This document shows, piece after piece, positions 1 to 64,000 of a stretch of 64,000 bases of DNA (its first letter is position 1; every line of letters starts with the position of its first letter). The stretch is from positions 62,001-126,000 of the forward strand of contig NZ_VFSD01000009.1 of assembly GCF_014332515.1 (NCBI RefSeq). Direction: 5' to 3'. The notes beneath the pieces were generated by a model. It saw only the letters and a program-made list of their open reading frames with translations, was not told the DNA's origin and did not search any database. The translations under genes and the position numbers were made by a program. The stretch comes from Pontibacter beigongshangensis (GTDB taxonomy: Bacteria; Bacteroidota; Bacteroidia; Cytophagales; Hymenobacteraceae).

Positions 1-2
1 CA

Positions 3-212
3 GGAATCGGCATCCTGTACAAACTCTATACCGACAGCATCGACAGTTCCGTGTTTACCCGCCGCATTAGCTGTAGGCAGGCCACCATCTATAATCTGCA
101 CGGAGAAGTGGTGCACGTAGATGGCGAGCCGGTGGAGCTGGGGGAGAAGATACAGGTGAGCATGCACAAGGAAAGCCTGCTGGTGCTACTGCCGCTGCCG
201 GAGGCAGAATAA
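3..212 (+). CDS. Diacylglycerol kinase family lipid kinase, C-terminal fragment
   Basis: Only the last 69 codons are in the window; the gene begins upstream of base 1 and stops with TAA at 210-212. The fragment ends with VHVDGEPVELGEKIQVSM and then a short hydrophobic strand, which is the usual C-terminal signature of the YegS/DgkB-type lipid kinases (the HVDGEP turn). Members of that family phosphorylate diacylglycerol or related lipids at the membrane, but the nucleotide-binding GGDGT region is not visible here, so substrate and completeness are unknown. It converges with the metallophosphoesterase gene, whose stop lies one base further on. Confidence 0.6.
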   Translation, partial: GIGILYKLYTDSIDSSVFTRRISCRQATIYNLHGEVVHVDGEPVELGEKIQVSMHKESLLVLLPLPEAE

Positions 213-213
213 G

Positions 214-1440
214 CTACTCCACCAGTTGCTGCGGTGCCGGCTGCAGGATGCTTTGCAGCTCCTTCCGGAACACGACAGGGTTGTTTTCCTGCGCTTCTCC
301 ATTCGTCACAACACGTACCTCCATCCATACTTCGCCGCTTCTGTAGTAATTTAAAACTACCAGGCCAAGCTCCTCCAGCGAAAATGTGGCTTTGCCTCCT
401 TTTTTCACAAAGGCAGTTTTGCTGCCCGAGCCGCTTACAATATAATGGTTTTGCCTTACCTCGAAATGCTGCAGGTTATGGTCGTGGCCCGCTGCGTAAA
501 TTATGTTGCTGTACCGATGGAAGATGCGGAGCAGCCGCCTGCGCAGGCGCTTGTACCTGCCATGCGACATGTCTTCGTAGGCACCAAACATTTTGCGGTA
601 AAAAGGGTAGAGCGATCCGAAGATAGGCAACGGGATGTAGAAACGTCTGTGGGCAGCGGTAAGCGGAAAGATATGTTGCTTTAGCGTGAATTTGCCGCCA
701 TGTAGTGCATTGCTGTAAAGTGGGTGATGGGCTGCTATCAGTATGCGCTGGTGGCGGTTCTCCCGCAGTATCTTTTTCAGCTGCTGAAAGAACTCCTCTA
801 TGTTTTCCAGGCCGCAGCCATGTTTGGCCCCGATTGGTTTTTCGCCCCGTTGTACCCACCATTGCGTGTTAATGATCAGGAGCAGGAGCCCCTCAGCCAG
901 TTGCATGGTAACAGGGCCCGGACAGCCCTGCCGCGGCAGGTAAGCAGCCTCATCCTGCAGGTAGTTTACAACATAGTTCTCCTGTCGCAGCATCTGGTTG
1001 TAGCCGCCTTTGCGCCCTTTGTTCCAGTCGTGGTTGCCACTCAGGAAAATACTTTTGCCCCGAAAATCCTTGAACGTTTCCAGCAGCGTGTTCAGCCGCA
1101 GCAGGGAGGTAGTGTGCAGCACGCTTCCTTCGGGTGGCAGCCCTACCGGGTACACTATATCCCCGAGCAGCAGGGCAGTTCCCCGCTGCCCTGCCTCCTG
1201 CTTCCATTGCTCCACCAGGTGCAGCACAGGGTCCGACCCATCAGTGGCCACTGCCCCCGGATCGCCTAGCAGGGCAACAGAGTGCAGCAGTTCGTCGGGA
1301 GGGGGGAGTGTGGACTTGCGCCAGCCTATATCTGCCAGTTTATAATAAGGCTTGCGGCGGTATTTACGTTCCTGCCAGTAGCTGAACCCCAGGTAAACAA
1401 GCGCAATAGTAGGGATGATGATTAAAAAATAGGTTAGCAT
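214..1440 (-). CDS. Membrane-anchored calcineurin-like metallophosphoesterase
   Basis: A 408-residue protein with one N-terminal membrane segment (about residues 3-21) and a calcineurin-like phosphoesterase domain. The metal-binding blocks are visible in order: LLGDPG (57-62), LLGDIVYP (91-98), SGNHDW (134-139), an AAHHP block and finally AAGHDHNLQHF. The family hydrolyses phosphomonoesters or diesters with two metal ions; the substrate cannot be read from the sequence. The GDIVYPVGLP and GNHDWNKGRKGG context matches, from memory, the N-terminal part of long fused Bacteroidota proteins whose middle part resembles the lipoprotein at 3206-4801. It follows the Lon-domain gene by 24 bases on the same strand, so the two may be co-transcribed. 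Confidence 0.85.
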   Translation of the reverse strand: MLTYFLIIIPTIALVYLGFSYWQERKYRRKPYYKLADIGWRKSTLPPPDELLHSVALLGDPGAVATDGSDPVLHLVEQWKQEAGQRGTALLLGDIVYPVGLPPEGSVLHTTSLLRLNTLLETFKDFRGKSIFLSGNHDWNKGRKGGYNQMLRQENYVVNYLQDEAAYLPRQGCPGPVTMQLAEGLLLLIINTQWWVQRGEKPIGAKHGCGLENIEEFFQQLKKILRENRHQRILIAAHHPLYSNALHGGKFTLKQHIFPLTAAHRRFYIPLPIFGSLYPFYRKMFGAYEDMSHGRYKRLRRRLLRIFHRYSNIIYAAGHDHNLQHFEVRQNHYIVSGSGSKTAFVKKGGKATFSLEELGLVVLNYYRSGEVWMEVRVVTNGEAQENNPVVFRKELQSILQPAPQQLVE

Positions 1441-1464
1441 AGCTGTTCTGTCTCCTGGCAGGGC

Positions 1465-2100
1465 CTAAAATGCTGGTGGTGTCAGGTGTTTAAAATGGCC
1501 GTTCATTTTTACCTTTTCCTTAAGCCGCTCTGTTTCGTGCACAACAGGCACAATGGCCCTTAAATGCTGCAGAATCATTTCCTGCCGGTCTGTTTCGCTC
1601 TGGCATTGCAACAGCAGGTACTCCTGTTCCAGCGAAAGACCCAGGTGGTGAGCCACGTCAAAAGACTTGAAATCCTGGGGCAGCGACATGAGCAGGCTGT
1701 TCAGGTGCAGAGCCTCGTACAACTGCCGGAGCAGCTTCTCTATCTCCACCCTGAAGAGCACGTCCCCGGCCAGGTCCGTCTCCAGTTGCTCCACTTCTCC
1801 GCCCGGGTACAGCCTGCCGGGTGCCTGTTTATCGAGCCGGATTACTCTGAAAACTCCTACTGCCTGGGTCTTAATATCCATCTCTCCGTTGTCGTACTTC
1901 TTTTCTATGCGCAGCACTTTCAGTTCTGTGCCATATTCGCCGATGCCATTCTGGAGAAAAGACGGAATTCCAAAGGTAGATTTATTGGCCACACTCTCCT
2001 GGATGAGTTGTTTGTAGCGGGGCTCAAAAATATGCAGGTTCAGCTTCTCCCCCGGAAACACAACAATGCCTAAGGGGAAGAGCGGGAGGTACTTGGTCAT
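1465..2100 (-). CDS. Lon N-terminal (substrate-binding) domain protein
   Basis: This 211-residue protein opens with LPLFPLGIVVFPGEKLNLHI, followed by FEPRYKQLI, the hallmark of the N-terminal substrate-recognition domain of Lon protease (LON_substr_bdg). There is no AAA+ or serine-lysine protease region, so it is a stand-alone domain protein of the kind often annotated as a peptidase S16 Lon-domain protein. Its role is not established; an adaptor or ligand-binding role is an inference. It lies directly upstream of the metallophosphoesterase on the same strand and is divergent from mtgA, with about 280 bases between the two starts. Confidence 0.85.
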   Translation of the reverse strand: MTKYLPLFPLGIVVFPGEKLNLHIFEPRYKQLIQESVANKSTFGIPSFLQNGIGEYGTELKVLRIEKKYDNGEMDIKTQAVGVFRVIRLDKQAPGRLYPGGEVEQLETDLAGDVLFRVEIEKLLRQLYEALHLNSLLMSLPQDFKSFDVAHHLGLSLEQEYLLLQCQSETDRQEMILQHLRAIVPVVHETERLKEKVKMNGHFKHLTPPAF

Positions 2101-2351
2101 TTTGTTCTCTTTTAAAGATGAATGAGTAGCAGGTATAAGGGCGGCAGTCAGGAAAAACGGCCGTCAGCAACCGGATCTTCCGGGAAGCCTTTCCTGGGCC
2201 GGCTGTTAGCTACACGCTGCTCCTTTTACCGTTATTCCTTTTTTGAAACAGGCAAAGGCCTGCGTTGTTTGTTGATTACGGGTTAAAGCGGCTTGTGTTT
2301 GGTTCTGCTTTTTTGATGGAGCATAGATGCCTTAAAATACAGCAAAAACTT

Positions 2352-2359
2352 TACCTTTG
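2352..2359 (+). promoter_or_regulatory. Candidate Bacteroidota -7 promoter box for mtgA
   Basis: TACCTTTG matches the TAnnTTTG -7 consensus of the Bacteroidota primary sigma factor. Transcription would start near 2366, about 18 bases before ATG 2384. No TTG is found at the ideal -33 distance. The box overlaps the TTG at 2357 that would otherwise extend the reading frame, which argues against that earlier start. Confidence 0.5.
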
Positions 2360-2383
2360 CGACCTCTGTTGCAAGCAAAATAC

Positions 2384-3136
2384 ATGAAGAAGAAGCGTTC
2401 TGGCAGTAAAAAAGGATTCACTTTAAAAGAGTTGAAATGGCTGGTGCCAAAGCTGGTGCTGAGCCTGTTTCTGCTCAGTGTGGTATGGGTGCTGCTCTAC
2501 CGCTGGGTGGCTCCCCCCGTTACGCTGCACATGGTGCAGCGACGGGCAGAGGCGGGGGCAGCCGCTAAGGAGAACCCGCAGATCAGCTACCGCTTTGTAA
2601 GCCTGGAGGAAATGTCGCCACAGTTGCCGCTGGCGGTGGTGGCCTCAGAAGACCAGCGGTTCCTGATGCACGCCGGCTTCGACTACGAAGCCATTCAGGC
2701 CGCCTTTAAACGGAACCAGAGCGGCGGGAATATACGGGGCGGGAGCACCATTAGTCAGCAGGTGGCCAAAAACGTGTTTTTGTGGCACGGCAGGAGCTAC
2801 CTGCGCAAAGGCGTAGAAGCCTATTTCACGGTGCTGATTGAGGCGCTGTGGGGGAAGAAGCGGATTATGGAAGTGTACCTTAACATTGCAGAGATGGGAG
2901 ATGGCGTTTTTGGGGTAGAGGCTGCCTCTCAGAAATATTTTAAGCGCCCGGCAAAAGAGCTTACGCGCCAACAGGCTGCACTGCTCGCAGCGGTGCTTCC
3001 CAACCCGATCCGCTACTCAGCCCAGCGGCCTTCCGGCTTTGTGCTGAAGCGGCGCAGCCGGATTGCACGGGCCATGGGGCGCCTGGGAGGCATCAACTAT
3101 GTAAAAGCTATACTGCCAGATGAGGAACAGAAATAG
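2384..3136 (+). CDS. mtgA: Monofunctional biosynthetic peptidoglycan transglycosylase
   Basis: A 250-residue GT51 enzyme that polymerises lipid II into glycan strands on the periplasmic face of the inner membrane. There is one N-terminal membrane anchor (LVLSLFLLSVVWVLLYRWV) after a lysine-rich cytoplasmic start. GT51 motifs are intact: the catalytic-glutamate motif EDQRFLMHAGFD, then RGGSTISQQVAKN, then KKRIMEVYLNIAEMG. No transpeptidase domain follows, as expected for MtgA. The frame is open from a TTG at 2357, but ATG 2384 is preferred because a -7 box covers the TTG and because MKKKR then begins the usual positively charged leader. Confidence 0.93.
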   Translation: MKKKRSGSKKGFTLKELKWLVPKLVLSLFLLSVVWVLLYRWVAPPVTLHMVQRRAEAGAAAKENPQISYRFVSLEEMSPQLPLAVVASEDQRFLMHAGFDYEAIQAAFKRNQSGGNIRGGSTISQQVAKNVFLWHGRSYLRKGVEAYFTVLIEALWGKKRIMEVYLNIAEMGDGVFGVEAASQKYFKRPAKELTRQQAALLAAVLPNPIRYSAQRPSGFVLKRRSRIARAMGRLGGINYVKAILPDEEQK

Positions 3137-3205
3137 AAATTTCTGTCTGCTGATCTGGTTCAGGAAAGGAATGGAGCAGGTCGCTTAAAGGCTTGCTGTG
3201 TCCTA

Positions 3206-4801
3206 TTAATTGCCTTCCCTGTCGTAGGCATGCACGCTTACATCGCGGGTGGTTCGGTCCTTGGTTTCTGTGCCCGGCACAATCTTATTGCCACGTTTTG
3301 TGTCGAACACGGCAGTCGTTTTTTTCCAGCCCCTTACACTGGATCTGTCCACAATATTGTCTTCTCCCAGCCCACCAACTATTTCAAGCGGAATGGCTTT
3401 GTCTACATAGCCTTCCACTACAAACTCATCGTTCCCGGCAAGACCGTGCAGCCGGATTAGCCGGGTTTCTTTCGGCTGAAAGATCCGCTCATAAAGCAGC
3501 TGCTCCTGCAAGGTCTCCGACATGCGACGATAAACACGGACGTGTGTTTTGCCTTCCGGCAGGCGGTTTACAATAAACTGCTCTGCTTCATCAGTGCCTG
3601 GAATAGTTACTTCCTTTGCCAGCAGGCTATACATTTTTTCAGCAGCTTCAGGCAGGTGGTCCCGCCTTTTTTTTAAGTTAGCTGTTACCTCGGGGCCTAT
3701 GGTTTTCCGGATAGGGGATGGCAGTTGGCGTACAGCCTCCGCTATTACCTCATCTGAGATCGCCTGCTGCATCTGTCTGGCAATAGCGAGCCATTCTTCT
3801 TTTGGCAGCTCATGTAGCAGCCGCTCATCCACAAACTGAGCATTTATCAGGAGGGCCTTTACGTCGCCGTACTTGCCGCTGAAGGTGTAAAATTTACGGA
3901 CCATAATTTTGCTGGTGGCCAGAAAGGGAATAACACCGTCCTTCATTTTAAGCAGGACCTGGTCACGGTCTTTCGGGATGGGGTTAAATATAGTTTTATT
4001 CCCATGTTGGGTAACGGCCCAGTCCCATTGCCCTTTGTGCCGGTCCCAGTCGCCTAGCAGCAGGTCCAGCAGCCGGGCTTTGGCAAACGCGCGCTGGTCG
4101 AAATGATACAGGTTGGAAGTGTAACGGAGCCTTAAGGCTTCGTCTGAGTCCAGAAAGCCCTTTACGCCACGGGTGTTCTCAGGAATATCGGCGGCGGTCT
4201 TGAATTTTTCTTCCAGCATAAAAAGCCTCCCCTGTACCTGCTCGGAAAATTCGCCAAAGGTGGTATCGTTCTGGCTAACATAGAACAGCCTGGGGTTGGA
4301 GTGAAGTATACCTGCTGCTCTGGCCAGCGGAGGCACCAGCAGCATACCAAACGGGTTAGCGGCCGATGTCTGGTCCCTTACAATATTGGCCACAAAGGTA
4401 GACTGCCAGAAGGGAGAGAGCACATGCACCGGGTCTTTATCGATAGAGCGGAAAGCATAGGCACGCCCGGCGCTATCCTGCATGTGGAAGCTGGTGGTCT
4501 GGAAGCCACCGCCTTCTTTGATAATACGCAAGCCAGCTGCTACCTCCTGTCTGTTAAACACAGGCACTTTTACGGGCATGGTCCAGAGGTGGCGGTTATG
4601 GTTACCCCAGAAAAAACGGTGCAGGGCGTTGCGGTCGTAATGCCGGCCAGCTATCACCCATACACTGTCTTTTTCAGGATTTATAGTATTAGCGTTCTCT
4701 GCTGCTGTTGCCAGCGCATCTTTCTGAAAATAATCATTGTCTGCACAGCCCTGTAAGAATTGGGCACACAAGAGTATACTGGCTGCACGCAAAAAAATCA
4801 T
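3206..4801 (-). CDS. Lipoprotein with kinase-like GDWDRH motif, function unknown
   Basis: A 531-residue protein with a lipoprotein signal (lipobox LQGC, Cys19). Conserved-looking blocks are KEGGGFQTTS, FRSIDKDP (117-124), LLLGDWDRHKGQW (247-259) and PIPKDRDQV (274-282). The last two resemble the catalytic and metal-binding loops of Fam20, HipA and CotH kinases (G-N/D-x-D-R-H, then a D-containing loop), which is an inference. From memory, the same blocks occur in the middle of roughly 1200-residue Bacteroidota proteins with a metallophosphoesterase at the N-terminus and an outer-membrane barrel at the C-terminus. Here the protein ends at YDREGN, where such a barrel would begin, and the 70 bases to mtgA encode no continuation. 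Confidence 0.7.
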   Translation of the reverse strand: MIFLRAASILLCAQFLQGCADNDYFQKDALATAAENANTINPEKDSVWVIAGRHYDRNALHRFFWGNHNRHLWTMPVKVPVFNRQEVAAGLRIIKEGGGFQTTSFHMQDSAGRAYAFRSIDKDPVHVLSPFWQSTFVANIVRDQTSAANPFGMLLVPPLARAAGILHSNPRLFYVSQNDTTFGEFSEQVQGRLFMLEEKFKTAADIPENTRGVKGFLDSDEALRLRYTSNLYHFDQRAFAKARLLDLLLGDWDRHKGQWDWAVTQHGNKTIFNPIPKDRDQVLLKMKDGVIPFLATSKIMVRKFYTFSGKYGDVKALLINAQFVDERLLHELPKEEWLAIARQMQQAISDEVIAEAVRQLPSPIRKTIGPEVTANLKKRRDHLPEAAEKMYSLLAKEVTIPGTDEAEQFIVNRLPEGKTHVRVYRRMSETLQEQLLYERIFQPKETRLIRLHGLAGNDEFVVEGYVDKAIPLEIVGGLGEDNIVDRSSVRGWKKTTAVFDTKRGNKIVPGTETKDRTTRDVSVHAYDREGN

Positions 4802-4909
4802 CTGTAAGGGGAGGGGTTAAATTTTACAATACGCAGAAGCGGCGAAAGGTTTTTGCCACCCCTCGTTAAAATTCAACTTTAGCCTATGCAGCAGCCAGAA
4901 ACACAGAAT

Positions 4910-6562
4910 TTAACTCCTATTTTCGTTATAAAACCGGATAAGCCCGTCTGTGGAGCTGTCGTGCTGCCCTGTGGATTTGCCCGTAAGCTCATCTTCTATG
5001 GCACCCGCCAGCTGCTTGCCCAGTTCCACGCCCCACTGGTCGAAGCTGTACACATTCCAGAGCACGCCCTGCACAAATACCTTCTGCTCATACATGGCTA
5101 TCAGGCTGCCGAGGGTGTAGGGGGTAAGCTTTTTGAACATGATGGAGGTAGTGGGCTTGTTGCCCTCAAACACCTTGTGGGGTACCAGCGCCTCTACTTC
5201 TTCCGGGGTTTTGTCGCCTTTCTTCTGCAGCTCTTCCCTGGCTTCGGCGGCTGTCTTCCCTCTCATCAAGGCTTCGGTCTGGGCAAAAAAGTTGGAGAGC
5301 AGCATCACATGGTGGTTTCCCACCTGGTTCAGGCTTTGGGCCGGTGCAATAAAGTCGGATGGGATGAGCACGGTGCCCTGGTGTATCAGCTGGAAAAAAG
5401 AGTGCTGGCTGTTAGTGCCGGCTGCTCCCCAGATAACCGGCTGCGTATCGTAGTCTACAAAGTTGCCCTCGCGGTCGGCGCTCTTGCCGTTGCTTTCCAT
5501 CAGGCCTTGCTGCAGGTACTCTGGCAGCAGGCGCAGGTACTGGTCATACGGCAGCACCGCATGCGACTGGGCCCCGAAGAAGTTGGTGTACCACAGCCCC
5601 AGGAGGCCCATTAGCACCGGTATGTTCTGGCGGAGCGGCGCAGTGCGGAAGTGCTTGTCCATGGACTCAGCCCCGCGCAGCAACTCTTCGAACTTGTCGT
5701 AGCCCAGTGCGCAGGCAATAGAGAGGCCAATAGCTGACCAGAGCGAGAAGCGGCCGCCCACCCAATCCCAGAAACGGAAGGTGTTTTCCGGGGCGATACC
5801 AAACTCCTCCACCGCCTTTGTGTTGGTAGAGAGGGCTACGAAATGTTTTTTGATATGCTCTTTGTCGGAGGCATGTTTCAGGAACCAGTCGCGGGCGGTG
5901 TGGGCGTTGGCTATGGTTTCTTTGGTCGTAAAGGTTTTGGAGGCAATAATAAAAAGAGTCTGCTCCGGGTCCAGTTTTTTCAGCACCTCCGCCGCATCCG
6001 TGCCGTCTACGTTCGATACAAAATCGATCGACATGCCGGGCTGCTGGTAAAATTTAAGCGCCTCGCACACCATTTTAGGTCCCAGATCGGAACCGCCAAT
6101 GCCAATATTCACGATGTGGTTGATGGGCTTGCCGCTGTAGCCCAGCCACTGGCCGCTGTGCAGCTTTTCGCAAAACGCCTTCATTTGCCGCTGCACATCC
6201 CGCACCTCTGCCAGAATGTTCTCGCCGTCCAGGAGCAGCTCCTTATCCGTAAAGTTTCGCAGGGCTGTGTGCAGCACCGCTCTGCCTTCTGTGGCATTAA
6301 TCGTGTCGCCCCTGAACATGCTTTCGATGGCATCCTGCATGCCCATTTCCTCTGCCAGTTCTGTGAGCAGGTCGAGGGTTTCTTCGGTTATGCGGTTTTT
6401 AGAGAGATCGTACAAGGTATCCTCAACCGTAAAAGAGAGTTTGTCGAATCGCTGCGGGTCCTGCTCAAACAGCTCGCGGAGGTGTCTGGATTTAATGGCG
6501 TCAAAATGCGACTGGAGCTTTTGCCAGGCCCTGGTAGTGGTAGGATTGCTATTTTTCATCAT
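4910..6562 (-). CDS. pgi: Glucose-6-phosphate isomerase
   Basis: This enzyme interconverts glucose 6-phosphate and fructose 6-phosphate in the cytoplasm. It is the long, proteobacterial/eukaryotic type, about 550 residues. Signature blocks are intact: [48 protein letters not shown] and [16 protein letters not shown]. The frame is open to a TTG at 6613, but MMKNSN at 6562 or 6559 matches the normal N-terminus, and a near-consensus -7 box (TCACTTTG, minus strand, 6599-6592) lies about 20 bases before it. With pfkB and fbaA downstream, this stretch carries consecutive glycolytic steps. Confidence 0.95.
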
Positions 6563-7143
6563 ACAGATTTGGTATTTGGAGTATGTTTTTACAAAGTGAA
6601 GGTTCAGAAACAAAGCGAAGACGATAACATAAATAAACTAAACGAATTGAAAACGCTACGGTTATATAGTATATTTAAAATATGAGGTCCTAAGGGGCAT
6701 CATTTCAGCATTAGCTGCGTAACAGGAGTGCTGCAGATGGTTGCTAAAGTATAAAAAGGTGCTAATTAATCATAGTGCAGCTGCTCATGTTTATATTTAC
6801 CTGAGTAGAGAAACACGAAGAACCTTTTCCTGGAACAAGTTCTGGTTAGCAGGAGGTGGAGTGGCCATGAGTGCCGGCAGACGGATCAAGACCTAGCGGC
6901 AGGTGGTGCCGCAGCAAAACAAGCCCGGCGCTTATTTTCACGCTTTTGCAAAACCCGACCTGAAAGTTAATGCCTTTTGATAAGGACTTTTTAAGATAAA
7001 TACCTTAATATAGCTTTTGCAGCGTATAGGATGAAGTAAAAGGCTAAACAGGTACTAGCTCCTGCTGTCTGAGAGACCGCTGTAGTTTTAGGAGCAGTAT
7101 CTATTAGGAGTGAGCAGGTACTAGGTTGTTGCCACAGCCTGGG
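6563..7143. other. Intergenic region without a supported gene
   Basis: About 580 bases between the divergent pgi and HAD-phosphatase genes. I see no convincing protein, RNA gene or riboswitch pattern, apart from the near-consensus pgi promoter box close to pgi and the dispersed repeat copy that begins at 7144. Confidence 0.5.
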
Positions 7144-7188
7144 AGCAGCAGTAAAACTTCCGGAGGGGCCTTTTTATTTAAATAATTT
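7144..7188 (+). repeat. Dispersed CTCCGGAGGGGC repeat, copy 1
   Basis: AGCAGCAG, then TTCCGGAGGGGCC, then a T-run and AAATAATTT. It lies about 80 bases upstream of the HAD-phosphatase gene in the same orientation. Confidence 0.75.
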
Positions 7189-7268
7189 GGGGAAGATTAG
7201 GCTGGCATGCTCTATAAATTTCCTGATCAGACCAGACGATTAAACTTAACTATAATTAAGACTAGCAT

Positions 7269-8018
7269 ATGAGCAACCTGAATACTCTTGTTAAAGAGAA
7301 AAACATTAAAGCCCTTATTCTGGACATGGACGGTGTGATAACCAAAACGGCCGTAGTACATGCCGAGGCCTGGAAGAAAATGACAGATAACTTTCTGAAA
7401 AAGCGGGGCGCACAAGACAATAAAGTGTACAAACCCTTTGATGTGGAAGAAGATTACCGCATGCATGTAGATGGCATGCCGCGCTATGATGGTGTGCGTA
7501 ATTTCCTGGCATCGCGGGGCATTACCATACCGGAAGGAAACCAGAACGATGACGACGGCAAAGAAACCATTGTAGGACTTGGAAACCTGAAGAACCTTTA
7601 CTTCCAGGAGCTGCTGAAGCAGAATGGCGTGGTGGTTTTCGACGATACGATAGCCTGGGTAAAGGCCCTGAAGGAAAAAGGGTATAAGACGGCCGTTATC
7701 TCCTCCAGCAAAAACTGCTTCGACATCATCCGCAGAGCCGGGCTCGAACGCCTCTTCGAAGTACGGGTCGATGGACTTGTATCGGCAGAGCTCAAACTGA
7801 AAGGAAAGCCGGAGCCAGACATCTTTCTGGAAGCGGCCAGAAGGCTGGGGGTAAAACCCGAAGAAGCCGCCATTTTTGAAGATGCCTGGGCTGGTGTGGC
7901 CGCCGGTAAAGCCGGTAACTTTGCGCTGGTGGTAGGCGTGGACCGTGGCAATAACAAGCAGCTGCTGGAAGAAAACGGGGCAGACATCGTGATCAATAAA
8001 TTTCCAAAGCCTGAATAA
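7269..8018 (+). CDS. Beta-phosphoglucomutase-like HAD phosphatase
   Basis: A 249-residue HAD-superfamily protein with motif I LDMDGVITKTAVVHAEAW, close to the DxDGVITDTAxxHxxAW signature of beta-phosphoglucomutase, followed by the lysine and DAWAGV motifs of subclass IA. Beta-phosphoglucomutase converts beta-glucose 1-phosphate to glucose 6-phosphate, which is the product released by inverting GH65 phosphorylases; a GH65 gene is in the same operon, so that role fits. Eleven bases separate it from otsB. It corresponds in position to the N-terminal HAD domain of mycobacterial OtsB1. Plain phosphatase activity cannot be excluded. Confidence 0.8.
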   Translation: MSNLNTLVKEKNIKALILDMDGVITKTAVVHAEAWKKMTDNFLKKRGAQDNKVYKPFDVEEDYRMHVDGMPRYDGVRNFLASRGITIPEGNQNDDDGKETIVGLGNLKNLYFQELLKQNGVVVFDDTIAWVKALKEKGYKTAVISSSKNCFDIIRRAGLERLFEVRVDGLVSAELKLKGKPEPDIFLEAARRLGVKPEEAAIFEDAWAGVAAGKAGNFALVVGVDRGNNKQLLEENGADIVINKFPKPE

Positions 8019-8029
8019 GCTCCCAACCT

Positions 8030-8851
8030 ATGAAAGCATCAGAAGAGAAAAATATACGCAGAAGGGAAGCCTCCGAGCTTCCAGCTGCCTTTGCAAAAAT
8101 GGATGAGCTCCGTTCGAAACTGAAAGGGAAAAAGCCTGCCGTGTTTCTGGACTACGACGGCTGCCTGAGCCCCATTGTTAAAGACCCGGACAAAGCCATC
8201 CTGACCGACGAAATGCGGGCGGTGCTGCAGCAGCTGGCGGGTAAATGCCAGGTGGCGGTGGTAAGCGGGCGCGACCGGCAAAACGTAAAGAACCTGGTGC
8301 AGCTGGACTCGCTGTATTATGCCGGTTCCCATGGTTTTGATATTACCGGCCCCAACGGCATGCAGGCCGAGCCAGGCGATGCACACCAGGCGCTCATCGC
8401 GCTGGATAAGGCAGAAGAAGAGCTGAAAGAGCGCCTCATAGACGTTGAGGGCTCCCTGGTAGAACGAAAACGCTATGCCATTGCTGTGCACTACCGCAAC
8501 GTGGAGGAGCCGCTGGTAGACATTGTGAAGAAAGCCGTTGACGATATCGTGAATGCGCATGAGGGACTGAAAAAGGGCTTCGGCAAAAAAGTGCTGGAGC
8601 TTAAACCGAACATAGACTGGCATAAGGGGAAAGCCGTGTTGTGGCTGATGAATGAGCTGGGGCTAGACCTGGAAAGTACCGTGCCGATTTACATAGGTGA
8701 TGATATAACCGACGAAGACGCTTTTGCCTCTCTGCAGGGCATTGGTATCAGTGTGCTGGTTGGCGAGCACGACGATAAAACCGCAGCAGAATATAAACTG
8801 GAGGACGTAGAGGAAGTAAAGCGATTCCTTTCGGAGCTTTCTAACCTATAA
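8030..8851 (+). CDS. otsB: Trehalose-6-phosphate phosphatase
   Basis: This 273-residue HAD enzyme should dephosphorylate trehalose 6-phosphate to trehalose. Motif I is FLDYDGCLSPIV (catalytic DxDG), followed by VAVVSGRDRQNV, the GSHGFDI block, and the C-terminal metal motif YIGDDITDEDAF; all are characteristic of the OtsB family. A roughly 30-residue charged leader precedes the domain. It sits between the HAD phosphatase and the GH65 gene with gaps of 11 and 9 bases, a clear operon. No trehalose-6-phosphate synthase (otsA) is in the window, so its substrate supply must be encoded elsewhere. Confidence 0.9.
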   Translation: MKASEEKNIRRREASELPAAFAKMDELRSKLKGKKPAVFLDYDGCLSPIVKDPDKAILTDEMRAVLQQLAGKCQVAVVSGRDRQNVKNLVQLDSLYYAGSHGFDITGPNGMQAEPGDAHQALIALDKAEEELKERLIDVEGSLVERKRYAIAVHYRNVEEPLVDIVKKAVDDIVNAHEGLKKGFGKKVLELKPNIDWHKGKAVLWLMNELGLDLESTVPIYIGDDITDEDAFASLQGIGISVLVGEHDDKTAAEYKLEDVEEVKRFLSELSNL

Positions 8852-8860
8852 ACAACAGGC

Positions 8861-11266
8861 ATGGCTGAATGGAAGATCATATACGACTCCTGGAAACCCG
8901 GGGAGCAACCTCTTCGTGAAGCACTATGCACCCTCGGGAACGGGTATTTTGCCACCCGTGGCGCTGCCGAAGAGAGCAATGCCGACCTCAATATAACCTA
9001 CCCCGGCACTTACCTGGCCGGAGGCTTTAACCGGCTGGTGTCAAAAGTGTCCGGAAAGGACATAGAGAACGAGGACCTGGTAAACTGGCCCAACTGGCTG
9101 CCACTCACGTTCCGGCACAAAGGAGAGGAGCAATGGTTTAACCTGGAGCATGTGGAGCTAATCCACTTCAGGCAGGAACTGGATATGCGCCGTGGGCTGC
9201 TCATCCGGCAACTGCACTTCCGCGATGCCATCAGCCGCGAAACTCATATTACCTGCAGGCGCTTTGTAAGCATGGCCAACCCCCATGTGGCTGCCCTGGA
9301 GTGGGAGTTTATGGCTCAGAACTGGTCTGGCGAAATTGAAGTTAAATCGGCGCTGGACGGGCACGTGACCAATAGTGGGGTAGCCCGGTACCGGGCTCTG
9401 GCGAGCCAGCATCTGGAGCCACTGGCAACAGGGCAGCACGACGAGGAAACCATCTTTCTGCACACACAGACAACCCAATCACGGATACGTATGGCACAGG
9501 CTGCTCGTACCCGTGTTTTCATAGAGCCTCCTTCCTCTGATTTTCAAAGAGAAACCAACACCGCCGACAATGCATATGCCGAGCAGCTGCTGCGGCTAAC
9601 CTGCCAGCAGCAGCACCCGCTCCGGATAGAGAAAGTGGTGATGCTGTATACTTCCCGAGATTTTGCAGTGTCAGAAGAACTGCTGGATGCCTGCACCAAC
9701 ATAGGTCGACTGGGCAGCTTTGCGCAGCTGCTGCAGGAGCATTGCCAAACCTGGCAGCACATGTGGGCGCGGTGCGATCTGGAACTGGCCAGCAACCATA
9801 ATGCCCAGCGTATTCTGCGGCTGCATATCTTCCACCTGCTACAGACGGTATCTGGCAACACCGTAGGCCTGGATGTAGGCGTGCCTGCGCGTGGCTTGCA
9901 CGGAGAGGCCTACCGGGGCCATATTTTCTGGGACGAGCTCTTTATATTTCCCTTCCTAAACCTGCGGCTGCCCGAGCTTACGCGCGAGTTGCTGATGTAC
10001 CGTTACCGGCGTTTGCCGGAGGCCCGGTACGCGGCCCATCAGGCGGGATACCGGGGCGCCATGTTTCCGTGGCAGAGTGGCAGCAATGGCCGTGAAGAGA
10101 GCCAGGTTATCCATCTGAACCCGGAGTCAGGCAACTGGCTGCCGGACAACACATTTCTGCAGCGGCATATCAGCGCGGCAGTGGCCTACAACGTGTGGCA
10201 ATACTACCAGACCACTACTGACCTGGAGTTTCTTAGTTTTTACGGGGCAGAAATGATTTTAGACATCGCTCAGTTCTGGTCTTCTATCGCCACCTTTAAC
10301 ACCGGGCTGGACCGTTACGAAATTTTGCACGTGGTGGGGCCTGATGAGTACCACACCGAATACCCTGATCTGGATGAGCCTGGGCTGCGCAACAATGCCT
10401 ATACCAACGTAATGGCCGCCTGGGTAATAAGATGCGCGCTGGGCATTGCGAAAGTGCTGGATAATAAACGGCTGGATGAGCTGTATGAGAAGCTGCACAT
10501 CTCGGAAGATGACCGGCAGCGCTGGCTGGACATCACCCATACAATGCATGTGCCCTTTATTGGCAGCAGCCGGATAATTGCCCAGTTTGAGGGCTACGAT
10601 GCCCTGAAGGAGTTTGACTGGCCAACCTACCAGAAAAAGCACGGCGAGTCAATGCGCCTGGACCGGATACTGGAGGGCGAAGGCGATAATGTGAACCGGT
10701 ACAAGGCCAGTAAGCAGGCCGATGTGATAATGCTGTTTTATCTCTTCTCGGCTGAGGAACTGCTCGGACTTTTTAATAGCCTTGGCTATACACTTACCGA
10801 GAAAGATATCGCAGATAATATCGACTATTATGAGCACCGCACCTCTCACGGCTCCACCCTCAGTAAAATTGTGCACTCATGGGTGCTAGCCCGGTCTGAC
10901 CGCAAACGCTCCTGGTCCAATTTTCTGGAAGCCCTGATGAGCGATGTGAAGGATGTGCAGGGGGGCACCACGCAGGAAGGAATTCACCTGGGGGCCATGG
11001 CCGGCACAGTAGACCTGCTGCAGCGGGGTTACATCGGCCTCGATATCCGTGACGATGTGCTATGGCTAAACCCGGCGCTGCCGGCAGAGTTAAGCTATCT
11101 TAAGCTGCAGCTTCTCTACCGCAGCCATTGGCTGACGCTGCGGCTGACGCACCAGAAACTCATGATCAATGTGGAGAAGGGCTTTGCAAGGGAGGTGCAG
11201 ATAGGTGTAAATGGAAAGGTCTACACCATGGTTACCGGCGACAAGCACGAATTCGAAATCGGATAA
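8861..11266 (+). CDS. Glycoside hydrolase family 65 disaccharide phosphorylase
   Basis: An 801-residue GH65 protein. The GH65 core is visible: RGLHGEAYRGHIFWDELF, the general-acid block VVGPDEYHTEYPD with Glu496, NNAYTNVMAAWV, KQADVIMLFYLF, and the phosphate-loop block SHGSTLSKIVHS around His663. Family members phosphorolyse trehalose, kojibiose, nigerose or maltose, releasing beta-glucose 1-phosphate; which disaccharide is used cannot be read here. The adjacent beta-phosphoglucomutase-like gene would convert that product to glucose 6-phosphate, and the adjacent otsB suggests trehalose. The start ATG lies 9 bases after otsB. The gene aligns with the C-terminal GH65 part of mycobacterial OtsB1. 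Confidence 0.88.
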   Translation: MAEWKIIYDSWKPGEQPLREALCTLGNGYFATRGAAEESNADLNITYPGTYLAGGFNRLVSKVSGKDIENEDLVNWPNWLPLTFRHKGEEQWFNLEHVELIHFRQELDMRRGLLIRQLHFRDAISRETHITCRRFVSMANPHVAALEWEFMAQNWSGEIEVKSALDGHVTNSGVARYRALASQHLEPLATGQHDEETIFLHTQTTQSRIRMAQAARTRVFIEPPSSDFQRETNTADNAYAEQLLRLTCQQQHPLRIEKVVMLYTSRDFAVSEELLDACTNIGRLGSFAQLLQEHCQTWQHMWARCDLELASNHNAQRILRLHIFHLLQTVSGNTVGLDVGVPARGLHGEAYRGHIFWDELFIFPFLNLRLPELTRELLMYRYRRLPEARYAAHQAGYRGAMFPWQSGSNGREESQVIHLNPESGNWLPDNTFLQRHISAAVAYNVWQYYQTTTDLEFLSFYGAEMILDIAQFWSSIATFNTGLDRYEILHVVGPDEYHTEYPDLDEPGLRNNAYTNVMAAWVIRCALGIAKVLDNKRLDELYEKLHISEDDRQRWLDITHTMHVPFIGSSRIIAQFEGYDALKEFDWPTYQKKHGESMRLDRILEGEGDNVNRYKASKQADVIMLFYLFSAEELLGLFNSLGYTLTEKDIADNIDYYEHRTSHGSTLSKIVHSWVLARSDRKRSWSNFLEALMSDVKDVQGGTTQEGIHLGAMAGTVDLLQRGYIGLDIRDDVLWLNPALPAELSYLKLQLLYRSHWLTLRLTHQKLMINVEKGFAREVQIGVNGKVYTMVTGDKHEFEIG

Positions 11267-11295
11267 AAATGCGTGCGCCTGCAAATCCGTTTCGT

Positions 11296-11336
11296 AGCAG
11301 GAGTAAAAAACTGTTGCAGGGTTACGCCTGCTTTTA
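11296..11336 (+). terminator. Weak hairpin after the trehalose/GH65 operon
   Basis: Arms AGCAGGAGTAA (11296-11306) and TTACGCCTGCT (11322-11332) pair with one mismatch across a 15-base loop and are followed by TTTTA. This is a plausible but weak terminator for the upstream operon. Confidence 0.35.
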
Positions 11337-11478
11337 TGGATTCACAGCCAGTATTTTGTCGGGTGCCTTGATTGGATAGCCTTCACATTTGAGGAACAGG
11401 AAGACCTTCGGGTGATTCATATTTTTATTTTAAAAGAGTTTGGCAGGATAGGTTAACGCATCCTTAAACCCATTTTAC

Positions 11479-12414
11479 ATGCAAAAAATAGTAACCATAA
11501 CATTGAACCCTGCGCTGGATAAAAGCACTGTTGCTGACCGCGTAGTACAGGAAAAGAAAATACGCTGTGGTGTGCCCACCTATGAGCCCGGAGGAGGCGG
11601 TATAAATGTCTCCAGAGCTATCAAGAAACTGGGAGGCGAGTCTTGCGCCTGGTTTTTGTCGGGGGGGCCAGCTGGCGAGCGCCTGGAAGAGCTCCTCCAC
11701 GAAGAGGGGGTAAACTTCTGGGCTGCCAAGGCCAGGAACTGGACCCGTGAGAACCTGATGGTGTATGAGAAGGCCACGGGAGAGCAGTATCGTTTCGGGA
11801 TGCCGGGGCCGGAGGTGAGCGAACCGGAGTGGCGGCAGTTCATCGACAGGCTGGAGCAGTTGGAGGAACTGCCGGAGTTTGTGGTGGCCAGCGGTAGTCT
11901 GCCACCTGGCGTACCTGACGATTTTTATTACCAGCTTGCCTTGGTAGCGCACAAACGCGGCTTTAAACTAATTGTTGATACCTCAGGCAAGGCCCTTATG
12001 AAAGCCGCAGGCGAGGGGCTGTACCTGATCAAACCGAACCTGGGAGAGCTTGCTGAACTGGCGGGTAGGGAGCAGATTACGGCCATGGAGCAGGAGGATA
12101 TTGCTAAAAAAGTACTGGCCGATGGCAAATGCGAAGTGCTGGTGGTGTCGCTGGGGCCAAGAGGTGCCATGCTGGCAACCAAAGAAGGCATACATTATGT
12201 GGCATCGCCTACGGTAAAGCAACTCAGCGCCGTAGGGGCCGGCGACAGTATGGTGGGCGGCATGGTGTTAAGTTTGCTGAAAGGGTGTAGCATGCTCGAT
12301 GTGGTGCGCTACGGAGTGGCTGCCGGCACGGCCTGCACCATGACCCCAGGCTCAGAACTATGCCGCAAAGAAGACACGGAGCAGATCTTTAAATGGCTTC
12401 AGGATCATAGCTGA
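11479..12414 (+). CDS. pfkB: 6-phosphofructokinase, PfkB (ribokinase) type
   Basis: A 311-residue PfkB-family sugar kinase that closely follows E. coli phosphofructokinase II: TLNPALDKSTV at the start, YEPGGGGINVSRAIKKLGG, NWTRENLMVYEKATGEQYRF, ASGSLPPGV and the catalytic GAGDSMVGGMV with its base aspartate. It phosphorylates fructose 6-phosphate with ATP to fructose 1,6-bisphosphate. A 1-phosphofructokinase or tagatose 6-phosphate kinase role is the alternative for this family, but the detailed match and the neighbouring pgi and fbaA favour glycolysis. It lies 212 bases after the GH65 gene and probably has its own promoter. Confidence 0.85.
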   Translation: MQKIVTITLNPALDKSTVADRVVQEKKIRCGVPTYEPGGGGINVSRAIKKLGGESCAWFLSGGPAGERLEELLHEEGVNFWAAKARNWTRENLMVYEKATGEQYRFGMPGPEVSEPEWRQFIDRLEQLEELPEFVVASGSLPPGVPDDFYYQLALVAHKRGFKLIVDTSGKALMKAAGEGLYLIKPNLGELAELAGREQITAMEQEDIAKKVLADGKCEVLVVSLGPRGAMLATKEGIHYVASPTVKQLSAVGAGDSMVGGMVLSLLKGCSMLDVVRYGVAAGTACTMTPGSELCRKEDTEQIFKWLQDHS

Positions 12415-12442
12415 GACACCATGGAGAGCGCTATGATCAGAT

Positions 12443-12486
12443 AGCAGCAGGAAAACCTCCGGAGGGGCTTTTTGATTAGGATAATT
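12443..12486 (+). repeat. Dispersed CTCCGGAGGGGC repeat, copy 2
   Basis: AGCAGCAGGAAAA, CCTCCGGAGGGGC, TTTTT, GATTAGGATAATT: a near-complete copy 29 bases after the pfkB stop, in the pfkB direction. Confidence 0.8.
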
Positions 12487-12660
12487 CGCTGGCAGGTTAT
12501 TTATAGTCGATTTGAAGATGAGGTAGCCAGGTGCATCGATTCAGAAAAAATGCCAGTAGCCCCTGCCTTAGGCTCTCGCCCACAAGAGCCTTGACAGGAG
12601 GACAGAATGGGAGAGGCATGATGAACATATGGAAGTGACTAAACGCGATTTGGTATAATT

Positions 12661-12715
12661 ACGCTATCAACAAAAAAGGTGAAGCTATTTGCTTCACCTT
12701 TTTTGTTGATAGCGT
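12661..12715 (-). terminator. Strong hairpin terminator of fbaA
   Basis: A perfect 25-bp inverted repeat (12661-12685 and 12691-12715) with a five-base loop and an A-run/T-run in the arms. It lies 10 bases beyond the fbaA stop codon and could also stop transcription arriving from pfkB. Confidence 0.85.
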
Positions 12716-12724
12716 GTAGGTTAT

Positions 12725-13804
12725 TTACACATTTCTATTATTGGCATTCAGATCTGTAAACGCTTCTTTCAGGCGCGTAATAAAGGTTTTTTCGCCTTCA
12801 CGCAGCCATACGCGCGGGTCGTAGAATTTCTTGTTCGGAACGTCTTCGCCCTCGGGGTTGCCAATCTGTCTTTGCAGGTAGTCTTTTTTAGAAGTCATGT
12901 AATTTCTGATGCCCTCTGTAAATGCCCACTGCATGTCGGTATCGATGTTCATTTTAATGGCGCCATACTCAATCGCCTCCGTGATCTGGCGTTTTTCAGA
13001 ACCGGAGCCGCCATGAAATACAAAATGTACTGGGTTCTCGCCTGTTCCGAATTTCTTCTGAATAAAGTCCTGAGAGTTTTTCAGGATGTCGGGGCGCAGT
13101 TCTACGTTGCCCGGCTTATACACCCCATGCACATTTCCGAAGGCGGCGGCTATCGTGAAGCGGCTGCTGATCTTGTTGAGCTCCTCGTAGGCATACGCTA
13201 CTTCTTCCGGTTGTGTATAAAGCCTGGCGCTGTCAACGCCCGTATTGTCCACGCCATCTTCTTCGCCACCTGTTACGCCCAGCTCAATCTCTACGGTCAT
13301 GCCAAGTTTATCCATGCGCCGGAGGTAGCTGGCGCAGGTCTCGATGTTTTCATGGATCTCTTCTTCCGAAAGGTCCAGCATGTGGGAGCTGAACAGCGGC
13401 TTGCCATGCTGCTCAAAATACTTTTCGCCAGCATCCAGCAGCCCATCAATCCAGGGAAGCAGTTTTTTTGCGGCGTGGTCGGTGTGCAGAATAACAGGCA
13501 CGCCGTAAGCCTCGGCCATGATGTGCACGTGATGCGCGCCAGCAATAGCGCCGGCAATGGCAGATTTCTGGGCATCGTTGGCCAGGCCTTTGCCTGCATA
13601 AAACTGGGCGCCGCTATGTGAAAACTGAATGATTACGGGAGAGTTGACGGCTTTCGCTGTTTCCAGCACCGCATTCACTGAATTGGTGCCGATCACGTTT
13701 ACAGCCGGCAGAGCAAAGTTGTTTTCGTTAGCGTACTTGAAGAGTTCTGTTACTTCATCGCCAAACAGTACACCTGGTCGGAATTTAGTAGTGGTTTCGC
13801 TCAC
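12725..13804 (-). CDS. fbaA: Fructose-bisphosphate aldolase, class II
   Basis: A 359-residue zinc aldolase of the E. coli FbaA type, splitting fructose 1,6-bisphosphate to dihydroxyacetone phosphate and glyceraldehyde 3-phosphate. Visible motifs are FALPAVNVIGTNSVNAVLE, VILHTDHAAKK (catalytic aspartate and zinc histidine), VEIELGVTGGEEDGVDN, AFGNVHGVYKPGNV (zinc histidine), FVFHGGSGSE and MNIDTDMQWA. Length equals the family norm. It converges with pfkB and is followed by a strong hairpin. No good -7 box was found upstream of the start. Confidence 0.96.
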   Translation of the reverse strand: MSETTTKFRPGVLFGDEVTELFKYANENNFALPAVNVIGTNSVNAVLETAKAVNSPVIIQFSHSGAQFYAGKGLANDAQKSAIAGAIAGAHHVHIMAEAYGVPVILHTDHAAKKLLPWIDGLLDAGEKYFEQHGKPLFSSHMLDLSEEEIHENIETCASYLRRMDKLGMTVEIELGVTGGEEDGVDNTGVDSARLYTQPEEVAYAYEELNKISSRFTIAAAFGNVHGVYKPGNVELRPDILKNSQDFIQKKFGTGENPVHFVFHGGSGSEKRQITEAIEYGAIKMNIDTDMQWAFTEGIRNYMTSKKDYLQRQIGNPEGEDVPNKKFYDPRVWLREGEKTFITRLKEAFTDLNANNRNV

Positions 13805-14161
13805 TGTCGTTATTTTAGGAGTTATAGATTTAGGTTCAATACTAGCTTGAAGATAGTAATAAATAAAATATCTTCTTAAAATATTTTAGATTGTTTTTCC
13901 TGTATTTTTTACATTTTATAAACTGAAGAATGGGTGCTTAATGGTTTAAGCAATAAATTCAGGATTTTGTGCTGATAATACGGTCGGCATGGGCACTGGT
14001 TGAGATGAGTTGGGTGAAGTGCCGGCAGGCAGTGGGGGGACTGGACTTGCGAGGGGGTGCCGCTCAGAAACAGCTGCAACTCCAGCGGGCAATTTTAAGA
14101 AAGAAGCCCCAGCCAAACTGCCAACCATGGGCATAAAAATAGGAGCCTGCAAATAGCTGGT
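13805..14161. other. Intergenic region, no supported gene
   Basis: About 360 bases upstream of fbaA, AT-rich next to the gene and GC-richer beyond 13950. A 68-codon frame on the minus strand (13946-14152) has no recognisable motif and is not called. Confidence 0.5.
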
Positions 14162-14227
14162 TGCTACAGCCTGCCTGGAATAGACAAAAGCAACAAAACC
14201 AAATGAGAAATTAGGCAGGCCGTAGCA
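14162..14227. repeat. REP-like inverted repeat ending in GTAG
   Basis: Arms TGCTACAGCCTGCCT (14162-14176) and AGGCAGGCCGTAGCA (14213-14227) pair at 14 of 15 positions across a 36-base loop. It abuts the transposase remnant. Hairpins adjoining a GTAG tetranucleotide are typical of the sites recognised by REP-associated tyrosine transposases; assignment here is by resemblance. Confidence 0.5.
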
Positions 14228-14342
14228 CAGGAATTTCCACGAGTATATTATCCGGAACGAACGGGCTTACCGGCACATCTCGGATTACATGCGCACCAAC
14301 CCAGCTAAGTGGACTTAGGATGTTTTCGACCAGAAAGAATAG
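14226..14342 (+). pseudogene. Remnant of a REP-associated tyrosine (Y1) transposase, C-terminal end
   Basis: Reading in the frame of base 14232 gives FHEYIIRNERAYRHISDY, then MRTNPAKWT, a TAG stop at 14316-14318, and DVFDQKE before a second stop. The pattern HxxIIRNExxxxxIxxYxxxNPAKWxED is the C-terminal part of the Y1/RayT transposases from the IS200 superfamily, and the TAG probably replaces the glutamate codon of the ED pair. The frame is closed upstream by a stop at 14223-14225 and the catalytic HUH and tyrosine region is absent, so this is a dead fragment of about 35 codons. A GTAG-containing hairpin lies immediately upstream. The identification rests on motif memory, not a search. Confidence 0.6.
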
Positions 14343-14346
14343 ATCA

Positions 14347-15756
14347 TCAGTCAAATACGATTACCTTGTCTTTGTGTTTGCTCCGGATATGGCCGCGGAT
14401 AATCTGCTGAATGTCTTTATTGTCTTTGTAGCGGGTTACGGCTCCTTTAAAGTCTTCGAGGTTCTGGGCAGAGAAGGTCTCGTCTACGAACCCGAATCCG
14501 AGGTACATGCCATTGTCCACTACCACCACCGTTTTCTCATTGTCGTGGCGGCCTTTGCCAACGATCACGAAGCTGTTGTGCTCATAGGTAAACGACTCGA
14601 TGGCCTCGTCTACACGCGCGTTATAAGATTCGGGACTCTCCTGACCTATGCAGGCGCCCTGGCACTGGTGCACCTGGAAATCGAAGCAGGCGCCGTTGGT
14701 CTTGTACAGGTCGCAGAGCTTTTGGCACAGGTTAAATTTGGCAACTTTATGAAACAGGAAACCTTTGGCCTTAAACGGGTTTGAGAGCGCGATAATGGGT
14801 GTCAGGTTCACATTTTCGGCCTTGTTTACGCTGCCAAAGGTCAGGCGTTTGTACCCGTTGCTATCCTCGTACATAAAGATGCCGGTGTTGAAGACGCTCC
14901 GTCGCTGCTGCCGGTTGTAGAAAGGCTTCATGCGCTTGATCTCTGCCGACTCAAAGAGCAGCGCCACCAGCTCGTTGCCCATCAGCTCAAAACTAATGTC
15001 GGCTATGCTGTTTTTAAAGTCCAGTGACTTCCGGCTCTTGTAGTCGATGTTAAAGTGTTGCACGATCCGTTTCCGGATGTTAATGCTCTTGCCTACGTAA
15101 ATGACCTCTCCCTGCTCGTTGTGGAAATAGTAAACGCCTGGTGCCGTAGGAAGGGCATCTACCTGCTCTTTTTTAATGTTGGGCGGCAGCAGCGATGTTT
15201 TGATTTCTTTGGCCAACTCCTGCGATGGCTCCGCCGCATGCAGGGCGCCGTCTACTACCGGGCGGTTAATTTTCAGCAACTTGTCGAACAATTTGGCGGT
15301 GGCTTCGGCATCGCCGATGGCCCGGTGGCGCTGCTGCAACTCTATGTCCACGCTTTTGCAGAGCTTGCCCAGGCTGTAAGAAGGAAGACCCGGAATTAAG
15401 GAGCGGCTCAGGCGAACGGTGCAAAGCGTTTTGCGCTGAAAGGTGTAGCCCAGGTCGGCAAATTCTTTTTTCAGGAAGGAGTAATCGAAACGGACGTTGT
15501 GGGCCACAAAAATCTTCCCCTCCGTGAACTGTACAATCTCTTTGGCGACTTCATAAAACTTGGGCGCCTCCTGTACCATTTCATCCGTGATGCCGGTCAG
15601 GTTGGTTATAAAGTAAGGGATTGGCCGCTGCGGGTTAATCAGTGTGGTGTATTTGTCCACTATCTGCTGACCATCATGGATAAAGATGGCAATCTCTGTG
15701 ATCTTATCCTGAAAGGGCTGGCCCCCTGTGGTTTCGATATCTACTATGGCGTACAA
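14347..15756 (-). CDS. DnaQ-like exonuclease fused to a GIY-YIG (UvrC/Cho-like) nuclease
   Basis: A 469-residue two-domain protein. Residues about 1-165 form a DEDD exonuclease: IVDIETTGG, VAHNVRFDYSFL and HRAIGDAEATAKL, as in the DNA polymerase III epsilon family. Residues about 200-290 form a GIY-YIG domain: PGVYYFHNEQGEVIYVGKS, then NIRKRI. The following portion contains cysteines in CQKLCDLYKTNGACFDFQVH and CQGAC, resembling the UvrC N-terminal half. The same fusion is known in other phyla and is thought to act in DNA repair; the role here is inferred. It is a single gene with no partner nearby. Confidence 0.85.
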   Translation of the reverse strand: MYAIVDIETTGGQPFQDKITEIAIFIHDGQQIVDKYTTLINPQRPIPYFITNLTGITDEMVQEAPKFYEVAKEIVQFTEGKIFVAHNVRFDYSFLKKEFADLGYTFQRKTLCTVRLSRSLIPGLPSYSLGKLCKSVDIELQQRHRAIGDAEATAKLFDKLLKINRPVVDGALHAAEPSQELAKEIKTSLLPPNIKKEQVDALPTAPGVYYFHNEQGEVIYVGKSINIRKRIVQHFNIDYKSRKSLDFKNSIADISFELMGNELVALLFESAEIKRMKPFYNRQQRRSVFNTGIFMYEDSNGYKRLTFGSVNKAENVNLTPIIALSNPFKAKGFLFHKVAKFNLCQKLCDLYKTNGACFDFQVHQCQGACIGQESPESYNARVDEAIESFTYEHNSFVIVGKGRHDNEKTVVVVDNGMYLGFGFVDETFSAQNLEDFKGAVTRYKDNKDIQQIIRGHIRSKHKDKVIVFD

Positions 15757-15814
15757 GGCGGTTCTCTTTTAAACGTGTGGCAGCAACCTGCGGTACGGCT
15801 GCTATCCTGTAAAC

Positions 15815-15822
15815 CAAAACTA
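15815..15822 (-). promoter_or_regulatory. Candidate -7 box upstream of the exonuclease/GIY-YIG gene
   Basis: On the minus strand the bases read TAGTTTTG, a match to TAnnTTTG, placing the transcript start near 15808 with a leader of about 50 bases. No properly spaced -33 element was found. Confidence 0.35.
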
Positions 15823-15941
15823 TTAGTAATACGTTTCAAAAAGAAGTGCCGCGCTCTTATTTGCAAATTAAATTAGCAATTTAACCGGCCAGCCCTATTT
15901 CCTAACCGGAGAGCTGCCAGGTAATTCGGTTTTGAAAAACA

Positions 15942-15988
15942 AATTATTCTAATGATTATGCCCCTCCAGAGGCTTAGCTGCTCCTGCT
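15942..15988 (-). repeat. Dispersed CTCCGGAGGGGC repeat, copy 3
   Basis: Reverse orientation: AATTATTCTAATGATTATG, CCCCTCCAGAGG, and an outer GCTGCTCCTGCT. One of two same-direction copies between the AI-2E permease and the exonuclease gene. Confidence 0.75.
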
Positions 15989-16114
15989 GAAAAGGACACA
16001 AGATTCTTCTAAAGTTATGAGTTAAATAGTGTTCTGCTGGTGATTTCCAAATCTTCCAATCAACCATTTAACATTGTAGCCATTCAACAATCAACAGCCA
16101 ACTACGAGCAACGC

Positions 16115-16162
16115 AATTATTCCAATCAAAAAGCCCCTCCAGAGGTTCTGCCGCTCCTGCTG
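16115..16162 (-). repeat. Dispersed CTCCGGAGGGGC repeat, copy 4
   Basis: Reverse orientation: AATTATTCCAATCAAAAAG, CCCCTCCAGAGG, GCTCCTGCTG. It lies 34 bases after the stop of the AI-2E-type permease, in the direction of that gene. Confidence 0.8.
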
Positions 16163-16196
16163 CACCTCACCTAGCAACTCATGATTCTTAACTAAA

Positions 16197-17327
16197 TTAG
16201 GGGTTTCTTTTTCCTCTGCCTTCGCCGTTCCACCTTTCGCTGAACCAGTTGCCGACCCTGCTTTTTTTCCGGGGCTTGTTTTCGTCTATATCTGCTAGCA
16301 GAAATCCGAATGGCGACAGCGGGGGGTAGGCATCGAAGAGCACCTTAAGCGTGGCGATAACCGGAATAGAAAGAATCATGCCTGCTGCTCCCCAGATCTC
16401 CCCTCCGATAAGCAAGGCCACAATGGCAGCAAACGGGTTAATGCTGACTTTGGAGCCGACAACAAGCGGTGTAATAAAATTGCCTTCCAGAAACTGCACA
16501 AAGACAAACACCGCCACCACCAGTACCGCATCGATGAGGTGGCCTGTGGTGGCCAGCGTGAAGAGGGCAGGCAGCAAGGCGCCAATCAGAATGCCTATGT
16601 AAGGAATAACGGTCAGGATGGAGGCGAAGATGCCGAAGAAAATGGCATACTTCACATCGAGCAGCAACAGGCCCGCCGAGTTGAGCAGGGCCACAATCAT
16701 AATCACGATCATCAGCCCGGAAATGTAGCTCTGGATAACATGCTGAATGTTGGTGATGGTGTTGTTGAGGTTGCTGCGGCTGTCTTTGGCCACAAACTTA
16801 AACATGAACTGCTCTAGGTGGTCGCGGTAATAGAGGAGGCAGAAAACAAAGATCGGTACAATGGTAAAAGCGGCCAGGGCACCTGTTGTTGTAGAAATGG
16901 TGCTGCCCAGAAAGGCGGTGGAGAACTCGCGCAGGTTTCCGATGGCCTCTTTGATAAAGTCGCTCTTGTTGGCCGGGGCAATGTCGAAGTTTCGGTACAG
17001 GTAGTCCTGCACCCGCATGAGCAGCTTGTCGAAGTTCTGGCCAATGGTATCTAGTTCCGAGGTAAGACTCACCACCTGCATCGACAGGAACCAGATAACC
17101 AGCCCCAGAATGATGATGACCAGAATGATGCTAACCAGGATAGCCAACGGCCTTGGCACCTTCAGCTTTTCCATGTCGCGTGTCATGGGCAGCAGCAGCA
17201 GCGCAAACAGCAGGGCAAAAGCCATGGGCATCAGTACAGATTTGAACATCTGCAGCAACCAGATCAGCAGGATGATGCCCAGCATAACGAGGATATACTT
17301 AAAGTACCTCGGTAGTTTTATTTCCAT
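16197..17327 (-). CDS. AI-2E family transporter (PerM/YdiK type)
   Basis: A 376-residue multi-pass inner-membrane protein. A double hydrophobic hairpin at the N-terminus (YILVMLGIILLIWLLQMF and LAILVSIILVIIILGLVIWF) is followed by a soluble helical stretch and a C-terminal set of membrane segments containing IPYIGILIGALLPAL and FIEG-like LEGNFITPLVVGSKV; these are the family signature. Members have been linked to autoinducer-2 export or sodium/proton exchange, so the substrate should be left open. The tail is basic and cytoplasmic. It has no same-strand neighbour within 400 bases. Confidence 0.88.
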   Translation of the reverse strand: MEIKLPRYFKYILVMLGIILLIWLLQMFKSVLMPMAFALLFALLLLPMTRDMEKLKVPRPLAILVSIILVIIILGLVIWFLSMQVVSLTSELDTIGQNFDKLLMRVQDYLYRNFDIAPANKSDFIKEAIGNLREFSTAFLGSTISTTTGALAAFTIVPIFVFCLLYYRDHLEQFMFKFVAKDSRSNLNNTITNIQHVIQSYISGLMIVIMIVALLNSAGLLLLDVKYAIFFGIFASILTVIPYIGILIGALLPALFTLATTGHLIDAVLVVAVFVFVQFLEGNFITPLVVGSKVSINPFAAIVALLIGGEIWGAAGMILSIPVIATLKVLFDAYPPLSPFGFLLADIDENKPRKKSRVGNWFSERWNGEGRGKRNP

Positions 17328-17681
17328 TGACGTTATTTTCTATTACCTTCATTCCTGTATAAGCAGGAAATTTTTCTTAAAATTACTAAATTGCCCACTT
17401 CCCAGTATTATAAGATAGCGATATTGTTGTGCTAAACAGATTAGTTTTTCCTCTCTTTAAAATGCTGTACTCATGAACTACAGCAGCTATTTTGCTGTTA
17501 TGATGATGTGCCTTTTCAATTCAAGCCTGAAATGAGTATTTTTAAACTAAATAAATTAGTAAATTAACCTATTCATTTAATCGCAATTATTTTTCAGAAG
17601 TGTGGGCCATGCTTCCTGAGAATCTTATTTTCCTGAATTTCTGATCGATTTTTATTAACCACATACACTTACGCTTACAAC
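17328..17681. other. AT-rich divergent intergenic region
   Basis: About 350 bases between the divergent AI-2E permease and parE. It must hold both promoters, but I find no clear TAnnTTTG box on either strand and no other structure. Confidence 0.4.
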
Positions 17682-19544
17682 ATGGCAGAGTTAGAACATA
17701 ATTACAACGAAGACAGCATACGCTCTCTGGAACCCCGCGAGCACATCAGGCTGCGCCCTGGTATGTATATCGGGAAGCTGGGAGACGGCTCGTCTGCAGA
17801 CGATGGTATTTATATTTTGGTGAAAGAGGTGATCGACAACTCCATCGATGAGCATGTGATGGGCTTCGGCAAAACCATCGAGATCAAGATCTCTGACCAT
17901 AAAGTGCAGGTGCGTGACTATGGCCGCGGTATTCCGCTGGGCAAAGTGATCGATTGCGTGAGCAAGATCAACACCGGCGGTAAATACGATTCCAAGGCCT
18001 TTCAGAAATCTGTCGGGCTGAACGGGGTTGGTACCAAGGCCGTGAATGCCCTCTCCAGCTATTTCAGAATACAATCGGTGCGCGACGGCAAAATGAAGGC
18101 GGCAGAGTTTGAGCGGGGCGTGCTGACGCAGGACCTGGAGATGCAGGAAACTAGCCAGCGAAACGGCACCCTCACCGTTTTTACCCCGGACGATACCATC
18201 TTCAAGAACTTCCAGTTCAACCCCGACTACCTCGAGAACCAGATCTGGAACTACGTGTACCTGAACGCAGGGCTAACCGTTAATTTCAATGGGAAGAAGT
18301 TTTACTCAGAGAACGGACTCCTGGACCTCCTCAGCAATAAGGCCGACAAAGAAAGCCTGCGCTATGACATTATTCACCTGAAGGCCCCGGACATAGAGAT
18401 GGCGCTGACGCATGGCAACGAATACGGAGAGGAGTACTATTCCTTCGTTAACGGGCAGTATACCACCATGGGGGGGACGCACCTTACCGCTTTCCGCACG
18501 GCGGTGGTAAAGACCGTGCGCGACTTTTATAAAAAAGATTACGACGCCTCCGATATACGCTCTTCTATTATAGCGGCCATTTCGCTGCGCGTGCAGGAAC
18601 CGGTGTTTGAGTCGCAAACCAAGACCAAGCTTGGCTCTATCGACATGGGGCCTGATGGGCCAACCGTAAACGCCTTTATCACCGACTTTATAAAAGAGCA
18701 CCTCGATAATTACCTGCGGAAGAATCCGGCTACGGCAGAGGCCTTAAAGAAACGAATTGAGCAAAGCGAGCGGGAGCGCAAGGACATGGCCGGCGTAAAG
18801 AAACTTGCCAACCAGCGCGCCAAGAAAGCCAACCTGCACAACCGCAAACTCCGCGACTGCCGCCTGCACTTCAACGAGGACAAAGGCGAGAAACCGCTGC
18901 TTTCCACGCTGTTCATCACGGAGGGCGACTCTGCAAGTGGTTCCATTACCAAATCCCGTAACGTAGACACCGAGGCCGTTTTCAGTTTGCGCGGAAAGCC
19001 ACTGAACTGCTTTGGCCTGAAGAAGAAGGTGGTGTATGAGAACGAAGAGTTTAACCTGCTGCAGCACGCCCTCAACATTGAAGAAGGGCTGGAGGGGCTG
19101 CGCTACAACCGTGTGGTGATCGCCACCGATGCCGACGTGGACGGGATGCACATTCGGTTGCTGCTACTGACCTTTTTCCTGCAGTTTTTCCCGGATCTGG
19201 TCCGCAACGGGCACGTGTTTATCCTGGAGACACCGCTTTTCAGGGTCCGCAACAAAAAAGACACGATCTATTGCTACAACGAAACCGAGAAGCAGGAGGC
19301 GATACAAAAGCTGGGCAAAAAACCGGAGATCACTCGCTTTAAAGGGCTGGGAGAGATTTCTCCGGACGAGTTTGGCAAGTTTATAGGAGACAACATTAAG
19401 CTAAAACCGGTGATTCTGCAGAAAGACAGCACCATTCAGAAAATTCTGAGTTACTACATGGGCAAAAACACCCCGGAGCGCCAGAATTTTATTATTGAAC
19501 ACCTGAGGGTAGAGAAAGACATAGTAGAAGAAGTTTATGCATAA
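17682..19544 (+). CDS. parE: DNA topoisomerase IV subunit B
   Basis: A 620-residue type IIA topoisomerase ATPase subunit. The GHKL ATP site is visible ([44 protein letters not shown]), as are the transducer lysine region and the TOPRIM motifs [12 protein letters not shown] and [14 protein letters not shown]. Length and the immediate parC neighbour favour ParE over GyrB, which is normally not linked to gyrA in this way. Its last 8 bases overlap the parC start, so the two subunits are translationally coupled and made together for chromosome decatenation. Confidence 0.9.
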
Positions 19545-22287
19545 CGACGAGTTGAATAACGAAGAAATAGAAAGAGAAGAGGAATTACAGGTAGAGTTTA
19601 CGGATGGAGAGGAAGAAACCATTCATAACGTAACGCCTGTTTCGGGGCTCTACGAAAACTGGTTTCTCGAGTACGCTTCGTATGTGATCCTGGAGCGTGC
19701 CGTGCCCGCCATCGAAGATGGTCTGAAGCCGGTGCAGCGCCGCATCCTGCACGCCATGAAGGAGATGGACGATGGCCGCTTTAACAAAGTAGCTAACGTT
19801 ATCGGCCAGACCATGCAGTACCACCCGCACGGCGACGCCTCCATTGGCGATGCCATGGTGGGCCTCGGCCAGAAAGACCTGCTCATAGAAACGCAGGGTA
19901 ACTGGGGCGATGTGCGCACCGGCGACAGCGCAGCTGCCTCCCGCTATATTGAGGCACGCCTGTCTAAGTTCGCCCTCGATGTGGTGTTCAATCCGCAGAC
20001 CACTACCTGGCAGCTGTCGTACGACGGCCGCAAGAATGAGCCGGTCACACTGCCGGTTAAGTTCCCGCTGCTGCTGGCGCAGGGTGTGGAAGGTATTGCC
20101 GTAGGTTTATCTACCAAGGTGATGCCGCACAACTTCAAGGAGCTGATTAAAGGTTCGATTGATGTGCTCAAAGGTCGCAAAACCCAGCTGCTGCCCGACT
20201 TCCTCACAGGTGGCCAGGTAGATGTGACGAACTACAACGGTGGCGCCAGAGGCGGAAAAATACGGGTGCGCGCCACGATTGAGAAAGTAGACAAGACCCT
20301 GCTCATCATACGCGATGTGCCTTACGGCATTACGACTACTGGCCTGATGGAGTCGATCGTAAAAGCAAGCGAGAACAACAAGATCAAAATAAAAAAGGTG
20401 GTCGACAACACGGCCGCCGAAGTAGAGATTCACGTGCAGCTGCCACCCGGCGTGTCTCCGGACCTGACCATAGATGCGCTCTACGCCTTCACCGACTGCG
20501 AAGTATCTATTTCGCCGAATACCTGCGTGATTATAGACGATAAGCCACATTTCATGAATGTGGATGACCTCTTGCGCATATCTACCTTTAAAACAGTAGA
20601 CCTGCTGAAGCGGGAGCTGGAGATCCGCAAGGCTGAACTGGAGGATAAGTGGCACCACTCGTCGCTGGAGAAGATCTTTATCGAGAACCGCATCTACCGC
20701 GACATAGAGGAGTGCGAAACCTGGGAGGCAGTGCTGGAGGCCATAGATAAAGGCCTGGATCCGTTTAAACCCCTGCTGCGCCGCGAAGTAAGCCAGGACG
20801 ACATTATTCGCCTGACAGAGATCAAAATAAAGCGCATCTCTAAATATGATTCCTTTAAAGCAGACGAGTACATCCGCAGGCTGGAAGAGGAGATGGCTGA
20901 GGTGGACGACAACCTGGCGAACCTGATCCGGTATGCGATCGCCTACTTTGAAGGCTTGCTGAAGAAGTATGGGCAAGGCAAAGACCGCCGTACGGTGGTG
21001 AAAACCTTTGATGTGATCAATGCGCAGAACGTAGCCATTGCCAACCAGAAGCTCTACATGAATGCCAAAGATGGCTTTATCGGCACCAGCCTCCGCAAAG
21101 ACGATTTTGTGTGCGACTGCTCCGATATGGACGACATCATTGTGTTTCGCAAAGATGGCAAGTTTACAGTAACCAAGGTGGCCGAGAAGGCCTTTGTAGG
21201 CAAGGACATTATTCTGGCCGGTGTTTACAATAAGAATGATGAGCACATGGTCTATAACATGATCTATGTGGATGGCAAGTCAGGTGTTTCTTATGCCAAG
21301 CGCTTCTCCGTGAAATCAATTACCCGCGACAAGGAATACGACCTGACGAAAGGTGAGAAGAACTCGAAAGTGCATTACCTTACTGCCAATCCGAACTCCG
21401 AATCAGAAGTCGTGACGCTGACCCTGGCACCATCGGTAACAGCCCGCAACAAAGTATTCGACTTCGATTTTGCCGAGCTCATGATCAAGGGCAAAGGCTC
21501 CAACGGCAACATCGTAACCAAATACCCGGTGAAGAAGGTGGTGCAAAAGAGCCTGGGCGATTCTACCCTGGGCGGACGGGAGATTTTCTATGATGAAGTG
21601 ATCGGCCGCTTGAACACTGAGGGCAGAGGCCGTTACTTAGGCTCCTTCAACACCGATGACACGATTCTGGTTATATACGAGGATGGCGCTTACGAAATGA
21701 CCTCTTTTGATCTTGCCAACCACTATGCGGTAGAGAAAATAAAGGTGCTGCAGAAATACGAGCCGGAACTGGTAGTGTCGGCGATTTACTACGAGGGCGA
21801 AAACAAAACTTACTATGTCAAGCGCTTTAAGGTAGAAACCTCTACCATCGGCAAGCGGTTCATCTTTATATCCGAGAGCAAAGGCTCTCGTTTAGAAGCT
21901 GTCTCTACGCATCCGCAGCCGCTGGCAGAGATCAAATTCAAACGCGACCGCAAGAGCGATAAAGAAGCTGAAAAACTGTTGCTCAGCGAATTTATAGACG
22001 TGAAGGGCTGGAAAGCAATGGGTAACAAATTGAATTATTATAAAATAATTGAGATAGACGTACCCAGGCAGGAATACCAGCAGCAGGAAGAGAAAGGGGG
22101 CTCCAGGAAGCCAGGGGCATCCAAGCGAGGTGCTGCAGAGGTACCTGCAGAGCTGAAGGAACTGGCTGAAGAAGCCGCCAAAGCAAGTGGAAACCAACCT
22201 GTTAGCCTGGAAACCGTACATAATGAGGTAAATGATAAAAGTACAAAAATGACCTTAAAAGAAAAGAAACAGCTCAATTTGTTCTAA
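19537..22287 (+). CDS. parC: DNA topoisomerase IV subunit A
   Basis: A 916-residue breakage-reunion subunit. The N-terminal block [19 protein letters not shown] leads to [15 protein letters not shown] and the active-site [11 protein letters not shown] with catalytic Tyr137. The C-terminal half carries the degenerate beta-pinwheel blades and ends in a lysine-rich tail ([11 protein letters not shown]). The first 40 residues are strongly acidic. The ATG lies inside the parE stop region (8-base overlap). Together with parE it forms the heterotetramer that unlinks replicated chromosomes. Confidence 0.92.
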
Positions 22288-22360
22288 ATAAAATCACAAT
22301 GTTGTTTTTGTCTTTTTCATTGCCTATATTAACGAACGGTAATTAGCGTATTATTGACAC

Positions 22361-23152
22361 ATGAAAAGATTACTTACAACTATACTGATCATTCTCACAC
22401 TGGCATGGGCGCTTCCTGGACTTCAGGCAGGCGCCGGTGCGGGTTCTGCTGACCACGAGCAACTGATGCAGCGGGCCGAGTTTCTGCTTAACAACTACAA
22501 AGAAACAGAGGCTCTGCGCATTTACGAAGAAGTGCTGGCCATGTCTGCAGATAATTACGAAGCTCTCTGCAAGGCCAGTTTGCTGCACAACCGCATCGGC
22601 GACAGGTACAATACAAACGATACCAGGCAGATAGAGCACTTCAACAAAGCCAGAACCTTTGCAGCACGTGCCTACAAGGTCGACCCTGCAGATGCTGAGT
22701 CTAATTACCTGATGGCGCTTTCGTTGAGCAACCTGGCCACTGTGCTCGGCCCGAAGCAAAGGCTGGAAATGACAAACCAGGTAAAGGCTTACCTCGATGC
22801 CGCGCTGGCCTCTCATGCAGAACATGCAGGTGCCTGGCACCTGATGGGACGGTGGCAGTTTAAAATGGCGAACCTGAACTTTGCTGAAATTGCAGCCTCT
22901 AAAGTGTTTTTTGGGGGTGTGGCAGAAAAAGCCACCAATCTGGATGCCATTAAATCACTGCAGAAGGCGATCATGCTCAAACCTCAGAATATCCGCTACT
23001 ATTACGACCTAGCCACTATTTATCAGGAACTGAAAGATAGGGAGGCCTGTGTATCAGTTTTAAAAGAGGCTCTTACGGTTAACATGGAAACAAAAGAGGA
23101 ATACGAATTGAGCAGGAGGTGTAAGATTATGCTGGAGGAACAATTCCGGTAA
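22361..23152 (+). CDS. Secreted tetratricopeptide-repeat protein
   Basis: A 263-residue protein with a signal peptide (KRLLTTILIILTLAWALPG, cleavage likely after LQA) and TPR-like helical pairs, for example EFLLNNYKETEALRIYEEVL and AIMLKPQNIRYYYDLATIYQ. TPR arrays mediate protein-protein contacts; no catalytic motif is present. It follows parC by 73 bases and ends in a strong terminator. A conserved Bacteroidota family of unknown function is the most that can be said. Confidence 0.7.
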   Translation: MKRLLTTILIILTLAWALPGLQAGAGAGSADHEQLMQRAEFLLNNYKETEALRIYEEVLAMSADNYEALCKASLLHNRIGDRYNTNDTRQIEHFNKARTFAARAYKVDPADAESNYLMALSLSNLATVLGPKQRLEMTNQVKAYLDAALASHAEHAGAWHLMGRWQFKMANLNFAEIAASKVFFGGVAEKATNLDAIKSLQKAIMLKPQNIRYYYDLATIYQELKDREACVSVLKEALTVNMETKEEYELSRRCKIMLEEQFR

Positions 23153-23160
23153 CCCTCGCT

Positions 23161-23217
23161 GCTAAAAACAGAAGGAGCCTGTTTCTATGGCAGAAACAGG
23201 CTCCTTCTGTTTTTAGC
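23161..23217 (+). terminator. Strong hairpin terminator after the TPR gene
   Basis: A perfect 26-bp stem (23161-23186 with 23192-23217) and a five-base loop, with TTTTT inside the right arm, placed 9 bases after the stop codon of the secreted TPR protein. Confidence 0.85.
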
Positions 23218-23439
23218 TTACCGCCGGCATAAGTTGTTTTTTGCAGTAGGTAGCGTCCTGATTACTTTCAAATCGAACTTAAATAACTTTCGCCCCTAAG
23301 CCCAACCTGACTTAGGCGAGGAAGGAATAGCTCTTTCTGCCATAGGGAATTTCAAAAAGTTGAGATGTGGTCTATATTTAAGGAAAATATCTATAATTTA
23401 GCACGGCAATAACTGTTGCCGCAAATTTTATTTAAGTAA

Positions 23440-24543
23440 ATGAGGGTAGGAGCTATTAGTTGGGCAGTGGGGGCATGGCTGGTTTTTTGCGGCACTTCCT
23501 GCAACCAACACGAGAGCCGTAAGGAGCAGATGGTGAACCTGGAGGTCGTGACAGACAATCCGGAGGCGCAACTCACTAACTTGTCTGCCGCCATAGAGCT
23601 CTCCACGAATGATGGCAGCCTGTACGCCAGAAGGGCGATTGTGCTGCTCCGCAAAGGGGAGCTGGAAGAAGCGCTGTCTGATGCGGAGATGGCTGTAAAG
23701 CTCTCTAAGAATACCCCGGCCTCCTTGTTTGTTAAAGCACAGGTGCTATATGCCTTGGGCAAGCCAGAGGAGGCGCTGCCGCTGGCACTCAGGGCAGAGC
23801 GGAATTCTTACCAGAGCGCTTCGTTGTATGTATTGCTAAGCGAACTGTACCTGCAGCGCAGGGATTTAAGACAGGCGCGGGAATATGTAAGAAGGGCCAT
23901 AGAGCTATCTCCTGCGGATGAGTACGCCTTGTATTATAGCGGCCGGGTGCAGGAAGCGGCAACTGACACAGCGCTGGCCATCAGCAGCTATACCGCAGCA
24001 TTGGAGCAGGCGCCTGATTTTATGGAGCCGCAACGGGAACTGGCAGGCATTTACATAGCCCGCAAAGACTATGGTACTGCCAGGCAGTTTGTGGAAGCCG
24101 CCAGAAAGCTCGCTCCCCAGGATGCGCGGCTATGGTATTACCAGGGGCGCCTGTACCAGGAGCAGCAAAAGCCCGACAGTGCCTTTGCGTATTTTGAGAA
24201 GGCGCTTGAGTTGAACGATTCGTTGCCGGGGGCTCATTTCCATTATGGGCTGGAGCGGTATAAAAGAGGAGATAATGAGGGGGCCATTTTTCACCTGGAG
24301 CGTGCCTCAGGAGCATACCGGAAAGATCCAAGGCACTTAACTGCCCTTGCCAGTGCCTATGAGCGGGTGGGCCTGTACAGGAATGCACTGGAACAGTACC
24401 GGCTACTACTGGCCCTGGACTCCAGGTACTCCTATGCTAACCAGAGCATTAGTCGCCTGAAATTTAAAATAGAGAGAAGAAGAACACCCACAGATACAGC
24501 AACTGTAGAAAAGCTTCAGAGATTGGACTTTAATATCAAATAA
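23440..24543 (+). CDS. TPR-repeat lipoprotein upstream of thrS
   Basis: A 367-residue protein with a lipoprotein signal (WLVFCGTSC, Cys21) followed by about eight TPR units through to the C-terminus, such as ALSDAEMAVKLSKNTPASLF and ARRAIVLL. It should be anchored to a membrane by its lipid and act as a scaffold; the partner is unknown. It ends 6 bases before thrS, so it probably shares a transcript with the translation genes. That pairing is position only and does not establish a functional link. Confidence 0.75.
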   Translation: MRVGAISWAVGAWLVFCGTSCNQHESRKEQMVNLEVVTDNPEAQLTNLSAAIELSTNDGSLYARRAIVLLRKGELEEALSDAEMAVKLSKNTPASLFVKAQVLYALGKPEEALPLALRAERNSYQSASLYVLLSELYLQRRDLRQAREYVRRAIELSPADEYALYYSGRVQEAATDTALAISSYTAALEQAPDFMEPQRELAGIYIARKDYGTARQFVEAARKLAPQDARLWYYQGRLYQEQQKPDSAFAYFEKALELNDSLPGAHFHYGLERYKRGDNEGAIFHLERASGAYRKDPRHLTALASAYERVGLYRNALEQYRLLLALDSRYSYANQSISRLKFKIERRRTPTDTATVEKLQRLDFNIK

Positions 24544-24549
24544 CGATAC

Positions 24550-26487
24550 ATGATTAATATTACACTGCCAGATGGATCTGTGCGCCAGTTTGAACAGGGT
24601 GTAACGAGCCTGGAGATTGCACAGAGTATCAGCGAAGGGCTAGCCCGAAACGTGCTGGCCGCTAAAGTCAACGACACCGTCTGGGACCTGAACCGCCCCA
24701 TAACCGAAGATGCCCGCGTGCAGTTGCTTACCTGGAACGATGATCTGGGGAAAAACACCTTCTGGCATTCTTCTGCCCACTTATTGGCAGAGGCGCTGGA
24801 AGCACTTTATCCGGGAATTAAGTTCGGAATAGGCCCACCTGTGGAAAACGGATTCTACTACGATGTGGACCTGGGAGAGCAACACTTCTCCCAGGACGAC
24901 TTTGCCAAAGTTGAGCAGAAAATGCTGGAACTGGCGCGTGGAAAGAGCGAATTTACCCGGCAGGAAGTAACGAAGGCAGAGGCCATCGCTTACTTTGAGC
25001 AAAAGGGCGACCAGTACAAACTAGATCTGCTACAAGACCTGGAAGACGGCACCATTACCTTTTATACACAAGGCAGCTTTGTGGACCTGTGCCGTGGACC
25101 CCACATCCCGAACACCGGATTCATAAAGGCCGCCAAGCTCATGAACGTGGCAGGCGCTTACTGGCGTGGCGACGAAAAAGGCAAACAACTGACGCGTATT
25201 TATGGTGTTACCTTTCCGAAGCAAAAGGAGCTGACAGAGTACCTGGAGCGCCTTGAAGAAGCCAAAAAACGTGACCACCGGAAGCTCGGCAAGGAACTGG
25301 AGTTATTTACTTTCTCCGAGAAGGTAGGCATGGGGCTGCCGCTGTGGCTGCCAAAAGGAACCTTGCTGCGGGAGCGCCTGGAGCAGTTCTTGCGTAAGGC
25401 CCAGCAGCGGGCAGGATATCAGCCTGTGGTAACGCCGCACATTGGCAGCAAGGAGCTGTATGTTACGTCAGGACACTACGAGAAATACGGAGCAGACTCT
25501 TTCCAGCCGATCAGGACACCGAACGAAGGGGAGGAGTTCTTCCTGAAGCCGATGAACTGTCCGCATCACTGCGAGATCTACAAAACACGTCCGCGCTCCT
25601 ACAAAGAGCTGCCGGTGCGCCTGGCTGAATTCGGAACCGTTTACCGTTACGAGCAAAGCGGTGAGCTGCACGGCCTTACCCGGGTGCGCGGCTTCACCCA
25701 GGACGACGCACACATTTTCTGCCGCCCCGATCAGGTAAAGGAAGAGTTCCTGAAAGTAATAGACCTGGTGCTCTATGTGTTTCAGGCACTTGGTTTTGAG
25801 AATTTTACTGCCCAGATCTCGCTGCGCGACCCTGCCAACAAGCAAAAATACATTGGAGCCGACGAGGCTTGGGAGAAAGCTGAAAACGCTATCATAGAGG
25901 CGGCTGCTGAGAAAGGCCTTACTACTGTAACCGAATTAGGGGAAGCTGCGTTTTACGGACCAAAGCTCGACTTTATGGTGAAGGATGCCTTAGGCCGTAA
26001 ATGGCAGCTGGGAACTATCCAGGTAGATTATAACTTACCAGAAAGGTTCCAGCTAGAATATATTGGCGCTGATAACCAGAAACATAGACCGGTCATGATT
26101 CATCGGGCACCTTTTGGTTCGCTGGAGCGGTTTGTGGCCCTGCTGATCGAGCATTGCGGCGGTAATTTCCCGCTCTGGCTCAGCCCGGAGCAATATGCCA
26201 TCCTGCCAATATCTGAGAAGTACCAGGAGTTTGCCCAGCAGGTGCAGGAGGCGCTGGAGCAGGAAGACATAAGGGGGTACGTCGATAACCGCGACGAGAA
26301 GATAGGCCGGAAAATACGTGATGCGGAAGTGCGCAAAGTGCCGTTTATGCTTATTGTGGGCGAGAAGGAACAGGAAAACCAAGCTGTTTCGGTTCGCAAA
26401 CATGGCGAAGGCGACCTGGGCAGCATGACGATCGGAGAATTTATTGGAATGTTTAAGGCTAAAATAGCTGAGGCACTGAACAAATAG
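24550..26487 (+). CDS. thrS: Threonyl-tRNA synthetase
   Basis: A 645-residue class II synthetase charging tRNA-Thr. Domains in order: TGS ([20 protein letters not shown]), the editing domain with the HxxxH motif in [11 protein letters not shown], the catalytic core with motif 2 ([26 protein letters not shown]), the zinc site (MNCPHHC, and the later [10 protein letters not shown]), and the anticodon-binding domain. All key residues are present. It heads the classic thrS-infC-rpmI-rplT order. Confidence 0.97.
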
Positions 26488-26555
26488 GGTAAATATTTTT
26501 TTTCCTGATATAATATTTACGATATTTGCAGCCTGATTACAAAAACTAAATCATT

Positions 26556-26564
26556 AAAGGAGGT
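26556..26564 (+). promoter_or_regulatory. Strong ribosome binding site of infC
   Basis: AAAGGAGGT lies 6 bases before the AUA start codon at 26571. Near-perfect Shine-Dalgarno sequences are uncommon in Bacteroidota, so this one helps to fix the non-canonical start. Confidence 0.75.
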
Positions 26565-26570
26565 AATACT

Positions 26571-27137
26571 ATAGCTACTACTAGCAACAATAGGCGCTAC
26601 ATCCCACGCGGAAAGGTAGAAGAGCCGTACAAAGTCAATGATAAAATTACTGCCAGAGAGGTAAGGCTTGTTGGAGACAATGTAGAGCAGGGCGTTTACC
26701 CACTGCGTGTGGCCCAGCAAATGGCTAATGAGCAGAATCTGGATTTGGTGGAAATATCGCCAACGGCCACCCCACCGGTATGCCGTATAATCGACTACTC
26801 GAAATTTAAGTACGAGCAGAAGAAGAAAACGCGCGAGATGAAAGCAAAAGCGCAAAAAGTGGTGATCAAGGAGATTCGGTTTGGCCCGAACACGGATGAG
26901 CACGACTTTGAGTTTAAGCTGAAGCACGCCAAAGCCTTTCTCGAGAGTGGTTATAAGATAAAGTCGTATGTCCACTTTGTGGGCAGAACGATCGTGTTCA
27001 AGGAAAGAGGAGAAATTCTGCTTCTTAAGTTTGCTCAGGCCCTCGAAGACCTTGCAAAGGTTGAGCAGTTGCCAAAGCTCGAAGGAAAGCGTATGTTCCT
27101 CATCCTAGCTCCGAAAGTGGCGGCCCCCAAAAAATAA
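26571..27137 (+). CDS. infC: Translation initiation factor IF-3, AUA start
   Basis: Read from AUA at 26571 the product is 188 residues: [20 protein letters not shown], then the N-domain [15 protein letters not shown] and the C-domain [18 protein letters not shown] and [10 protein letters not shown]. It controls start-codon and initiator-tRNA selection on the 30S subunit. The first ATG or GTG in frame (26709) would delete the N-domain and linker. A strong ribosome binding site precedes the AUA, and infC is known in other bacteria for rare start codons that allow autoregulation. It is followed after 24 bases by rpmI. Confidence 0.9.
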
Positions 27138-27161
27138 TTCATTTCAATTAATTATATACAC

Positions 27162-27356
27162 ATGCCAAAAGTTAAAACAAAATCTGGTGCAAAGAAGCGT
27201 TTCTCTTTGACAGGTACTGGCAAAATTAAGCGTAAGCACGCTTACAAGAGCCACATCCTGACCAAGAAAACGACTAAGCAGAAGCGTAATTTAACTCATA
27301 CCGGCCTTGTTAGCAGCGCTGACATGGACAGAGTTAAACTAATGCTTAAAATCTAA
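27162..27356 (+). CDS. rpmI: 50S ribosomal protein L35
   Basis: A 64-residue basic protein with the L35 signature [20 protein letters not shown], then [16 protein letters not shown]. It lies between infC and rplT in the universally conserved order. Confidence 0.97.
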
Positions 27357-27451
27357 TTCCCAGAATTAGGAGGTTAATTAAACAGTACGAACCCAGTGCC
27401 TGGTTTTTTGAAGATTACACCATAATCACCAGTCGCTAAAACTTTACAGAA

Positions 27452-27796
27452 ATGCCAAGATCGGTAAATGTCGTTGCCGCACGACACAGAAGAAAAAAAA
27501 TGATGAAACTGGCCAAAGGTTACTTTGGCCGTCGTAAAAACGTTTGGACAGTTGCGAAAAACGCAATTGAAAAAGGTTTAATTTACGCTTACCGCGACAG
27601 AAAAGCGAAGAAGAGAGACTTCAGAGCCCTTTGGATCCAGCGTATCAACGCAGGTGCACGGGAGCACGGTTTATCTTACTCAGCCCTGATGGGCGCCCTG
27701 AAAAAGGCAAATATAGACCTGAACCGCAAAGTACTTGCTGACCTGGCCATGAACCATCCGGAGGCTTTCAAGAGCATCGTTGAGAAAGTTAAGTAG
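27452..27796 (+). CDS. rplT: 50S ribosomal protein L20
   Basis: A 114-residue basic ribosomal protein: [34 protein letters not shown] and [16 protein letters not shown] are typical. L20 also represses its own operon in several bacteria by binding the mRNA; the 95-base gap before this gene could hold such a site, but I cannot show its structure. A strong terminator follows. Confidence 0.97.
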
Positions 27797-27810
27797 TTTA
27801 CGGACTTTAC

Positions 27811-27854
27811 ATAAACACAAAAAGCCTGGCGCAAGCCAGGCTTTTTGTGTTTAT
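27811..27854 (+). terminator. Terminator of the thrS-infC-rpmI-rplT block
   Basis: A perfect 20-bp stem (27811-27830 and 27835-27854) with a GCAA loop and a T-run in the right arm, 14 bases after the rplT stop. Confidence 0.88.
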
Positions 27855-27961
27855 AGGGCGTTGCCATGTTGCATCGCGCACATGTTCTTAGCTTCAGCCC
27901 AGGTTCTATAGCCTAGCGACAATAGTGCCCAATTCAGGGTTGCCTGCCAGGTACCGGACCA

Positions 27962-28011
27962 GATTATTCAAATCAAAATGCCCCTCCGGAGCTCATTCCT
28001 GCTGTTGCCGC
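27962..28011 (-). repeat. Dispersed CTCCGGAGGGGC repeat, copy 5
   Basis: Reverse orientation: ATTATTCAAATCAAAATG, CCCCTCCGGAG, CCTGCTGTTGCCGCT. It forms an inverted pair with copy 6 across about 230 bases of non-coding DNA after rplT. Confidence 0.8.
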
Positions 28012-28242
28012 TAATGCCGACACAGAACCCTGTCAGGTCTGGGCAGTAGTTGCCGGCAAGTTTTAACTCTGCCCGGCATAGTTACCTGCAGGAAAAAAGC
28101 TTTGATAGTCTGTAGCCTGATAAAATTCTGAAGGGGATTCGTTTAAATGCCTGCGACAAAAGATCAGGAGGTGAAACTGCCGTGGAAGAGCGGTATCTGA
28201 GCTAGGCTTAAGTAATGCCATGCCGGCGTAGTTCGGATCCGC

Positions 28243-28287
28243 CGGAGCACAAAAAGCTTCCGGAGGCCTGCTTTTATTTAAATAATT
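28243..28287 (+). repeat. Dispersed CTCCGGAGGGGC repeat, copy 6
   Basis: Core CTTCCGGAGG, then a T-rich stretch and TTTAAATAATT; the upstream GCAGCAG part is replaced. Its AATAATT end points outward relative to copy 5. Confidence 0.65.
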
Positions 28288-28443
28288 CTAAAACCGCACC
28301 TTCCCTCACCCTTCATCATCCGTATCACGAAAATCCGATAGCCTGAAAATACGGTAGGAAGCTTCGGATATTAGAGGCTGGATCTTGCTAAAAAGCCAGC
28401 TACGTTTTCTGCCTGATTAATATTAGCTTCAAGGCATTGGTTA

Positions 28444-29220
28444 TTATTCCTGTGACGGGGTTTTGGTCAGCATGAAAGGCTGTAATCCTGCCTCCAGTTC
28501 CTGCAAATGTGTCTTCAGCAGATGGATACTGTCTGAAATAGTTGAAATGTCTTTGGAGAGGATGGCTTTTTCTATCTGATCTGTCATTGACTTTACGCCA
28601 CTGACAGATGTTTTCAGATCAGAAGCAAGGTCAAACGGACGCAAATGGCTAAGCGCACAGATGGCCTTCTGAAGCGCTGACTTTTCCTGCTCCAACTGAT
28701 CTTTTCTTAATCTGAGTTCCAGGTGGGCAGTAACCTGCTCCGAGAGGGAAGCTAAGGCAAAACGCTGCTTTTCAGAGAGTTCACGCGGTTGTGTGTCTAT
28801 TACACACAATGTCCCCAGCTTATGCCCATCTTTGTTTACCAGAGGAGAACCGGCATAAAACCTGATTTTAGGCTCGCCTACCACATATGGGTTCTGGAAG
28901 AAGCGGATATCAGACAGCGCATCCGGCACCTCCAGAACATCGTCCTGTTCAATGGCATACTGGCAGAAAGACACCGACTGGGGAGTTTCCTTAACATCCA
29001 GCCCTATTCCTGCTTTAAACCATTGGCGGTCAGTTGTTAGCAGGCTAATGAGAGATATAGGCGTTTCGCAGATGGTAGAGGCGAGGGCTACCAATATATT
29101 AAATTCCTGTTCAGCGGCTGTGTAGTATTTGTCATACGTATGAAGCGCCTGAAGCCGGTGCTCTTCATATACTTCTATTAGCGATGAAGAAGAGGGAATA
29201 CTCGGGTTCAGGCTTATCAT
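28444..29220 (-). CDS. GAF-domain sensor protein
   Basis: A 258-residue soluble protein. Residues about 20-170 form a GAF domain (EFNILVALASTICETPISLI, DRQWFKAGIGL, SFCQYAIEQDDVLEV, IRFYAGSPLVNKDGHKLGTL), a small-molecule sensing fold. The remainder is helical and coiled-coil-like without a kinase, cyclase or phosphodiesterase domain, so any output must be through a partner. The same arrangement is common in Bacteroidota proteins placed beside histidine kinases. The next gene, on the same strand and upstream, is a LuxR-type regulator with about 210 bases between. Confidence 0.8.
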   Translation of the reverse strand: MISLNPSIPSSSSLIEVYEEHRLQALHTYDKYYTAAEQEFNILVALASTICETPISLISLLTTDRQWFKAGIGLDVKETPQSVSFCQYAIEQDDVLEVPDALSDIRFFQNPYVVGEPKIRFYAGSPLVNKDGHKLGTLCVIDTQPRELSEKQRFALASLSEQVTAHLELRLRKDQLEQEKSALQKAICALSHLRPFDLASDLKTSVSGVKSMTDQIEKAILSKDISTISDSIHLLKTHLQELEAGLQPFMLTKTPSQE

Positions 29221-29430
29221 GTTCTTACAATTACATAGGATTATGGGTAATATAATAAAAAAAATCGGTTTCGGATAAAATCAAAAAAGAATAATTCCCT
29301 AAAATTGGTGAATGGCCGGTAAAGGAATGTTTAAGGATAATCTCAAATTCAGAGCCTCAGCCAAAGGCAAATGGTAATGCCAGGGCGCACTAGAACGGAC
29401 AAGCATTATCGTTGGACAAAGCGGGCCAAG

Positions 29431-29646
29431 TTATTTAGATGCGAGCACGCCAGCCCGGAAGGCCCAGCTAATCAGCTCCATGGAGTTATTCATATTCATT
29501 TTGCGGAGCATATTGCGGCGATGTGTCTGGACGGTTAATTGCGTAATCTGCAACTCTTCGCTCATCATTTTACTGCTGTACCCTTTCGCAATGAGTCGCA
29601 GTATTTCCTGCTCGCGCTTGCTCAGCATTAGGTTTACTTTTTGCAT
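29431..29646 (-). CDS. Stand-alone LuxR-type helix-turn-helix regulator
   Basis: A 71-residue protein consisting only of a GerE/LuxR DNA-binding domain: LSKREQEILRLIAKGYSSKM, LQITQLTVQTHRRNMLRKM and the closing NNSMELISWAF. There is no receiver or ligand-binding domain, so it resembles GerE-like short regulators. Two short inverted repeats lie 60-100 bases upstream of its start and could be its own operators. Its targets are unknown. Confidence 0.85.
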   Translation of the reverse strand: MQKVNLMLSKREQEILRLIAKGYSSKMMSEELQITQLTVQTHRRNMLRKMNMNNSMELISWAFRAGVLASK

Positions 29647-29704
29647 AGTTAGTTAATAATGGTGCGGTATATAATCATTTGCATATTATTTTGTAAATAT
29701 CTGA

Positions 29705-29742
29705 TTATTCGATCTGAATAACAATACCTGAATATAGGTATT
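29705..29742. promoter_or_regulatory. Two adjacent palindromes upstream of the LuxR-type gene
   Basis: TTATTC-GATCT-GAATAA (29705-29721) and AATACCT-GAATAT-AGGTATT (29723-29742) are perfect inverted repeats with short spacers, 59-96 bases before the regulator's start. They are plausible operator sites; nothing shows which protein binds. Confidence 0.4.
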
Positions 29743-29881
29743 TGCAAAGAAAAATTAAGTTTTTTTCAAGTAATCGGAGGTGTTTACTGCGCTAATTAAT
29801 TTAAATACTGGTGATTAACCTGATGCAGAAAGCCGGAAATTGACAAGGGGGTTAGGTTATGGCGAGGTGCAGAAAGAAAAA

Positions 29882-29916
29882 AAGGAGAGATTCCTTTTTC
29901 AAGGGAACTTCTCCTT
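29882..29916 (-). terminator. Orphan terminator on the minus strand
   Basis: Arms 29882-29894 and 29904-29916 pair at 11 of 13 positions. Read on the minus strand the hairpin is followed by TTTTTTTCTTTCT, a good terminator tail; on the plus strand no T-run follows. No protein gene on the minus strand lies between it and the start of the hydrolase gene at 30201, so it may end a small RNA or act as an attenuator upstream of the LuxR-type gene. Confidence 0.55.
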
Positions 29917-30200
29917 AATTCTGAAAATATAATTTTCAACTTTTAGCCATTTGTATTTACGGGAGAGTTGATTTGAAGGTTGTTATTTTATCTAAAATAT
30001 TAAAAAAAATTAAAAGCAGCCTCCTCTAGTCTGCAATTTTGGAACAGTGTGCTGCCTTAAAGTATCCCGGCACCATTATCTGGATGTACAGGCTCCAGGC
30101 ACAAACTGGCAAAAACTACTAAGATGGCCTCCACCTAAGCAATAACTATGATGTGAGCTGGGAGCAGAAACAAAAAGACAAGTGCTGAGTAAAACGGTGT

Positions 30201-31217
30201 ATGAATAAAAACTTAATCTGCAGACACTTTACTCTTTGCCTCCTGTTGGTTTTATGTGCTTCGGTTGCTATACAGGCGCAGCAGGGTACGGCCAGCTATA
30301 ACGCAACCTTGGAGGGCTATGCGTACCCTTTTCCGGTTAAGAGGTTTGGGCTGGAACTGGAAGGTGGGCATTACAGCATGGCCTATATGGATGTAGCCCC
30401 AGCCAAAGCGGACTCCTCAGCTCATACGGTAGTGCTCTTTCATGGTAAAAACTTTATGGGGGCCTACTGGGAGCGAACAATCCGGTTCCTGTCGCAAAAT
30501 GGTTACCGGGTGGTGGTGCCTGACCAGGTAGGATTCGGGAAATCAGACAAGCCATCTATACAGTACACCTTTCACCAGCTGGCGCAGAACACCAGGCAAT
30601 TGCTCCAGGCAATCGGTGTGCATAAGGCTGTGGTGGTGGGGCACTCCATGGGAGGGATGCTAGCGGCCCGGTTTGCGCTCATGTACCCGGATTTTACGGC
30701 CAGGCTGGTACTCGAAAACCCGATCGGGCTGGAAGATTACAGGCCGTTTGTGCCGTTTAGAACGATGCAGGCGTTGTACCAGGAAGAGTTGCAACGCAGT
30801 GCCGAATCGATCAGGAAGTACCATGGCACCTACTACACATCCTGGCAGCCGGCTTACGAGGAGTGGGTGCGAATACCCGCAGCCCAGTTGGGCGGTGCCG
30901 ATTACCCGAAAGTAGCCAAAGCGGCGGCCCTCACTTATAGTATGATTTATCAGCAGCCGGTTATTTACGAATTTGCTCAGATAAAAGTGCCCACCCTGCT
31001 GGTAATAGGGCAGGAAGACAGAACAATTGTAGGAAAAGGCTATATACAGGACCAGCAGACACTTAAGGCCCACGGACAGTACCCCGCCTTAGGAAAACAG
31101 GCGGCAGCCGCCATCCCTGGTGCTGAATTGGTGGAGTTTAAAAATGTGGGCCACATTCCTCACCTCGAAGCGCCCCAAAAATTTCATAAAGCGCTGTTGG
31201 AGTTCCTGGGCAGGTAA
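30201..31217 (+). CDS. Secreted alpha/beta hydrolase
   Basis: A 338-residue protein with a signal peptide (about residues 1-26, cleaved near IQA-QQ). The alpha/beta fold is clear: VVLFHGKNFMGAYWERTI (oxyanion region), VVPDQVGFGKSDKP, the nucleophile elbow VVGHSMGGMLA, IGQEDRTIVG (acid) and NVGHIPHLEAP (catalytic histidine). It should act in the periplasm or outside as an esterase or related hydrolase; the substrate is not deducible. It is a single gene, with a dispersed repeat 62 bases after the stop. Confidence 0.88.
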   Translation: MNKNLICRHFTLCLLLVLCASVAIQAQQGTASYNATLEGYAYPFPVKRFGLELEGGHYSMAYMDVAPAKADSSAHTVVLFHGKNFMGAYWERTIRFLSQNGYRVVVPDQVGFGKSDKPSIQYTFHQLAQNTRQLLQAIGVHKAVVVGHSMGGMLAARFALMYPDFTARLVLENPIGLEDYRPFVPFRTMQALYQEELQRSAESIRKYHGTYYTSWQPAYEEWVRIPAAQLGGADYPKVAKAAALTYSMIYQQPVIYEFAQIKVPTLLVIGQEDRTIVGKGYIQDQQTLKAHGQYPALGKQAAAAIPGAELVEFKNVGHIPHLEAPQKFHKALLEFLGR

Positions 31218-31278
31218 CTAACAGGATGCAACCTATCTTTCCGGAAAACGAATCAGCATAGGCACTGCGAAGCAGAGA

Positions 31279-31319
31279 AGCAGCAGCAAGTCTGGAGGGC
31301 ACGATTTGTTAGCATAATT
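31279..31319 (+). repeat. Dispersed CTCCGGAGGGGC repeat, copy 7
   Basis: AGCAGCAGCAAG, TCTGGAGGGC, GTTAGCATAATT; 62 bases downstream of the alpha/beta hydrolase and co-oriented with it. Confidence 0.75.
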
Positions 31320-31489
31320 CAGCCTGGCGGGTTTGCCCAACCCACCGGGACTGGCTATAGCTGCCCAAAAGACTATAAATTGCAGATGCAGGAACAAGTA
31401 ACATAAGCGGGAAACAACAACAGGTCAGGCAGGCTTTAAGAAGAGGGTTGCTGCTGCCGGCCCACAATACATTGCAGAGGTGCAGTAGC

Positions 31490-31720
31490 TTAATGGTGAT
31501 GATGGTGGTGGCCGTGCTCATTGGGTTTGCTCCGGTAGTTGGCAACGGTGCCAGCACTGAAAAACACAAACCAGCAAATGTATAGATACCCGAAACTCTC
31601 CACCTGCTTGTTGATTATGGCTAAGATCAGATGTGCCACGATAGTCATGACCAGACCGGTGGCAGCCACAAACTGGTAAGAGTTCATCTCTCTGGGATCG
31701 TAAATTTTTGAAAAATTCAT
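31490..31720 (-). CDS. Small membrane protein with a natural poly-histidine tail
   Basis: A 76-residue protein with two hydrophobic segments (FVAATGLVMTIVAHLILAI and YLYICWFVFFSAGTVANY) and a C-terminus ending HGHHHHHH. The segments are long enough to cross the membrane and the frame uses ordinary codons throughout, which supports a real gene despite its size. The histidine cluster suggests binding of Zn, Ni, Co or Cu, an inference only. No family is recognised. It stands alone between the hydrolase and the hydrophilic-protein gene. Confidence 0.6.
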   Translation of the reverse strand: MNFSKIYDPREMNSYQFVAATGLVMTIVAHLILAIINKQVESFGYLYICWFVFFSAGTVANYRSKPNEHGHHHHHH

Positions 31721-31971
31721 GCAGGAATATTTTTATGTATATATGTATACCGGTAACAGAAAATAAGTACAAGTGGTGCCAATGGCAGGCAAATATAACG
31801 GTTTAGATCAGGGCTGCGTGCTGCGGACAGCCATTTTAAGTTTCCGGCTCAAGGCAGCAGGCTTCAGCAAAAAGGCAGATGGAGGCGGTCTGTGCCAGGC
31901 AGATGCGCAGGCGTGCAGGAACATGTGGTACAAGCGATCGTATACACTACCGTAACAAAAGCAATCTACCT

Positions 31972-32346
31972 ATGGCAATAAGAGACGAAGATAAAAAAAG
32001 TACGCCCGGAAAACCAAAGAACGTGCACGATGACTTTAACGAGCGCGTCACCGTCGGCAATAGACCAGACCCCTCTGCCAAGCGAAATGTAGGCCGGGGA
32101 GGCGACCTGGAGCGGGCCGACCAGAAAGACAAACTCGAGAACATGCATATTGGCGGGAGTGAGGCCACCGGTTATGGTGCCAATGACCCTGACAGCAAAG
32201 AGTCGTATGTGCAGGGGCCTGGCTTCGAGTATGAAGGCAGCGACACCGCCATGGACGACAGCGTGAACGGAATAAGAAGCTCCGATCAGCCCCTTGACAG
32301 CAAAAAGCAGGAAAAGGACCAGGAGGGGGATGCCAGCAGAATTTAA
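31972..32346 (+). CDS. Small hydrophilic, probably disordered protein
   Basis: A 124-residue protein starting MAIRDEDKKSTPGKPKNVHD and rich in Asp, Glu, Lys, Gly, Ser and Gln, with almost no hydrophobic stretch and no cysteine. Such composition is typical of intrinsically disordered or desiccation-type proteins, but no named family is recognised. The frame is open further upstream to 31879; ATG 31972 is preferred because the upstream stretch has cysteine- and arginine-rich, non-coding-like composition. A dispersed repeat lies about 100 bases after the stop. Confidence 0.55.
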   Translation: MAIRDEDKKSTPGKPKNVHDDFNERVTVGNRPDPSAKRNVGRGGDLERADQKDKLENMHIGGSEATGYGANDPDSKESYVQGPGFEYEGSDTAMDDSVNGIRSSDQPLDSKKQEKDQEGDASRI

Positions 32347-32442
32347 TTCTTTCCAGCCGATACTACAACACAGGCGGCGCTTCGATTTCCGGAGCGCCGC
32401 CTGTGCTGTTTCATCAAAATAAGGAAGATTTCCTGCACAAGG

Positions 32443-32492
32443 AGCAGCAGCAGCAGCAGAGCTCTCCGAAGGGCTAAATTCATTAGAATAAT
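32443..32492 (+). repeat. Dispersed CTCCGGAGGGGC repeat, copy 8
   Basis: Six CAG-type units, CTCTCCGAAGGGC, CATTAGAATAAT. The core is diverged (CCGAAGGG). Downstream of and co-oriented with the hydrophilic-protein gene. Confidence 0.7.
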
Positions 32493-32578
32493 CTGCATGC
32501 TCTTTTACTAAGCCACCCTCCTCAACTGCCCCAAAGCTGGTAATGCTGGTCCCTCTTCTGAAATACCGCTGCATTGCG

Positions 32579-32586
32579 TAACTTTG
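32579..32586 (+). promoter_or_regulatory. Candidate -7 box for the HMA-AraC regulator
   Basis: TAACTTTG matches TAnnTTTG. The transcript would start near 32593, 17 bases before ATG 32610. The box shows that the open frame reaching back to a TTG at 32574 is not coding there. A -33 TTG at the expected distance is missing. Confidence 0.5.
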
Positions 32587-32609
32587 TGCTACTTGCTAAA
32601 CAGATTGAC

Positions 32610-33185
32610 ATGCCAGACTATAGCCTTTACATCCGAAATATGGTGTGCCCCCGGTGCATCAAAGTAATAACCGAAGAACTGCAACAGCTGGGCCAGCCGG
32701 TGCTGGAAGTGAGGTTAGGAGAAGCTAAGCTGGCAGCCGCCCCTACAGAAGAAGCGATGCAAAACATTCGACAGGCATTTCTGGACAATGGTTTTGAACT
32801 CCTGGAAGACAAGAAAGCAGAAACGGTGGAGGCTATAAAACTGGCCATTATAGACCTGGTGCAATCTGGCCGTATCGAGGAACTTAATACCAACATCTCG
32901 CAGTATCTGGAGGAGGAGGTAGGAAGAGACTATAACTACCTAAGCAGCCTGTTCTCAGCGGAAGAGCAGATTACGATTGCCCGATACGTGGTGCTCCAGA
33001 AGGTGGAGCGGGCAAAGGAGTTGCTGGCCTATAACGAGTTAAGCCTTAGCCAGATAGCCTTTCAGCTGGGGTATAGCAGCGTGGCCCATCTTTCTAACCA
33101 GTTTAAGCAGGTAACGGGTCTAACTCCCACCGATTTTAAGAAGAATTCCTCCCCTTCGCGCAAGCCACTGGACCAGGTCAAGTAA
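32610..33185 (+). CDS. AraC-type regulator with an HMA-like metal-binding N-terminus
   Basis: A 191-residue protein. Residues about 1-65 have the ferredoxin-like heavy-metal-associated pattern with MVCPRC (Cys13, Cys16) and the usual second-half DNGFELLED. Residues about 85-185 form an AraC DNA-binding domain with two helix-turn-helix units, the second SLSQIAFQLGYSSVAHLSNQ followed by FKQVTGLTPTDFKK. The likely reading is a metal-responsive activator, perhaps copper, inferred from the copper ATPase and HMA chaperone within 10 kb. The binding loop is C-P-R-C, not the GMTCxxC of chaperones. Confidence 0.8.
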   Translation: MPDYSLYIRNMVCPRCIKVITEELQQLGQPVLEVRLGEAKLAAAPTEEAMQNIRQAFLDNGFELLEDKKAETVEAIKLAIIDLVQSGRIEELNTNISQYLEEEVGRDYNYLSSLFSAEEQITIARYVVLQKVERAKELLAYNELSLSQIAFQLGYSSVAHLSNQFKQVTGLTPTDFKKNSSPSRKPLDQVK

Positions 33186-33334
33186 AGCCCTCCGGAGCCG
33201 GCACCCCAAAACCGACGGCATCGTAAGCACGCTAATAGGAATTTCTAGGCTGTGGGCTGATAAACGAGCGGCCCACCAGGTTGCCAACATTGTTCCTCTG
33301 AGGTGCGGGGCATGGCTGCAAATAACCCCAATGG

Positions 33335-33367
33335 TCTCTGGAGGTCCTTTTGCATTCCAATAATTTT
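33335..33367 (+). repeat. Dispersed CTCCGGAGGGGC repeat, copy 9
   Basis: CTCTGGAGGTCCTTTTGCAT, then TCCAATAATTTT; the GCAGCAG part is missing. A bare core GCCCTCCGGAG also touches the upstream stop codon at 33188-33198 in the opposite sense. Confidence 0.6.
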
Positions 33368-33420
33368 TAATTGCCGCAAAGAACTTTTCTTTTTCGGGCA
33401 GGTTTTTTTTCCTTTTGCTT

Positions 33421-34404
33421 ATGAGAGTTTTTGTAACGGGGGCTACCGGGTATGTGGGCGAACAGTTGGCGCTGGCGCTCGTGCATCGCGGATATGAGGT
33501 GGTGGCACTGGTCAGGTCGCCGGAAAAGGCTGCGGCCTTATCTGCGGCAGGCGTTACCCTCGTACTGGGCGACCTGGAAAACGTAGAAGCCATAGAAAAA
33601 GGAATGCAGCACTGCCAGGCCGTGTTTCACCTGGCGGCCTATGCCCGGCTCTGGCCCGAAGAAGAAACCATCTTCAGGAAAATAAATGTGGAGGGCACCC
33701 GTACTATAGCAGAGGCAGCGATAAAGACCAAGGTGCGTAAGCTCGTGTTTACGTCAACAGCCAGTGTGTATGGCCCGTCGCCAGCTGAGGGTGTGCCTGT
33801 TACTGAGGCCATGGGCAGAATCGTGCGCTACACCAATGCCTACGAAGCAACCAAAGCGGAGGCAGAAGCCCTGGTAAAAGCCTATGCCGGAAACGGCCTT
33901 GAGGTGGTGGTACTAAACCCTACGAGGGTGTTTGGCCCGGGCAGGGAAAGTGAAAGCAATGCGGTAAACAGGCTAATAAGTTTGTATCTGCAGGGGAAAT
34001 GGCGATTTTTGCCAGGCGATGGCAGGAGCCTTGGCAACTACTGTTTTATGCAGGACATAGTGGAGGCCCACATAAATGCCCTTACGCTAGGCCGGAATGG
34101 CGAAAGCTATTTGCTTGGAGGGGAGGATGTATCCTACATAACTTTCTTCGAGACACTGGCCCGGGTCAGCCAACGATCTTATAGGCTCTATAAGATACCG
34201 GCAGGCTTGCTGCAGCTGCTGAGCCAGCTGCTGGTAGTCGGGGCCAGGATTACCCATTCAAAGCCTTTGCTCACTCCAAAGTGGCTGAAGAAGTATTTGT
34301 ACAACTGGAGCGTATCAAGTCGGAAAGCCATTCAGGATCTAAACTACACCATTACCCCGCTGCCTGAGGGACTAAAAAAGACCATTGAATTTATTTCGGA
34401 ATGA
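33421..34404 (+). CDS. NAD-dependent epimerase/dehydratase (extended SDR)
   Basis: A 327-residue extended short-chain dehydrogenase. The Rossmann nucleotide motif VTGATGYVGEQLA is at the N-terminus, then GDLEN, VFHLAAYA, FTSTASVYG and the catalytic YEATK. It resembles dihydroflavonol-4-reductase/3-beta-HSD-like members acting on sugars, steroids or polyketides; the substrate is unknown. ATG 33421 is chosen because the Rossmann strand begins MRVFVTG there. The last 4 bases overlap the next SDR gene (ATGA), so the pair is co-translated. Confidence 0.85.
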   Translation: MRVFVTGATGYVGEQLALALVHRGYEVVALVRSPEKAAALSAAGVTLVLGDLENVEAIEKGMQHCQAVFHLAAYARLWPEEETIFRKINVEGTRTIAEAAIKTKVRKLVFTSTASVYGPSPAEGVPVTEAMGRIVRYTNAYEATKAEAEALVKAYAGNGLEVVVLNPTRVFGPGRESESNAVNRLISLYLQGKWRFLPGDGRSLGNYCFMQDIVEAHINALTLGRNGESYLLGGEDVSYITFFETLARVSQRSYRLYKIPAGLLQLLSQLLVVGARITHSKPLLTPKWLKKYLYNWSVSSRKAIQDLNYTITPLPEGLKKTIEFISE

Positions 34405-35246
34405 TCGACGAAAAGAGATACACGTTAATAACTGGAGCCAGTGCAGGAATAGGGAAAGCGATAGCCCGGGAATGTGCCAAAAGAGGTCATAATCTTATAC
34501 TCGTATCGCTTCCGGCCACCGGGCAGCAGGAGGTTGGAGCGCAGCTAAATCGGCAGTATAACATAGATGTGAAGACGGTGGAGCTAAACCTTGTACTTCC
34601 GCATGCGGTGCACGAGCTGTTTGACTGGTGCTGCCGGCAAAACCTTAAAATCGATGTGCTGATCAATAACGCGGGCATAGGCAATTACAGCGCCTTCGCC
34701 ACTACAGATGCAGCCGATTACCTGAACATTATCCGTTTAAACTCCGAGGTGGTGGTTCTTGTCACAAACCTTTTCCTGCCGAAGCTCCGGGAGCACGCGG
34801 AGTCCTACATCATGAATGTGGGCAGCTTTGTTTCGTTTTTGCCTATACCCTACAAAAGCGTATATTCTGCCACCAAAAGCTTCGTCCTAACATTTTCAAA
34901 GGCGCTTCACAGTGAGCTGGACCAGTATGGGGTGCACGTAAGTTGCCTGTGCCCTGGCCCCACCAGTACCGAAACGGTCAAAAAGCGCAACCGCCTGTTG
35001 CTGCGCCAGAATTCTGATATGCTGACCCTGTCGCCGGAAGAGGTTGCCAAAACAGCCATCGACGGACTGTTTAACCGAAAAAGAGTGATCATCCCGGGCT
35101 GGAAAAACAAATTCATTCTTGCCATCGTCCCGCTTATTCCTTTCCGCCTGAGAAGTCATATTCTAAAGGCGATTTTTAAGAATGGCTTCGAAAAAGAAGA
35201 AGAAGCGCCGGCCAACACCAGAGCAGAAGAGAGAGCCTCGCCCTAA
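34401..35246 (+). CDS. Short-chain dehydrogenase/reductase (classical SDR)
   Basis: A 281-residue classical SDR: TLITGASAGIGKAIA (cofactor loop), VLINNAGIGNY, the catalytic serine in NVGSFVSFL, YSATKSFVLTFSKAL with catalytic Tyr and Lys, and CPGPTST. A C-terminal hydrophobic stretch (FILAIVPLIPFRL) suggests membrane association. It overlaps the preceding extended SDR by 4 bases, implying a two-step oxidoreduction by the pair. The substrate is unknown. Confidence 0.9.
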   Translation: MIDEKRYTLITGASAGIGKAIARECAKRGHNLILVSLPATGQQEVGAQLNRQYNIDVKTVELNLVLPHAVHELFDWCCRQNLKIDVLINNAGIGNYSAFATTDAADYLNIIRLNSEVVVLVTNLFLPKLREHAESYIMNVGSFVSFLPIPYKSVYSATKSFVLTFSKALHSELDQYGVHVSCLCPGPTSTETVKKRNRLLLRQNSDMLTLSPEEVAKTAIDGLFNRKRVIIPGWKNKFILAIVPLIPFRLRSHILKAIFKNGFEKEEEAPANTRAEERASP

Positions 35247-35315
35247 AGGTTACGAAGTACATCCAAGTAACTGTTGCAGGATCAGTTTGAGAAGAGACAG
35301 AAGTCTGTTTGTCGG

Positions 35316-35369
35316 AATTATTCTAATCAAAACAGCCCTCCGGAGACATTTCGGCCCCTGATACTGCTG
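35316..35369 (-). repeat. Dispersed CTCCGGAGGGGC repeat, copy 10
   Basis: Reverse orientation: AATTATTCTAATCAAAACA, GCCCTCCGGAG, CTGATACTGCTG. It lies in the convergent region between the SDR pair and the response regulator. Confidence 0.8.
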
Positions 35370-35444
35370 ATCCGGCCCGCATACGACAGATTTTACTTGC
35401 ATGTACTTAGCGCTGCATAAGCAATTTTTATCGGGTTGCAGAGC

Positions 35445-35480
35445 AATTATTCCAATGAAAATGCCCCTCCGGAGCTTTTG
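35445..35480 (-). repeat. Dispersed CTCCGGAGGGGC repeat, copy 11
   Basis: Reverse orientation: AATTATTCCAATGAAAATG, CCCCTCCGGAGC. The outer CTG part is missing. Same orientation as copy 10, 75 bases away. Confidence 0.75.
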
Positions 35481-35530
35481 CGCATTAACAACCCACGGTA
35501 AATGCTTTGTTTAGCACCAGGGTAAAACCA

Positions 35531-35566
35531 AAAAAGCCCTGCACCAGGAATGGTACAGGGCTTTTT
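35531..35566. terminator. Bidirectional terminator between the SDR pair and the response regulator
   Basis: A 16-bp stem (35531-35546 with 35551-35566, one G-T wobble) with a GGAA loop, flanked by A- and T-runs, between convergent genes. Confidence 0.85.
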
Positions 35567-35582
35567 AAATGATCAGGTGACA

Positions 35583-35993
35583 TTAAGCCGTAATGAATTC
35601 TTCTTTTATAAAACCCAGAATTTCGGGAGAGAGCGGCTTCGAGAAAAAGTCTTTTACTTCTCTATAGCTTTTGGCAGAGATGATATCTTTCCTGTCGACG
35701 GCAGAAGACAGCATAAACAGGTTGCACTGGCGCGTTGCCTCCACCGGCAGTTTGCGGTACTCCTCTATAAACGACCAGCCATCCATGCCAGGCATGTTAA
35801 TGTCCAGGAAAATAAGCTCCGGAAAGTTAGCGGGATCGGTTGCTGTTATCTTCTTTAAGAAATTCAAGGCGTCCTCAGCCCATTCAAAGCTGATTACCTC
35901 ATCCGCAAAATTCTCATTCCGGATGATGCTCTCACACACAAAATTATTAACCTGATCATCATCTACCAAAACCACTTTTTTCAAAGTTCCCAT
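35583..35993 (-). CDS. Single-domain response regulator
   Basis: A 136-residue CheY-like receiver with the acid pocket VVLVDDDQVNN, the phosphoacceptor LDINMPGMDG, MLSSAVD (Ser/Thr switch) and the lysine in FFSKPL. There is no output domain. It lies 3 bases after the histidine kinase stop on the same strand, so the two form a two-component pair; as the kinase lacks its own receiver, this protein is its likely phosphoacceptor and would act by protein contact, not DNA binding. Confidence 0.93.
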   Translation of the reverse strand: MGTLKKVVLVDDDQVNNFVCESIIRNENFADEVISFEWAEDALNFLKKITATDPANFPELIFLDINMPGMDGWSFIEEYRKLPVEATRQCNLFMLSSAVDRKDIISAKSYREVKDFFSKPLSPEILGFIKEEFITA

Positions 35994-35996
35994 TAA

Positions 35997-38900
35997 TTAT
36001 ATATAGTTTTTTAAAAACACAATGAATGTTGTTCCTATGCCCGACCGGCTTTCTACCTCTACTCCGCCGCCAAGTAACTCTGCCTGCGTTTTTACAAGAT
36101 GAAGCCCAATGCCTTTGCCTTCGGTATGAGGATGGAAACGTTTATACAAACCAAAAATCTTGTCTTTGTTCTTCTTTAAGTCGATTCCAAGTCCATTGTC
36201 TGTTATACTTAGGCAAATATAATTAGGAACTTTATAAGAACGTAGTTGTAACAGGAGTTTTCTGTCCGGAGCTTTGTACTTCATGGCATTCGTGATCAGG
36301 TTCAGCATAATGCTATGGATAAAGCTCCTGATGGTATAAACCTCCGGTGCCTCCCCAAAGTCTGCCTCCAGATCCATTTCTGCTGTAATCGCCTCTTCTG
36401 ATAAAATGGCCAGCACCTGCTCCAACAGGCTGTCGAAGGCGATTTTTTCCTGCACCTTATTAATCTCGCTCCTGATGGTGAGGATATCGTTGAGGTCCCG
36501 GATCACGCTGTCCAGCGATTTGGCTGATTTAACCAGGTTGTCGATTACCACCAGGTTTCTGGCTGAGGCTGGGTCCTTTCTGTCATAAACCGAGGTCAGG
36601 CCCAGGATATTGGCGATTGGGGCACGCAGGTTATGAGATACAATGTAGGCGAACTGCTGCAGGTTCTGGTTCTGTTTAAGCAACTGCTCCGTCAGTTCGT
36701 TTCTTCTGGCTTCGGCAGTCTTATACTGCGTCATGTCTGAGGCGGACCCGTCGATACGGATCAGGTTGCCCTCTTCGTCCTGCAAGGGCGACAGGCGGAG
36801 CAGCATCCATTTCAGTTCCATGCTTCTGCTCGTTATGCGCACCTCGCAATGCTGCCGCAGCCCGGCTTTCAGGTTAGGCAGCACCTGGTCCTGAATGATT
36901 TCCTGGTCCTCCTGATGCACGAGGTTGAGCCATTTCTGATTATGCTTCAGCAGCTCGTTTTCGGTAAAGCCTGTCAATTCGAGGCATTGCGGGCTCACAT
37001 AGGTCATTTGCAGGCCGGCGTTGGTCGAGAAAATCACTTCCGGAATGTTCTCCAGTGTAGACTGCAGCAGGTTCCTGGCCTCCGTTGCTTTGCGCTCTAT
37101 TTCCTTTCGTTCGGTAATGTCCTGTATGGAGCCGGAGATCTTCACGGGCTCGTCCTGCTCGTTGTACACGAGCTCAGCTATTTCTACCACATGCCGCTCA
37201 GTGCCATCGTGCCGGATAATCCGGTGCTCCCCTGTCAGTATCGACTTTTGCCGGATGGCCTGGTTTAATTCATTTCGCATCCAGTCAATATCATCGGGAT
37301 GTATCAGGTTGGCAAAATTCTGCAGCGACGGACTGAACAAAACTCTGTTGAGCCCGAAAATCGCATAAACGCCGTCGGAGCAGGAGAGGATACCCTTTTT
37401 TAGGTCGTATTCCCAATTGCCCAGATGCGCGAGCTGCTGCGCCCGTGCCAGTTGCTGCTCGCTTCGTTTTATGGTTTCAATAACCTGTTTCTGCTCCGAG
37501 ATGTCCAGTATGCTGAAGGCGACTGCCAGGGTGCTGTTATCGGGTCCAACTATGGGCCTGAAGGCAATTTCGTGCCAGAAATCTCCTTGGCCGATCTCGT
37601 ACGTAATGGTGTCGCCCTGCATGGCCCGCTGATGGTTCTCGATAATGCTTTCTTTGATCCCTTCATCCATCAGATCGATAATATTCTGCCCCGCTCTCAG
37701 CTCCATTAGCAAGTGCAGCTTCACCTGTTTGGCCGCCACCGTGTTAAAGGAAAGCACATGCCGGTCGGCGTCGAGCAGGTAAATGGCCTGCGGCGAGCTA
37801 TTGAGCAGGGCACGCAGGTTTGCCTCGCTGTTAATGAGCTGTTCCTGTGCATCTCTTTGCTTTGTAATGTCAATCAGGGTGCCATTCCAGGTAATGATAT
37901 CGTAAGTTTTCTGGCTCGGGAGTCCGTGCCCCCTGATCCATCTCCATTTCTTTTTCTCCGGAACCCAGATCCGGTACTCCACTTCCCAGGGAGTAAGGTG
38001 CTGGAACGAACTGAGCGTGACACGCCGCAGCCTATACCGGTCGTCGGGGTGCACCGCCTGAAAGAGCTTGCCGGCGTCTGCTATCATCTCGGCAGGGGCT
38101 AGACCATACAAATGCTGGATTCCCTCACTCAGAAAGGGAATGCTAAGTTGGTAGGCGGCATCCATCTGAAACTGAAACACAGCGCCTGGTATGCTGGAGC
38201 TTACCTCACGCATCTGCTGCTCACTTTTTTCGAGCTGCGATATGGCCTGCTGCCGGTCTTCCACATTAATGGCTACCACCAGCCTGGGGTGCAGCCCCTC
38301 CACTCTGGGCAAGGCATGCGACCTGGTTTCGGCAGTGAACAAAGAGCCGTCTTTGCGTCTATGGTAACCGCTCCCCAGGGTGGTGCCCCATCTGTCGGCT
38401 ACCTGCAGTTCATCTTGTAAGGCTCCTGCTTCCTCTTCGGGCCTGATATCAAAAATGGTCCTGGTCAGAAACTCTTCTCTTGAATACCCATATTCTCTGA
38501 TCGCAGCTTCATTCACCTCCATAAACCGGTGAGATTCCTGGTCGAACACCCACAAAGGTACTGGGTTGTAGTCGAACAGGTTTTTGTACTGACGCTTGTG
38601 TTCGGTAAGCGCCAGCTCCAGCTGTTGCCGCTCCTGTATCTCGTTGTTCAGTACCAGGTTGTCGCGCCGGAGGCGGTTAATCGTGACCATGATCATAGAC
38701 CCGGCCCCGATGGCAGTGAACATGGCAAACAACAGCAGCAGGTTAAAGCTGCTGATCGTGTCGGTTATGCTGGCGACAGCCTTCTCAGAGTTTTCTCTGG
38801 TTGTTTCGCGGATACTGTGGTTTAGCTGGTGCAGCAGGCGCTGGTGTGTGCGCGATACCGGAGCCTGCGTATGCGCGCTGATCAACTCCGATTTGGTGTG

Positions 38901-39347
38901 CCTGCCCTGCTTGCTCATCTGCAGAATCTTGTCCAGGTGTGCGTTATAGGCGTTGCGCTCTTTTACAAACTCTTCCAGAATTATGAGTCGTCCATCGTTC
39001 TGCAGAAGTTTGCGCAGGTGCTCTATGGTGGTGGCGTTCCTTGCGTTACGCTCTCTGATGCGCTCTTCATACAGCGATTTAAGCTGCTGGTCAGGAGTAG
39101 CTATATAGCCCAGCGCAGAGGTGAAAACCGCATCCTCGTTTTCGTGCAGGTTGTTGATCAGTTCCAGCTTCAGCATGGCCTGCGACACGATCCTGTTATA
39201 GTTCACCTTTACCTGCCGCGCACCGAAAAACGACAACGCACTTACCGTAAGCAGCACGGCCAGCAGCAGAGAAAAGGCTATGGCTACATATTTTACCGTG
39301 CGGCTACTATGGTGCAGTATGTTGAACCTGTTTTTATTGAACTTCAT
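35997..39347 (-). CDS. Membrane histidine kinase with five PAS domains
   Basis: A 1116-residue sensor kinase. The N-terminus has a membrane segment (YVAIAFSLLLAVLLTVSALS), a four-helix-bundle extracytoplasmic domain of the MCP type (about 45-205) and a second segment near 207-226. Five PAS domains follow (for example YNPVPLWVFDQESHRFMEVN, LGNWEYDLKKG, LENIPEVIFSTNAG). The HisKA box is SHNLRAPIANI, with the phosphorylated histidine near residue 906, and the ATPase boxes are NLITNAMKYK, DNGLGIDL and GKGIGLHLV. All kinase residues are intact. It senses an external signal plus likely internal cues and pairs with the downstream receiver. Confidence 0.93.
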   Translation of the reverse strand: MKFNKNRFNILHHSSRTVKYVAIAFSLLLAVLLTVSALSFFGARQVKVNYNRIVSQAMLKLELINNLHENEDAVFTSALGYIATPDQQLKSLYEERIRERNARNATTIEHLRKLLQNDGRLIILEEFVKERNAYNAHLDKILQMSKQGRHTKSELISAHTQAPVSRTHQRLLHQLNHSIRETTRENSEKAVASITDTISSFNLLLLFAMFTAIGAGSMIMVTINRLRRDNLVLNNEIQERQQLELALTEHKRQYKNLFDYNPVPLWVFDQESHRFMEVNEAAIREYGYSREEFLTRTIFDIRPEEEAGALQDELQVADRWGTTLGSGYHRRKDGSLFTAETRSHALPRVEGLHPRLVVAINVEDRQQAISQLEKSEQQMREVSSSIPGAVFQFQMDAAYQLSIPFLSEGIQHLYGLAPAEMIADAGKLFQAVHPDDRYRLRRVTLSSFQHLTPWEVEYRIWVPEKKKWRWIRGHGLPSQKTYDIITWNGTLIDITKQRDAQEQLINSEANLRALLNSSPQAIYLLDADRHVLSFNTVAAKQVKLHLLMELRAGQNIIDLMDEGIKESIIENHQRAMQGDTITYEIGQGDFWHEIAFRPIVGPDNSTLAVAFSILDISEQKQVIETIKRSEQQLARAQQLAHLGNWEYDLKKGILSCSDGVYAIFGLNRVLFSPSLQNFANLIHPDDIDWMRNELNQAIRQKSILTGEHRIIRHDGTERHVVEIAELVYNEQDEPVKISGSIQDITERKEIERKATEARNLLQSTLENIPEVIFSTNAGLQMTYVSPQCLELTGFTENELLKHNQKWLNLVHQEDQEIIQDQVLPNLKAGLRQHCEVRITSRSMELKWMLLRLSPLQDEEGNLIRIDGSASDMTQYKTAEARRNELTEQLLKQNQNLQQFAYIVSHNLRAPIANILGLTSVYDRKDPASARNLVVIDNLVKSAKSLDSVIRDLNDILTIRSEINKVQEKIAFDSLLEQVLAILSEEAITAEMDLEADFGEAPEVYTIRSFIHSIMLNLITNAMKYKAPDRKLLLQLRSYKVPNYICLSITDNGLGIDLKKNKDKIFGLYKRFHPHTEGKGIGLHLVKTQAELLGGGVEVESRSGIGTTFIVFLKNYI

Positions 39348-39793
39348 AAAGAGAAAGACTCTGCATCTCCTTTAAGGTTAAAGTCGGGGCACGCTTAATT
39401 TATATATAAATTTAAGACCTTTTTTTAAGTTAGTGCTTTATCAAGAATGAATTTATTGCATTTTACATACCTGATATTTCAGGCACAGCCGGCAAGCAAC
39501 TTCCCGGAACTTATCCATTCTTGAACTATTATCTGAAAATAACTGCTGAAAACTGCCCTAAACTGGGCTCTCCGGCAATCGGCCAATGCTTTCTGCTGAT
39601 GGCTTACACCCAAGTTCTTTTTAACCCGACAGAAATGCTATTCAGGAAACCTGAACAACCTTCCGGGCAATTCATTTTATGAAGTTTGTTTTGGGGCAAG
39701 GAGAAATGGCGGCTGCTGCCTGGCTACACCTCGCTACTGAAAATCTGCAAATCATACCAGTAAAACTGTAACGAACTGTTGCCTCATGTATTT
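39348..39793. other. Divergent intergenic region, no supported gene
   Basis: About 440 bases between the histidine kinase and the copper ATPase. Apart from the -7 box at its right end I see no gene, hairpin or repeat copy. Confidence 0.45.
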
Positions 39794-39801
39794 TAATTTT
39801 G
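39794..39801 (+). promoter_or_regulatory. Candidate -7 box for the copper ATPase
   Basis: TAATTTTG matches TAnnTTTG. The transcript would start near 39808, 17 bases before ATG 39825. This places the earlier in-frame ATG at 39786 upstream of the transcript and makes ATG 39807 unlikely. Confidence 0.5.
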
Positions 39802-39824
39802 TAACGATGATAATTAAAGACGAG

Positions 39825-42062
39825 ATGGAAACCATAACAGATACAATATTTGAGAAAAAAACTTTCCCGGTAGAGGGGATGACCTGCGCCTCCTGCGCCT
39901 CGAGCATCGAGAGCATGTTGCGTGCTACCGAAGGGGTGCAGGAGGCTAACGTTAACTTTGCCGGCAAAACCGTGCAGGTGGCTTATGCCCCGGACCAGGT
40001 GAAGCCGGAGCAACTGAAGCAGACTGTAAATGAAATAGGCTTTGAGCTGCTGATAGAGCAGCAAATCGACGATGAACTGGAGCAGCGGCAGGAGGAGGCG
40101 CTGGCACGCCTGAAGCAAAAGACAATAGTGGCGGGTGTACTGGCCTTGCCGGTATTTGTGCTGGGCATGTTCTTCCATAATACCTTTAGCTGGGGCAACT
40201 GGGCCATGCTCCTGTTCACGACGCCGATAGTGCTCTGGTCGGGCAGGCAGTTTTATACGGGCGCCTGGAAGCAGGCAAAGCACCTGCGGGCCAATATGGA
40301 CACGCTGGTAGCCCTGAGCACCGGCATTGCGTTTGCCTTCAGCTTATTTAACACCTTGTATCCGGCCTTTTTTACGGAGCGGGGACTTATGCCGCATGTA
40401 TACTACGAGGCAGTGGCGGTGATCATAGCCTTTATCCTGATGGGCAAGTACCTGGAGGAGCGGGCCAAAGGAAGGAGTGCCGCCGCCATCAAAAAGCTGA
40501 TGGGGCTGCAGCCAAAGGTAGTACGCATTATCAGAAATGAGGTAGAGCAGGAGGTGCCCATAGAACAGGTACAGACAGGCGACAGAGTGCTGCTGCTCCC
40601 CGGCGACCGGGTGCCGGTAGACGGCGAAGTGGTGGCAGGATCTTCGTATGTAGAAGAAAGCATGCTGAGCGGAGAGCCGCTGCCGGTGCAGAAGCAGCCA
40701 GGCGACAGCGTGTTTGCCGGCACCATCAACCAGAAGGGCAGCCTGCAGTTAGTGGCCCGCAAAACAGGCGGCGAAACCATGCTGGCGCACATTATCAGGA
40801 TGGTGCAGGAAGCGCAGGGAAGCAAGGCCCCGGTACAGAAACTCGTGGATAAGATTGCCGGTATCTTTGTGCCGGTGGTCCTGGTAATAGCGCTGCTGAC
40901 GCTGGTGGCGTGGCTGGTGCTGGGAGGGCAGGCTTATCTATCGGAGGCCTTGGTGTCGATGATCTCGGTGCTGGTAATCGCCTGCCCTTGCGCACTTGGC
41001 CTGGCTACGCCCACGGCCATTATGGTAGGAGTGGGGCGTGGGGCCGAAAACGGCATCCTGATTAAAGATGCCGAAAGCCTGGAGCGGGCACAGCACGTAA
41101 ATGCAGTGCTCCTCGACAAGACCGGCACTATCACAGCCGGCAAACCTGCCGTTACGGATGTGGTCTGGTCGGGGCATGTTACAGAGCAGGCACGGCTGGA
41201 GCAGCTTTTCTTCTCGATGGAGGCACAGTCGGAGCATCCGGTTGCCCAGGCCATTTATGTGCACTACAAAGAACTTGGCCTGAAGGCGCAGCAGCCGGAT
41301 AGTTTCAGCAGCCTTACCGGCCTGGGTGTGGAAGCAAGTTTTGACGGGCAGCAGTACCTGGCCGGCAACGAGAAACTGTTCCGACAAGAGGGAGTGGCGC
41401 TATCCGAAGAACTATTAAAAGCTGCTACTGCCCTGCAGCAGCAGGCGAGAACGGCTATCTACTTTGGTGACCGGCAGCAGGCCTTGGCCGTGTTTGCCGT
41501 CAGCGACCCGGTAAAAACATCGGCAGCAGCAGGAATAGCCGCATTAAAGAACGCTGGCGTAGAGGTGTTTATGCTCACCGGCGACAACCGGCAAACAGCC
41601 GAAGCAGTGGCAAAACAGGTGGGTATAGAACACTACCGGGCGGAGATGCTGCCAACTGATAAGGCAGACTTTGTGAAGGCGCTGCAGCAACAGGGCAAAA
41701 CAGTGGCCATGGTCGGCGACGGCATAAACGATGCCCAGGCCCTGGCACTGGCTGATGTAAGTGTAGCCATGGGGCAGGGCACAGACGTAGCCATGGATGT
41801 GGCTGGCATTACGCTGATGCGCTCAGACCTGAACCAGGTGGCGGCCGCCATCAAACTGTCGCGGGCAACGGTCCGGACAATCAGACAGAACCTGTTCTGG
41901 GCCTTCTTCTATAATGTGATCTGTATACCGGTAGCGGCAGGTTTGCTGTTCCCTTTCACAGGTTTCCTGCTCAACCCCATGATCGCCGGTGCCGCCATGG
42001 CTTTAAGTTCGGTATCGGTAGTAGCCAACAGCCTCCGCCTGAAATCGGCAAAGGTGTTTTAG
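39825..42062 (+). CDS. copA: Copper-exporting P1B-type ATPase
   Basis: A 745-residue heavy-metal pump. One N-terminal HMA domain has GMTCASC (Cys21, Cys24). The membrane metal site is [17 protein letters not shown] (Cys387-Pro-Cys389). ATPase motifs are MLSGEPLPV (actuator), DKTGT with the phosphorylated Asp431, SEHPVA (nucleotide domain) and [12 protein letters not shown]. The CPC motif is that of P1B-1 copper pumps. ATG 39825 is preferred from the promoter position; [18 protein letters not shown] then begins the protein. A small HMA protein lies about 250 bases downstream. Confidence 0.92.
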
Positions 42063-42073
42063 AAAACATGTGG

Positions 42074-42118
42074 AGCAGCAGCAGAACACTCCGGAGGGGC
42101 ATTTTCATTAGAATAATT
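42074..42118 (+). repeat. Dispersed CTCCGGAGGGGC repeat, copy 12 (consensus-like)
   Basis: AGCAGCAGCAGAACA, CTCCGGAGGGGC, ATTTTC, ATTAGAATAATT: the best single copy. It begins 12 bases after the copper ATPase stop in the same direction. Confidence 0.85.
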
Positions 42119-42188
42119 TAGTGTAATGTGCTAATGAGTAATGTGCTAAATGGTCACATCTCCAATTTGAAGATGTGGACAGGAATAG

Positions 42189-42236
42189 GAGCGGCAGCTT
42201 CCTTCGGCTCCGGAGGGCCATTTTGATTAGAATAAT
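42189..42236 (+). repeat. Dispersed CTCCGGAGGGGC repeat, copy 13
   Basis: GCGGCAGC, GGCTCCGGAGGGCC, ATTTTGATTAGAATAAT, a second same-direction copy after the copper ATPase. Confidence 0.8.
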
Positions 42237-42309
42237 CGGTGCCGGAACTAAGAACGACGGCAACGCGGCTCATAAATTTCATTAAACCTTAAAACCAATT
42301 TTTTTTCGT

Positions 42310-42522
42310 ATGACAACCTATAAATTCAAAACAACAATAAACTGCGGAAGCTGCGTGAAGGCAGTTACACCACATCTTCAGAAGCTGGAAGGAGTTGAAG
42401 AATGGAAAGTAGACACCGACAACCCGGATAAGGTACTGGAAGTGAAAACAAATTCACTTGATGCCGAAACCATTCAGAATACTGTGCAGAAGGCAGGGTT
42501 TAAAGCCGAGCAGCTTTCCTGA
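42310..42522 (+). CDS. Small HMA-domain metal chaperone
   Basis: A 70-residue ferredoxin-like heavy-metal-associated protein: YKFKTTINCGSCVKAVTPHL carries the CxxC metal site (CGSC) and the tail ends TVQKAGFKAEQLS. The N-terminal glycine of GMTCxxC is replaced by N, as in several Bacteroidota chaperones. It probably hands a metal, most likely copper, to the upstream ATPase; that pairing is inferred from position. It is followed by a repeat copy and a terminator. Confidence 0.85.
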   Translation: MTTYKFKTTINCGSCVKAVTPHLQKLEGVEEWKVDTDNPDKVLEVKTNSLDAETIQNTVQKAGFKAEQLS

Positions 42523-42556
42523 TTCAATTAAGGCTTCTTACCGGGGAGCCTTAACT

Positions 42557-42602
42557 GCAGCAGCAGTTAGGGCTCCGGAGGGCCTTATTCAATAGAATAA
42601 TT
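42557..42602 (+). repeat. Dispersed CTCCGGAGGGGC repeat, copy 14
   Basis: GCAGCAGCAGTTAGG, GCTCCGGAGGGCC, CAATAGAATAATTT; 34 bases after the HMA chaperone stop, same direction. Confidence 0.82.
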
Positions 42603-42623
42603 TGCTGTCAGCAGCAGAAAACT

Positions 42624-42660
42624 AAAAAGGCAGGCTTCTATAGCCTGCCTTTTTTTGATC
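42624..42660. terminator. Bidirectional terminator between the HMA gene and PorP
   Basis: A 13-bp stem AAAAAGGCAGGCT / AGCCTGCCTTTTT with a five-base loop and a T-run, between convergent genes. Confidence 0.85.
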
Positions 42661-42709
42661 AGGTCCCAAAAAATCATTGCCCGATCTCCTCCTTTATCCT
42701 TACTTCAAC

Positions 42710-43735
42710 TTACCAGGCCCAGTTCGGGCAAAGCACTTTGGCGGTGTTGCGCAGTTTCAGGCCGAGCACTACCTCGTGGCTGCCAGCGTTAGTGCCTCTT
42801 AGCGGGGAGGTGCTGGCATCGTAGGAGTAAGCCAGATCCATCAGCGGACTGATGTTAATGCCTGCCATAGCGGCCACTGCCTCGTTGTGGCGGTAAGACA
42901 CCCCCGCCCATAGCCGGTCGGCATACATGACCCTCATGTTGGCATCTACAGAGGCAGGGCTGGGCGTGGCCATCTTGACCATTACCGACGGAATAAGGGC
43001 AATGCCCGGGGCCACGTTCAGGCGGTAGCCAGCCGTGGTGTAATAGTGCTGCTGCAAGGCCCCCGACTGATCGGCACTGCTGTTGCTGGTAATGATGTAC
43101 TCGCGCTGGCTGGGCAGCAGCTGCGCGCCGGAAACACCTATATAAAAGTTCTGGGAATAAAGCCAGAAGCCGATGTTGAGGTCGAACTTGGTTTCGTTGG
43201 CCCGCCCGTCGTTCAGAGCCGGGTCGTTCATGTTCACGGCCCTGATGCGGCTCGGGTCCAGGCTGTACTGTATAATGCCAGGCGCTATGCCCGCCGAAAA
43301 GCGGATGGTTCGGGTTATGGGCTGGTGATAGGCGTAGCTTGCGCTCAGGCTGCTGCGTTTCAGCACGCCGGTTTTGGTGGTCATGGCAGTGGCTCCTATC
43401 CCGTGGTGCGCCTTAACTCTCCGGTACACATTGGACCGCTTGGTAGTAGCTTCTTTGGGAGTATTCTTAAATTTCCGGCTGCCGTAGTTGGCGGTCAGGT
43501 CCTTGTTCAGCGGCATGTGCACGGTGGTATAATAGGTAACGGGGGCTCCTTCTAGCCCGCTCCACTGGTGCCTTGTCCCGAATTTCACATCGGTATAATC
43601 CTCAATGCCAGATATGGCCGGGTTAGCCAGGTAATTGTTCAGGTTGTATTGCGAGAACTGAGGCTTTTGCTGGGCCAGCACCTGACCTGCCGCCACTGTC
43701 AGCACAACTGCTAATGGAAATAAAAGTTTGTTCAT
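42710..43735 (-). CDS. PorP/SprF family type IX secretion outer-membrane protein
   Basis: A 341-residue protein with a signal peptide ending QVLAQQ and the family signature QKPQFSQYNLNNYLANPAIS, then GTRHQWSGLEGAPVTYYT, as in PorP and SprF. A beta-barrel with the outer membrane is expected. It lies 9 bases downstream of the giant secreted protein on the same strand, matching the well-known pairing of a type-B T9SS substrate with its dedicated PorP/SprF-like partner that helps secretion and cell-surface attachment. Confidence 0.93.
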   Translation of the reverse strand: MNKLLFPLAVVLTVAAGQVLAQQKPQFSQYNLNNYLANPAISGIEDYTDVKFGTRHQWSGLEGAPVTYYTTVHMPLNKDLTANYGSRKFKNTPKEATTKRSNVYRRVKAHHGIGATAMTTKTGVLKRSSLSASYAYHQPITRTIRFSAGIAPGIIQYSLDPSRIRAVNMNDPALNDGRANETKFDLNIGFWLYSQNFYIGVSGAQLLPSQREYIITSNSSADQSGALQQHYYTTAGYRLNVAPGIALIPSVMVKMATPSPASVDANMRVMYADRLWAGVSYRHNEAVAAMAGINISPLMDLAYSYDASTSPLRGTNAGSHEVVLGLKLRNTAKVLCPNWAW

Positions 43736-43744
43736 GTAGGTAGG

Positions 43745-46700
43745 TTATTTTACTATGGTGACACTTCCTGCTAAAGGCTTCTCCTTGTCATCGAGGCGAA
43801 TAATATAATAATAGGTGGCCAGCGGAAGCTCCTGCCCGTTAAAGCGCCCATCCCAGGGCGCTTTATAACCCTGCGAAGTAAACACCAGCGTGCCCCACTG
43901 GTTGAAAACCTGCACCTGGCAGTTGGCGTACTGGGTCAGGTGCGGAATTTCCCAGTTATCGTTTATGCCATCGCTGTTGGGGGTGAAGGTGTTAGGGATA
44001 TCCACTGCAGGGAGCACCGTCACGGTTACTTCATCTGTCGATACACAGCCGCCATTTGTGGTTACCGTCACGGTATAGGTGGTGGTAACTTCCGGTGAGG
44101 CAATAGGTGAGGCCACCTTCGGGTTGTTCAGGCCAATGGCCGGCGACCAGGAGTAGGTATCGCCCCCGGAGGCGTGCAAGGTAGCATTTCTGCCCTTGAT
44201 GAAAGTCACGTCAGGGCCCGCGTCTGCCGTGGGCGATGTTACCGTTACGGTTACCGCCTTTCGCTCACCGGCACAGGATAGGGCCACCTCCTGCACAAAA
44301 TAGGTGGTAGTGGCCGTAAGCACAGGAGTAGTGAACGCAGCACCTATGTAAATCGGGCTTCCTCCGGATGCTGCCGTGAACCACTCCAGGTTTCCGCCAG
44401 ATCCGCTAGCCTTCAGTTCGGCTCTGCTGTTATAGCAAATACCCACGTTTTCTGCCTTTGGTGCCTTAGGGAGCGGGTTGATGGTAATGGCCACTACATC
44501 GCTCACTAGTTTGTCGCAGGCTTCTGAAGACACCACTCTTCTGTACCATGTGTTACGGGTTAGCTCTCCCGGGCTGTAGCTCGGTTTTGTATTGTCACCT
44601 GTAGCTGTTGTGAATCCTTTGTCCGGGCCGGTGGTGCTGCTTTCCCACAGGTAACTAAAGCTGCCGCTGCCACCGGTAGGCACCGAGCCTGTCAGGGTAG
44701 TTGGCGTGGTTCCGTAGCAGATAGTCTGGCTGGAGCTGATGCGGTTATTGGCCATTACTGGTTTTACTGTGATTAGCACGGCCGTACTGGTGTCGGTAAA
44801 AGGGCCTGAGATAACCACTCTTCTGAACCAGGTGTCCTGCGTAAGCGCATCCGGAGCATAATCTCTGGCCCCGCTGGCACCTGCAGCCGTCACGAACCCA
44901 ACGGTTGCGCCTTTGGTGCTGGCCTGCCACAGGAACAGGTAATCGCCCTCGCCGCCACCTGGAGTTGTGCCCGTTAGCGGAGCAGGCTTATTGCCATAGC
45001 AAATGGTCTGACCTGCCTGCACGATGTTGCTGTTCACATCTGGAATCACGGTGATCTTAAAAGCCGCAGAAATATCCTCGCAGCCGCCGGAGCGCACAAT
45101 GCGGCGGAACCAGGTGGTCTGGGTGAGTGCCTGCGGCGCATAGTGGATATCGTTGCGGATGCCGTAAACCGGGCCGAAACCAGCGTCCGGGCCTTCGGTG
45201 CTGCTTTCCCAGGCATATGTATACTTGTTGCTGCCCCCGATCGGCTGAGAACCTGTTAACGGTGCTGGTTTCTGACCTGCATAGATGTTCTGCGCAAAGG
45301 CGATGGTGTTCCTGGAAATGACCGGCGAAACCGTTATCTGTACCACCTCAGAAAGGCGACTGCAGGCTCCGGAAGTTACCACACGGCGATACCAGGTGGT
45401 GGTGCTGAGCACTCCAGGCGCATAATCTCTGGCCGTGGCACCGGCTATGTCAGCAAACGGCCCGTTGTTGCCGCTGGTAGCGACCTGCCACTGAAAGGCA
45501 AATTCGCCGGTGCTGCCTTTCGGGTCGGAGCCAAGGAGCGGTTGGGGAGCAGTCTGGAAGCAGATCACCTGTGGCTCAGAGATCACGTTTTCGGTGATAG
45601 CCTCATTTACCACCACTCTTACGGCATCTGACACAGCAAAACACTGGCCTGAAGCTGCCCTGCGGCGGAACCAGGTAGTATTTTCCAGTTTTGGCGCCTG
45701 ATAAGAAATTGCCGTGTTGGCACCTGCCGCATCCGTGAAGGTGATGCCATCGGTGCTGCTTTCCCAGAGGTAGGTAAAGGTGTTGTCGCCTCCGGTAGGT
45801 TTATCGCCAATCAATAGGCCAGGCGCTTCGCCGGCGCAAATCGTCTGTTCCGGCGTTATGATCATAAAGCCCGCAATGGCCGGTTGAACCATGATTTTTA
45901 CAGGCGTGCTGATGTTGAGCGCACAGGGGCCGGAGCTTACTATTCTTCTGAAAAAGGTTGTGCTTTCGAGCGGTTTAGGTGCCGTGTAAGTAGCTAAGGT
46001 ATTCTCACCTGCTGCCGGTCTGAAATCACTTTCTTCACCCGTGGTGCTGCTTTCCCACCGGAAAGAATATTCATTAGTGCCTCCTACAGGCGTCGTAGCT
46101 GTGAGCGGCTGGAAAGCATCTCCTATGCAGACAGTCTGCGACTGGCGAACTATGTTGTTGGTAAGAGCTGGCAGCACTTTTACGGCTTCGCTGGTACTGG
46201 CAGCACAAGGTCCGGCCGTTACCACCCTTCTGTACCACAGTATCTGATTGTAGAAAGAGGGGGTGTAGTTCGCACTGTGGTTCTGCCCAGGCGCTACCGT
46301 AAAGTTTTCACCGTCGGTACTTACTTCCCATTTATACATGTATTCACCATTGCCGCCTGAAGGCTGGCTTCCGATCAGGGTTATGGTCGAGGCATTAACA
46401 GCGCACACCACCGGATCGCCGGCAATACTGTTGGCCGTGATCGGCTTATCGATGGTGATTTTAACTATTTGCTCGCTTATTTTTTCCTGGCAGGTGCCTG
46501 AACGCACCATGCGGCGGAACCAGGTGGTTTGGGTAAGGGTGCCTGGGCTGTAGTGTTGCAGATTATGGATGCCTGCAGCAGGCTCAAAGCCATCTACTGT
46601 GCCAAGCACACTGCTCTCCCACAGATACTCGTACTCTCCTGATCCGCCGGCTGGTTTTTCACCTTTTAACTCCGGAGCGGTGCCGCCTTCGCAGATGCTG

Positions 46701-49700
46701 GTGTTTCCGCTGATGAGGATGTTGTTGGTGATGATGGGGGTAACCGTTACGAGCACAGGGGAGGAGTAGTCGGTACAGGCGCCTGAAATGACCACTCTTC
46801 TGAAATAAGTGCTGCGGGTAAGAGCATTTGGCGTATAAGTAGCCGCCGTAGCCTCGTTTATGACGGTATAGCCTGAGCCTGCTTCCAGGCTGCTCTCCCA
46901 ACGGAAGGTATAGGTGCCGTTTCCTCCCTCAGGAACAGTGCCTGTAATGGTTGCTGGTGTCTGTCCTGCACAAATTGCTGGTACACCCTTCAATTCGTTA
47001 AGCGCCAGCTTAGGCAGCACTGTTACCTGCACCTGGGTACGTGGACCAACACAGCCCGCTATTGCACCTTCTGCCAGAAAGACACTGGTCGTTTCTACTG
47101 TTGGCGTAAATGTTTTGCCACTATGCAGCAAGGTGCCTTCCTGGCTGTACCAGTTGTAAACTTCTGCCGTACCGATGGCTGTCAGGGTTGCCTTGCCGGA
47201 CCCGCACAGCGTGACAGGGTCTACTGACGGAGCCGGGGTTTGTGGCCTTACCACCACCGTTACTTCAAGGCGGCTACTGGAGCAACCGTTATTGGCGAGC
47301 GTCTCAACCAGGTATTTGGTGGTGGAGGTGAGGGGGCCGGTAGCGAAGGCGGTGCCAGTGTGCAGTTGCTGGCCGCTTTCATCATACCATAGGATGGTGC
47401 CTTCCGGATTCTCGGCAGTGAGTGTAGCGGAAGTTCCATAGCAGATAGTGGCTCCCACAACAGCAGGTGTACCTGGCAAAGACTTAACCGTTACCACAGC
47501 CTGATCGCTTGTAAAGCAGGTGCCGGTATAGTAAGTATAGGTAAGGGTATAGGTGCCTGTTTTAGATGGCGTAAAGGTGCCATCTTTGGAAATAAGTTCT
47601 GAACCGCTCCAGATGCCACCAGCCGGGCTCGCCTGCATGGCGAAGGACCCGCTATTGAGGCAAACCTCTCTGTCGTCTCCGGCATTGGCCACCAGTGCCT
47701 CCGTTACCGTCATGGTCATTTCATCGAAATTGGTGCAGCCACTGGCATCTGTATAAGTATATCGGAGCACAAATTCGCCTTTGCCGGCCGGTAAAAAATA
47801 ACCATCTGTTACATGTGGGCCGCTCCAAGTGCCGCCTGCAGTTTGCCCCAGTAGTTTTATTGGCTCCGGATTATCGCATACGGTCTGGTTAGGGCCTGCC
47901 TCCACTTGCGGGAGTGGCTTTACCGTCACCGTTACAGTGGCGGTGTTGCTGCAGCCTGTCGCTTCATCTATACCGGTAACCGTGTAAGTTGTCGTTACTT
48001 TGGGACTTGCTGTAACTTCTGCGCCTGTGGTGGCACTCAGGCCGGTGGCTGGTTGCCACGAATAAGAGGCTGCGCCTGAGGCTGTGAGCGTGGCTGCTCC
48101 CTGGCCTAGGCAAATGTCTGCTGAAGAGCTGTTAACAGTAATAGTGGGTAATGGTTTTACCACCACCGTAAAGGTTGTGGTGCTGGTACAGCCGGTGGCG
48201 GAGTTGGTTCCAGTTACAGTGTAAGTCGTCGTTTTTGTAGGTTTTACAGTTACCTTGCTGCCGGTAGTGGCATTCAGGCCCGCTGCTGCCTGCCATTTGT
48301 AGGAGGAAGCTCCGGATGCAGTAAGGATAATTTCCTCACCGATACAAATTTCTGCTTTAGGGGCTGTGATCTTAACATCCGGCAGCGGGTTGATGGTAAT
48401 ACGTTGCTTGGCCGGGGCAGATGTTTCTCCACATTCATTCATGGCATAAGCCCAAATCTCATACACTACCGGTCCGCTTTCGGAGGCGGTCAGCGAAACG
48501 GTTGGGTACTGCGAACTGGTGCTGGTGTTATTGACAAAGCTGCCTTCCCCTGCTCCGGAAATTACTTTTACCTCCCATTTGTAGCCCGTAATAGTGCCGA
48601 AATTTGCCTGATAAACGGGCGTATGTTTCGTGTTATCAGCAGAGAAAGTAATGTTGGTGGTGCCGCAATAAGGCGCTGGTGCTTTGGGTAGTGTTACGAC
48701 GGGTTTTCCGGCCACTGTAACAGGTATGCTTTTGGTGCTGTTGGGGGAGCAGCCATTGCTGGCCGTCAAAACCACATTATAAGTGCCAGGGGTATTAATA
48801 GAAAATTTGGGTTCCCTGGAGCTGGCAGTTGTGCCTCCTGTAAAACTCCAGCCGGTTGCGGCTGTGCCGTCGGCCTTCGTCACAGCCCAGGCATGGAGGA
48901 TGTTTTCTCCTGCGGAAGTGTTAGTTACTGTAAAGGTGCCAGGGACACATTTATTTTCCGGCAGTTGCGTAAGCGAGAAATCTGCAGTAGGAGGGGTGGT
49001 AATTTTAATAACCTCTTCTTTTGTGCTGCCGGCGCAGGTAGAGTTGGCATCTTCGGGGCTAACGGCCAGTTTAACCACATACTCACCCGGTTCGGTAAAA
49101 ACGACCACCGGCTTTTTTGCATTAACGTTTCCGCTTTGGATATACCAACCGGTGGCAGGCGCTATGGTCCACTCGGTTCTGTGGGTGGAGAGGTTCCGGG
49201 AGGCATCGTAACCGCTGTTTGAAACATCGCTGAGCGTGATGGGTTGGTTCACGCAGCCTGTTTTGGAGCCGAGGCCTATGTCGGCCACAGGTCCTTTGGA
49301 GATCCGGATACCGCTCCAGGTAGACTTGGAGGTAAGGCAGGGGTTTGAGGCCAGGGCCGTCAGGGTAAAGCCCCCCGGCTTGTCCTGCGACGACTCATTG
49401 AAGGTGTGCTCGATGTAAGGCTTTGCCAATAGCTCTGCATGCGATAGAGTGATGGTAGGCGTGCCATCGTCAAAAGTGAAGGTATAGACCGTAAATGGGG
49501 AGTTTCGCTCGAAGCTGTTCACATCGAAGCGGTATGTGGCCGGGGCGCAGTCGGTGCTGTTGCCGAGGTTAGAAAGGCCGATGCCGGGGTTACTGCCCAC
49601 AAATACCTGCTCGGTTTTACGCTCCGTGCAGCCATTCTCACCAGTCACGGTCAGCACCAGGTCGTAGGTGCCGGCAGCGCGGTAAACATGGCTGGTTTTG

Positions 49701-49975
49701 TCAAAGTCTTTGCCAAAGGAATTGCTGCTGCCATCGCCCCAACTTAGGTGGTAGCTGGCATTGTTGGCTTTGGTTGCCGATGTGTTCTCCACAGCCAGCG
49801 TAAAGGTGGCAGTACTGATGTTGGGCGTACAGTAAGTAAAATTGTAATAAGGGTTTGTGAGGCTGGCATCCGGTACCTGCTCACAGTTTTGCTGTGCCGA
49901 CACCTCTTTATTGCAAACAAGAATACAGAGGGTCAGGATTAGTGAAAGCATACCTGCTTTCTTGAAAGTTTTCAT
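43745..49975 (-). CDS. Giant T9SS substrate with PKD/Ig-like repeats and a gliding-type C-terminal domain
   Basis: A 2076-residue secreted protein. The signal peptide is MKTFKKAGMLSLILTLCILV, cleaved near SAQQ. The N-terminal part has PKD-like domains (ASYHLSWGDGSSNSF, HVYRAAGTYDLVLTV), then cadherin/Ig-like units ending in TTTYTVTG, then nine repeats of about 90 residues marked by W[FY]RR[VI]V-SG-C and an LT or LTG turn (about 44470-47000). The end, PNTFTPNSDGINDNW to LATYYYIIRL, is the gliding-motility-associated C-terminal (type-B) sorting domain. ATG 49975 is chosen because the upstream extension of the frame is not a signal sequence. It should be an adhesin-like surface protein, exported with the adjacent PorP. 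Confidence 0.9.
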   Translation of the reverse strand: MKTFKKAGMLSLILTLCILVCNKEVSAQQNCEQVPDASLTNPYYNFTYCTPNISTATFTLAVENTSATKANNASYHLSWGDGSSNSFGKDFDKTSHVYRAAGTYDLVLTVTGENGCTERKTEQVFVGSNPGIGLSNLGNSTDCAPATYRFDVNSFERNSPFTVYTFTFDDGTPTITLSHAELLAKPYIEHTFNESSQDKPGGFTLTALASNPCLTSKSTWSGIRISKGPVADIGLGSKTGCVNQPITLSDVSNSGYDASRNLSTHRTEWTIAPATGWYIQSGNVNAKKPVVVFTEPGEYVVKLAVSPEDANSTCAGSTKEEVIKITTPPTADFSLTQLPENKCVPGTFTVTNTSAGENILHAWAVTKADGTAATGWSFTGGTTASSREPKFSINTPGTYNVVLTASNGCSPNSTKSIPVTVAGKPVVTLPKAPAPYCGTTNITFSADNTKHTPVYQANFGTITGYKWEVKVISGAGEGSFVNNTSTSSQYPTVSLTASESGPVVYEIWAYAMNECGETSAPAKQRITINPLPDVKITAPKAEICIGEEIILTASGASSYKWQAAAGLNATTGSKVTVKPTKTTTYTVTGTNSATGCTSTTTFTVVVKPLPTITVNSSSADICLGQGAATLTASGAASYSWQPATGLSATTGAEVTASPKVTTTYTVTGIDEATGCSNTATVTVTVKPLPQVEAGPNQTVCDNPEPIKLLGQTAGGTWSGPHVTDGYFLPAGKGEFVLRYTYTDASGCTNFDEMTMTVTEALVANAGDDREVCLNSGSFAMQASPAGGIWSGSELISKDGTFTPSKTGTYTLTYTYYTGTCFTSDQAVVTVKSLPGTPAVVGATICYGTSATLTAENPEGTILWYDESGQQLHTGTAFATGPLTSTTKYLVETLANNGCSSSRLEVTVVVRPQTPAPSVDPVTLCGSGKATLTAIGTAEVYNWYSQEGTLLHSGKTFTPTVETTSVFLAEGAIAGCVGPRTQVQVTVLPKLALNELKGVPAICAGQTPATITGTVPEGGNGTYTFRWESSLEAGSGYTVINEATAATYTPNALTRSTYFRRVVISGACTDYSSPVLVTVTPIITNNILISGNTSICEGGTAPELKGEKPAGGSGEYEYLWESSVLGTVDGFEPAAGIHNLQHYSPGTLTQTTWFRRMVRSGTCQEKISEQIVKITIDKPITANSIAGDPVVCAVNASTITLIGSQPSGGNGEYMYKWEVSTDGENFTVAPGQNHSANYTPSFYNQILWYRRVVTAGPCAASTSEAVKVLPALTNNIVRQSQTVCIGDAFQPLTATTPVGGTNEYSFRWESSTTGEESDFRPAAGENTLATYTAPKPLESTTFFRRIVSSGPCALNISTPVKIMVQPAIAGFMIITPEQTICAGEAPGLLIGDKPTGGDNTFTYLWESSTDGITFTDAAGANTAISYQAPKLENTTWFRRRAASGQCFAVSDAVRVVVNEAITENVISEPQVICFQTAPQPLLGSDPKGSTGEFAFQWQVATSGNNGPFADIAGATARDYAPGVLSTTTWYRRVVTSGACSRLSEVVQITVSPVISRNTIAFAQNIYAGQKPAPLTGSQPIGGSNKYTYAWESSTEGPDAGFGPVYGIRNDIHYAPQALTQTTWFRRIVRSGGCEDISAAFKITVIPDVNSNIVQAGQTICYGNKPAPLTGTTPGGGEGDYLFLWQASTKGATVGFVTAAGASGARDYAPDALTQDTWFRRVVISGPFTDTSTAVLITVKPVMANNRISSSQTICYGTTPTTLTGSVPTGGSGSFSYLWESSTTGPDKGFTTATGDNTKPSYSPGELTRNTWYRRVVSSEACDKLVSDVVAITINPLPKAPKAENVGICYNSRAELKASGSGGNLEWFTAASGGSPIYIGAAFTTPVLTATTTYFVQEVALSCAGERKAVTVTVTSPTADAGPDVTFIKGRNATLHASGGDTYSWSPAIGLNNPKVASPIASPEVTTTYTVTVTTNGGCVSTDEVTVTVLPAVDIPNTFTPNSDGINDNWEIPHLTQYANCQVQVFNQWGTLVFTSQGYKAPWDGRFNGQELPLATYYYIIRLDDKEKPLAGSVTIVK

Positions 49976-50274
49976 GGCCAGAAGCTGAAATAATAATATA
50001 ATTTTTCCTAAGCAGGAGCATGTCCAGGAAAAGAGGAGGGAGCAGTGCTTTATCTTCTTCAATAAGGTGATGCAGGTGTTACACATAGCAGTGGAACTGT
50101 GCCTGCAGTATTAATAGCTTGCGGAACAGTCAGGAGTCAATTTCATTGACTGTTGAAGATCAGGTTGGTGCTGAAAAAGTAAAACCAGGAATAGTAAGTG
50201 TTCGTCATCATTATGGAAAATCCGTTACGTGGCGCCAAATCCTAAGTAAATGAGTGTCTGGCTGGTTTTATGGC

Positions 50275-50323
50275 AATTATTCCAATCAAAATGCCCCTCA
50301 GGAGGCTATTCCTGCTGCTACTG
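50275..50323 (-). repeat. Dispersed CTCCGGAGGGGC repeat, copy 15
   Basis: Reverse orientation: AATTATTCCAATCAAAATG, CCCCTCAGGAGG, CCTGCTGCTACTG. It forms an inverted pair with copy 16 across about 310 bases. Confidence 0.8.
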
Positions 50324-50637
50324 AGCCTGCTGCAAAACCTAGGTGCTGTACCAGTAACAGGCAGTTTTATTGCTATTACGGGCTTTGGAAAGTTTGATTT
50401 CAAGGCTATACAATCTTATATCTGTTAATAGGGATATGTATAGAATGATAAAAGAATTATTGTCTCAAATAGTTCAATGTTCACACTATAAATCCTGCCA
50501 ATCAGCGGAAAAATTTACCTGCAGCTATTCCATCCAAACAAGCTCCCAGGCGTTTGCTGCTTATCAGGTAATCAGCTTCAAGCAAAGCAGGTAAGCAGGT
50601 ACAGGTGAAGGAAATTTATAGCCGCTGTTTCGGAAAC

Positions 50638-50681
50638 GCAGCAGCAAAGGCTCTGGAGGGGCTTTTTCATTGGAATAATTT
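50638..50681 (+). repeat. Dispersed CTCCGGAGGGGC repeat, copy 16
   Basis: GCAGCAGCAAAGG, CTCTGGAGGGGC, TTTTTCATTGGAATAATT. AATAATT points outward relative to copy 15. Confidence 0.8.
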
Positions 50682-50686
50682 GAGCG

Positions 50687-51881
50687 CATAAGTAAAAATC
50701 AGAACTGAACAGGAGGGGTTAAAGGCAGGTAGACTAAAAATAACTAAGCGGAGGTGAGGGAGCAGCCCACTAACCGAGGCATAACCTGCAAAGGCACGGT
50801 ACAACGGGCGTATTTGAAATGTTAAATTTAAGTACTTGACAGCCAGCCTCTATAAAACCATAGCATGAACCATCCATTTTATGGAAAATGAACTGATATG
50901 TTGCAAAAATAGTAATATAGAAATATAGGAATTGCCAATATGAGAATTTAAACGCCCATCCAACCGTCCATAAAAATTGTAAGCGCCGGTATCGGGCTAA
51001 GTAAAATGTGAGCACCTTCAGCTCCTAAACCTCGTTTGCTGGCCACAAAACCGTTTTTTGGTACCACCTTGGTAATGTTCAACCAGGAAGTGAGCAGGAC
51101 AGGTGCCAGGCACCGCCCCAATCTCCTGCAACATTGCTGAATAAAACCCCCTGGATAAGCAAGTTTCCCATTATGGGAGAGGCTGGGTGTACGCCAAAAC
51201 TGATCCAAATTTTTCGATTGCTATTCCATAAAAAAAAATTGCCAACGTCTTTTTAGGATTTTTGTCTTAAGTCGCTACAAAGGATAACTGGCTGCTTTAG
51301 CGGGGAAAATACAGAGGTTCCAAAAAATGTCACTGCAAATACTCTCTGAGCAATAAGTCTGGCTTACTGCTTTTGATCTGGCAGACAGCTTCTATTGACC
51401 ATAAATCCGTATTAAGTATATATATAGTATTGATAATAAGGGTTTTATCGTAAATGCACAATCCTTGAAAATATCATATAATGCATGCACCTGCTCCGTA
51501 TTTATTTCAAAAAAATGTTTCGGGGTTGCCGGGTCGAAAATGTATTAAAGCAATATCACAGTGTGGATAAGTATATAAAATTATTATTATACTATCTGTC
51601 TTCACTAAATCCTAAAACTTAATAAAGTATAAAGCGTAATTATTGTTAACTCACCGGAAAAGCACCTGGGGAATCGGAACAAGGGAGTTTGTTCTAAATA
51701 TGTTGACTCAATAATATATCGAGAGTTATATATTTAAATGCTGTAAAAAGGCTTTGATTTAATTTTGAGTAGGAACTACGATGATAGAGGAGATGAGGAA
51801 AAACAAGTTCTTAAAACAAAACTGGTGATCAGCCAAAGTAAAATAAATCCAACATGATTAAATAAGTACAATTAATAAGCC
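50687..51881. other. Long AT-rich intergenic region upstream of the exopolysaccharide locus
   Basis: Nearly 1.2 kb without a supportable gene. Two minus-strand frames (50770-51015 and 50948-51208) overlap each other and show no motif. The last 500 bases are very AT-rich, which fits a regulatory or xenogeneic boundary before the polysaccharide genes. A GCACCTTCAG half-site lies at 51017-51026. Confidence 0.4.
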
Positions 51882-53273
51882 ATGAATAAGTATCGACACT
51901 ACTATAGCTTCAACAGGATATTGTTATTAGCAATTGACATAACCCTGATAGCATTTGCCTTTAAGATATCAAACCTCTTCCGTTACGGTGATCTCGAGTT
52001 GACCCGTCAGTATAGCATTTTCTTCGTTCTTTTTGCCCTGGTATGGTGGATCGTTTCCGGGTTCTCCAATTTTGTTTTCAGAATTGATGCCTGGATTCCC
52101 TGCGGAAAGAAATTCGCCAACCTGATGAATGCCTTTGTCCTGCACGCAATCATTCTGGCAGCCTGTATCGTTATTTTTAATCTGGAAGAGCTTTCTAGAC
52201 TCTTGCTGCTCTACACCTACCTGTTAACTGCAGCCCTGATTGGTGCTAACCGTTTTGTGCTGCAGCTGATAAACAAGTACTTCACCAAATCCGACATGGC
52301 GTATTCGCGCTTTGTGGTAATAGGTACAGGCCCTGCCGCTTTGTCGCTTTACCACACCTTCAGCAACGACAATCCGGGCACTAAATTCATGGGCTTCTTC
52401 GACGATGCCCCCGATCAGAAAAACCCGCATAAGGATTTAGTTAAAGGCGGCGTGGCTGATGTAAAGGAGTTTTGCCTTCAGAACAGTGTAGACGAGATTT
52501 ATTATGCCCAGCCGCTTAATAACAAGGAGGAGATAGACGACTTTGCTGAGTTTGCCGACAACAACTTCCTGTATTTCCGGATGGTTCCTGACTTCAGCGC
52601 AATTGTGCAGCGAGACGTGAACATGTACTTCTACCAGAACATCCCAATGATCAGCATCCGGAGAGAGCCTTTGGAACTGGTGGCCAACAGGGTCATGAAG
52701 CGTGCTTTCGATATCGCGTTCTCTTTATTCGTGATCCTGTTTATTTTCCCGATCCTGCTGCCAATAATTGCCATAGCCATCAAAATAGACTCTAAAGGCC
52801 CTGTGTTCTTTAAGCAACTGCGCCCCGGCAAGAAAAACAGGTTGTTTACCTGCTATAAATTCCGGACCATGAATGTGAACAACCAGACCGAGATGCAGGC
52901 TACCCAGCACGACCCGAGAGTGACCAGAGTAGGAAGGTTCCTGCGCAAGTCGAACCTGGATGAGGTGCCGCAGTTTTTTAATGTGCTGCTCGGCGATATG
53001 TCGGTTGTAGGGCCTCGTCCGAACCTGGTGTCTCAGTTGGACCATTACTCCAAGGTTATCAATAAATATCACATGCGTCATTTCGTGACCCCTGGTATTA
53101 CAGGTTACGCGCAGGTGAGCGGGTTCCGTGGCGAGACCAAAGAGCTGAAACTGATGGAGAAGCGAGTAGAGTACGATGTGAAGTACATGGAAAACTGGAG
53201 CTTCATGATGGATATGAAAATTATCTTCCTGACAGTTTGGAACATGATAAAAGGAGAGAAAAATGCCTACTAA
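51882..53273 (+). CDS. Exopolysaccharide initiating sugar-phosphate transferase (WcaJ-like)
   Basis: A 463-residue polyisoprenyl-phosphate hexose-1-phosphate transferase that starts repeat-unit synthesis on the lipid carrier. Four N-terminal membrane segments are followed by a CoA-binding-like region ([16 protein letters not shown]), another membrane hairpin ([18 protein letters not shown]) and the catalytic block: [46 protein letters not shown] and GPRP. It is the first gene of the locus, and its stop region overlaps the next gene by 11 bases. Confidence 0.92.
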
Positions 53274-54084
53274 GTTACATGATTTGCCTGCGGTGAGCCA
53301 AAGTGGCCCGATAGGCGAAAAACGGAAACTATTGACTTCTTTTATCTCTACAGGCAGCTTTAATACCTTTGTCGATCAGATATTCTGGCTTACTGAAAAC
53401 AAAAAATCGTCTTATGTGTGCTTTGCCAATGTGCACATGCTGGTGGAGGCCTATAAAGACAAAGACTTTAACGAGGTGCTGAACAAGGCCGATGTGGCAA
53501 CTCCGGATGGCGGGCCTGTTTCTAAGATAATGAAGCTCTTTTATGGCCAGGAGCAGGAGAGGGTGGCAGGCATGGACTTGCTGCCGCGCCTGCTGAAAGA
53601 AGCGGCTGCTAAGGGCAAGTCGGTTTACTTTTATGGCTCTACAGACGAGGTGCTGAACGCCGTGGTGACGAAGGCGAAAAAAGAAACGCCGGATCTCAGA
53701 ATAGCAGGTTTTTATTCTCCTCCATTCCGGAAACTGACAGAAGCTGAGGATGCCGAGATCACGGACATGATAAATGAGGCAAAGCCGGACCTTGTTTTTG
53801 TGGCCCTTGGCTGCCCGAAGCAGGAACGCTGGATGGCTGACCATAAAGACCGTGTTAATGCCTGCATGCTGGGAGTGGGGCAGGCTTTCCTGACGTTTGC
53901 TGGTCTGGAAAAGAGGCTGCCGAAGTGGGCCAGGGACTTGTCGCTGGAGTGGACCTACCGCCTTTACCTCGAACCAAAAAGGCTCTGGAAAAGGTACCTG
54001 CTCACGAACAGCATGTTTGTATGGCTCACACTAAAGATGCTCGTCACGCGTAACTCAGAGAAGCTTGAAGCAGGGTCCCATTAG
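53263..54084 (+). CDS. WecG/TagA/CpsF family glycosyltransferase
   Basis: A 273-residue GT26-type enzyme: VCFANVHMLVEAYKD, TPDGGPVSKIMKLF (catalytic aspartate region), GMDLLPRLL, VYFYGSTDEVLNAV and VALGCPKQERWMADH are family motifs. It adds the second sugar to lipid-linked intermediates, as WecG and TagA do. The overlap with the transferase gene by 11 bases indicates coupled translation and consecutive steps. A perfect terminator hairpin begins about 100 bases after the stop. Confidence 0.92.
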   Translation: MPTKLHDLPAVSQSGPIGEKRKLLTSFISTGSFNTFVDQIFWLTENKKSSYVCFANVHMLVEAYKDKDFNEVLNKADVATPDGGPVSKIMKLFYGQEQERVAGMDLLPRLLKEAAAKGKSVYFYGSTDEVLNAVVTKAKKETPDLRIAGFYSPPFRKLTEAEDAEITDMINEAKPDLVFVALGCPKQERWMADHKDRVNACMLGVGQAFLTFAGLEKRLPKWARDLSLEWTYRLYLEPKRLWKRYLLTNSMFVWLTLKMLVTRNSEKLEAGSH

Positions 54085-54184
54085 TACTATTTATACTGAA
54101 GATTTACCTTACTAATACTTTCACCATCGAGGCTGCCTGCTTTGGTATGACTTTGACGGTATTAACTTAGTTATTCAAAAGTTT

Positions 54185-54220
54185 TAAAAGAGCCCCTCAT
54201 ATTGATGAGGGGCTCTTTTA
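54185..54220 (+). terminator. Terminator after the two-gene initiation operon
   Basis: A perfect 16-bp stem (54185-54200, 54205-54220) with an ATTG loop and a T-run in the right arm, separating the first two genes from the rfbF group. Confidence 0.85.
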
Positions 54221-54369
54221 TAGTTTAAAGAGATGTTTAAATGCGGGTATTTCCTGATAGCTGCCGACACGGTTCATTAGCAACGTTAAAATCAGATTAA
54301 AATAAATCTGTAAATTTAGATTTATCTATATCAAAAAAACTCCATTTGCCGTATGGTACAACTGAATAG

Positions 54370-54390
54370 CACCTTCAGGCCCTGAAGGTG
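54370..54390. promoter_or_regulatory. CACCTTCAG/CTGAAGGTG inverted repeat upstream of rfbF
   Basis: Perfect 9-bp arms with a three-base loop, 54 bases before the rfbF start. The same arm sequence recurs at 57392-57427. Confidence 0.4.
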
Positions 54391-54443
54391 AATTCTAACA
54401 TAGTGCATACATCTTAAACAAAGTAGAAAACCCCTTTATATTT

Positions 54444-55247
54444 ATGAAAGCAGTGATACTTGCAGGAGGCTATGGTACCAGGATCAGCGAAGAGAGTGGT
54501 GTCCGGCCCAAGCCAATGGTGGAAATTGGAGGGAAGCCCATCCTCTGGCACATCATGAAAATATATTCCCACCACGGCATTAACGATTTTGTGATCTGCT
54601 GTGGCTACAAAGGCCACATGATTAAAGAATACTTCTCCAATTATTTCCTCTACAACTCCGATGTAACCTTCGATATGCGCAAAAACAGCATGGAGGTGCA
54701 CCACAACAATACCGAATCCTGGAGGGTTACCCTTGTAGACACCGGCGAAGGAACACTTACCGGCGGACGGCTTAGGCGGGTAAAGGAGTATCTGGGCGAT
54801 GACACGTTTTGCATGACATACGGGGATGGCGTAAGCGATGTGGATATTACAGCGGCCATCAATTACCATAAACAGCAGGGCACCTTGGCTACGCTCACAG
54901 CGGTGCAGCAGCCTGGTCGGTTCGGCGCCTTTACCTTGTCTGAAGAGGCTGCCAAAGTAAATCAGTTTAAAGAAAAGCCGACTGGCGGCGACATGCCCTG
55001 GATAAATGGCGGATTCTTTGTGCTGGAGCCAGCCGTAATCGATTATATAGAAGGCGATTCCACGACCTGGGAACGGGAGCCAATGGAAAGATTAGCGGAG
55101 GAAGGAGAACTTTCGGCCTACAGGCACACTGGTTTCTGGCAGCCAATGGATACGCTTCGTGATAAGCACCTGCTCGAGGATTTGTGGCAAAATGGAAAGG
55201 CCCCCTGGGATGTCTGGAGCAAGGCGCTTTCCGGTGCCGTGCATTAG
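54444..55247 (+). CDS. rfbF: Glucose-1-phosphate cytidylyltransferase
   Basis: A 267-residue nucleotidyltransferase giving CDP-glucose from glucose 1-phosphate and CTP. The N-terminal loop [18 protein letters not shown], then [42 protein letters not shown] and [10 protein letters not shown] follow RfbF closely. The usual partner CDP-glucose 4,6-dehydratase (RfbG) is not in the window; instead an unusual extended SDR and an RmlC-like epimerase follow, so the final sugar is unclear. It begins a four-gene run with a 50-base gap to the SDR gene. Confidence 0.92.
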
Positions 55248-55297
55248 CAGGTTTTGGAACCTGAAAATATTGATTTTATTATCTTATCTCCTTTTAT

Positions 55298-56392
55298 ATG
55301 AAGATCCTTATCACCGGAAACATGGGCTACGTAGGAACTGCCGTGGTGAAACACCTGCGGTCGGCCTTCCCTGACGCCACGCTGGTTGGCTACGACATGG
55401 CCTACTTTGCCTCCAGCCTGCAGGGCTCCTCTGCCATATTGCCGGAAAGCAGATTGGATCAGCAGATATTCGGGGATGTACGCAACATGCCGGCCGAAGT
55501 GCTGGACAATGTAAATGCCGTTGTGCATCTGGCCGCTATCGGTGGTGACGTGGCAGAGCATAAGTACGGGGTTGTAACACAGGACGTTAACTATACAGCC
55601 AGCATTCGGGTAGCAGAGTTGGCAAAGGCCGTGGGAGTAGAATCGTTTGTGTTCGCCTCGAGTTGCAGCCTTTATGGAACTGAAGAAGAAAGCGAGAGGA
55701 CGGAGCACTCTGACCTGAAACCTGTTTCCGCTGATGCCCGCACCAAACTGGCGGCCGAAATAGACCTGGAGCCACTGGCGGGCGATGGGTTCAGCGTAAC
55801 CTGCCTCCGGTTTCCGGCTGCCTGCGGCATGAGTGACCGGCTGCGGCCAGGGCTTCTGCTGAACGATTTTGTAGGAGAGGCTTTAGCCACAGGCAACCTG
55901 AACATAGTAGGCAATGGAGCCGCCTGGCAACCCCTGATTCATGTGGCTGACTTGGCCCGTGCAGTAGAGTGGGCTGTTACAAGAGAGGCGGCTGACGGGG
56001 GAGAATACCTGGTTGTAAATGCCGGCTTTAACGATTGGAATTTTCGGGTATACGAACTGGCAAGAGCTGTGGCATACGCCCTGCCAGGAATCACGCTGAA
56101 TTTTAGCGGGGGTGAAGTGGCAGAAGAGGCCTCATGCCCGATATGTTTTGATTTTTATCAGGCGCTTGCGCCTGATCATCAGCCACAGTATTCCTTACAA
56201 CAGGCAATTGCCGAGCTTTGCGAAGGGTATAAGCCAATTGTAGCCCAGTCCTGGCACCAGGATAGCCCGCTACAAAACCGGGCCATGTTCCTGAACAAAT
56301 TACAGCAACTGGGGGCATTAGACGAGCAACTGCGTTGGGCTCATCAGAAATCCACCGTAAGGAGAGAGTCAGTGTTAGAAATTATTGATTAA
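55298..56392 (+). CDS. Sugar-nucleotide epimerase/dehydratase-like SDR with altered active-site motif
   Basis: A 364-residue extended SDR. Cofactor loop LITGNMGYVGTAVVKHL, VVHLAAIGGD and SSCSLYG are normal. The position of the catalytic YxxxK reads VSADARTKLAAE, so the tyrosine appears replaced by aspartate (GAT where TAT would give YARTK); the lysine is kept. NDF and PLIHVADLARAVEW downstream also fit the family. It is bracketed by rfbF and the RmlC-like gene, so a role in modifying a CDP-sugar is likely, but catalysis must differ or be lost if the aspartate is real. Confidence 0.8.
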   Translation: MKILITGNMGYVGTAVVKHLRSAFPDATLVGYDMAYFASSLQGSSAILPESRLDQQIFGDVRNMPAEVLDNVNAVVHLAAIGGDVAEHKYGVVTQDVNYTASIRVAELAKAVGVESFVFASSCSLYGTEEESERTEHSDLKPVSADARTKLAAEIDLEPLAGDGFSVTCLRFPAACGMSDRLRPGLLLNDFVGEALATGNLNIVGNGAAWQPLIHVADLARAVEWAVTREAADGGEYLVVNAGFNDWNFRVYELARAVAYALPGITLNFSGGEVAEEASCPICFDFYQALAPDHQPQYSLQQAIAELCEGYKPIVAQSWHQDSPLQNRAMFLNKLQQLGALDEQLRWAHQKSTVRRESVLEIID

Positions 56393-56400
56393 GAAAATAC

Positions 56401-56955
56401 ATGATATTTACCGAAACCAAGCTAAAAGGAGCCTATATAGTTGACATAAAGCGGATCGAAGATGAACGCGGCTTTTTCGGACGGGCATGGTGCCAGAAGG
56501 AATTTGAGGAAATGGGGCTTTCTGCCAATGTAGTCCAGACCAATTTGTCTTCGAACAAAAAAAAGGGAACCCTCCGGGGGATGCACTTCCAGGTAACGCC
56601 TTTTGCCGAATCTAAACTGGTGCGATGCACGCGAGGGGCACTTTATGATGTGATTATTGACCTGCGCCAAAACTCACCAACCTATATGCAATGGCTGGGG
56701 GTAGAACTGACAGCAGACAGTTTCAGGATGCTGTATGTGCCTGAAAACTTTGCACACGGTTTCCTGACACTGGAGGATGACACCGACATCACCTACCAGG
56801 TTACTCAGTTTTATGCACCCGGGGCGGAAAGGGGCATTCGTTTCAACGATCCGGCTTTTAACATACAGTGGCCCATAGAACCGCAGATCATCTCTGAAAA
56901 AGACAAAGCACATGCTAATTTTGTGCATGAGCTCGCACAGCCAATAGCAGGTTAG
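56401..56955 (+). CDS. rfbC: dTDP-4-dehydrorhamnose 3,5-epimerase-like (RmlC family)
   Basis: A 184-residue cupin-type sugar epimerase. Key motifs are ERGFFGRAW, TLRGMHFQ (catalytic histidine), RGALYDVIIDLR, VPENFAHGFLTLED and the conserved tyrosine in DITYQVTQFY. The family epimerises 4-keto sugars linked to dTDP or CDP. The start is 8 bases after the SDR stop. Given rfbF upstream, a CDP-linked substrate is possible, so the rhamnose name should be taken as family only. Confidence 0.88.
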   Translation: MIFTETKLKGAYIVDIKRIEDERGFFGRAWCQKEFEEMGLSANVVQTNLSSNKKKGTLRGMHFQVTPFAESKLVRCTRGALYDVIIDLRQNSPTYMQWLGVELTADSFRMLYVPENFAHGFLTLEDDTDITYQVTQFYAPGAERGIRFNDPAFNIQWPIEPQIISEKDKAHANFVHELAQPIAG

Positions 56956-57012
56956 CCAGCCCATCCAGCTGCCAGCACCAGCCTGCCAGGCATCTTGATA
57001 TACACTCTTGGG

Positions 57013-57054
57013 AGCAGCAAATGCTCTAAAGGGCCTTTTTCATTAGCATAATTT
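57013..57054 (+). repeat. Dispersed CTCCGGAGGGGC repeat, copy 17
   Basis: AGCAGCAAATG, CTCTAAAGGGCC, TTTTTCATTAGCATAATTT; 57 bases after the RmlC-like gene. The core is diverged (CTAAAGGG). Confidence 0.7.
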
Positions 57055-57181
57055 AAATAGCACTGTGAGCGTGAGGGTTGGTTGATAGCAAATTGCGACT
57101 CTGAGACAAACGTAATTGTGCTGCTTCACGTCGTAACCCCGCCTGATGAGTGCGGACATAAAAGGAGTCGGAATCAGGGGG

Positions 57182-57229
57182 AATTATGCTAATCAAAATG
57201 GCCCTCCGGAGGTTTGTTCGGCTGCTAAC
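57182..57229 (-). repeat. Dispersed CTCCGGAGGGGC repeat, copy 18
   Basis: Reverse orientation: AATTATGCTAATCAAAATGG, CCCTCCGGAGG, CGGCTGCT. It forms an inverted pair with copy 19. Confidence 0.78.
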
Positions 57230-57320
57230 TACCGGTCATTAAAGCAGAAGGCGCCCTTCCACTCAGTCCTGACTCTGGCCGATGTTTAAACAATGGAGGC
57301 AGGCGGCTATCGTCTTAAAA

Positions 57321-57364
57321 AGCAGCAGCAGAAGGTCTGGAGGGCAGATTTTATTCAAATAATT
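57321..57364 (+). repeat. Dispersed CTCCGGAGGGGC repeat, copy 19
   Basis: AGCAGCAGCAGAAGG, TCTGGAGGGC, TTTATTCAAATAATT, ending 153 bases before the next gene. Confidence 0.78.
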
Positions 57365-57390
57365 GAGTGGGCTCAGCAAGATGGCGGCTG

Positions 57391-57428
57391 GCACCTTCAG
57401 AAAGCACCTGGCAACGCTCTGAAGGTGC
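57391..57428. promoter_or_regulatory. CACCTTCAG/CTGAAGGTG inverted repeat upstream of the GT4 gene
   Basis: Arms GCACCTTCAG (57391-57400) and CTGAAGGTGC (57419-57428), 18-base loop, 89 bases before the glycosyltransferase. The arm sequence is that of the inverted repeat upstream of rfbF. Confidence 0.4.
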
Positions 57429-57516
57429 TATCCTTATGTTTCTTGAGGAGTAGCGCCTGAAACCGACCCAACCACAGGTGCTTTTTCCACTCCTTTACAC
57501 CTAATTCACCGGCTTC

Positions 57517-58704
57517 ATGCGCATTCTTATCATACATAACCATTACAAACAAGTTGGAGGCGAAGACACTGTATTTTTTGCGGAAGCCGACTTGCTGGCA
57601 AAGCACGGACATCAGGTCGAGAAACTGGCCTTTTCTAATAATGAGGTCGTTACGACTCTTGATAAGTTGCAGGCTGCCCTCGGCGTGGTCTATAACCCAC
57701 AGAGTGCCAGCCTGATAAAGAAAAAGATACAGCAGTTTAAGCCGGATGTGGTGCATGTCCATAACTTCTTCCCTTTGGTATCGCCGGCCGTGTTCTCGGT
57801 TTGCCAGCGGCTTGGCGTTCCGGTTGTCATGACACTGCATAATTACCGGCTGGTGTGCCCCAGCGCTCTGCTTTTTTACCAGGGAAAAGTGCAGACAGAC
57901 AATATCAACAAGACTTTTCCGGTAGATGCTATCCTGAAAAAAGTATACCGCGACTCTGCTTTTCAGACAGCCTCTGTAGTGCTTGCAACAGGCATACACA
58001 AACTCATAGGAACCTGGCGCAACAAGGTCGATCGGTTTATTGTGCTTACTCCGGGAGCAGCCGGGCTCTTTCAGCACTCCTCGCTCCGGCCAAAGCAGGG
58101 GCAACTGGTGGTAAAGCCCAATTTTACCGCCGACCTGGGGGTAGGGGCCGATAGCAGAGCAGACTACTTTCTATTCGTAGGCAGGCTTACCACAGAAAAG
58201 GGAGTAGAGACGCTTCTGAAAGCTCATCAGCTGCATCCTTTCCCTCTAAAAATTATTGGTGATGGACCCCTAGCCGACACGGTGGCAGCCTATGCCGCAG
58301 AGAACGCAACGGTTGCGTACCTTGGTTTTCAGGGGAGGGAGCGGGTAGTGCAGGAGCTAAAGCAGGCAAAGGCACTTATTTTCCCTTCGGAGTGGCACGA
58401 AACCTTTGGCATGACCATCGTGGAGGCTTTCTCCACGGCTACACCTGCTATTGCGGCGCGTATTGGTGGTGCTGCCCACCTGGTGCAGGACGGCTACAAC
58501 GGGTTGCTCTACACGCCAGGTGCGGCAGCAGAACTGGCCGAAAAAGTAAAGCTGCTGCAACAGGATGTGTCGCTGATAGCCACATTAGCCGGCGGAGCAA
58601 GACGGAGCTACGAGCAATCTTATACCCCTGAAGCCAATTACCGCATGTTATCAGCCATTTACGAAGATGTGATCGCTTCTAAAAAAGCCAAAGCCCACCT
58701 GTAG
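57517..58704 (+). CDS. GT4-family glycosyltransferase
   Basis: A 395-residue GT-B glycosyltransferase: N-terminal RILIIHNHYKQVGGEDTVFF and PDVVHVHNFFPLVSPAVF, C-terminal LFVGRLTTEKGVETLL, LKIIGDGPLA and FPSEWHETFGMTIVEAFSTA with the E-x7-E nucleotide-sugar motif. It retains the sugar configuration; donor and acceptor are unknown. It should extend the polysaccharide repeat unit in the cytoplasm. It converges with the GT61 gene, whose terminator overlaps its 3' end. Confidence 0.92.
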   Translation: MRILIIHNHYKQVGGEDTVFFAEADLLAKHGHQVEKLAFSNNEVVTTLDKLQAALGVVYNPQSASLIKKKIQQFKPDVVHVHNFFPLVSPAVFSVCQRLGVPVVMTLHNYRLVCPSALLFYQGKVQTDNINKTFPVDAILKKVYRDSAFQTASVVLATGIHKLIGTWRNKVDRFIVLTPGAAGLFQHSSLRPKQGQLVVKPNFTADLGVGADSRADYFLFVGRLTTEKGVETLLKAHQLHPFPLKIIGDGPLADTVAAYAAENATVAYLGFQGRERVVQELKQAKALIFPSEWHETFGMTIVEAFSTATPAIAARIGGAAHLVQDGYNGLLYTPGAAAELAEKVKLLQQDVSLIATLAGGARRSYEQSYTPEANYRMLSAIYEDVIASKKAKAHL

Positions 58705-58719
58705 CAGGATGGGCTTTGG
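58688..58719 (-). terminator. Terminator of the GT61 gene overlapping the GT4 gene end
   Basis: Stem CCAAAGCCCA / TGGGCTTTGG with an extended inner CCT/AGG pair; on the minus strand it is followed by CTTTTTTAG, a proper T-run. The left arm lies inside the last codons of the GT4 gene. Confidence 0.7.
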
Positions 58720-58741
58720 TCTCTTCAAAGTACTGAATTGC

Positions 58742-59998
58742 TTAAATTAGGTTCTCTTCCGATACTTCGGCTCTTTTAGTTGTGGCACTTTGTAGCTTTT
58801 CGGCTTCCATACGGGCTATGGCGGATAGCACCTTGTCTATTTCTACGGTAATATGCTCTCGTTGCCCGTGGTCGGCATTCTTTATGTTGTTGTTGCCTTT
58901 GCAGATAACATAATCGTAGTCCAGCCCGATTTTTGGGGCTATGTCGTAGAAAGGTTCCAGAATAAAGCCCTCACTGAATATTTCGATGAGCCTGGTGCCG
59001 GGTTTGCAGAACAGCATATTGATGAGTCCGGCTCCTGTAGCCCCTATGACGACCTCTGCCTGCGAAAACATTTTTATCCTCTCCAGCATACTGTACTTGC
59101 TCGAGATTATGTTGCGGAAGCCAAGTGGCTCCAGGGCCTCAAGCAGTTCTTTCTCGTTGAGCACATTCCGAATGGCGGAGTCGGAGCGGCTGATGTACAG
59201 CCGAAGCGGCTTTTCATTTGCTTCAACCTCTTCCAGCGGTAAAAAGGCATTGCGGTTAAACTGGCAGAGCCATTCCGGCACTATAGTATGGATGCCGCGA
59301 GGTGCCGTGGAGGCTATGATGCCATCGGCTGCTATATGCGGATGTTCATCGCCAGCTATCAGTTTTTCTTTAGGTATGCCAAGCATTTCCAGGGTCTCTG
59401 TCTGGTAGCTGTAGCGTAAACTAGGCACCAGGAACCAGTCGACAAGATCGTAGAGGCCGCTTTCCTGCAGGAGGTGCAGCCGTGGGAGCACATCTACAAA
59501 CCAATGCGAAATGTTGTTCAGGCCAGCCCCACCTGTAAGTAGCGTAAATACGGTGCCTTCGTAATAGTCTGGCTCATTGAAATATCGCTGATCAAAAATG
59601 TTGTTACGGTCAGGTGGTGTTACCTTTCCATTGGTCAGGCTCAGCGAAACATGATCCACTACCCGGTTAAACCGTGAGATCACGGCAACGCTATTCTGGT
59701 TGTCGGTATAGATCCGACCGCCAGGCACTTCCACCACCAGGTAATCCGTCGTCACACTTTTCAGGGGTTTCCAGTAGTCAGAGCAGGCTGCGAACAGATG
59801 TTCCGATACCTGAAGCGTAGAGGTATGATTGGTATAGATGGAATGGACCTGAATTTCGTTGGTCATCTCGCTGGATGAATCATTTGGGGTAAACCTGCAA
59901 ACGCCAACAGGTTTGTAACGGGTGTTGTGCGGGACAACCCTGCCCAGCACCTGTTTTATTCTTCTTAAACCTTTTATATAGAGAGTATTTAGCTTCAT
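58742..59998 (-). CDS. GT61 (DUF563) glycosyltransferase
   Basis: A 418-residue protein with family blocks NNISHWFVDVLPRLHLLQES, VPSLRYSYQTETLEMLGIP and VVIGATGAGLINMLFCKPGT. Bacterial GT61 members are found in polysaccharide loci, often with unknown donors. It starts the minus-strand group of three that also contains the AlgX-like and MBOAT genes, reading opposite to the GT4 gene. Confidence 0.85.
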   Translation of the reverse strand: MKLNTLYIKGLRRIKQVLGRVVPHNTRYKPVGVCRFTPNDSSSEMTNEIQVHSIYTNHTSTLQVSEHLFAACSDYWKPLKSVTTDYLVVEVPGGRIYTDNQNSVAVISRFNRVVDHVSLSLTNGKVTPPDRNNIFDQRYFNEPDYYEGTVFTLLTGGAGLNNISHWFVDVLPRLHLLQESGLYDLVDWFLVPSLRYSYQTETLEMLGIPKEKLIAGDEHPHIAADGIIASTAPRGIHTIVPEWLCQFNRNAFLPLEEVEANEKPLRLYISRSDSAIRNVLNEKELLEALEPLGFRNIISSKYSMLERIKMFSQAEVVIGATGAGLINMLFCKPGTRLIEIFSEGFILEPFYDIAPKIGLDYDYVICKGNNNIKNADHGQREHITVEIDKVLSAIARMEAEKLQSATTKRAEVSEENLI

Positions 59999-60055
59999 AT
60001 AAGGGATATACTTTATTTAATATATACGTGTAAACATTAATTTTAGGATTGCAAT

Positions 60056-61171
60056 TTATTTAATAAAATTTACAAAATGCTTATCTTTTTCATCCTCAGC
60101 CTCAGAAGCAGGGTTGGTTATTTTTTGAGCTACAATCAAGGCTGCCTTCTCTACCGCAATCTCGTTCCAGTGAGCATCATCGGCAGGGTATAAGGGCTGG
60201 TTTTTTTCGTGGTGCAGGTGTTCAAAAGGGCTTTGCAGGTCCACCACATCCACTTTCCGCTCTCTGAGCTCCGCCATAAGCCTGGGCAGGAAAGTGGGTT
60301 TCTCTCCGGCAGGGAGCAACTGGTAGTAAATGTTTTCCTTGTTGGGGATGGGCATAAAAATAAACCGGATGCCTTTCTCGTCTAGCACATTTTTGTAGCC
60401 TTCTATTACCTGGGCCATATCTTTTATCTCTTTTTCAGAGAATGCCCTGTTGGCGTACTCGCCTTCCAGAAAAAACTCATCTCCGTACTGAATATATGCT
60501 CTGGTGCCATATTTTCGGTCTATATCTGCCAGGGTGCGGTGGTAGAGGGTAACTTTTGTAAATCTGTCGGCCGTGATGAACAAAGAGGTAAGCCAGGGCG
60601 AAGAGTTTATGATTTCGCCTGTATAAGCCCTTAGCCTGGAGTTCATCCCATTGTCTCCTACGGCAGGCAACTCCGGTATGCGACGCTCTATGCTGGCCAC
60701 TATCACCACTTCCGGCGGATTTTTAGTGAACCGCTCTGTTGCCAGAAACCGGTTCATGGTGGCAGGGGCAAAAGAGTATACATGCTTGTTCAGCCGTTTC
60801 TCTAGCATTTCAGATAGCGTTTCGTCCTGCGTCAGTTTCACACCAGTAATATTGGAGTCTCCGATCAGCAGGATATCGCACTTCGTGTCGCGGTTGCGGT
60901 AGCCATAGGCATCGGTGTACCATTCTACCATTTTTTTTTCTGCAAAGGGGGTGCGCGGAGCTAGCTCGCCCTCTTCTTCCATCTTTACATGCATGTTGGG
61001 GTAAAACGGCCCCGACATCACGCGCATGGTGTTGACCGATATCGTTTCCCAGACCCTGAAGGTGAAGGTGTTCATGGGCAGCACCGAAGCCTCGATCAGC
61101 GGATAGGCCACAAACGGCAGCGCGAGCAAGGTTAATTTCAGTAGCAGCTTTTTAACGCCAGGGTTTTGCAT
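60056..61171 (-). CDS. AlgX/AlgJ-like SGNH O-acetyltransferase component
   Basis: A 371-residue protein with an N-terminal membrane anchor (LLLKLTLLALPFVAYPLI) and an SGNH-like domain: LLIGDSNITGVKL holds the nucleophile serine, VIVASIERRIPEL follows, and DDAHWNEIAVEKAALIV holds the Asp-His pair. AlgX and AlgJ work with the MBOAT protein AlgI to move acetyl groups onto polysaccharides in the periplasm. The MBOAT gene lies 27 bases upstream on the same strand, so the pair is very likely one O-acetylation module. Confidence 0.87.
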   Translation of the reverse strand: MQNPGVKKLLLKLTLLALPFVAYPLIEASVLPMNTFTFRVWETISVNTMRVMSGPFYPNMHVKMEEEGELAPRTPFAEKKMVEWYTDAYGYRNRDTKCDILLIGDSNITGVKLTQDETLSEMLEKRLNKHVYSFAPATMNRFLATERFTKNPPEVVIVASIERRIPELPAVGDNGMNSRLRAYTGEIINSSPWLTSLFITADRFTKVTLYHRTLADIDRKYGTRAYIQYGDEFFLEGEYANRAFSEKEIKDMAQVIEGYKNVLDEKGIRFIFMPIPNKENIYYQLLPAGEKPTFLPRLMAELRERKVDVVDLQSPFEHLHHEKNQPLYPADDAHWNEIAVEKAALIVAQKITNPASEAEDEKDKHFVNFIK

Positions 61172-61198
61172 AGCCTTTATGTTATAAATTTGATCTTC

Positions 61199-62671
61199 TT
61201 AAAACTGGAAATAAATAAATTCCTGATTCCCAAACTGCCCGAAGAGGAGTATGGCCAGAATGGCTGTGTAGTACACTCCCCAGCGCACCCACACTGGCCG
61301 CTGCAGGATCAGCTGCGACACACTGCCATTGCGCTGGATCAGGTGCACCATCTCCATAAGGATAATGGAAATAACCGACACCATAAAAACCTTCAGGCCC
61401 TGGTCCAGGAAAAGCACATGGCTCGCATGGGTAAATACCTCCCGGATATTGCCAATGTCGGCAAAGCTGCTTCTTATTATATAAAAAGCATCGCTGATCT
61501 GGTTGGCCCTGAAAAATATCCAGGAAAAACACACCAGAGCAAACACAGTGAGCACCTGCACCCATTTGTACAGAAGCGGGTAGTTATGGAGCCCGATCAG
61601 CTGCACTACCCGGTTGCGCTGGTCTTTGGTGAGGATGCCCACTATCTGGTACATGCCATGTAGCGCTCCCCAAACCACAAAGGTCCAGTTGGCGCCATGC
61701 CAAAGGCCGCTCACCAGGAACACGATAAACAGGTTGTAGTACCAGCGCCACTTCACCACCCGGTTGCCACCCAGCGGAATATACAGGTAATCGCGGAACC
61801 AGGTGGAAAGCGAAATATGCCAGCGGCTCCAGAATTCAGCGATGGTCTTGGCAAAATAGGGGCTGCGGAAGTTTTCCATAAGCTTTATCCCCATCACCTG
61901 TGCCGCACCAATAGCTATATCGGAGTAGCCTGAAAAGTCGCAGTAGATCTGGAAGGCGAAAAAGACAGTGGCAATAACAAAGGATATGCCCTCGAACTCA
62001 CCGGGGTTGTTGTACACCTGATTTACCATCAGGGCCAGGTTGTCGGCAATCATGATCTTCTTAAAAAAGCCCCAGCCCATGCGGCGCAGGCCCCCTGCAA
62101 TCCGGTCGTAGTCGAAGCTGTGGTATTCTTTCAGCTGGCCCAGCAGGTTGCCGGCGCGCTCAATGGGGCCGGCAACCAGCTGCGGGAAATAGGTGACAAA
62201 GAGCGCAAAAACTCCCAGGTGCCTCTCCGGCTTTATCCTTCCGTTATAGACGTCAATACTGTAACTCATGGTCTGGAAGGTGTAAAAGGAGATGCCCATC
62301 GGCAGGAGCAGCTCAAAAGCCGGCATGGCATACGACATGTTCAGCCCTTCGGCCAGGCCCCGTGCGCTATCATTAAAAAAGTTGTAGTATTTGAAGAGCA
62401 GCAGTATAGAAAGATTGGAAAGTAAGCTGACCCACAGAAAAGGCTTTCGTCTATGTTTTTCATCATCCTGGTACTGGCCCATTTTAAGGGAGCAAAGAAA
62501 ATCAATCAGCGTAGACACCACCAGAATAAGGGCATAAGCTGCTTTCCAGGACATGTAGAAGTAGTAGCTGGCCAGTAACAGGATAATCCATCTTCTGTTT
62601 GGAGGCGTCAAAAAGTAAAGCGTTACTACTACCGGGAAGAAAATAAAAAATTCAGTAGAGTTAAATAGCAT
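61199..62671 (-). CDS. MBOAT O-acyltransferase, AlgI-like
   Basis: A 490-residue polytopic membrane protein of the membrane-bound O-acyltransferase family: FEFLLPMGISFYTFQTMSYS-like hydrophobic segments, FWSRWHISLSTWFRDYLYIP and the catalytic-histidine block SGLWHGANWTFVVWGALHG. AlgI-type proteins transfer acetyl across the membrane for polysaccharide O-acetylation, handing it to an SGNH partner. The next gene is that partner. Length and motifs are normal. Confidence 0.93.
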   Translation of the reverse strand: MLFNSTEFFIFFPVVVTLYFLTPPNRRWIILLLASYYFYMSWKAAYALILVVSTLIDFLCSLKMGQYQDDEKHRRKPFLWVSLLSNLSILLLFKYYNFFNDSARGLAEGLNMSYAMPAFELLLPMGISFYTFQTMSYSIDVYNGRIKPERHLGVFALFVTYFPQLVAGPIERAGNLLGQLKEYHSFDYDRIAGGLRRMGWGFFKKIMIADNLALMVNQVYNNPGEFEGISFVIATVFFAFQIYCDFSGYSDIAIGAAQVMGIKLMENFRSPYFAKTIAEFWSRWHISLSTWFRDYLYIPLGGNRVVKWRWYYNLFIVFLVSGLWHGANWTFVVWGALHGMYQIVGILTKDQRNRVVQLIGLHNYPLLYKWVQVLTVFALVCFSWIFFRANQISDAFYIIRSSFADIGNIREVFTHASHVLFLDQGLKVFMVSVISIILMEMVHLIQRNGSVSQLILQRPVWVRWGVYYTAILAILLFGQFGNQEFIYFQF

Positions 62672-63016
62672 CTGAAAAAACAGGGTTAAGGGTTATCGTA
62701 CTTCTATCAAGGCAACTACTGGAATAATGTACTACGTATATAGCAGCTATCTACGGGGCAAAGAGTAGACTTCTATAAATAAGTATGCCCTATATTATAT
62801 AGAAGTTTTACTAAAAGGTTTGGCAATAGACCATTTATTTTTTCAGCTTTCGTAACCTAATTTACTAGGTGTTACAAGCCATGCTTTGCTCCGGCCCAGG
62901 CAGAAAGCCTTTTGATACACAGGAAGGTTGCCTAAGATGTTTTAAACATAGAAACACTTTAATATCGCATACGTTATAGGGGTGGTTGCTTAGCCCTTAA
63001 CATCCCAGCAATTTAT
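62672..63016. other. Divergent intergenic region, no supported gene
   Basis: About 345 bases, AT-rich, between the MBOAT gene and the SGNH gene. A near-miss -7 box (CAAAGAGTA on the plus strand) faces the MBOAT gene. No repeat copy or hairpin was seen. Confidence 0.4.
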
Positions 63017-64000
63017 ATGAAATATAATTTTACCCTTAAGCTATTCCTCGTCTGGCTCTATTCCTTACCTTTTCTCACAGGTTTCTTTGCAGCAAATGCA
63101 CTTGGTCTGGCTGCAGGAGCCACCCCTTCATCACCAGTTCCTTCCCTGGCAGTAGAGGAGGCGAGCACCGGCCGGATGGCCATGGCTGCCCCGGCCGGAG
63201 TGCGGGCGGTGCCTTCTCTGGTTCGTGCCATCAGCGTTAACTGGCTGGCGGCGGAAGGCGCTTCGGGCTACGTGATAGAGGCTGCCCCCACTGCCGGTGG
63301 CCCTTTTACCGAAATAGCCACCGTAAGTGCACCGCTTACAACATTCCGGCATGCCGGGCTGGCATATGAGCAACAGGTTTATTACCGGGTAAAAACCATT
63401 GGTAGCAGCCAGGCCAGTTTTAGCCAGGTGGTTACGGCCACCACTCACCCCCAGGGGCACCAGGTAAGGATTTTGGCGCTGGGCGACTCCAATACAGAAG
63501 GTAGCAGCGTCACCACCAACAATGTGGCTGTGCCGGTATCCAGGCGTGCAGGCTACCGAAGCGAGCTTTACCGGCTGCTTTCCCTCACTGAACTGCACTT
63601 TGATTTTGTAGGGCACCTTCAGTCGGGAGGGGAACTGGTGCCAGACCAAGACCATGCCGGGATGAGTGGCATCCGGGATCAGGACGTGGCGAGCCTGCTA
63701 CAGCATGGCTACTATCCGGATTATTTCAACAACAACGAGCAAAAGATCATTACCCAGGGCCCCTACCTGGACACCTACCAGCCAGATGTGATCCTGCTGC
63801 AGGTTGGCATGAACTATCTGGATGGCAGCCCGGGCGGCATGAACGACCTGAAGAATATTCTGGATCAGGTGGACGCTTATGAGGCAAGGGCGAATAAGGA
63901 AGTAACTGTGCTGCTCTCTACCCTGCTGATGCGGGTTTGCTACGAAGAGAATGGAACCTCTTTTTGCCCCAGTCAAAGCGACTTCGAGGCCACGAATAAC
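63017..64000 (+). CDS. Secreted SGNH/GDSL hydrolase with fibronectin-like N-terminus (truncated by window end)
   Basis: Starting at ATG 63017, 328 codons reach the end of the window without a stop. A signal peptide (LFLVWLYSLPFLTGFFAANA) is followed by a fibronectin-type-III-like stretch (RAISVNWLAAEGASGYVIEA, QVYYRVKTI) and then an SGNH domain with ILALGDSNTEGSS (nucleophile serine), DHAGMSG (block II) and VILLQVGMNYL (block III, where GxND is expected and GMNY is read). It may be a polysaccharide deacetylase or esterase acting outside the cell; the catalytic Asp-His lies beyond the window. Confidence 0.75.
   Translation, partial: MKYNFTLKLFLVWLYSLPFLTGFFAANALGLAAGATPSSPVPSLAVEEASTGRMAMAAPAGVRAVPSLVRAISVNWLAAEGASGYVIEAAPTAGGPFTEIATVSAPLTTFRHAGLAYEQQVYYRVKTIGSSQASFSQVVTATTHPQGHQVRILALGDSNTEGSSVTTNNVAVPVSRRAGYRSELYRLLSLTELHFDFVGHLQSGGELVPDQDHAGMSGIRDQDVASLLQHGYYPDYFNNNEQKIITQGPYLDTYQPDVILLQVGMNYLDGSPGGMNDLKNILDQVDAYEARANKEVTVLLSTLLMRVCYEENGTSFCPSQSDFEATNN

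Follow-up and report, generated by a model that had tools for sequence, protein, structure and literature searches.

The stretch of Pontibacter beigongshangensis DNA considered here (64,000 nt, referred to below as the window) contains a block that recurs again and again between genes, which raises the question of what this block is and what keeps it in place. The original prediction listed 19 intergenic copies of ~45 bp, and the block was indeed present at every one of these places, all of which lie in gaps between called genes (the calls are from our own hexamer-based caller and not a curated annotation). The predicted layout was less exact, because the precisely spaced unit is only 30 bp: all 19 copies share a gapless 30-bp core with a consensus near CTCCGGAGGSCNTTTTSATTNRAATAATT, whereas the GCAGCAG run placed to its left is, in most copies, an imperfect GCA/CAG triplet tract that varies in length and is missing from some. 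Likewise, the TCCGGA palindrome is the commonest form of the center, but other forms occur as well.

A PWM trained iteratively on the repeat family gave scores of 22.1 to 50.8 bits for the 19 window copies, and no twentieth copy exceeded 9 bits in a scan of the 64-kb window. Twelve cores are on the + strand: 7158..7187 (40.5 bits, with GCAGCAG on its left from 7145), 12457..12486 (44.7, located 42 nt past the stop of a PfkB-family kinase gene), 28258..28287 (30.1), 31290..31319 (22.1, the minimum), 32464..32493 (37.7, with a long GCAGCAG tract on its left), 33336..33365 (33.7), 42089..42118 (50.8, the maximum), 42208..42237 (47.8), 42573..42602 (40.6), 50651..50680 (47.9), 57024..57053 (39.6), and 57335..57364 (34.6). 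The remaining seven are on the - strand: 15942..15971 (42.3), 16115..16144 (47.0, with remains of an AT-rich 3' tail at ~16043-16114), 27962..27991 (45.2), 35316..35345 (47.3), 35445..35474 (49.1, lacking a clear triplet tract), 50275..50304 (44.3), and 57182..57211 (47.4).

The scale of the family is far greater than the copies counted in the window. The PWM identified 268 copies >14 bits in 864 kb of the P. beigongshangensis genome, while one dinucleotide-preserving shuffle per segment of the same 864 kb yielded a single place >8 bits and none >10, which bears out the claim that the family is real and not a product of chance. Intermediate scores were scarce (11 places scoring from 3 to 15 bits vs. 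3 in the shuffle), and a looser pattern had 1,596 matches genome-wide, with none for the reversed pattern. We estimate a genome total of ~1,600 to 1,800 copies at ~1,700 intergenic places. The core holds ~40 bits of information over its 30 bp and is best conserved after the T-run. Among the 50 genus genomes examined, the family was carried only by P. beigongshangensis and Pontibacter qinzhouensis. In keeping with the original supposition, no named family was matched: the repeat was without a match in Rfam at gathering thresholds, in plasmid and phage records searched with a single copy, and in viral contigs searched with the pattern used.

The expected intergenic bias was also evident. In surveyed sequence that is 74.5% coding, 260 of the 268 copies lie in gaps of at least 50 nt, with 5 others overlapping called genes by >15 nt and 3 located at segment edges or in gaps <50 nt. 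The family occupies every type of gap in either orientation, with 2.18 copies per kb in convergent gaps, 1.11 in tandem gaps, and 0.81 in divergent gaps, and copies in tandem gaps tend toward the sense orientation (108 sense to 54 antisense in P. beigongshangensis; 73 to 41 in P. qinzhouensis). Copies are not spaced more evenly than expected from random placement between genes (interval CV 1.38 vs. 1.26 +/- 0.08), and there are fewer empty gaps than a length-based Poisson would give (290 vs. 319). The longest copy-free stretch in the sample (53 kb) contains a prophage, while in the second longest (33 kb) the 7 proteins scanned include a DDE transposase and products of polysaccharide-type genes. 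A promoter reading was rejected, as of 140 copies that precede a called gene start in the sense orientation, only 6 are within 80 nt of it. Similarly, a role as a replication signpost was rejected, with 149 of the 268 copies on the positive-GC-skew strand and 119 on the other (50-kb bins), a weak bias at most.

REPs favor 3' ends and convergent gaps, and the Pontibacter repeat resembles REP/BIME sequences in this preference as well as in being extragenic, high in copy number, and species-specific in consensus. The resemblance does not extend to its structure. As described in the accounts cited here, REP/RAYT systems are defined by a GT(A/G)G 5' end, a hairpin palindrome, and a rayt gene between inverted copies (PMC3686654, PMC2817692). 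In contrast, no conserved GT(A/G)G end was apparent in the base frequencies per position of 268 copies from P. beigongshangensis and 93 from P. qinzhouensis. The candidate hairpin pairs 0/11, -1/12, and -2/13 occur at chance in the 268 P. beigongshangensis copies (pairing of 0.46 vs. 0.45 expected for 0/11, and 0.84 vs. 0.82 for 3/8). Complementary changes at candidate pairs were likewise absent, the sole contrary hint being positions 3 and 8, which differ jointly between the two species (C-G to T-A). A flank-to-flank stem was rejected as well, since the complementarity of the flanks equals that of swapped flanks. Nor do the copies bracket a Y1 transposase gene: of six Y1 loci (~3.2 kb each), three have no copy, one has a single copy, one has two on the same side, and the last has copies ~0.9 and ~1.4 kb away on either side, for a total of 5 copies vs. 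~6 expected from density. Other short dispersed families differ too. CGTC-tagged palindromic repeats have been reported from Bacteroidetes among five phyla, according to the account cited (PMC3733652), but the Pontibacter repeat has neither a CGTC end nor a stem-loop in its base frequencies. It is short, dispersed, non-coding, and probably copy-spread like MITEs, yet no terminal inverted repeats, target duplications, or parent transposon were found and it is kept at shared positions.

The A-run, GC center, and T-run nonetheless look terminator-like, and both the 3'-end preference and the coupled 3/8 substitution between the species would suit an RNA element or intrinsic terminator. We consider this explanation close to refuted, because the candidate stem pairs at chance, Rfam provides no match, conservation peaks beyond the T-run, and one copy-bearing gap has a separate, long, perfect inverted repeat of terminator-like character (window 12661-12715).

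The most informative evidence comes from P. qinzhouensis, in which the repeat has its own dialect: ACCCTTGRC replaces the triplet tract and CTTCGGAAGG replaces the CTCCGGAGGG of P. beigongshangensis, while the right half, ATTNRAATAATT, is identical in both. A pattern combining the left module and core of the P. qinzhouensis dialect had 884 matches in that genome and 2 in P. beigongshangensis (whole genomes). We compared 76 conserved gaps for pairs of copies having the same orientation and a matching distance from the gene end, with the expectation obtained by permuting gaps. This identified 15 pairs within 15 nt (1.7 expected; 1 in opposite orientation) and 21 within 45 nt (4.1 expected; 2 in opposite orientation). 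The dialects are found at these shared positions as well. Position 8 follows the dialect prediction in 12 of the 15 closer pairs and is G in P. beigongshangensis and A in P. qinzhouensis in 16 of all 21. The triplet tract is present in 16 of the 21 P. beigongshangensis members and ACCCTTGRC, to one mismatch, in 16 of the 21 P. qinzhouensis members, with 11 pairs having both, and none of the pairs carries the left module of the other species (0/15 and 0/21). The dialects do have exceptions, as position 8 is identical in 5 of the 21 pairs and the C/T difference at position 3 is seen in 13. In the window, the copies at 15942 and 16115 have P. qinzhouensis counterparts in the other dialect, the latter also with a tail, and the counterpart of the copy at 35445 bears its own left module. 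The P. qinzhouensis gap matching the copy at 12457 contains two copies, the nearer being 16 nt past the stop, whereas that matching the copy at 33336 has none (best score 10.4), with decayed-looking sequence at the aligned place.

Could both species have acquired their copies independently, by insertion into shared hot spots? If targets immediately 3' of genes were favored, same-position pairs lacking a common history could result. Moreover, outside of the diagnostic positions the matched cores are barely more alike than random pairs (0.804 vs. 0.786 +/- 0.010), and the near-left stretch from -30 to -1 is not more alike (0.465 vs. 0.476 random). However, the flanks align at the 15942 and 16115 pairs, where the gap lengths are nearly equal (440 and 437 nt), outer flank identity exceeds random pairing (0.560 vs. 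0.489 from -80 to -36; 0.570 vs. 0.509 from 31 to 110), and 4 of the 21 pairs carry tail words in each of the two species (1.7 expected). Thus, we regard independent insertion as the least probable of all the explanations considered. Orthologous memory within the tails themselves was rejected, as the tail scores of these four pairs do not exceed those of the remaining tail pairs (ranks 0.07 to 0.80). Fourfold-degenerate sites are only 51.3% identical between the two species (130 ortholog pairs), so sites without maintenance should have blurred by now.

The original prediction of a spreading element was partly upheld. A minority of copies have an oriented AT-rich 3' tail, with tail words lying 3' of 16 of 268 copies in P. 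beigongshangensis and of 33 of 204 in P. qinzhouensis but 5' of none, which supports spread by copying. A further hint of descent by copying is an excess of identical cores over a second-order model in P. beigongshangensis (12.3% vs. 6.3 +/- 2.1%; no such excess in P. qinzhouensis, 8.0 vs. 8.6), together with dependencies of left-module positions upon core positions in P. qinzhouensis (-22 with 3, -23 with 7). In contrast, passive spread followed by decay is contradicted by the shared sites, the dialects, and the rarity of decayed copies in P. beigongshangensis. Exact ends, which were to be defined from filled and empty loci, did not emerge: 12 of 15 such gaps aligned, but raggedly and with no target duplication seen. 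Birth of a copy in place was considered for one site (C12, near 128,980), which can be aligned to non-matching P. qinzhouensis sequence with no difference in length, but a single case decides nothing. Two other origins were rejected. The triplet tract is not a coding remnant of a signal peptide, since exact GCAGCAG, found in 123 copies, is found in two main registers relative to the core (61 and 58 copies, with 4 in the third), and no multi-copy gene travels with the repeat, as the 15 largest protein families listed in 864 kb do not exceed 4 members and none of them is a regular neighbor of copies.

These signs of copying would also fit an active selfish REP- or MITE-like element, for which a trans-acting enzyme inserts new-dialect copies at old ones or converts them, such that positions stay while sequence is homogenized. 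REP-like placement with convergent gaps densest would agree with this, as would the scant orthologous memory within the core, since the low likeness of matched cores is also compatible with replacement by other copies. By its title, a 1990 study by Gilson dealt with the species specificity of Enterobacteriaceae palindromic units, which counts in its favor as well. Even so, such an element remains a possibility that we hold at well under even chances: a palindrome covarying within P. beigongshangensis is absent, no associated transposase was found, with the six Y1 genes lacking short-range bracketing by copies and Y1 genes being present in 43 of the 50 genus genomes, the 12 aligned filled/empty gaps show no target duplication, and core nearest-neighbor likeness is close to independent draws.

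Instead, shared positions despite neutral divergence, rare decay, slight sub-family structure, and the dialects point to upkeep by a sequence reader, and the shared-position dialects, few decayed copies, and lack of a covarying hairpin indicate neither a REP/RAYT system nor a simply decaying repeat. Core dependencies in P. beigongshangensis reach no farther than 4 positions and the copies resemble independent draws, a pattern like that of binding sites. Different dialects at shared places suggest a cell component that recognizes the motif and a coordinated change of the entire set. We put at about even odds the explanation that the repeats are dispersed recognition sites, once part of a mobile unit, with the core kept as a double-stranded site for a putative trans-acting factor. 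A unit composed of left module, 30-bp core, and AT-rich 3' tail would have been copied into many intergenic places in the common ancestor, with the core being what is retained today as double-stranded DNA read by the factor. A shift of factor preference in one lineage would then have been followed by its sites in place, altering the outer and central parts (ACCCTTGRC vs. the CAG-triplet tract, CTTCGGAAGG vs. CTCCGGAGGG) and leaving ATTNRAATAATT constant. The two full examples of the P. qinzhouensis dialect in the P. beigongshangensis genome suggest that a P. qinzhouensis-like dialect may be the earlier one. Several observations run against the recognition-site explanation: ~40 bits far exceeds a 9 to 12 bp uptake signal, copies are nearly all intergenic and spaced no more evenly than random, and there are the identical-core excess and the dialect exceptions in matched pairs. 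The coupled C-G to T-A substitution at positions 3 and 8 is also what a hairpin would give.

The recognition sites could be maintained in two ways. Selection at each site upon a chromosome-organising or regulatory function (a nucleoid protein, termination factor, or mRNA 3'-end factor with drifting specificity) would be consistent with the fixed spacing, the joint C-G to T-A change, as a dimer site might show, and the sense bias in tandem gaps. Selection would, however, have to hold >1,000 sites singly and shift them together, copies occupy both orientations and every gap type, few are near gene starts (6/140 sense within 80 nt), and relatives without the family do well enough without copies, all of which leaves it improbable. 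We rank it second to a DNA-uptake-like drive, in which DNA with the current dialect would be preferentially taken up and recombined; this we propose tentatively, as the likeliest form of upkeep though itself below even odds. By analogy, the behavior of the repeat appears closest to that of DNA-uptake sequences, which, as these sources describe them, number one to a few thousand copies at permissive sites in Neisseriaceae (DUS) and Pasteurellaceae (USS), have species dialects, and are highly conserved amid diverging flanks, with the USS core beside AT tracts (PMC3630211, PMC2397512, PMC7811141). The Pontibacter repeat similarly has a strong consensus, a copy number in the hundreds to thousands, and two dialects in two species, also at shared positions, but it differs in its 30-bp core of ~40 bits, nearly exclusive intergenic location, oriented tail, and left module. 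ComEC does not discriminate, as both carriers have it but so do two relatives that lack the family. No description of an uptake sequence in Bacteroidota was found among the papers listed by our literature search, and we know of none.

If the repeat is an uptake signal, it would to our knowledge be the first in Bacteroidota. It might then be the third DNA-uptake signal system to have evolved independently, with a 30-bp signal and a swappable outer module, probably seeded by a mobile element and caught after a dialect switch at >1,000 sites per sister species, a reading by analogy that we consider rather unlikely but worth stating. Uptake sequences, REPs, and binding-site networks all raise the question of how >1,000 dispersed sites change in a coordinated manner. 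Here, two sister species share places at which one half of the site is conserved and the other is swapped, and relatives free of the family serve as outgroups, which makes the mechanism testable.

The original prediction had placed 19 copies of an intergenic block within the window, and all 19 were indeed present where it had located them, many being regained by a repeat finder as families D1, D2, D3, and D7 as well as inverted pairs. To call family copies, we used those in an 864-kb sample (the window, C75:126001-166000, C1:1-400000, and C12:1-360000; 15% of the genome) to train a position weight matrix. The matrix yielded a gapless 30-bp core and called 268 copies above its threshold of 14 bits. 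The excess over shuffled sequence upon which the prediction depended was also confirmed: one shuffle of each segment (864 kb) contained a single place above 8 bits and none above 10 bits, and a second shuffle contained three places at 3 to 6 bits and none higher. Scores in the sample were two-peaked, with 245 places above 30 bits, 23 at 15 to 30, and 11 at 3 to 15. Extrapolation from the sample density to the full 5.75 Mb gives ~1,785 copies. With two mismatches allowed, a 25-base pattern matched 1,596 times genome-wide and never when read backwards.

Over 50 genomes of the genus, the two-mismatch pattern had, besides these 1,596 matches, 827 in Pontibacter qinzhouensis GY10130 (a 10,933-base locus of NZ_VRTY01000035.1 is contained exactly in contig C150 of the genome examined) and 0 to 2 in each of the other 48. 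A strict pattern matched 452 times here and not at all in 58 relatives, while a related pattern, applied to 390 genomes drawn from the order (this genome included, P. qinzhouensis not), gave 1,353 matches here and 0 to 2 elsewhere. Viral contigs contained no match for one family pattern, and plasmid and phage records none for one family copy used as query. Literature searches, outside whose scope lay most subscription journals, returned no paper on Pontibacter intergenic repeats or on P. qinzhouensis and none on uptake sequences in Bacteroidetes, the titles and abstracts returned concerning other subjects; "Pontibacter" is also absent from the main text of a REP survey (PMC12306157).

With core positions numbered 1 to 30 and the left flank negative, the core holds ~40 bits of information and is least constrained at positions 13, 22, 18, 4, 11, and 12. 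The left flank contains an A-rich stretch (-5 to -2) and, here, an imperfect GCA/CAG tract of variable length; triplet units (GCA, GCG, GGA, or ACA) totalling at least 6 nt were found on this side in 198 of 268 copies, vs. 31 of 204 in P. qinzhouensis. Exact GCAGCAG, present in 123 copies here, occurs mainly in two registers to the core that differ by a single base (61 and 58 copies; 4 in the third). In P. qinzhouensis, too, the left module is held at two spacings differing by one base (109 and 32 of 201 copies, with 56 lacking an exact match), and this one-base difference may be ancient and common to both species by descent. A minority of copies also carry an AT-rich 3' tail with words such as TTGATTGTTAAATGG. 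Using tail words picked after such tails had been seen, and requiring two or more, we found tails downstream of 16 of the 268 copies in this genome and of 33 of the 204 copies from P. qinzhouensis, none upstream in either species, and 0 and 1, respectively, downstream on the opposite strand. The word cluster was absent from 400 kb of a relative without the family (G002).

The P. qinzhouensis sample (726.5 kb, about 12% of the genome; 204 copies) revealed a distinct dialect. Base frequencies of its first 93 copies showed ACCCTTGRC at -26 to -18, then ~17 nt and a central CTTCGGAAGG, with the right half of the core unchanged. At position 3, this genome has C in 229 of its 268 copies and P. qinzhouensis has T in 187 of 204; at position 8, the corresponding bases are G (229 of 268) and A (203 of 204). 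Most cores scored best with the matrix of their own species (257/268 and 189/202). Across whole genomes, the P. qinzhouensis left module plus core occurs 884 times in that species and twice here. These two copies, one of them with a tail, suggest that the P. qinzhouensis dialect is the older form, although both could also be a late import, and 2 of 204 P. qinzhouensis copies passed the triplet-tract threshold.

The 268 copies here gave no support for a hairpin: the 40 strongest dependencies joined close neighbours or fell within the triplet tract, and proposed stem pairs matched no better than chance. Complementarity between left and right flanks likewise did not exceed that obtained when flanks were swapped among copies. 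Nearest-neighbour likeness of cores was close to that expected from independent draws with neighbour dependence, both here (27.68 vs. 27.58 +/- 0.09) and in P. qinzhouensis (28.10 vs. 28.09 +/- 0.10). Two results point in the opposite direction, namely an excess of exact core duplicates here (12.3% vs. 6.3 +/- 2.1%) and the dependence of left-module positions -22 and -23 upon core positions 3 and 7 in P. qinzhouensis. On balance, the core appears to resemble a double-stranded binding site more than a set of decaying copies.

By the gene boundaries of our own gene caller, overlap with genes was limited to 5 of the 268 copies in this genome and 1 of the 204 from P. qinzhouensis. Copies per kb were highest in convergent gaps (2.18 here, 2.03 in P. 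qinzhouensis), followed by tandem (1.11 and 1.00) and divergent gaps (0.81 and 0.55), and tandem gaps favoured the sense orientation (108 to 54 and 73 to 41). For 113 of 260 copies, the nearest gene end was the 3' end of a same-sense gene, at a median of 62 nt. Copies were not spaced more evenly along the chromosome than expected from random placement between genes (CV 1.38 vs. 1.26 +/- 0.08); compared with a length-based Poisson expectation, gaps with one or two copies were commoner (178 vs. 142) and empty gaps rarer (290 vs. 319). The longest copy-free stretch of the sample is a prophage-like 53 kb (C1, about 333-386 kb; L025-L028) with phage tail/tape measure, primase/helicase, and tyrosine integrase genes, in which 8 of 10 proteins tested matched PHROGs. 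In the second longest (33 kb), a scan of 7 proteins revealed polysaccharide-type genes and a DDE transposase. It should be noted that C12 251662-255880 is a local duplication of a gene and neighbouring family copies, containing two of the five in-gene copies; the flanks of one copy pair are identical and those of the other 73% identical.

Several other elements were observed. A hairpin with CTCGCAG and CTGCGAG arms forms a second repeat family, with 17 occurrences in 726 kb of P. qinzhouensis vs. 4 in 864 kb of this genome; in several P. qinzhouensis loci, it follows the AT tail of a copy of the 30-bp-core family. At locus L054, a Y1 transposase gene has inverted repeats TAGGTGTAGTTTTCAACTACACCTA on either side (1197-1221, 1820-1844, and 1916-1938); these are probably a REP-type repeat belonging to that gene, with no relation to the 30-bp-core family. 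The DNA of a 2,113-aa reading frame at window 43745-50086 repeats at multiples of ~282 bases, and a large repeat protein is the probable product. Perfect terminator-like inverted repeats, 25 and 26 bases long and each with a 5-base loop, lie at 12661-12715 and 23161-23217, the former with counterparts 3' of the same gene in several relatives.

The two species have copies at a number of shared places. We compared 76 conserved gaps, each at least 50 nt long and bounded by the same pair of neighbouring orthologous genes, which together hold 47 copies here and 35 in P. qinzhouensis. Copies occur in both species in 23 of these gaps, in this genome alone in 9, in P. qinzhouensis alone in 6, and in neither in 38; when only the 57 gaps measuring 100-700 nt in each species are counted, these classes number 20, 6, 5, and 26 (Fisher p = 4e-6). 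Same-orientation pairs at matching gene-end distance numbered 15 within 15 nt and 21 within 45 nt, vs. 1.7 and 4.1 on permuting gaps; chance may therefore explain about 2 of the 15, or 4 of the 21. Opposite-orientation pairs numbered 1 and 2. Of the 21 pairs, 16 have the triplet tract here, 16 have ACCCTTGRC (at most one mismatch) in P. qinzhouensis, 11 have both, and none has the other species' module on either side. At position 8, 16 pairs show G in this genome opposite A in P. qinzhouensis, 4 have A on both sides, and 1 has G on both; at position 3, 13 pairs are C/T. The 15 closer pairs behave likewise (11, 11, 7, and 0 for the modules; G/A in 12 and C/T in 9). At window 15942 and 16115, the flanks align, gap lengths being 440 and 437 nt, yet the left modules and centres are those of the respective dialects. 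For 130 ortholog pairs, identity is 88.4% at the protein level and 51.3% at fourfold sites, a divergence at which sites lacking upkeep should have blurred. Apart from the diagnostic positions, the likeness of matched cores did not clearly exceed that of random pairs (0.804 vs. 0.786 +/- 0.010).

Fifteen gaps were filled in just one of the two species; those below 720 nt, 12 in number, were aligned, and these alignments were ragged and displayed no target duplication. Decayed-looking P. qinzhouensis sequence lies at the place of window copy 33336, one C12 site has mismatching sequence without an indel opposite the family copy, another alignment has a gap of about 34 nt inside the core, and the remainder have larger length changes. 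Relative to the more distant G002, gaps with one or two copies were longer by medians of 240 and 313 nt (only 4 cases each), vs. 2 nt for 35 gaps without copies.

In behaviour, the family may be likened to uptake sequences. According to PMC3630211, PMC2397512, and PMC7811141, DUS dialects follow species, uptake sequences occupy permissive places and are conserved better than their surroundings, and USS combine a core with AT tracts. The family differs from them in its length and near-absence from genes. ComEC is present alike in two carriers and two non-carriers and is thus not a discriminating candidate for a reader. The main rival explanation is a still-active mobile element overwriting its own old copies. 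However, no transposase could be tied to the family: Y1 transposase genes are present in 43 of the 50 genus genomes and are not regularly flanked by family copies (REP definitions follow PMC2817692, PMC3686654, and PMC3733652). Any explanation must jointly address the high copy number, the occurrence in only 2 of the 50 genomes of the genus, the oriented tail on some copies, the shared places, the rarity of decay, and the dialects, which differ at shared places while one core half stays unchanged. Spread by copying, followed by upkeep of the copies by a putative trans-acting reader, would account for all of these facts.
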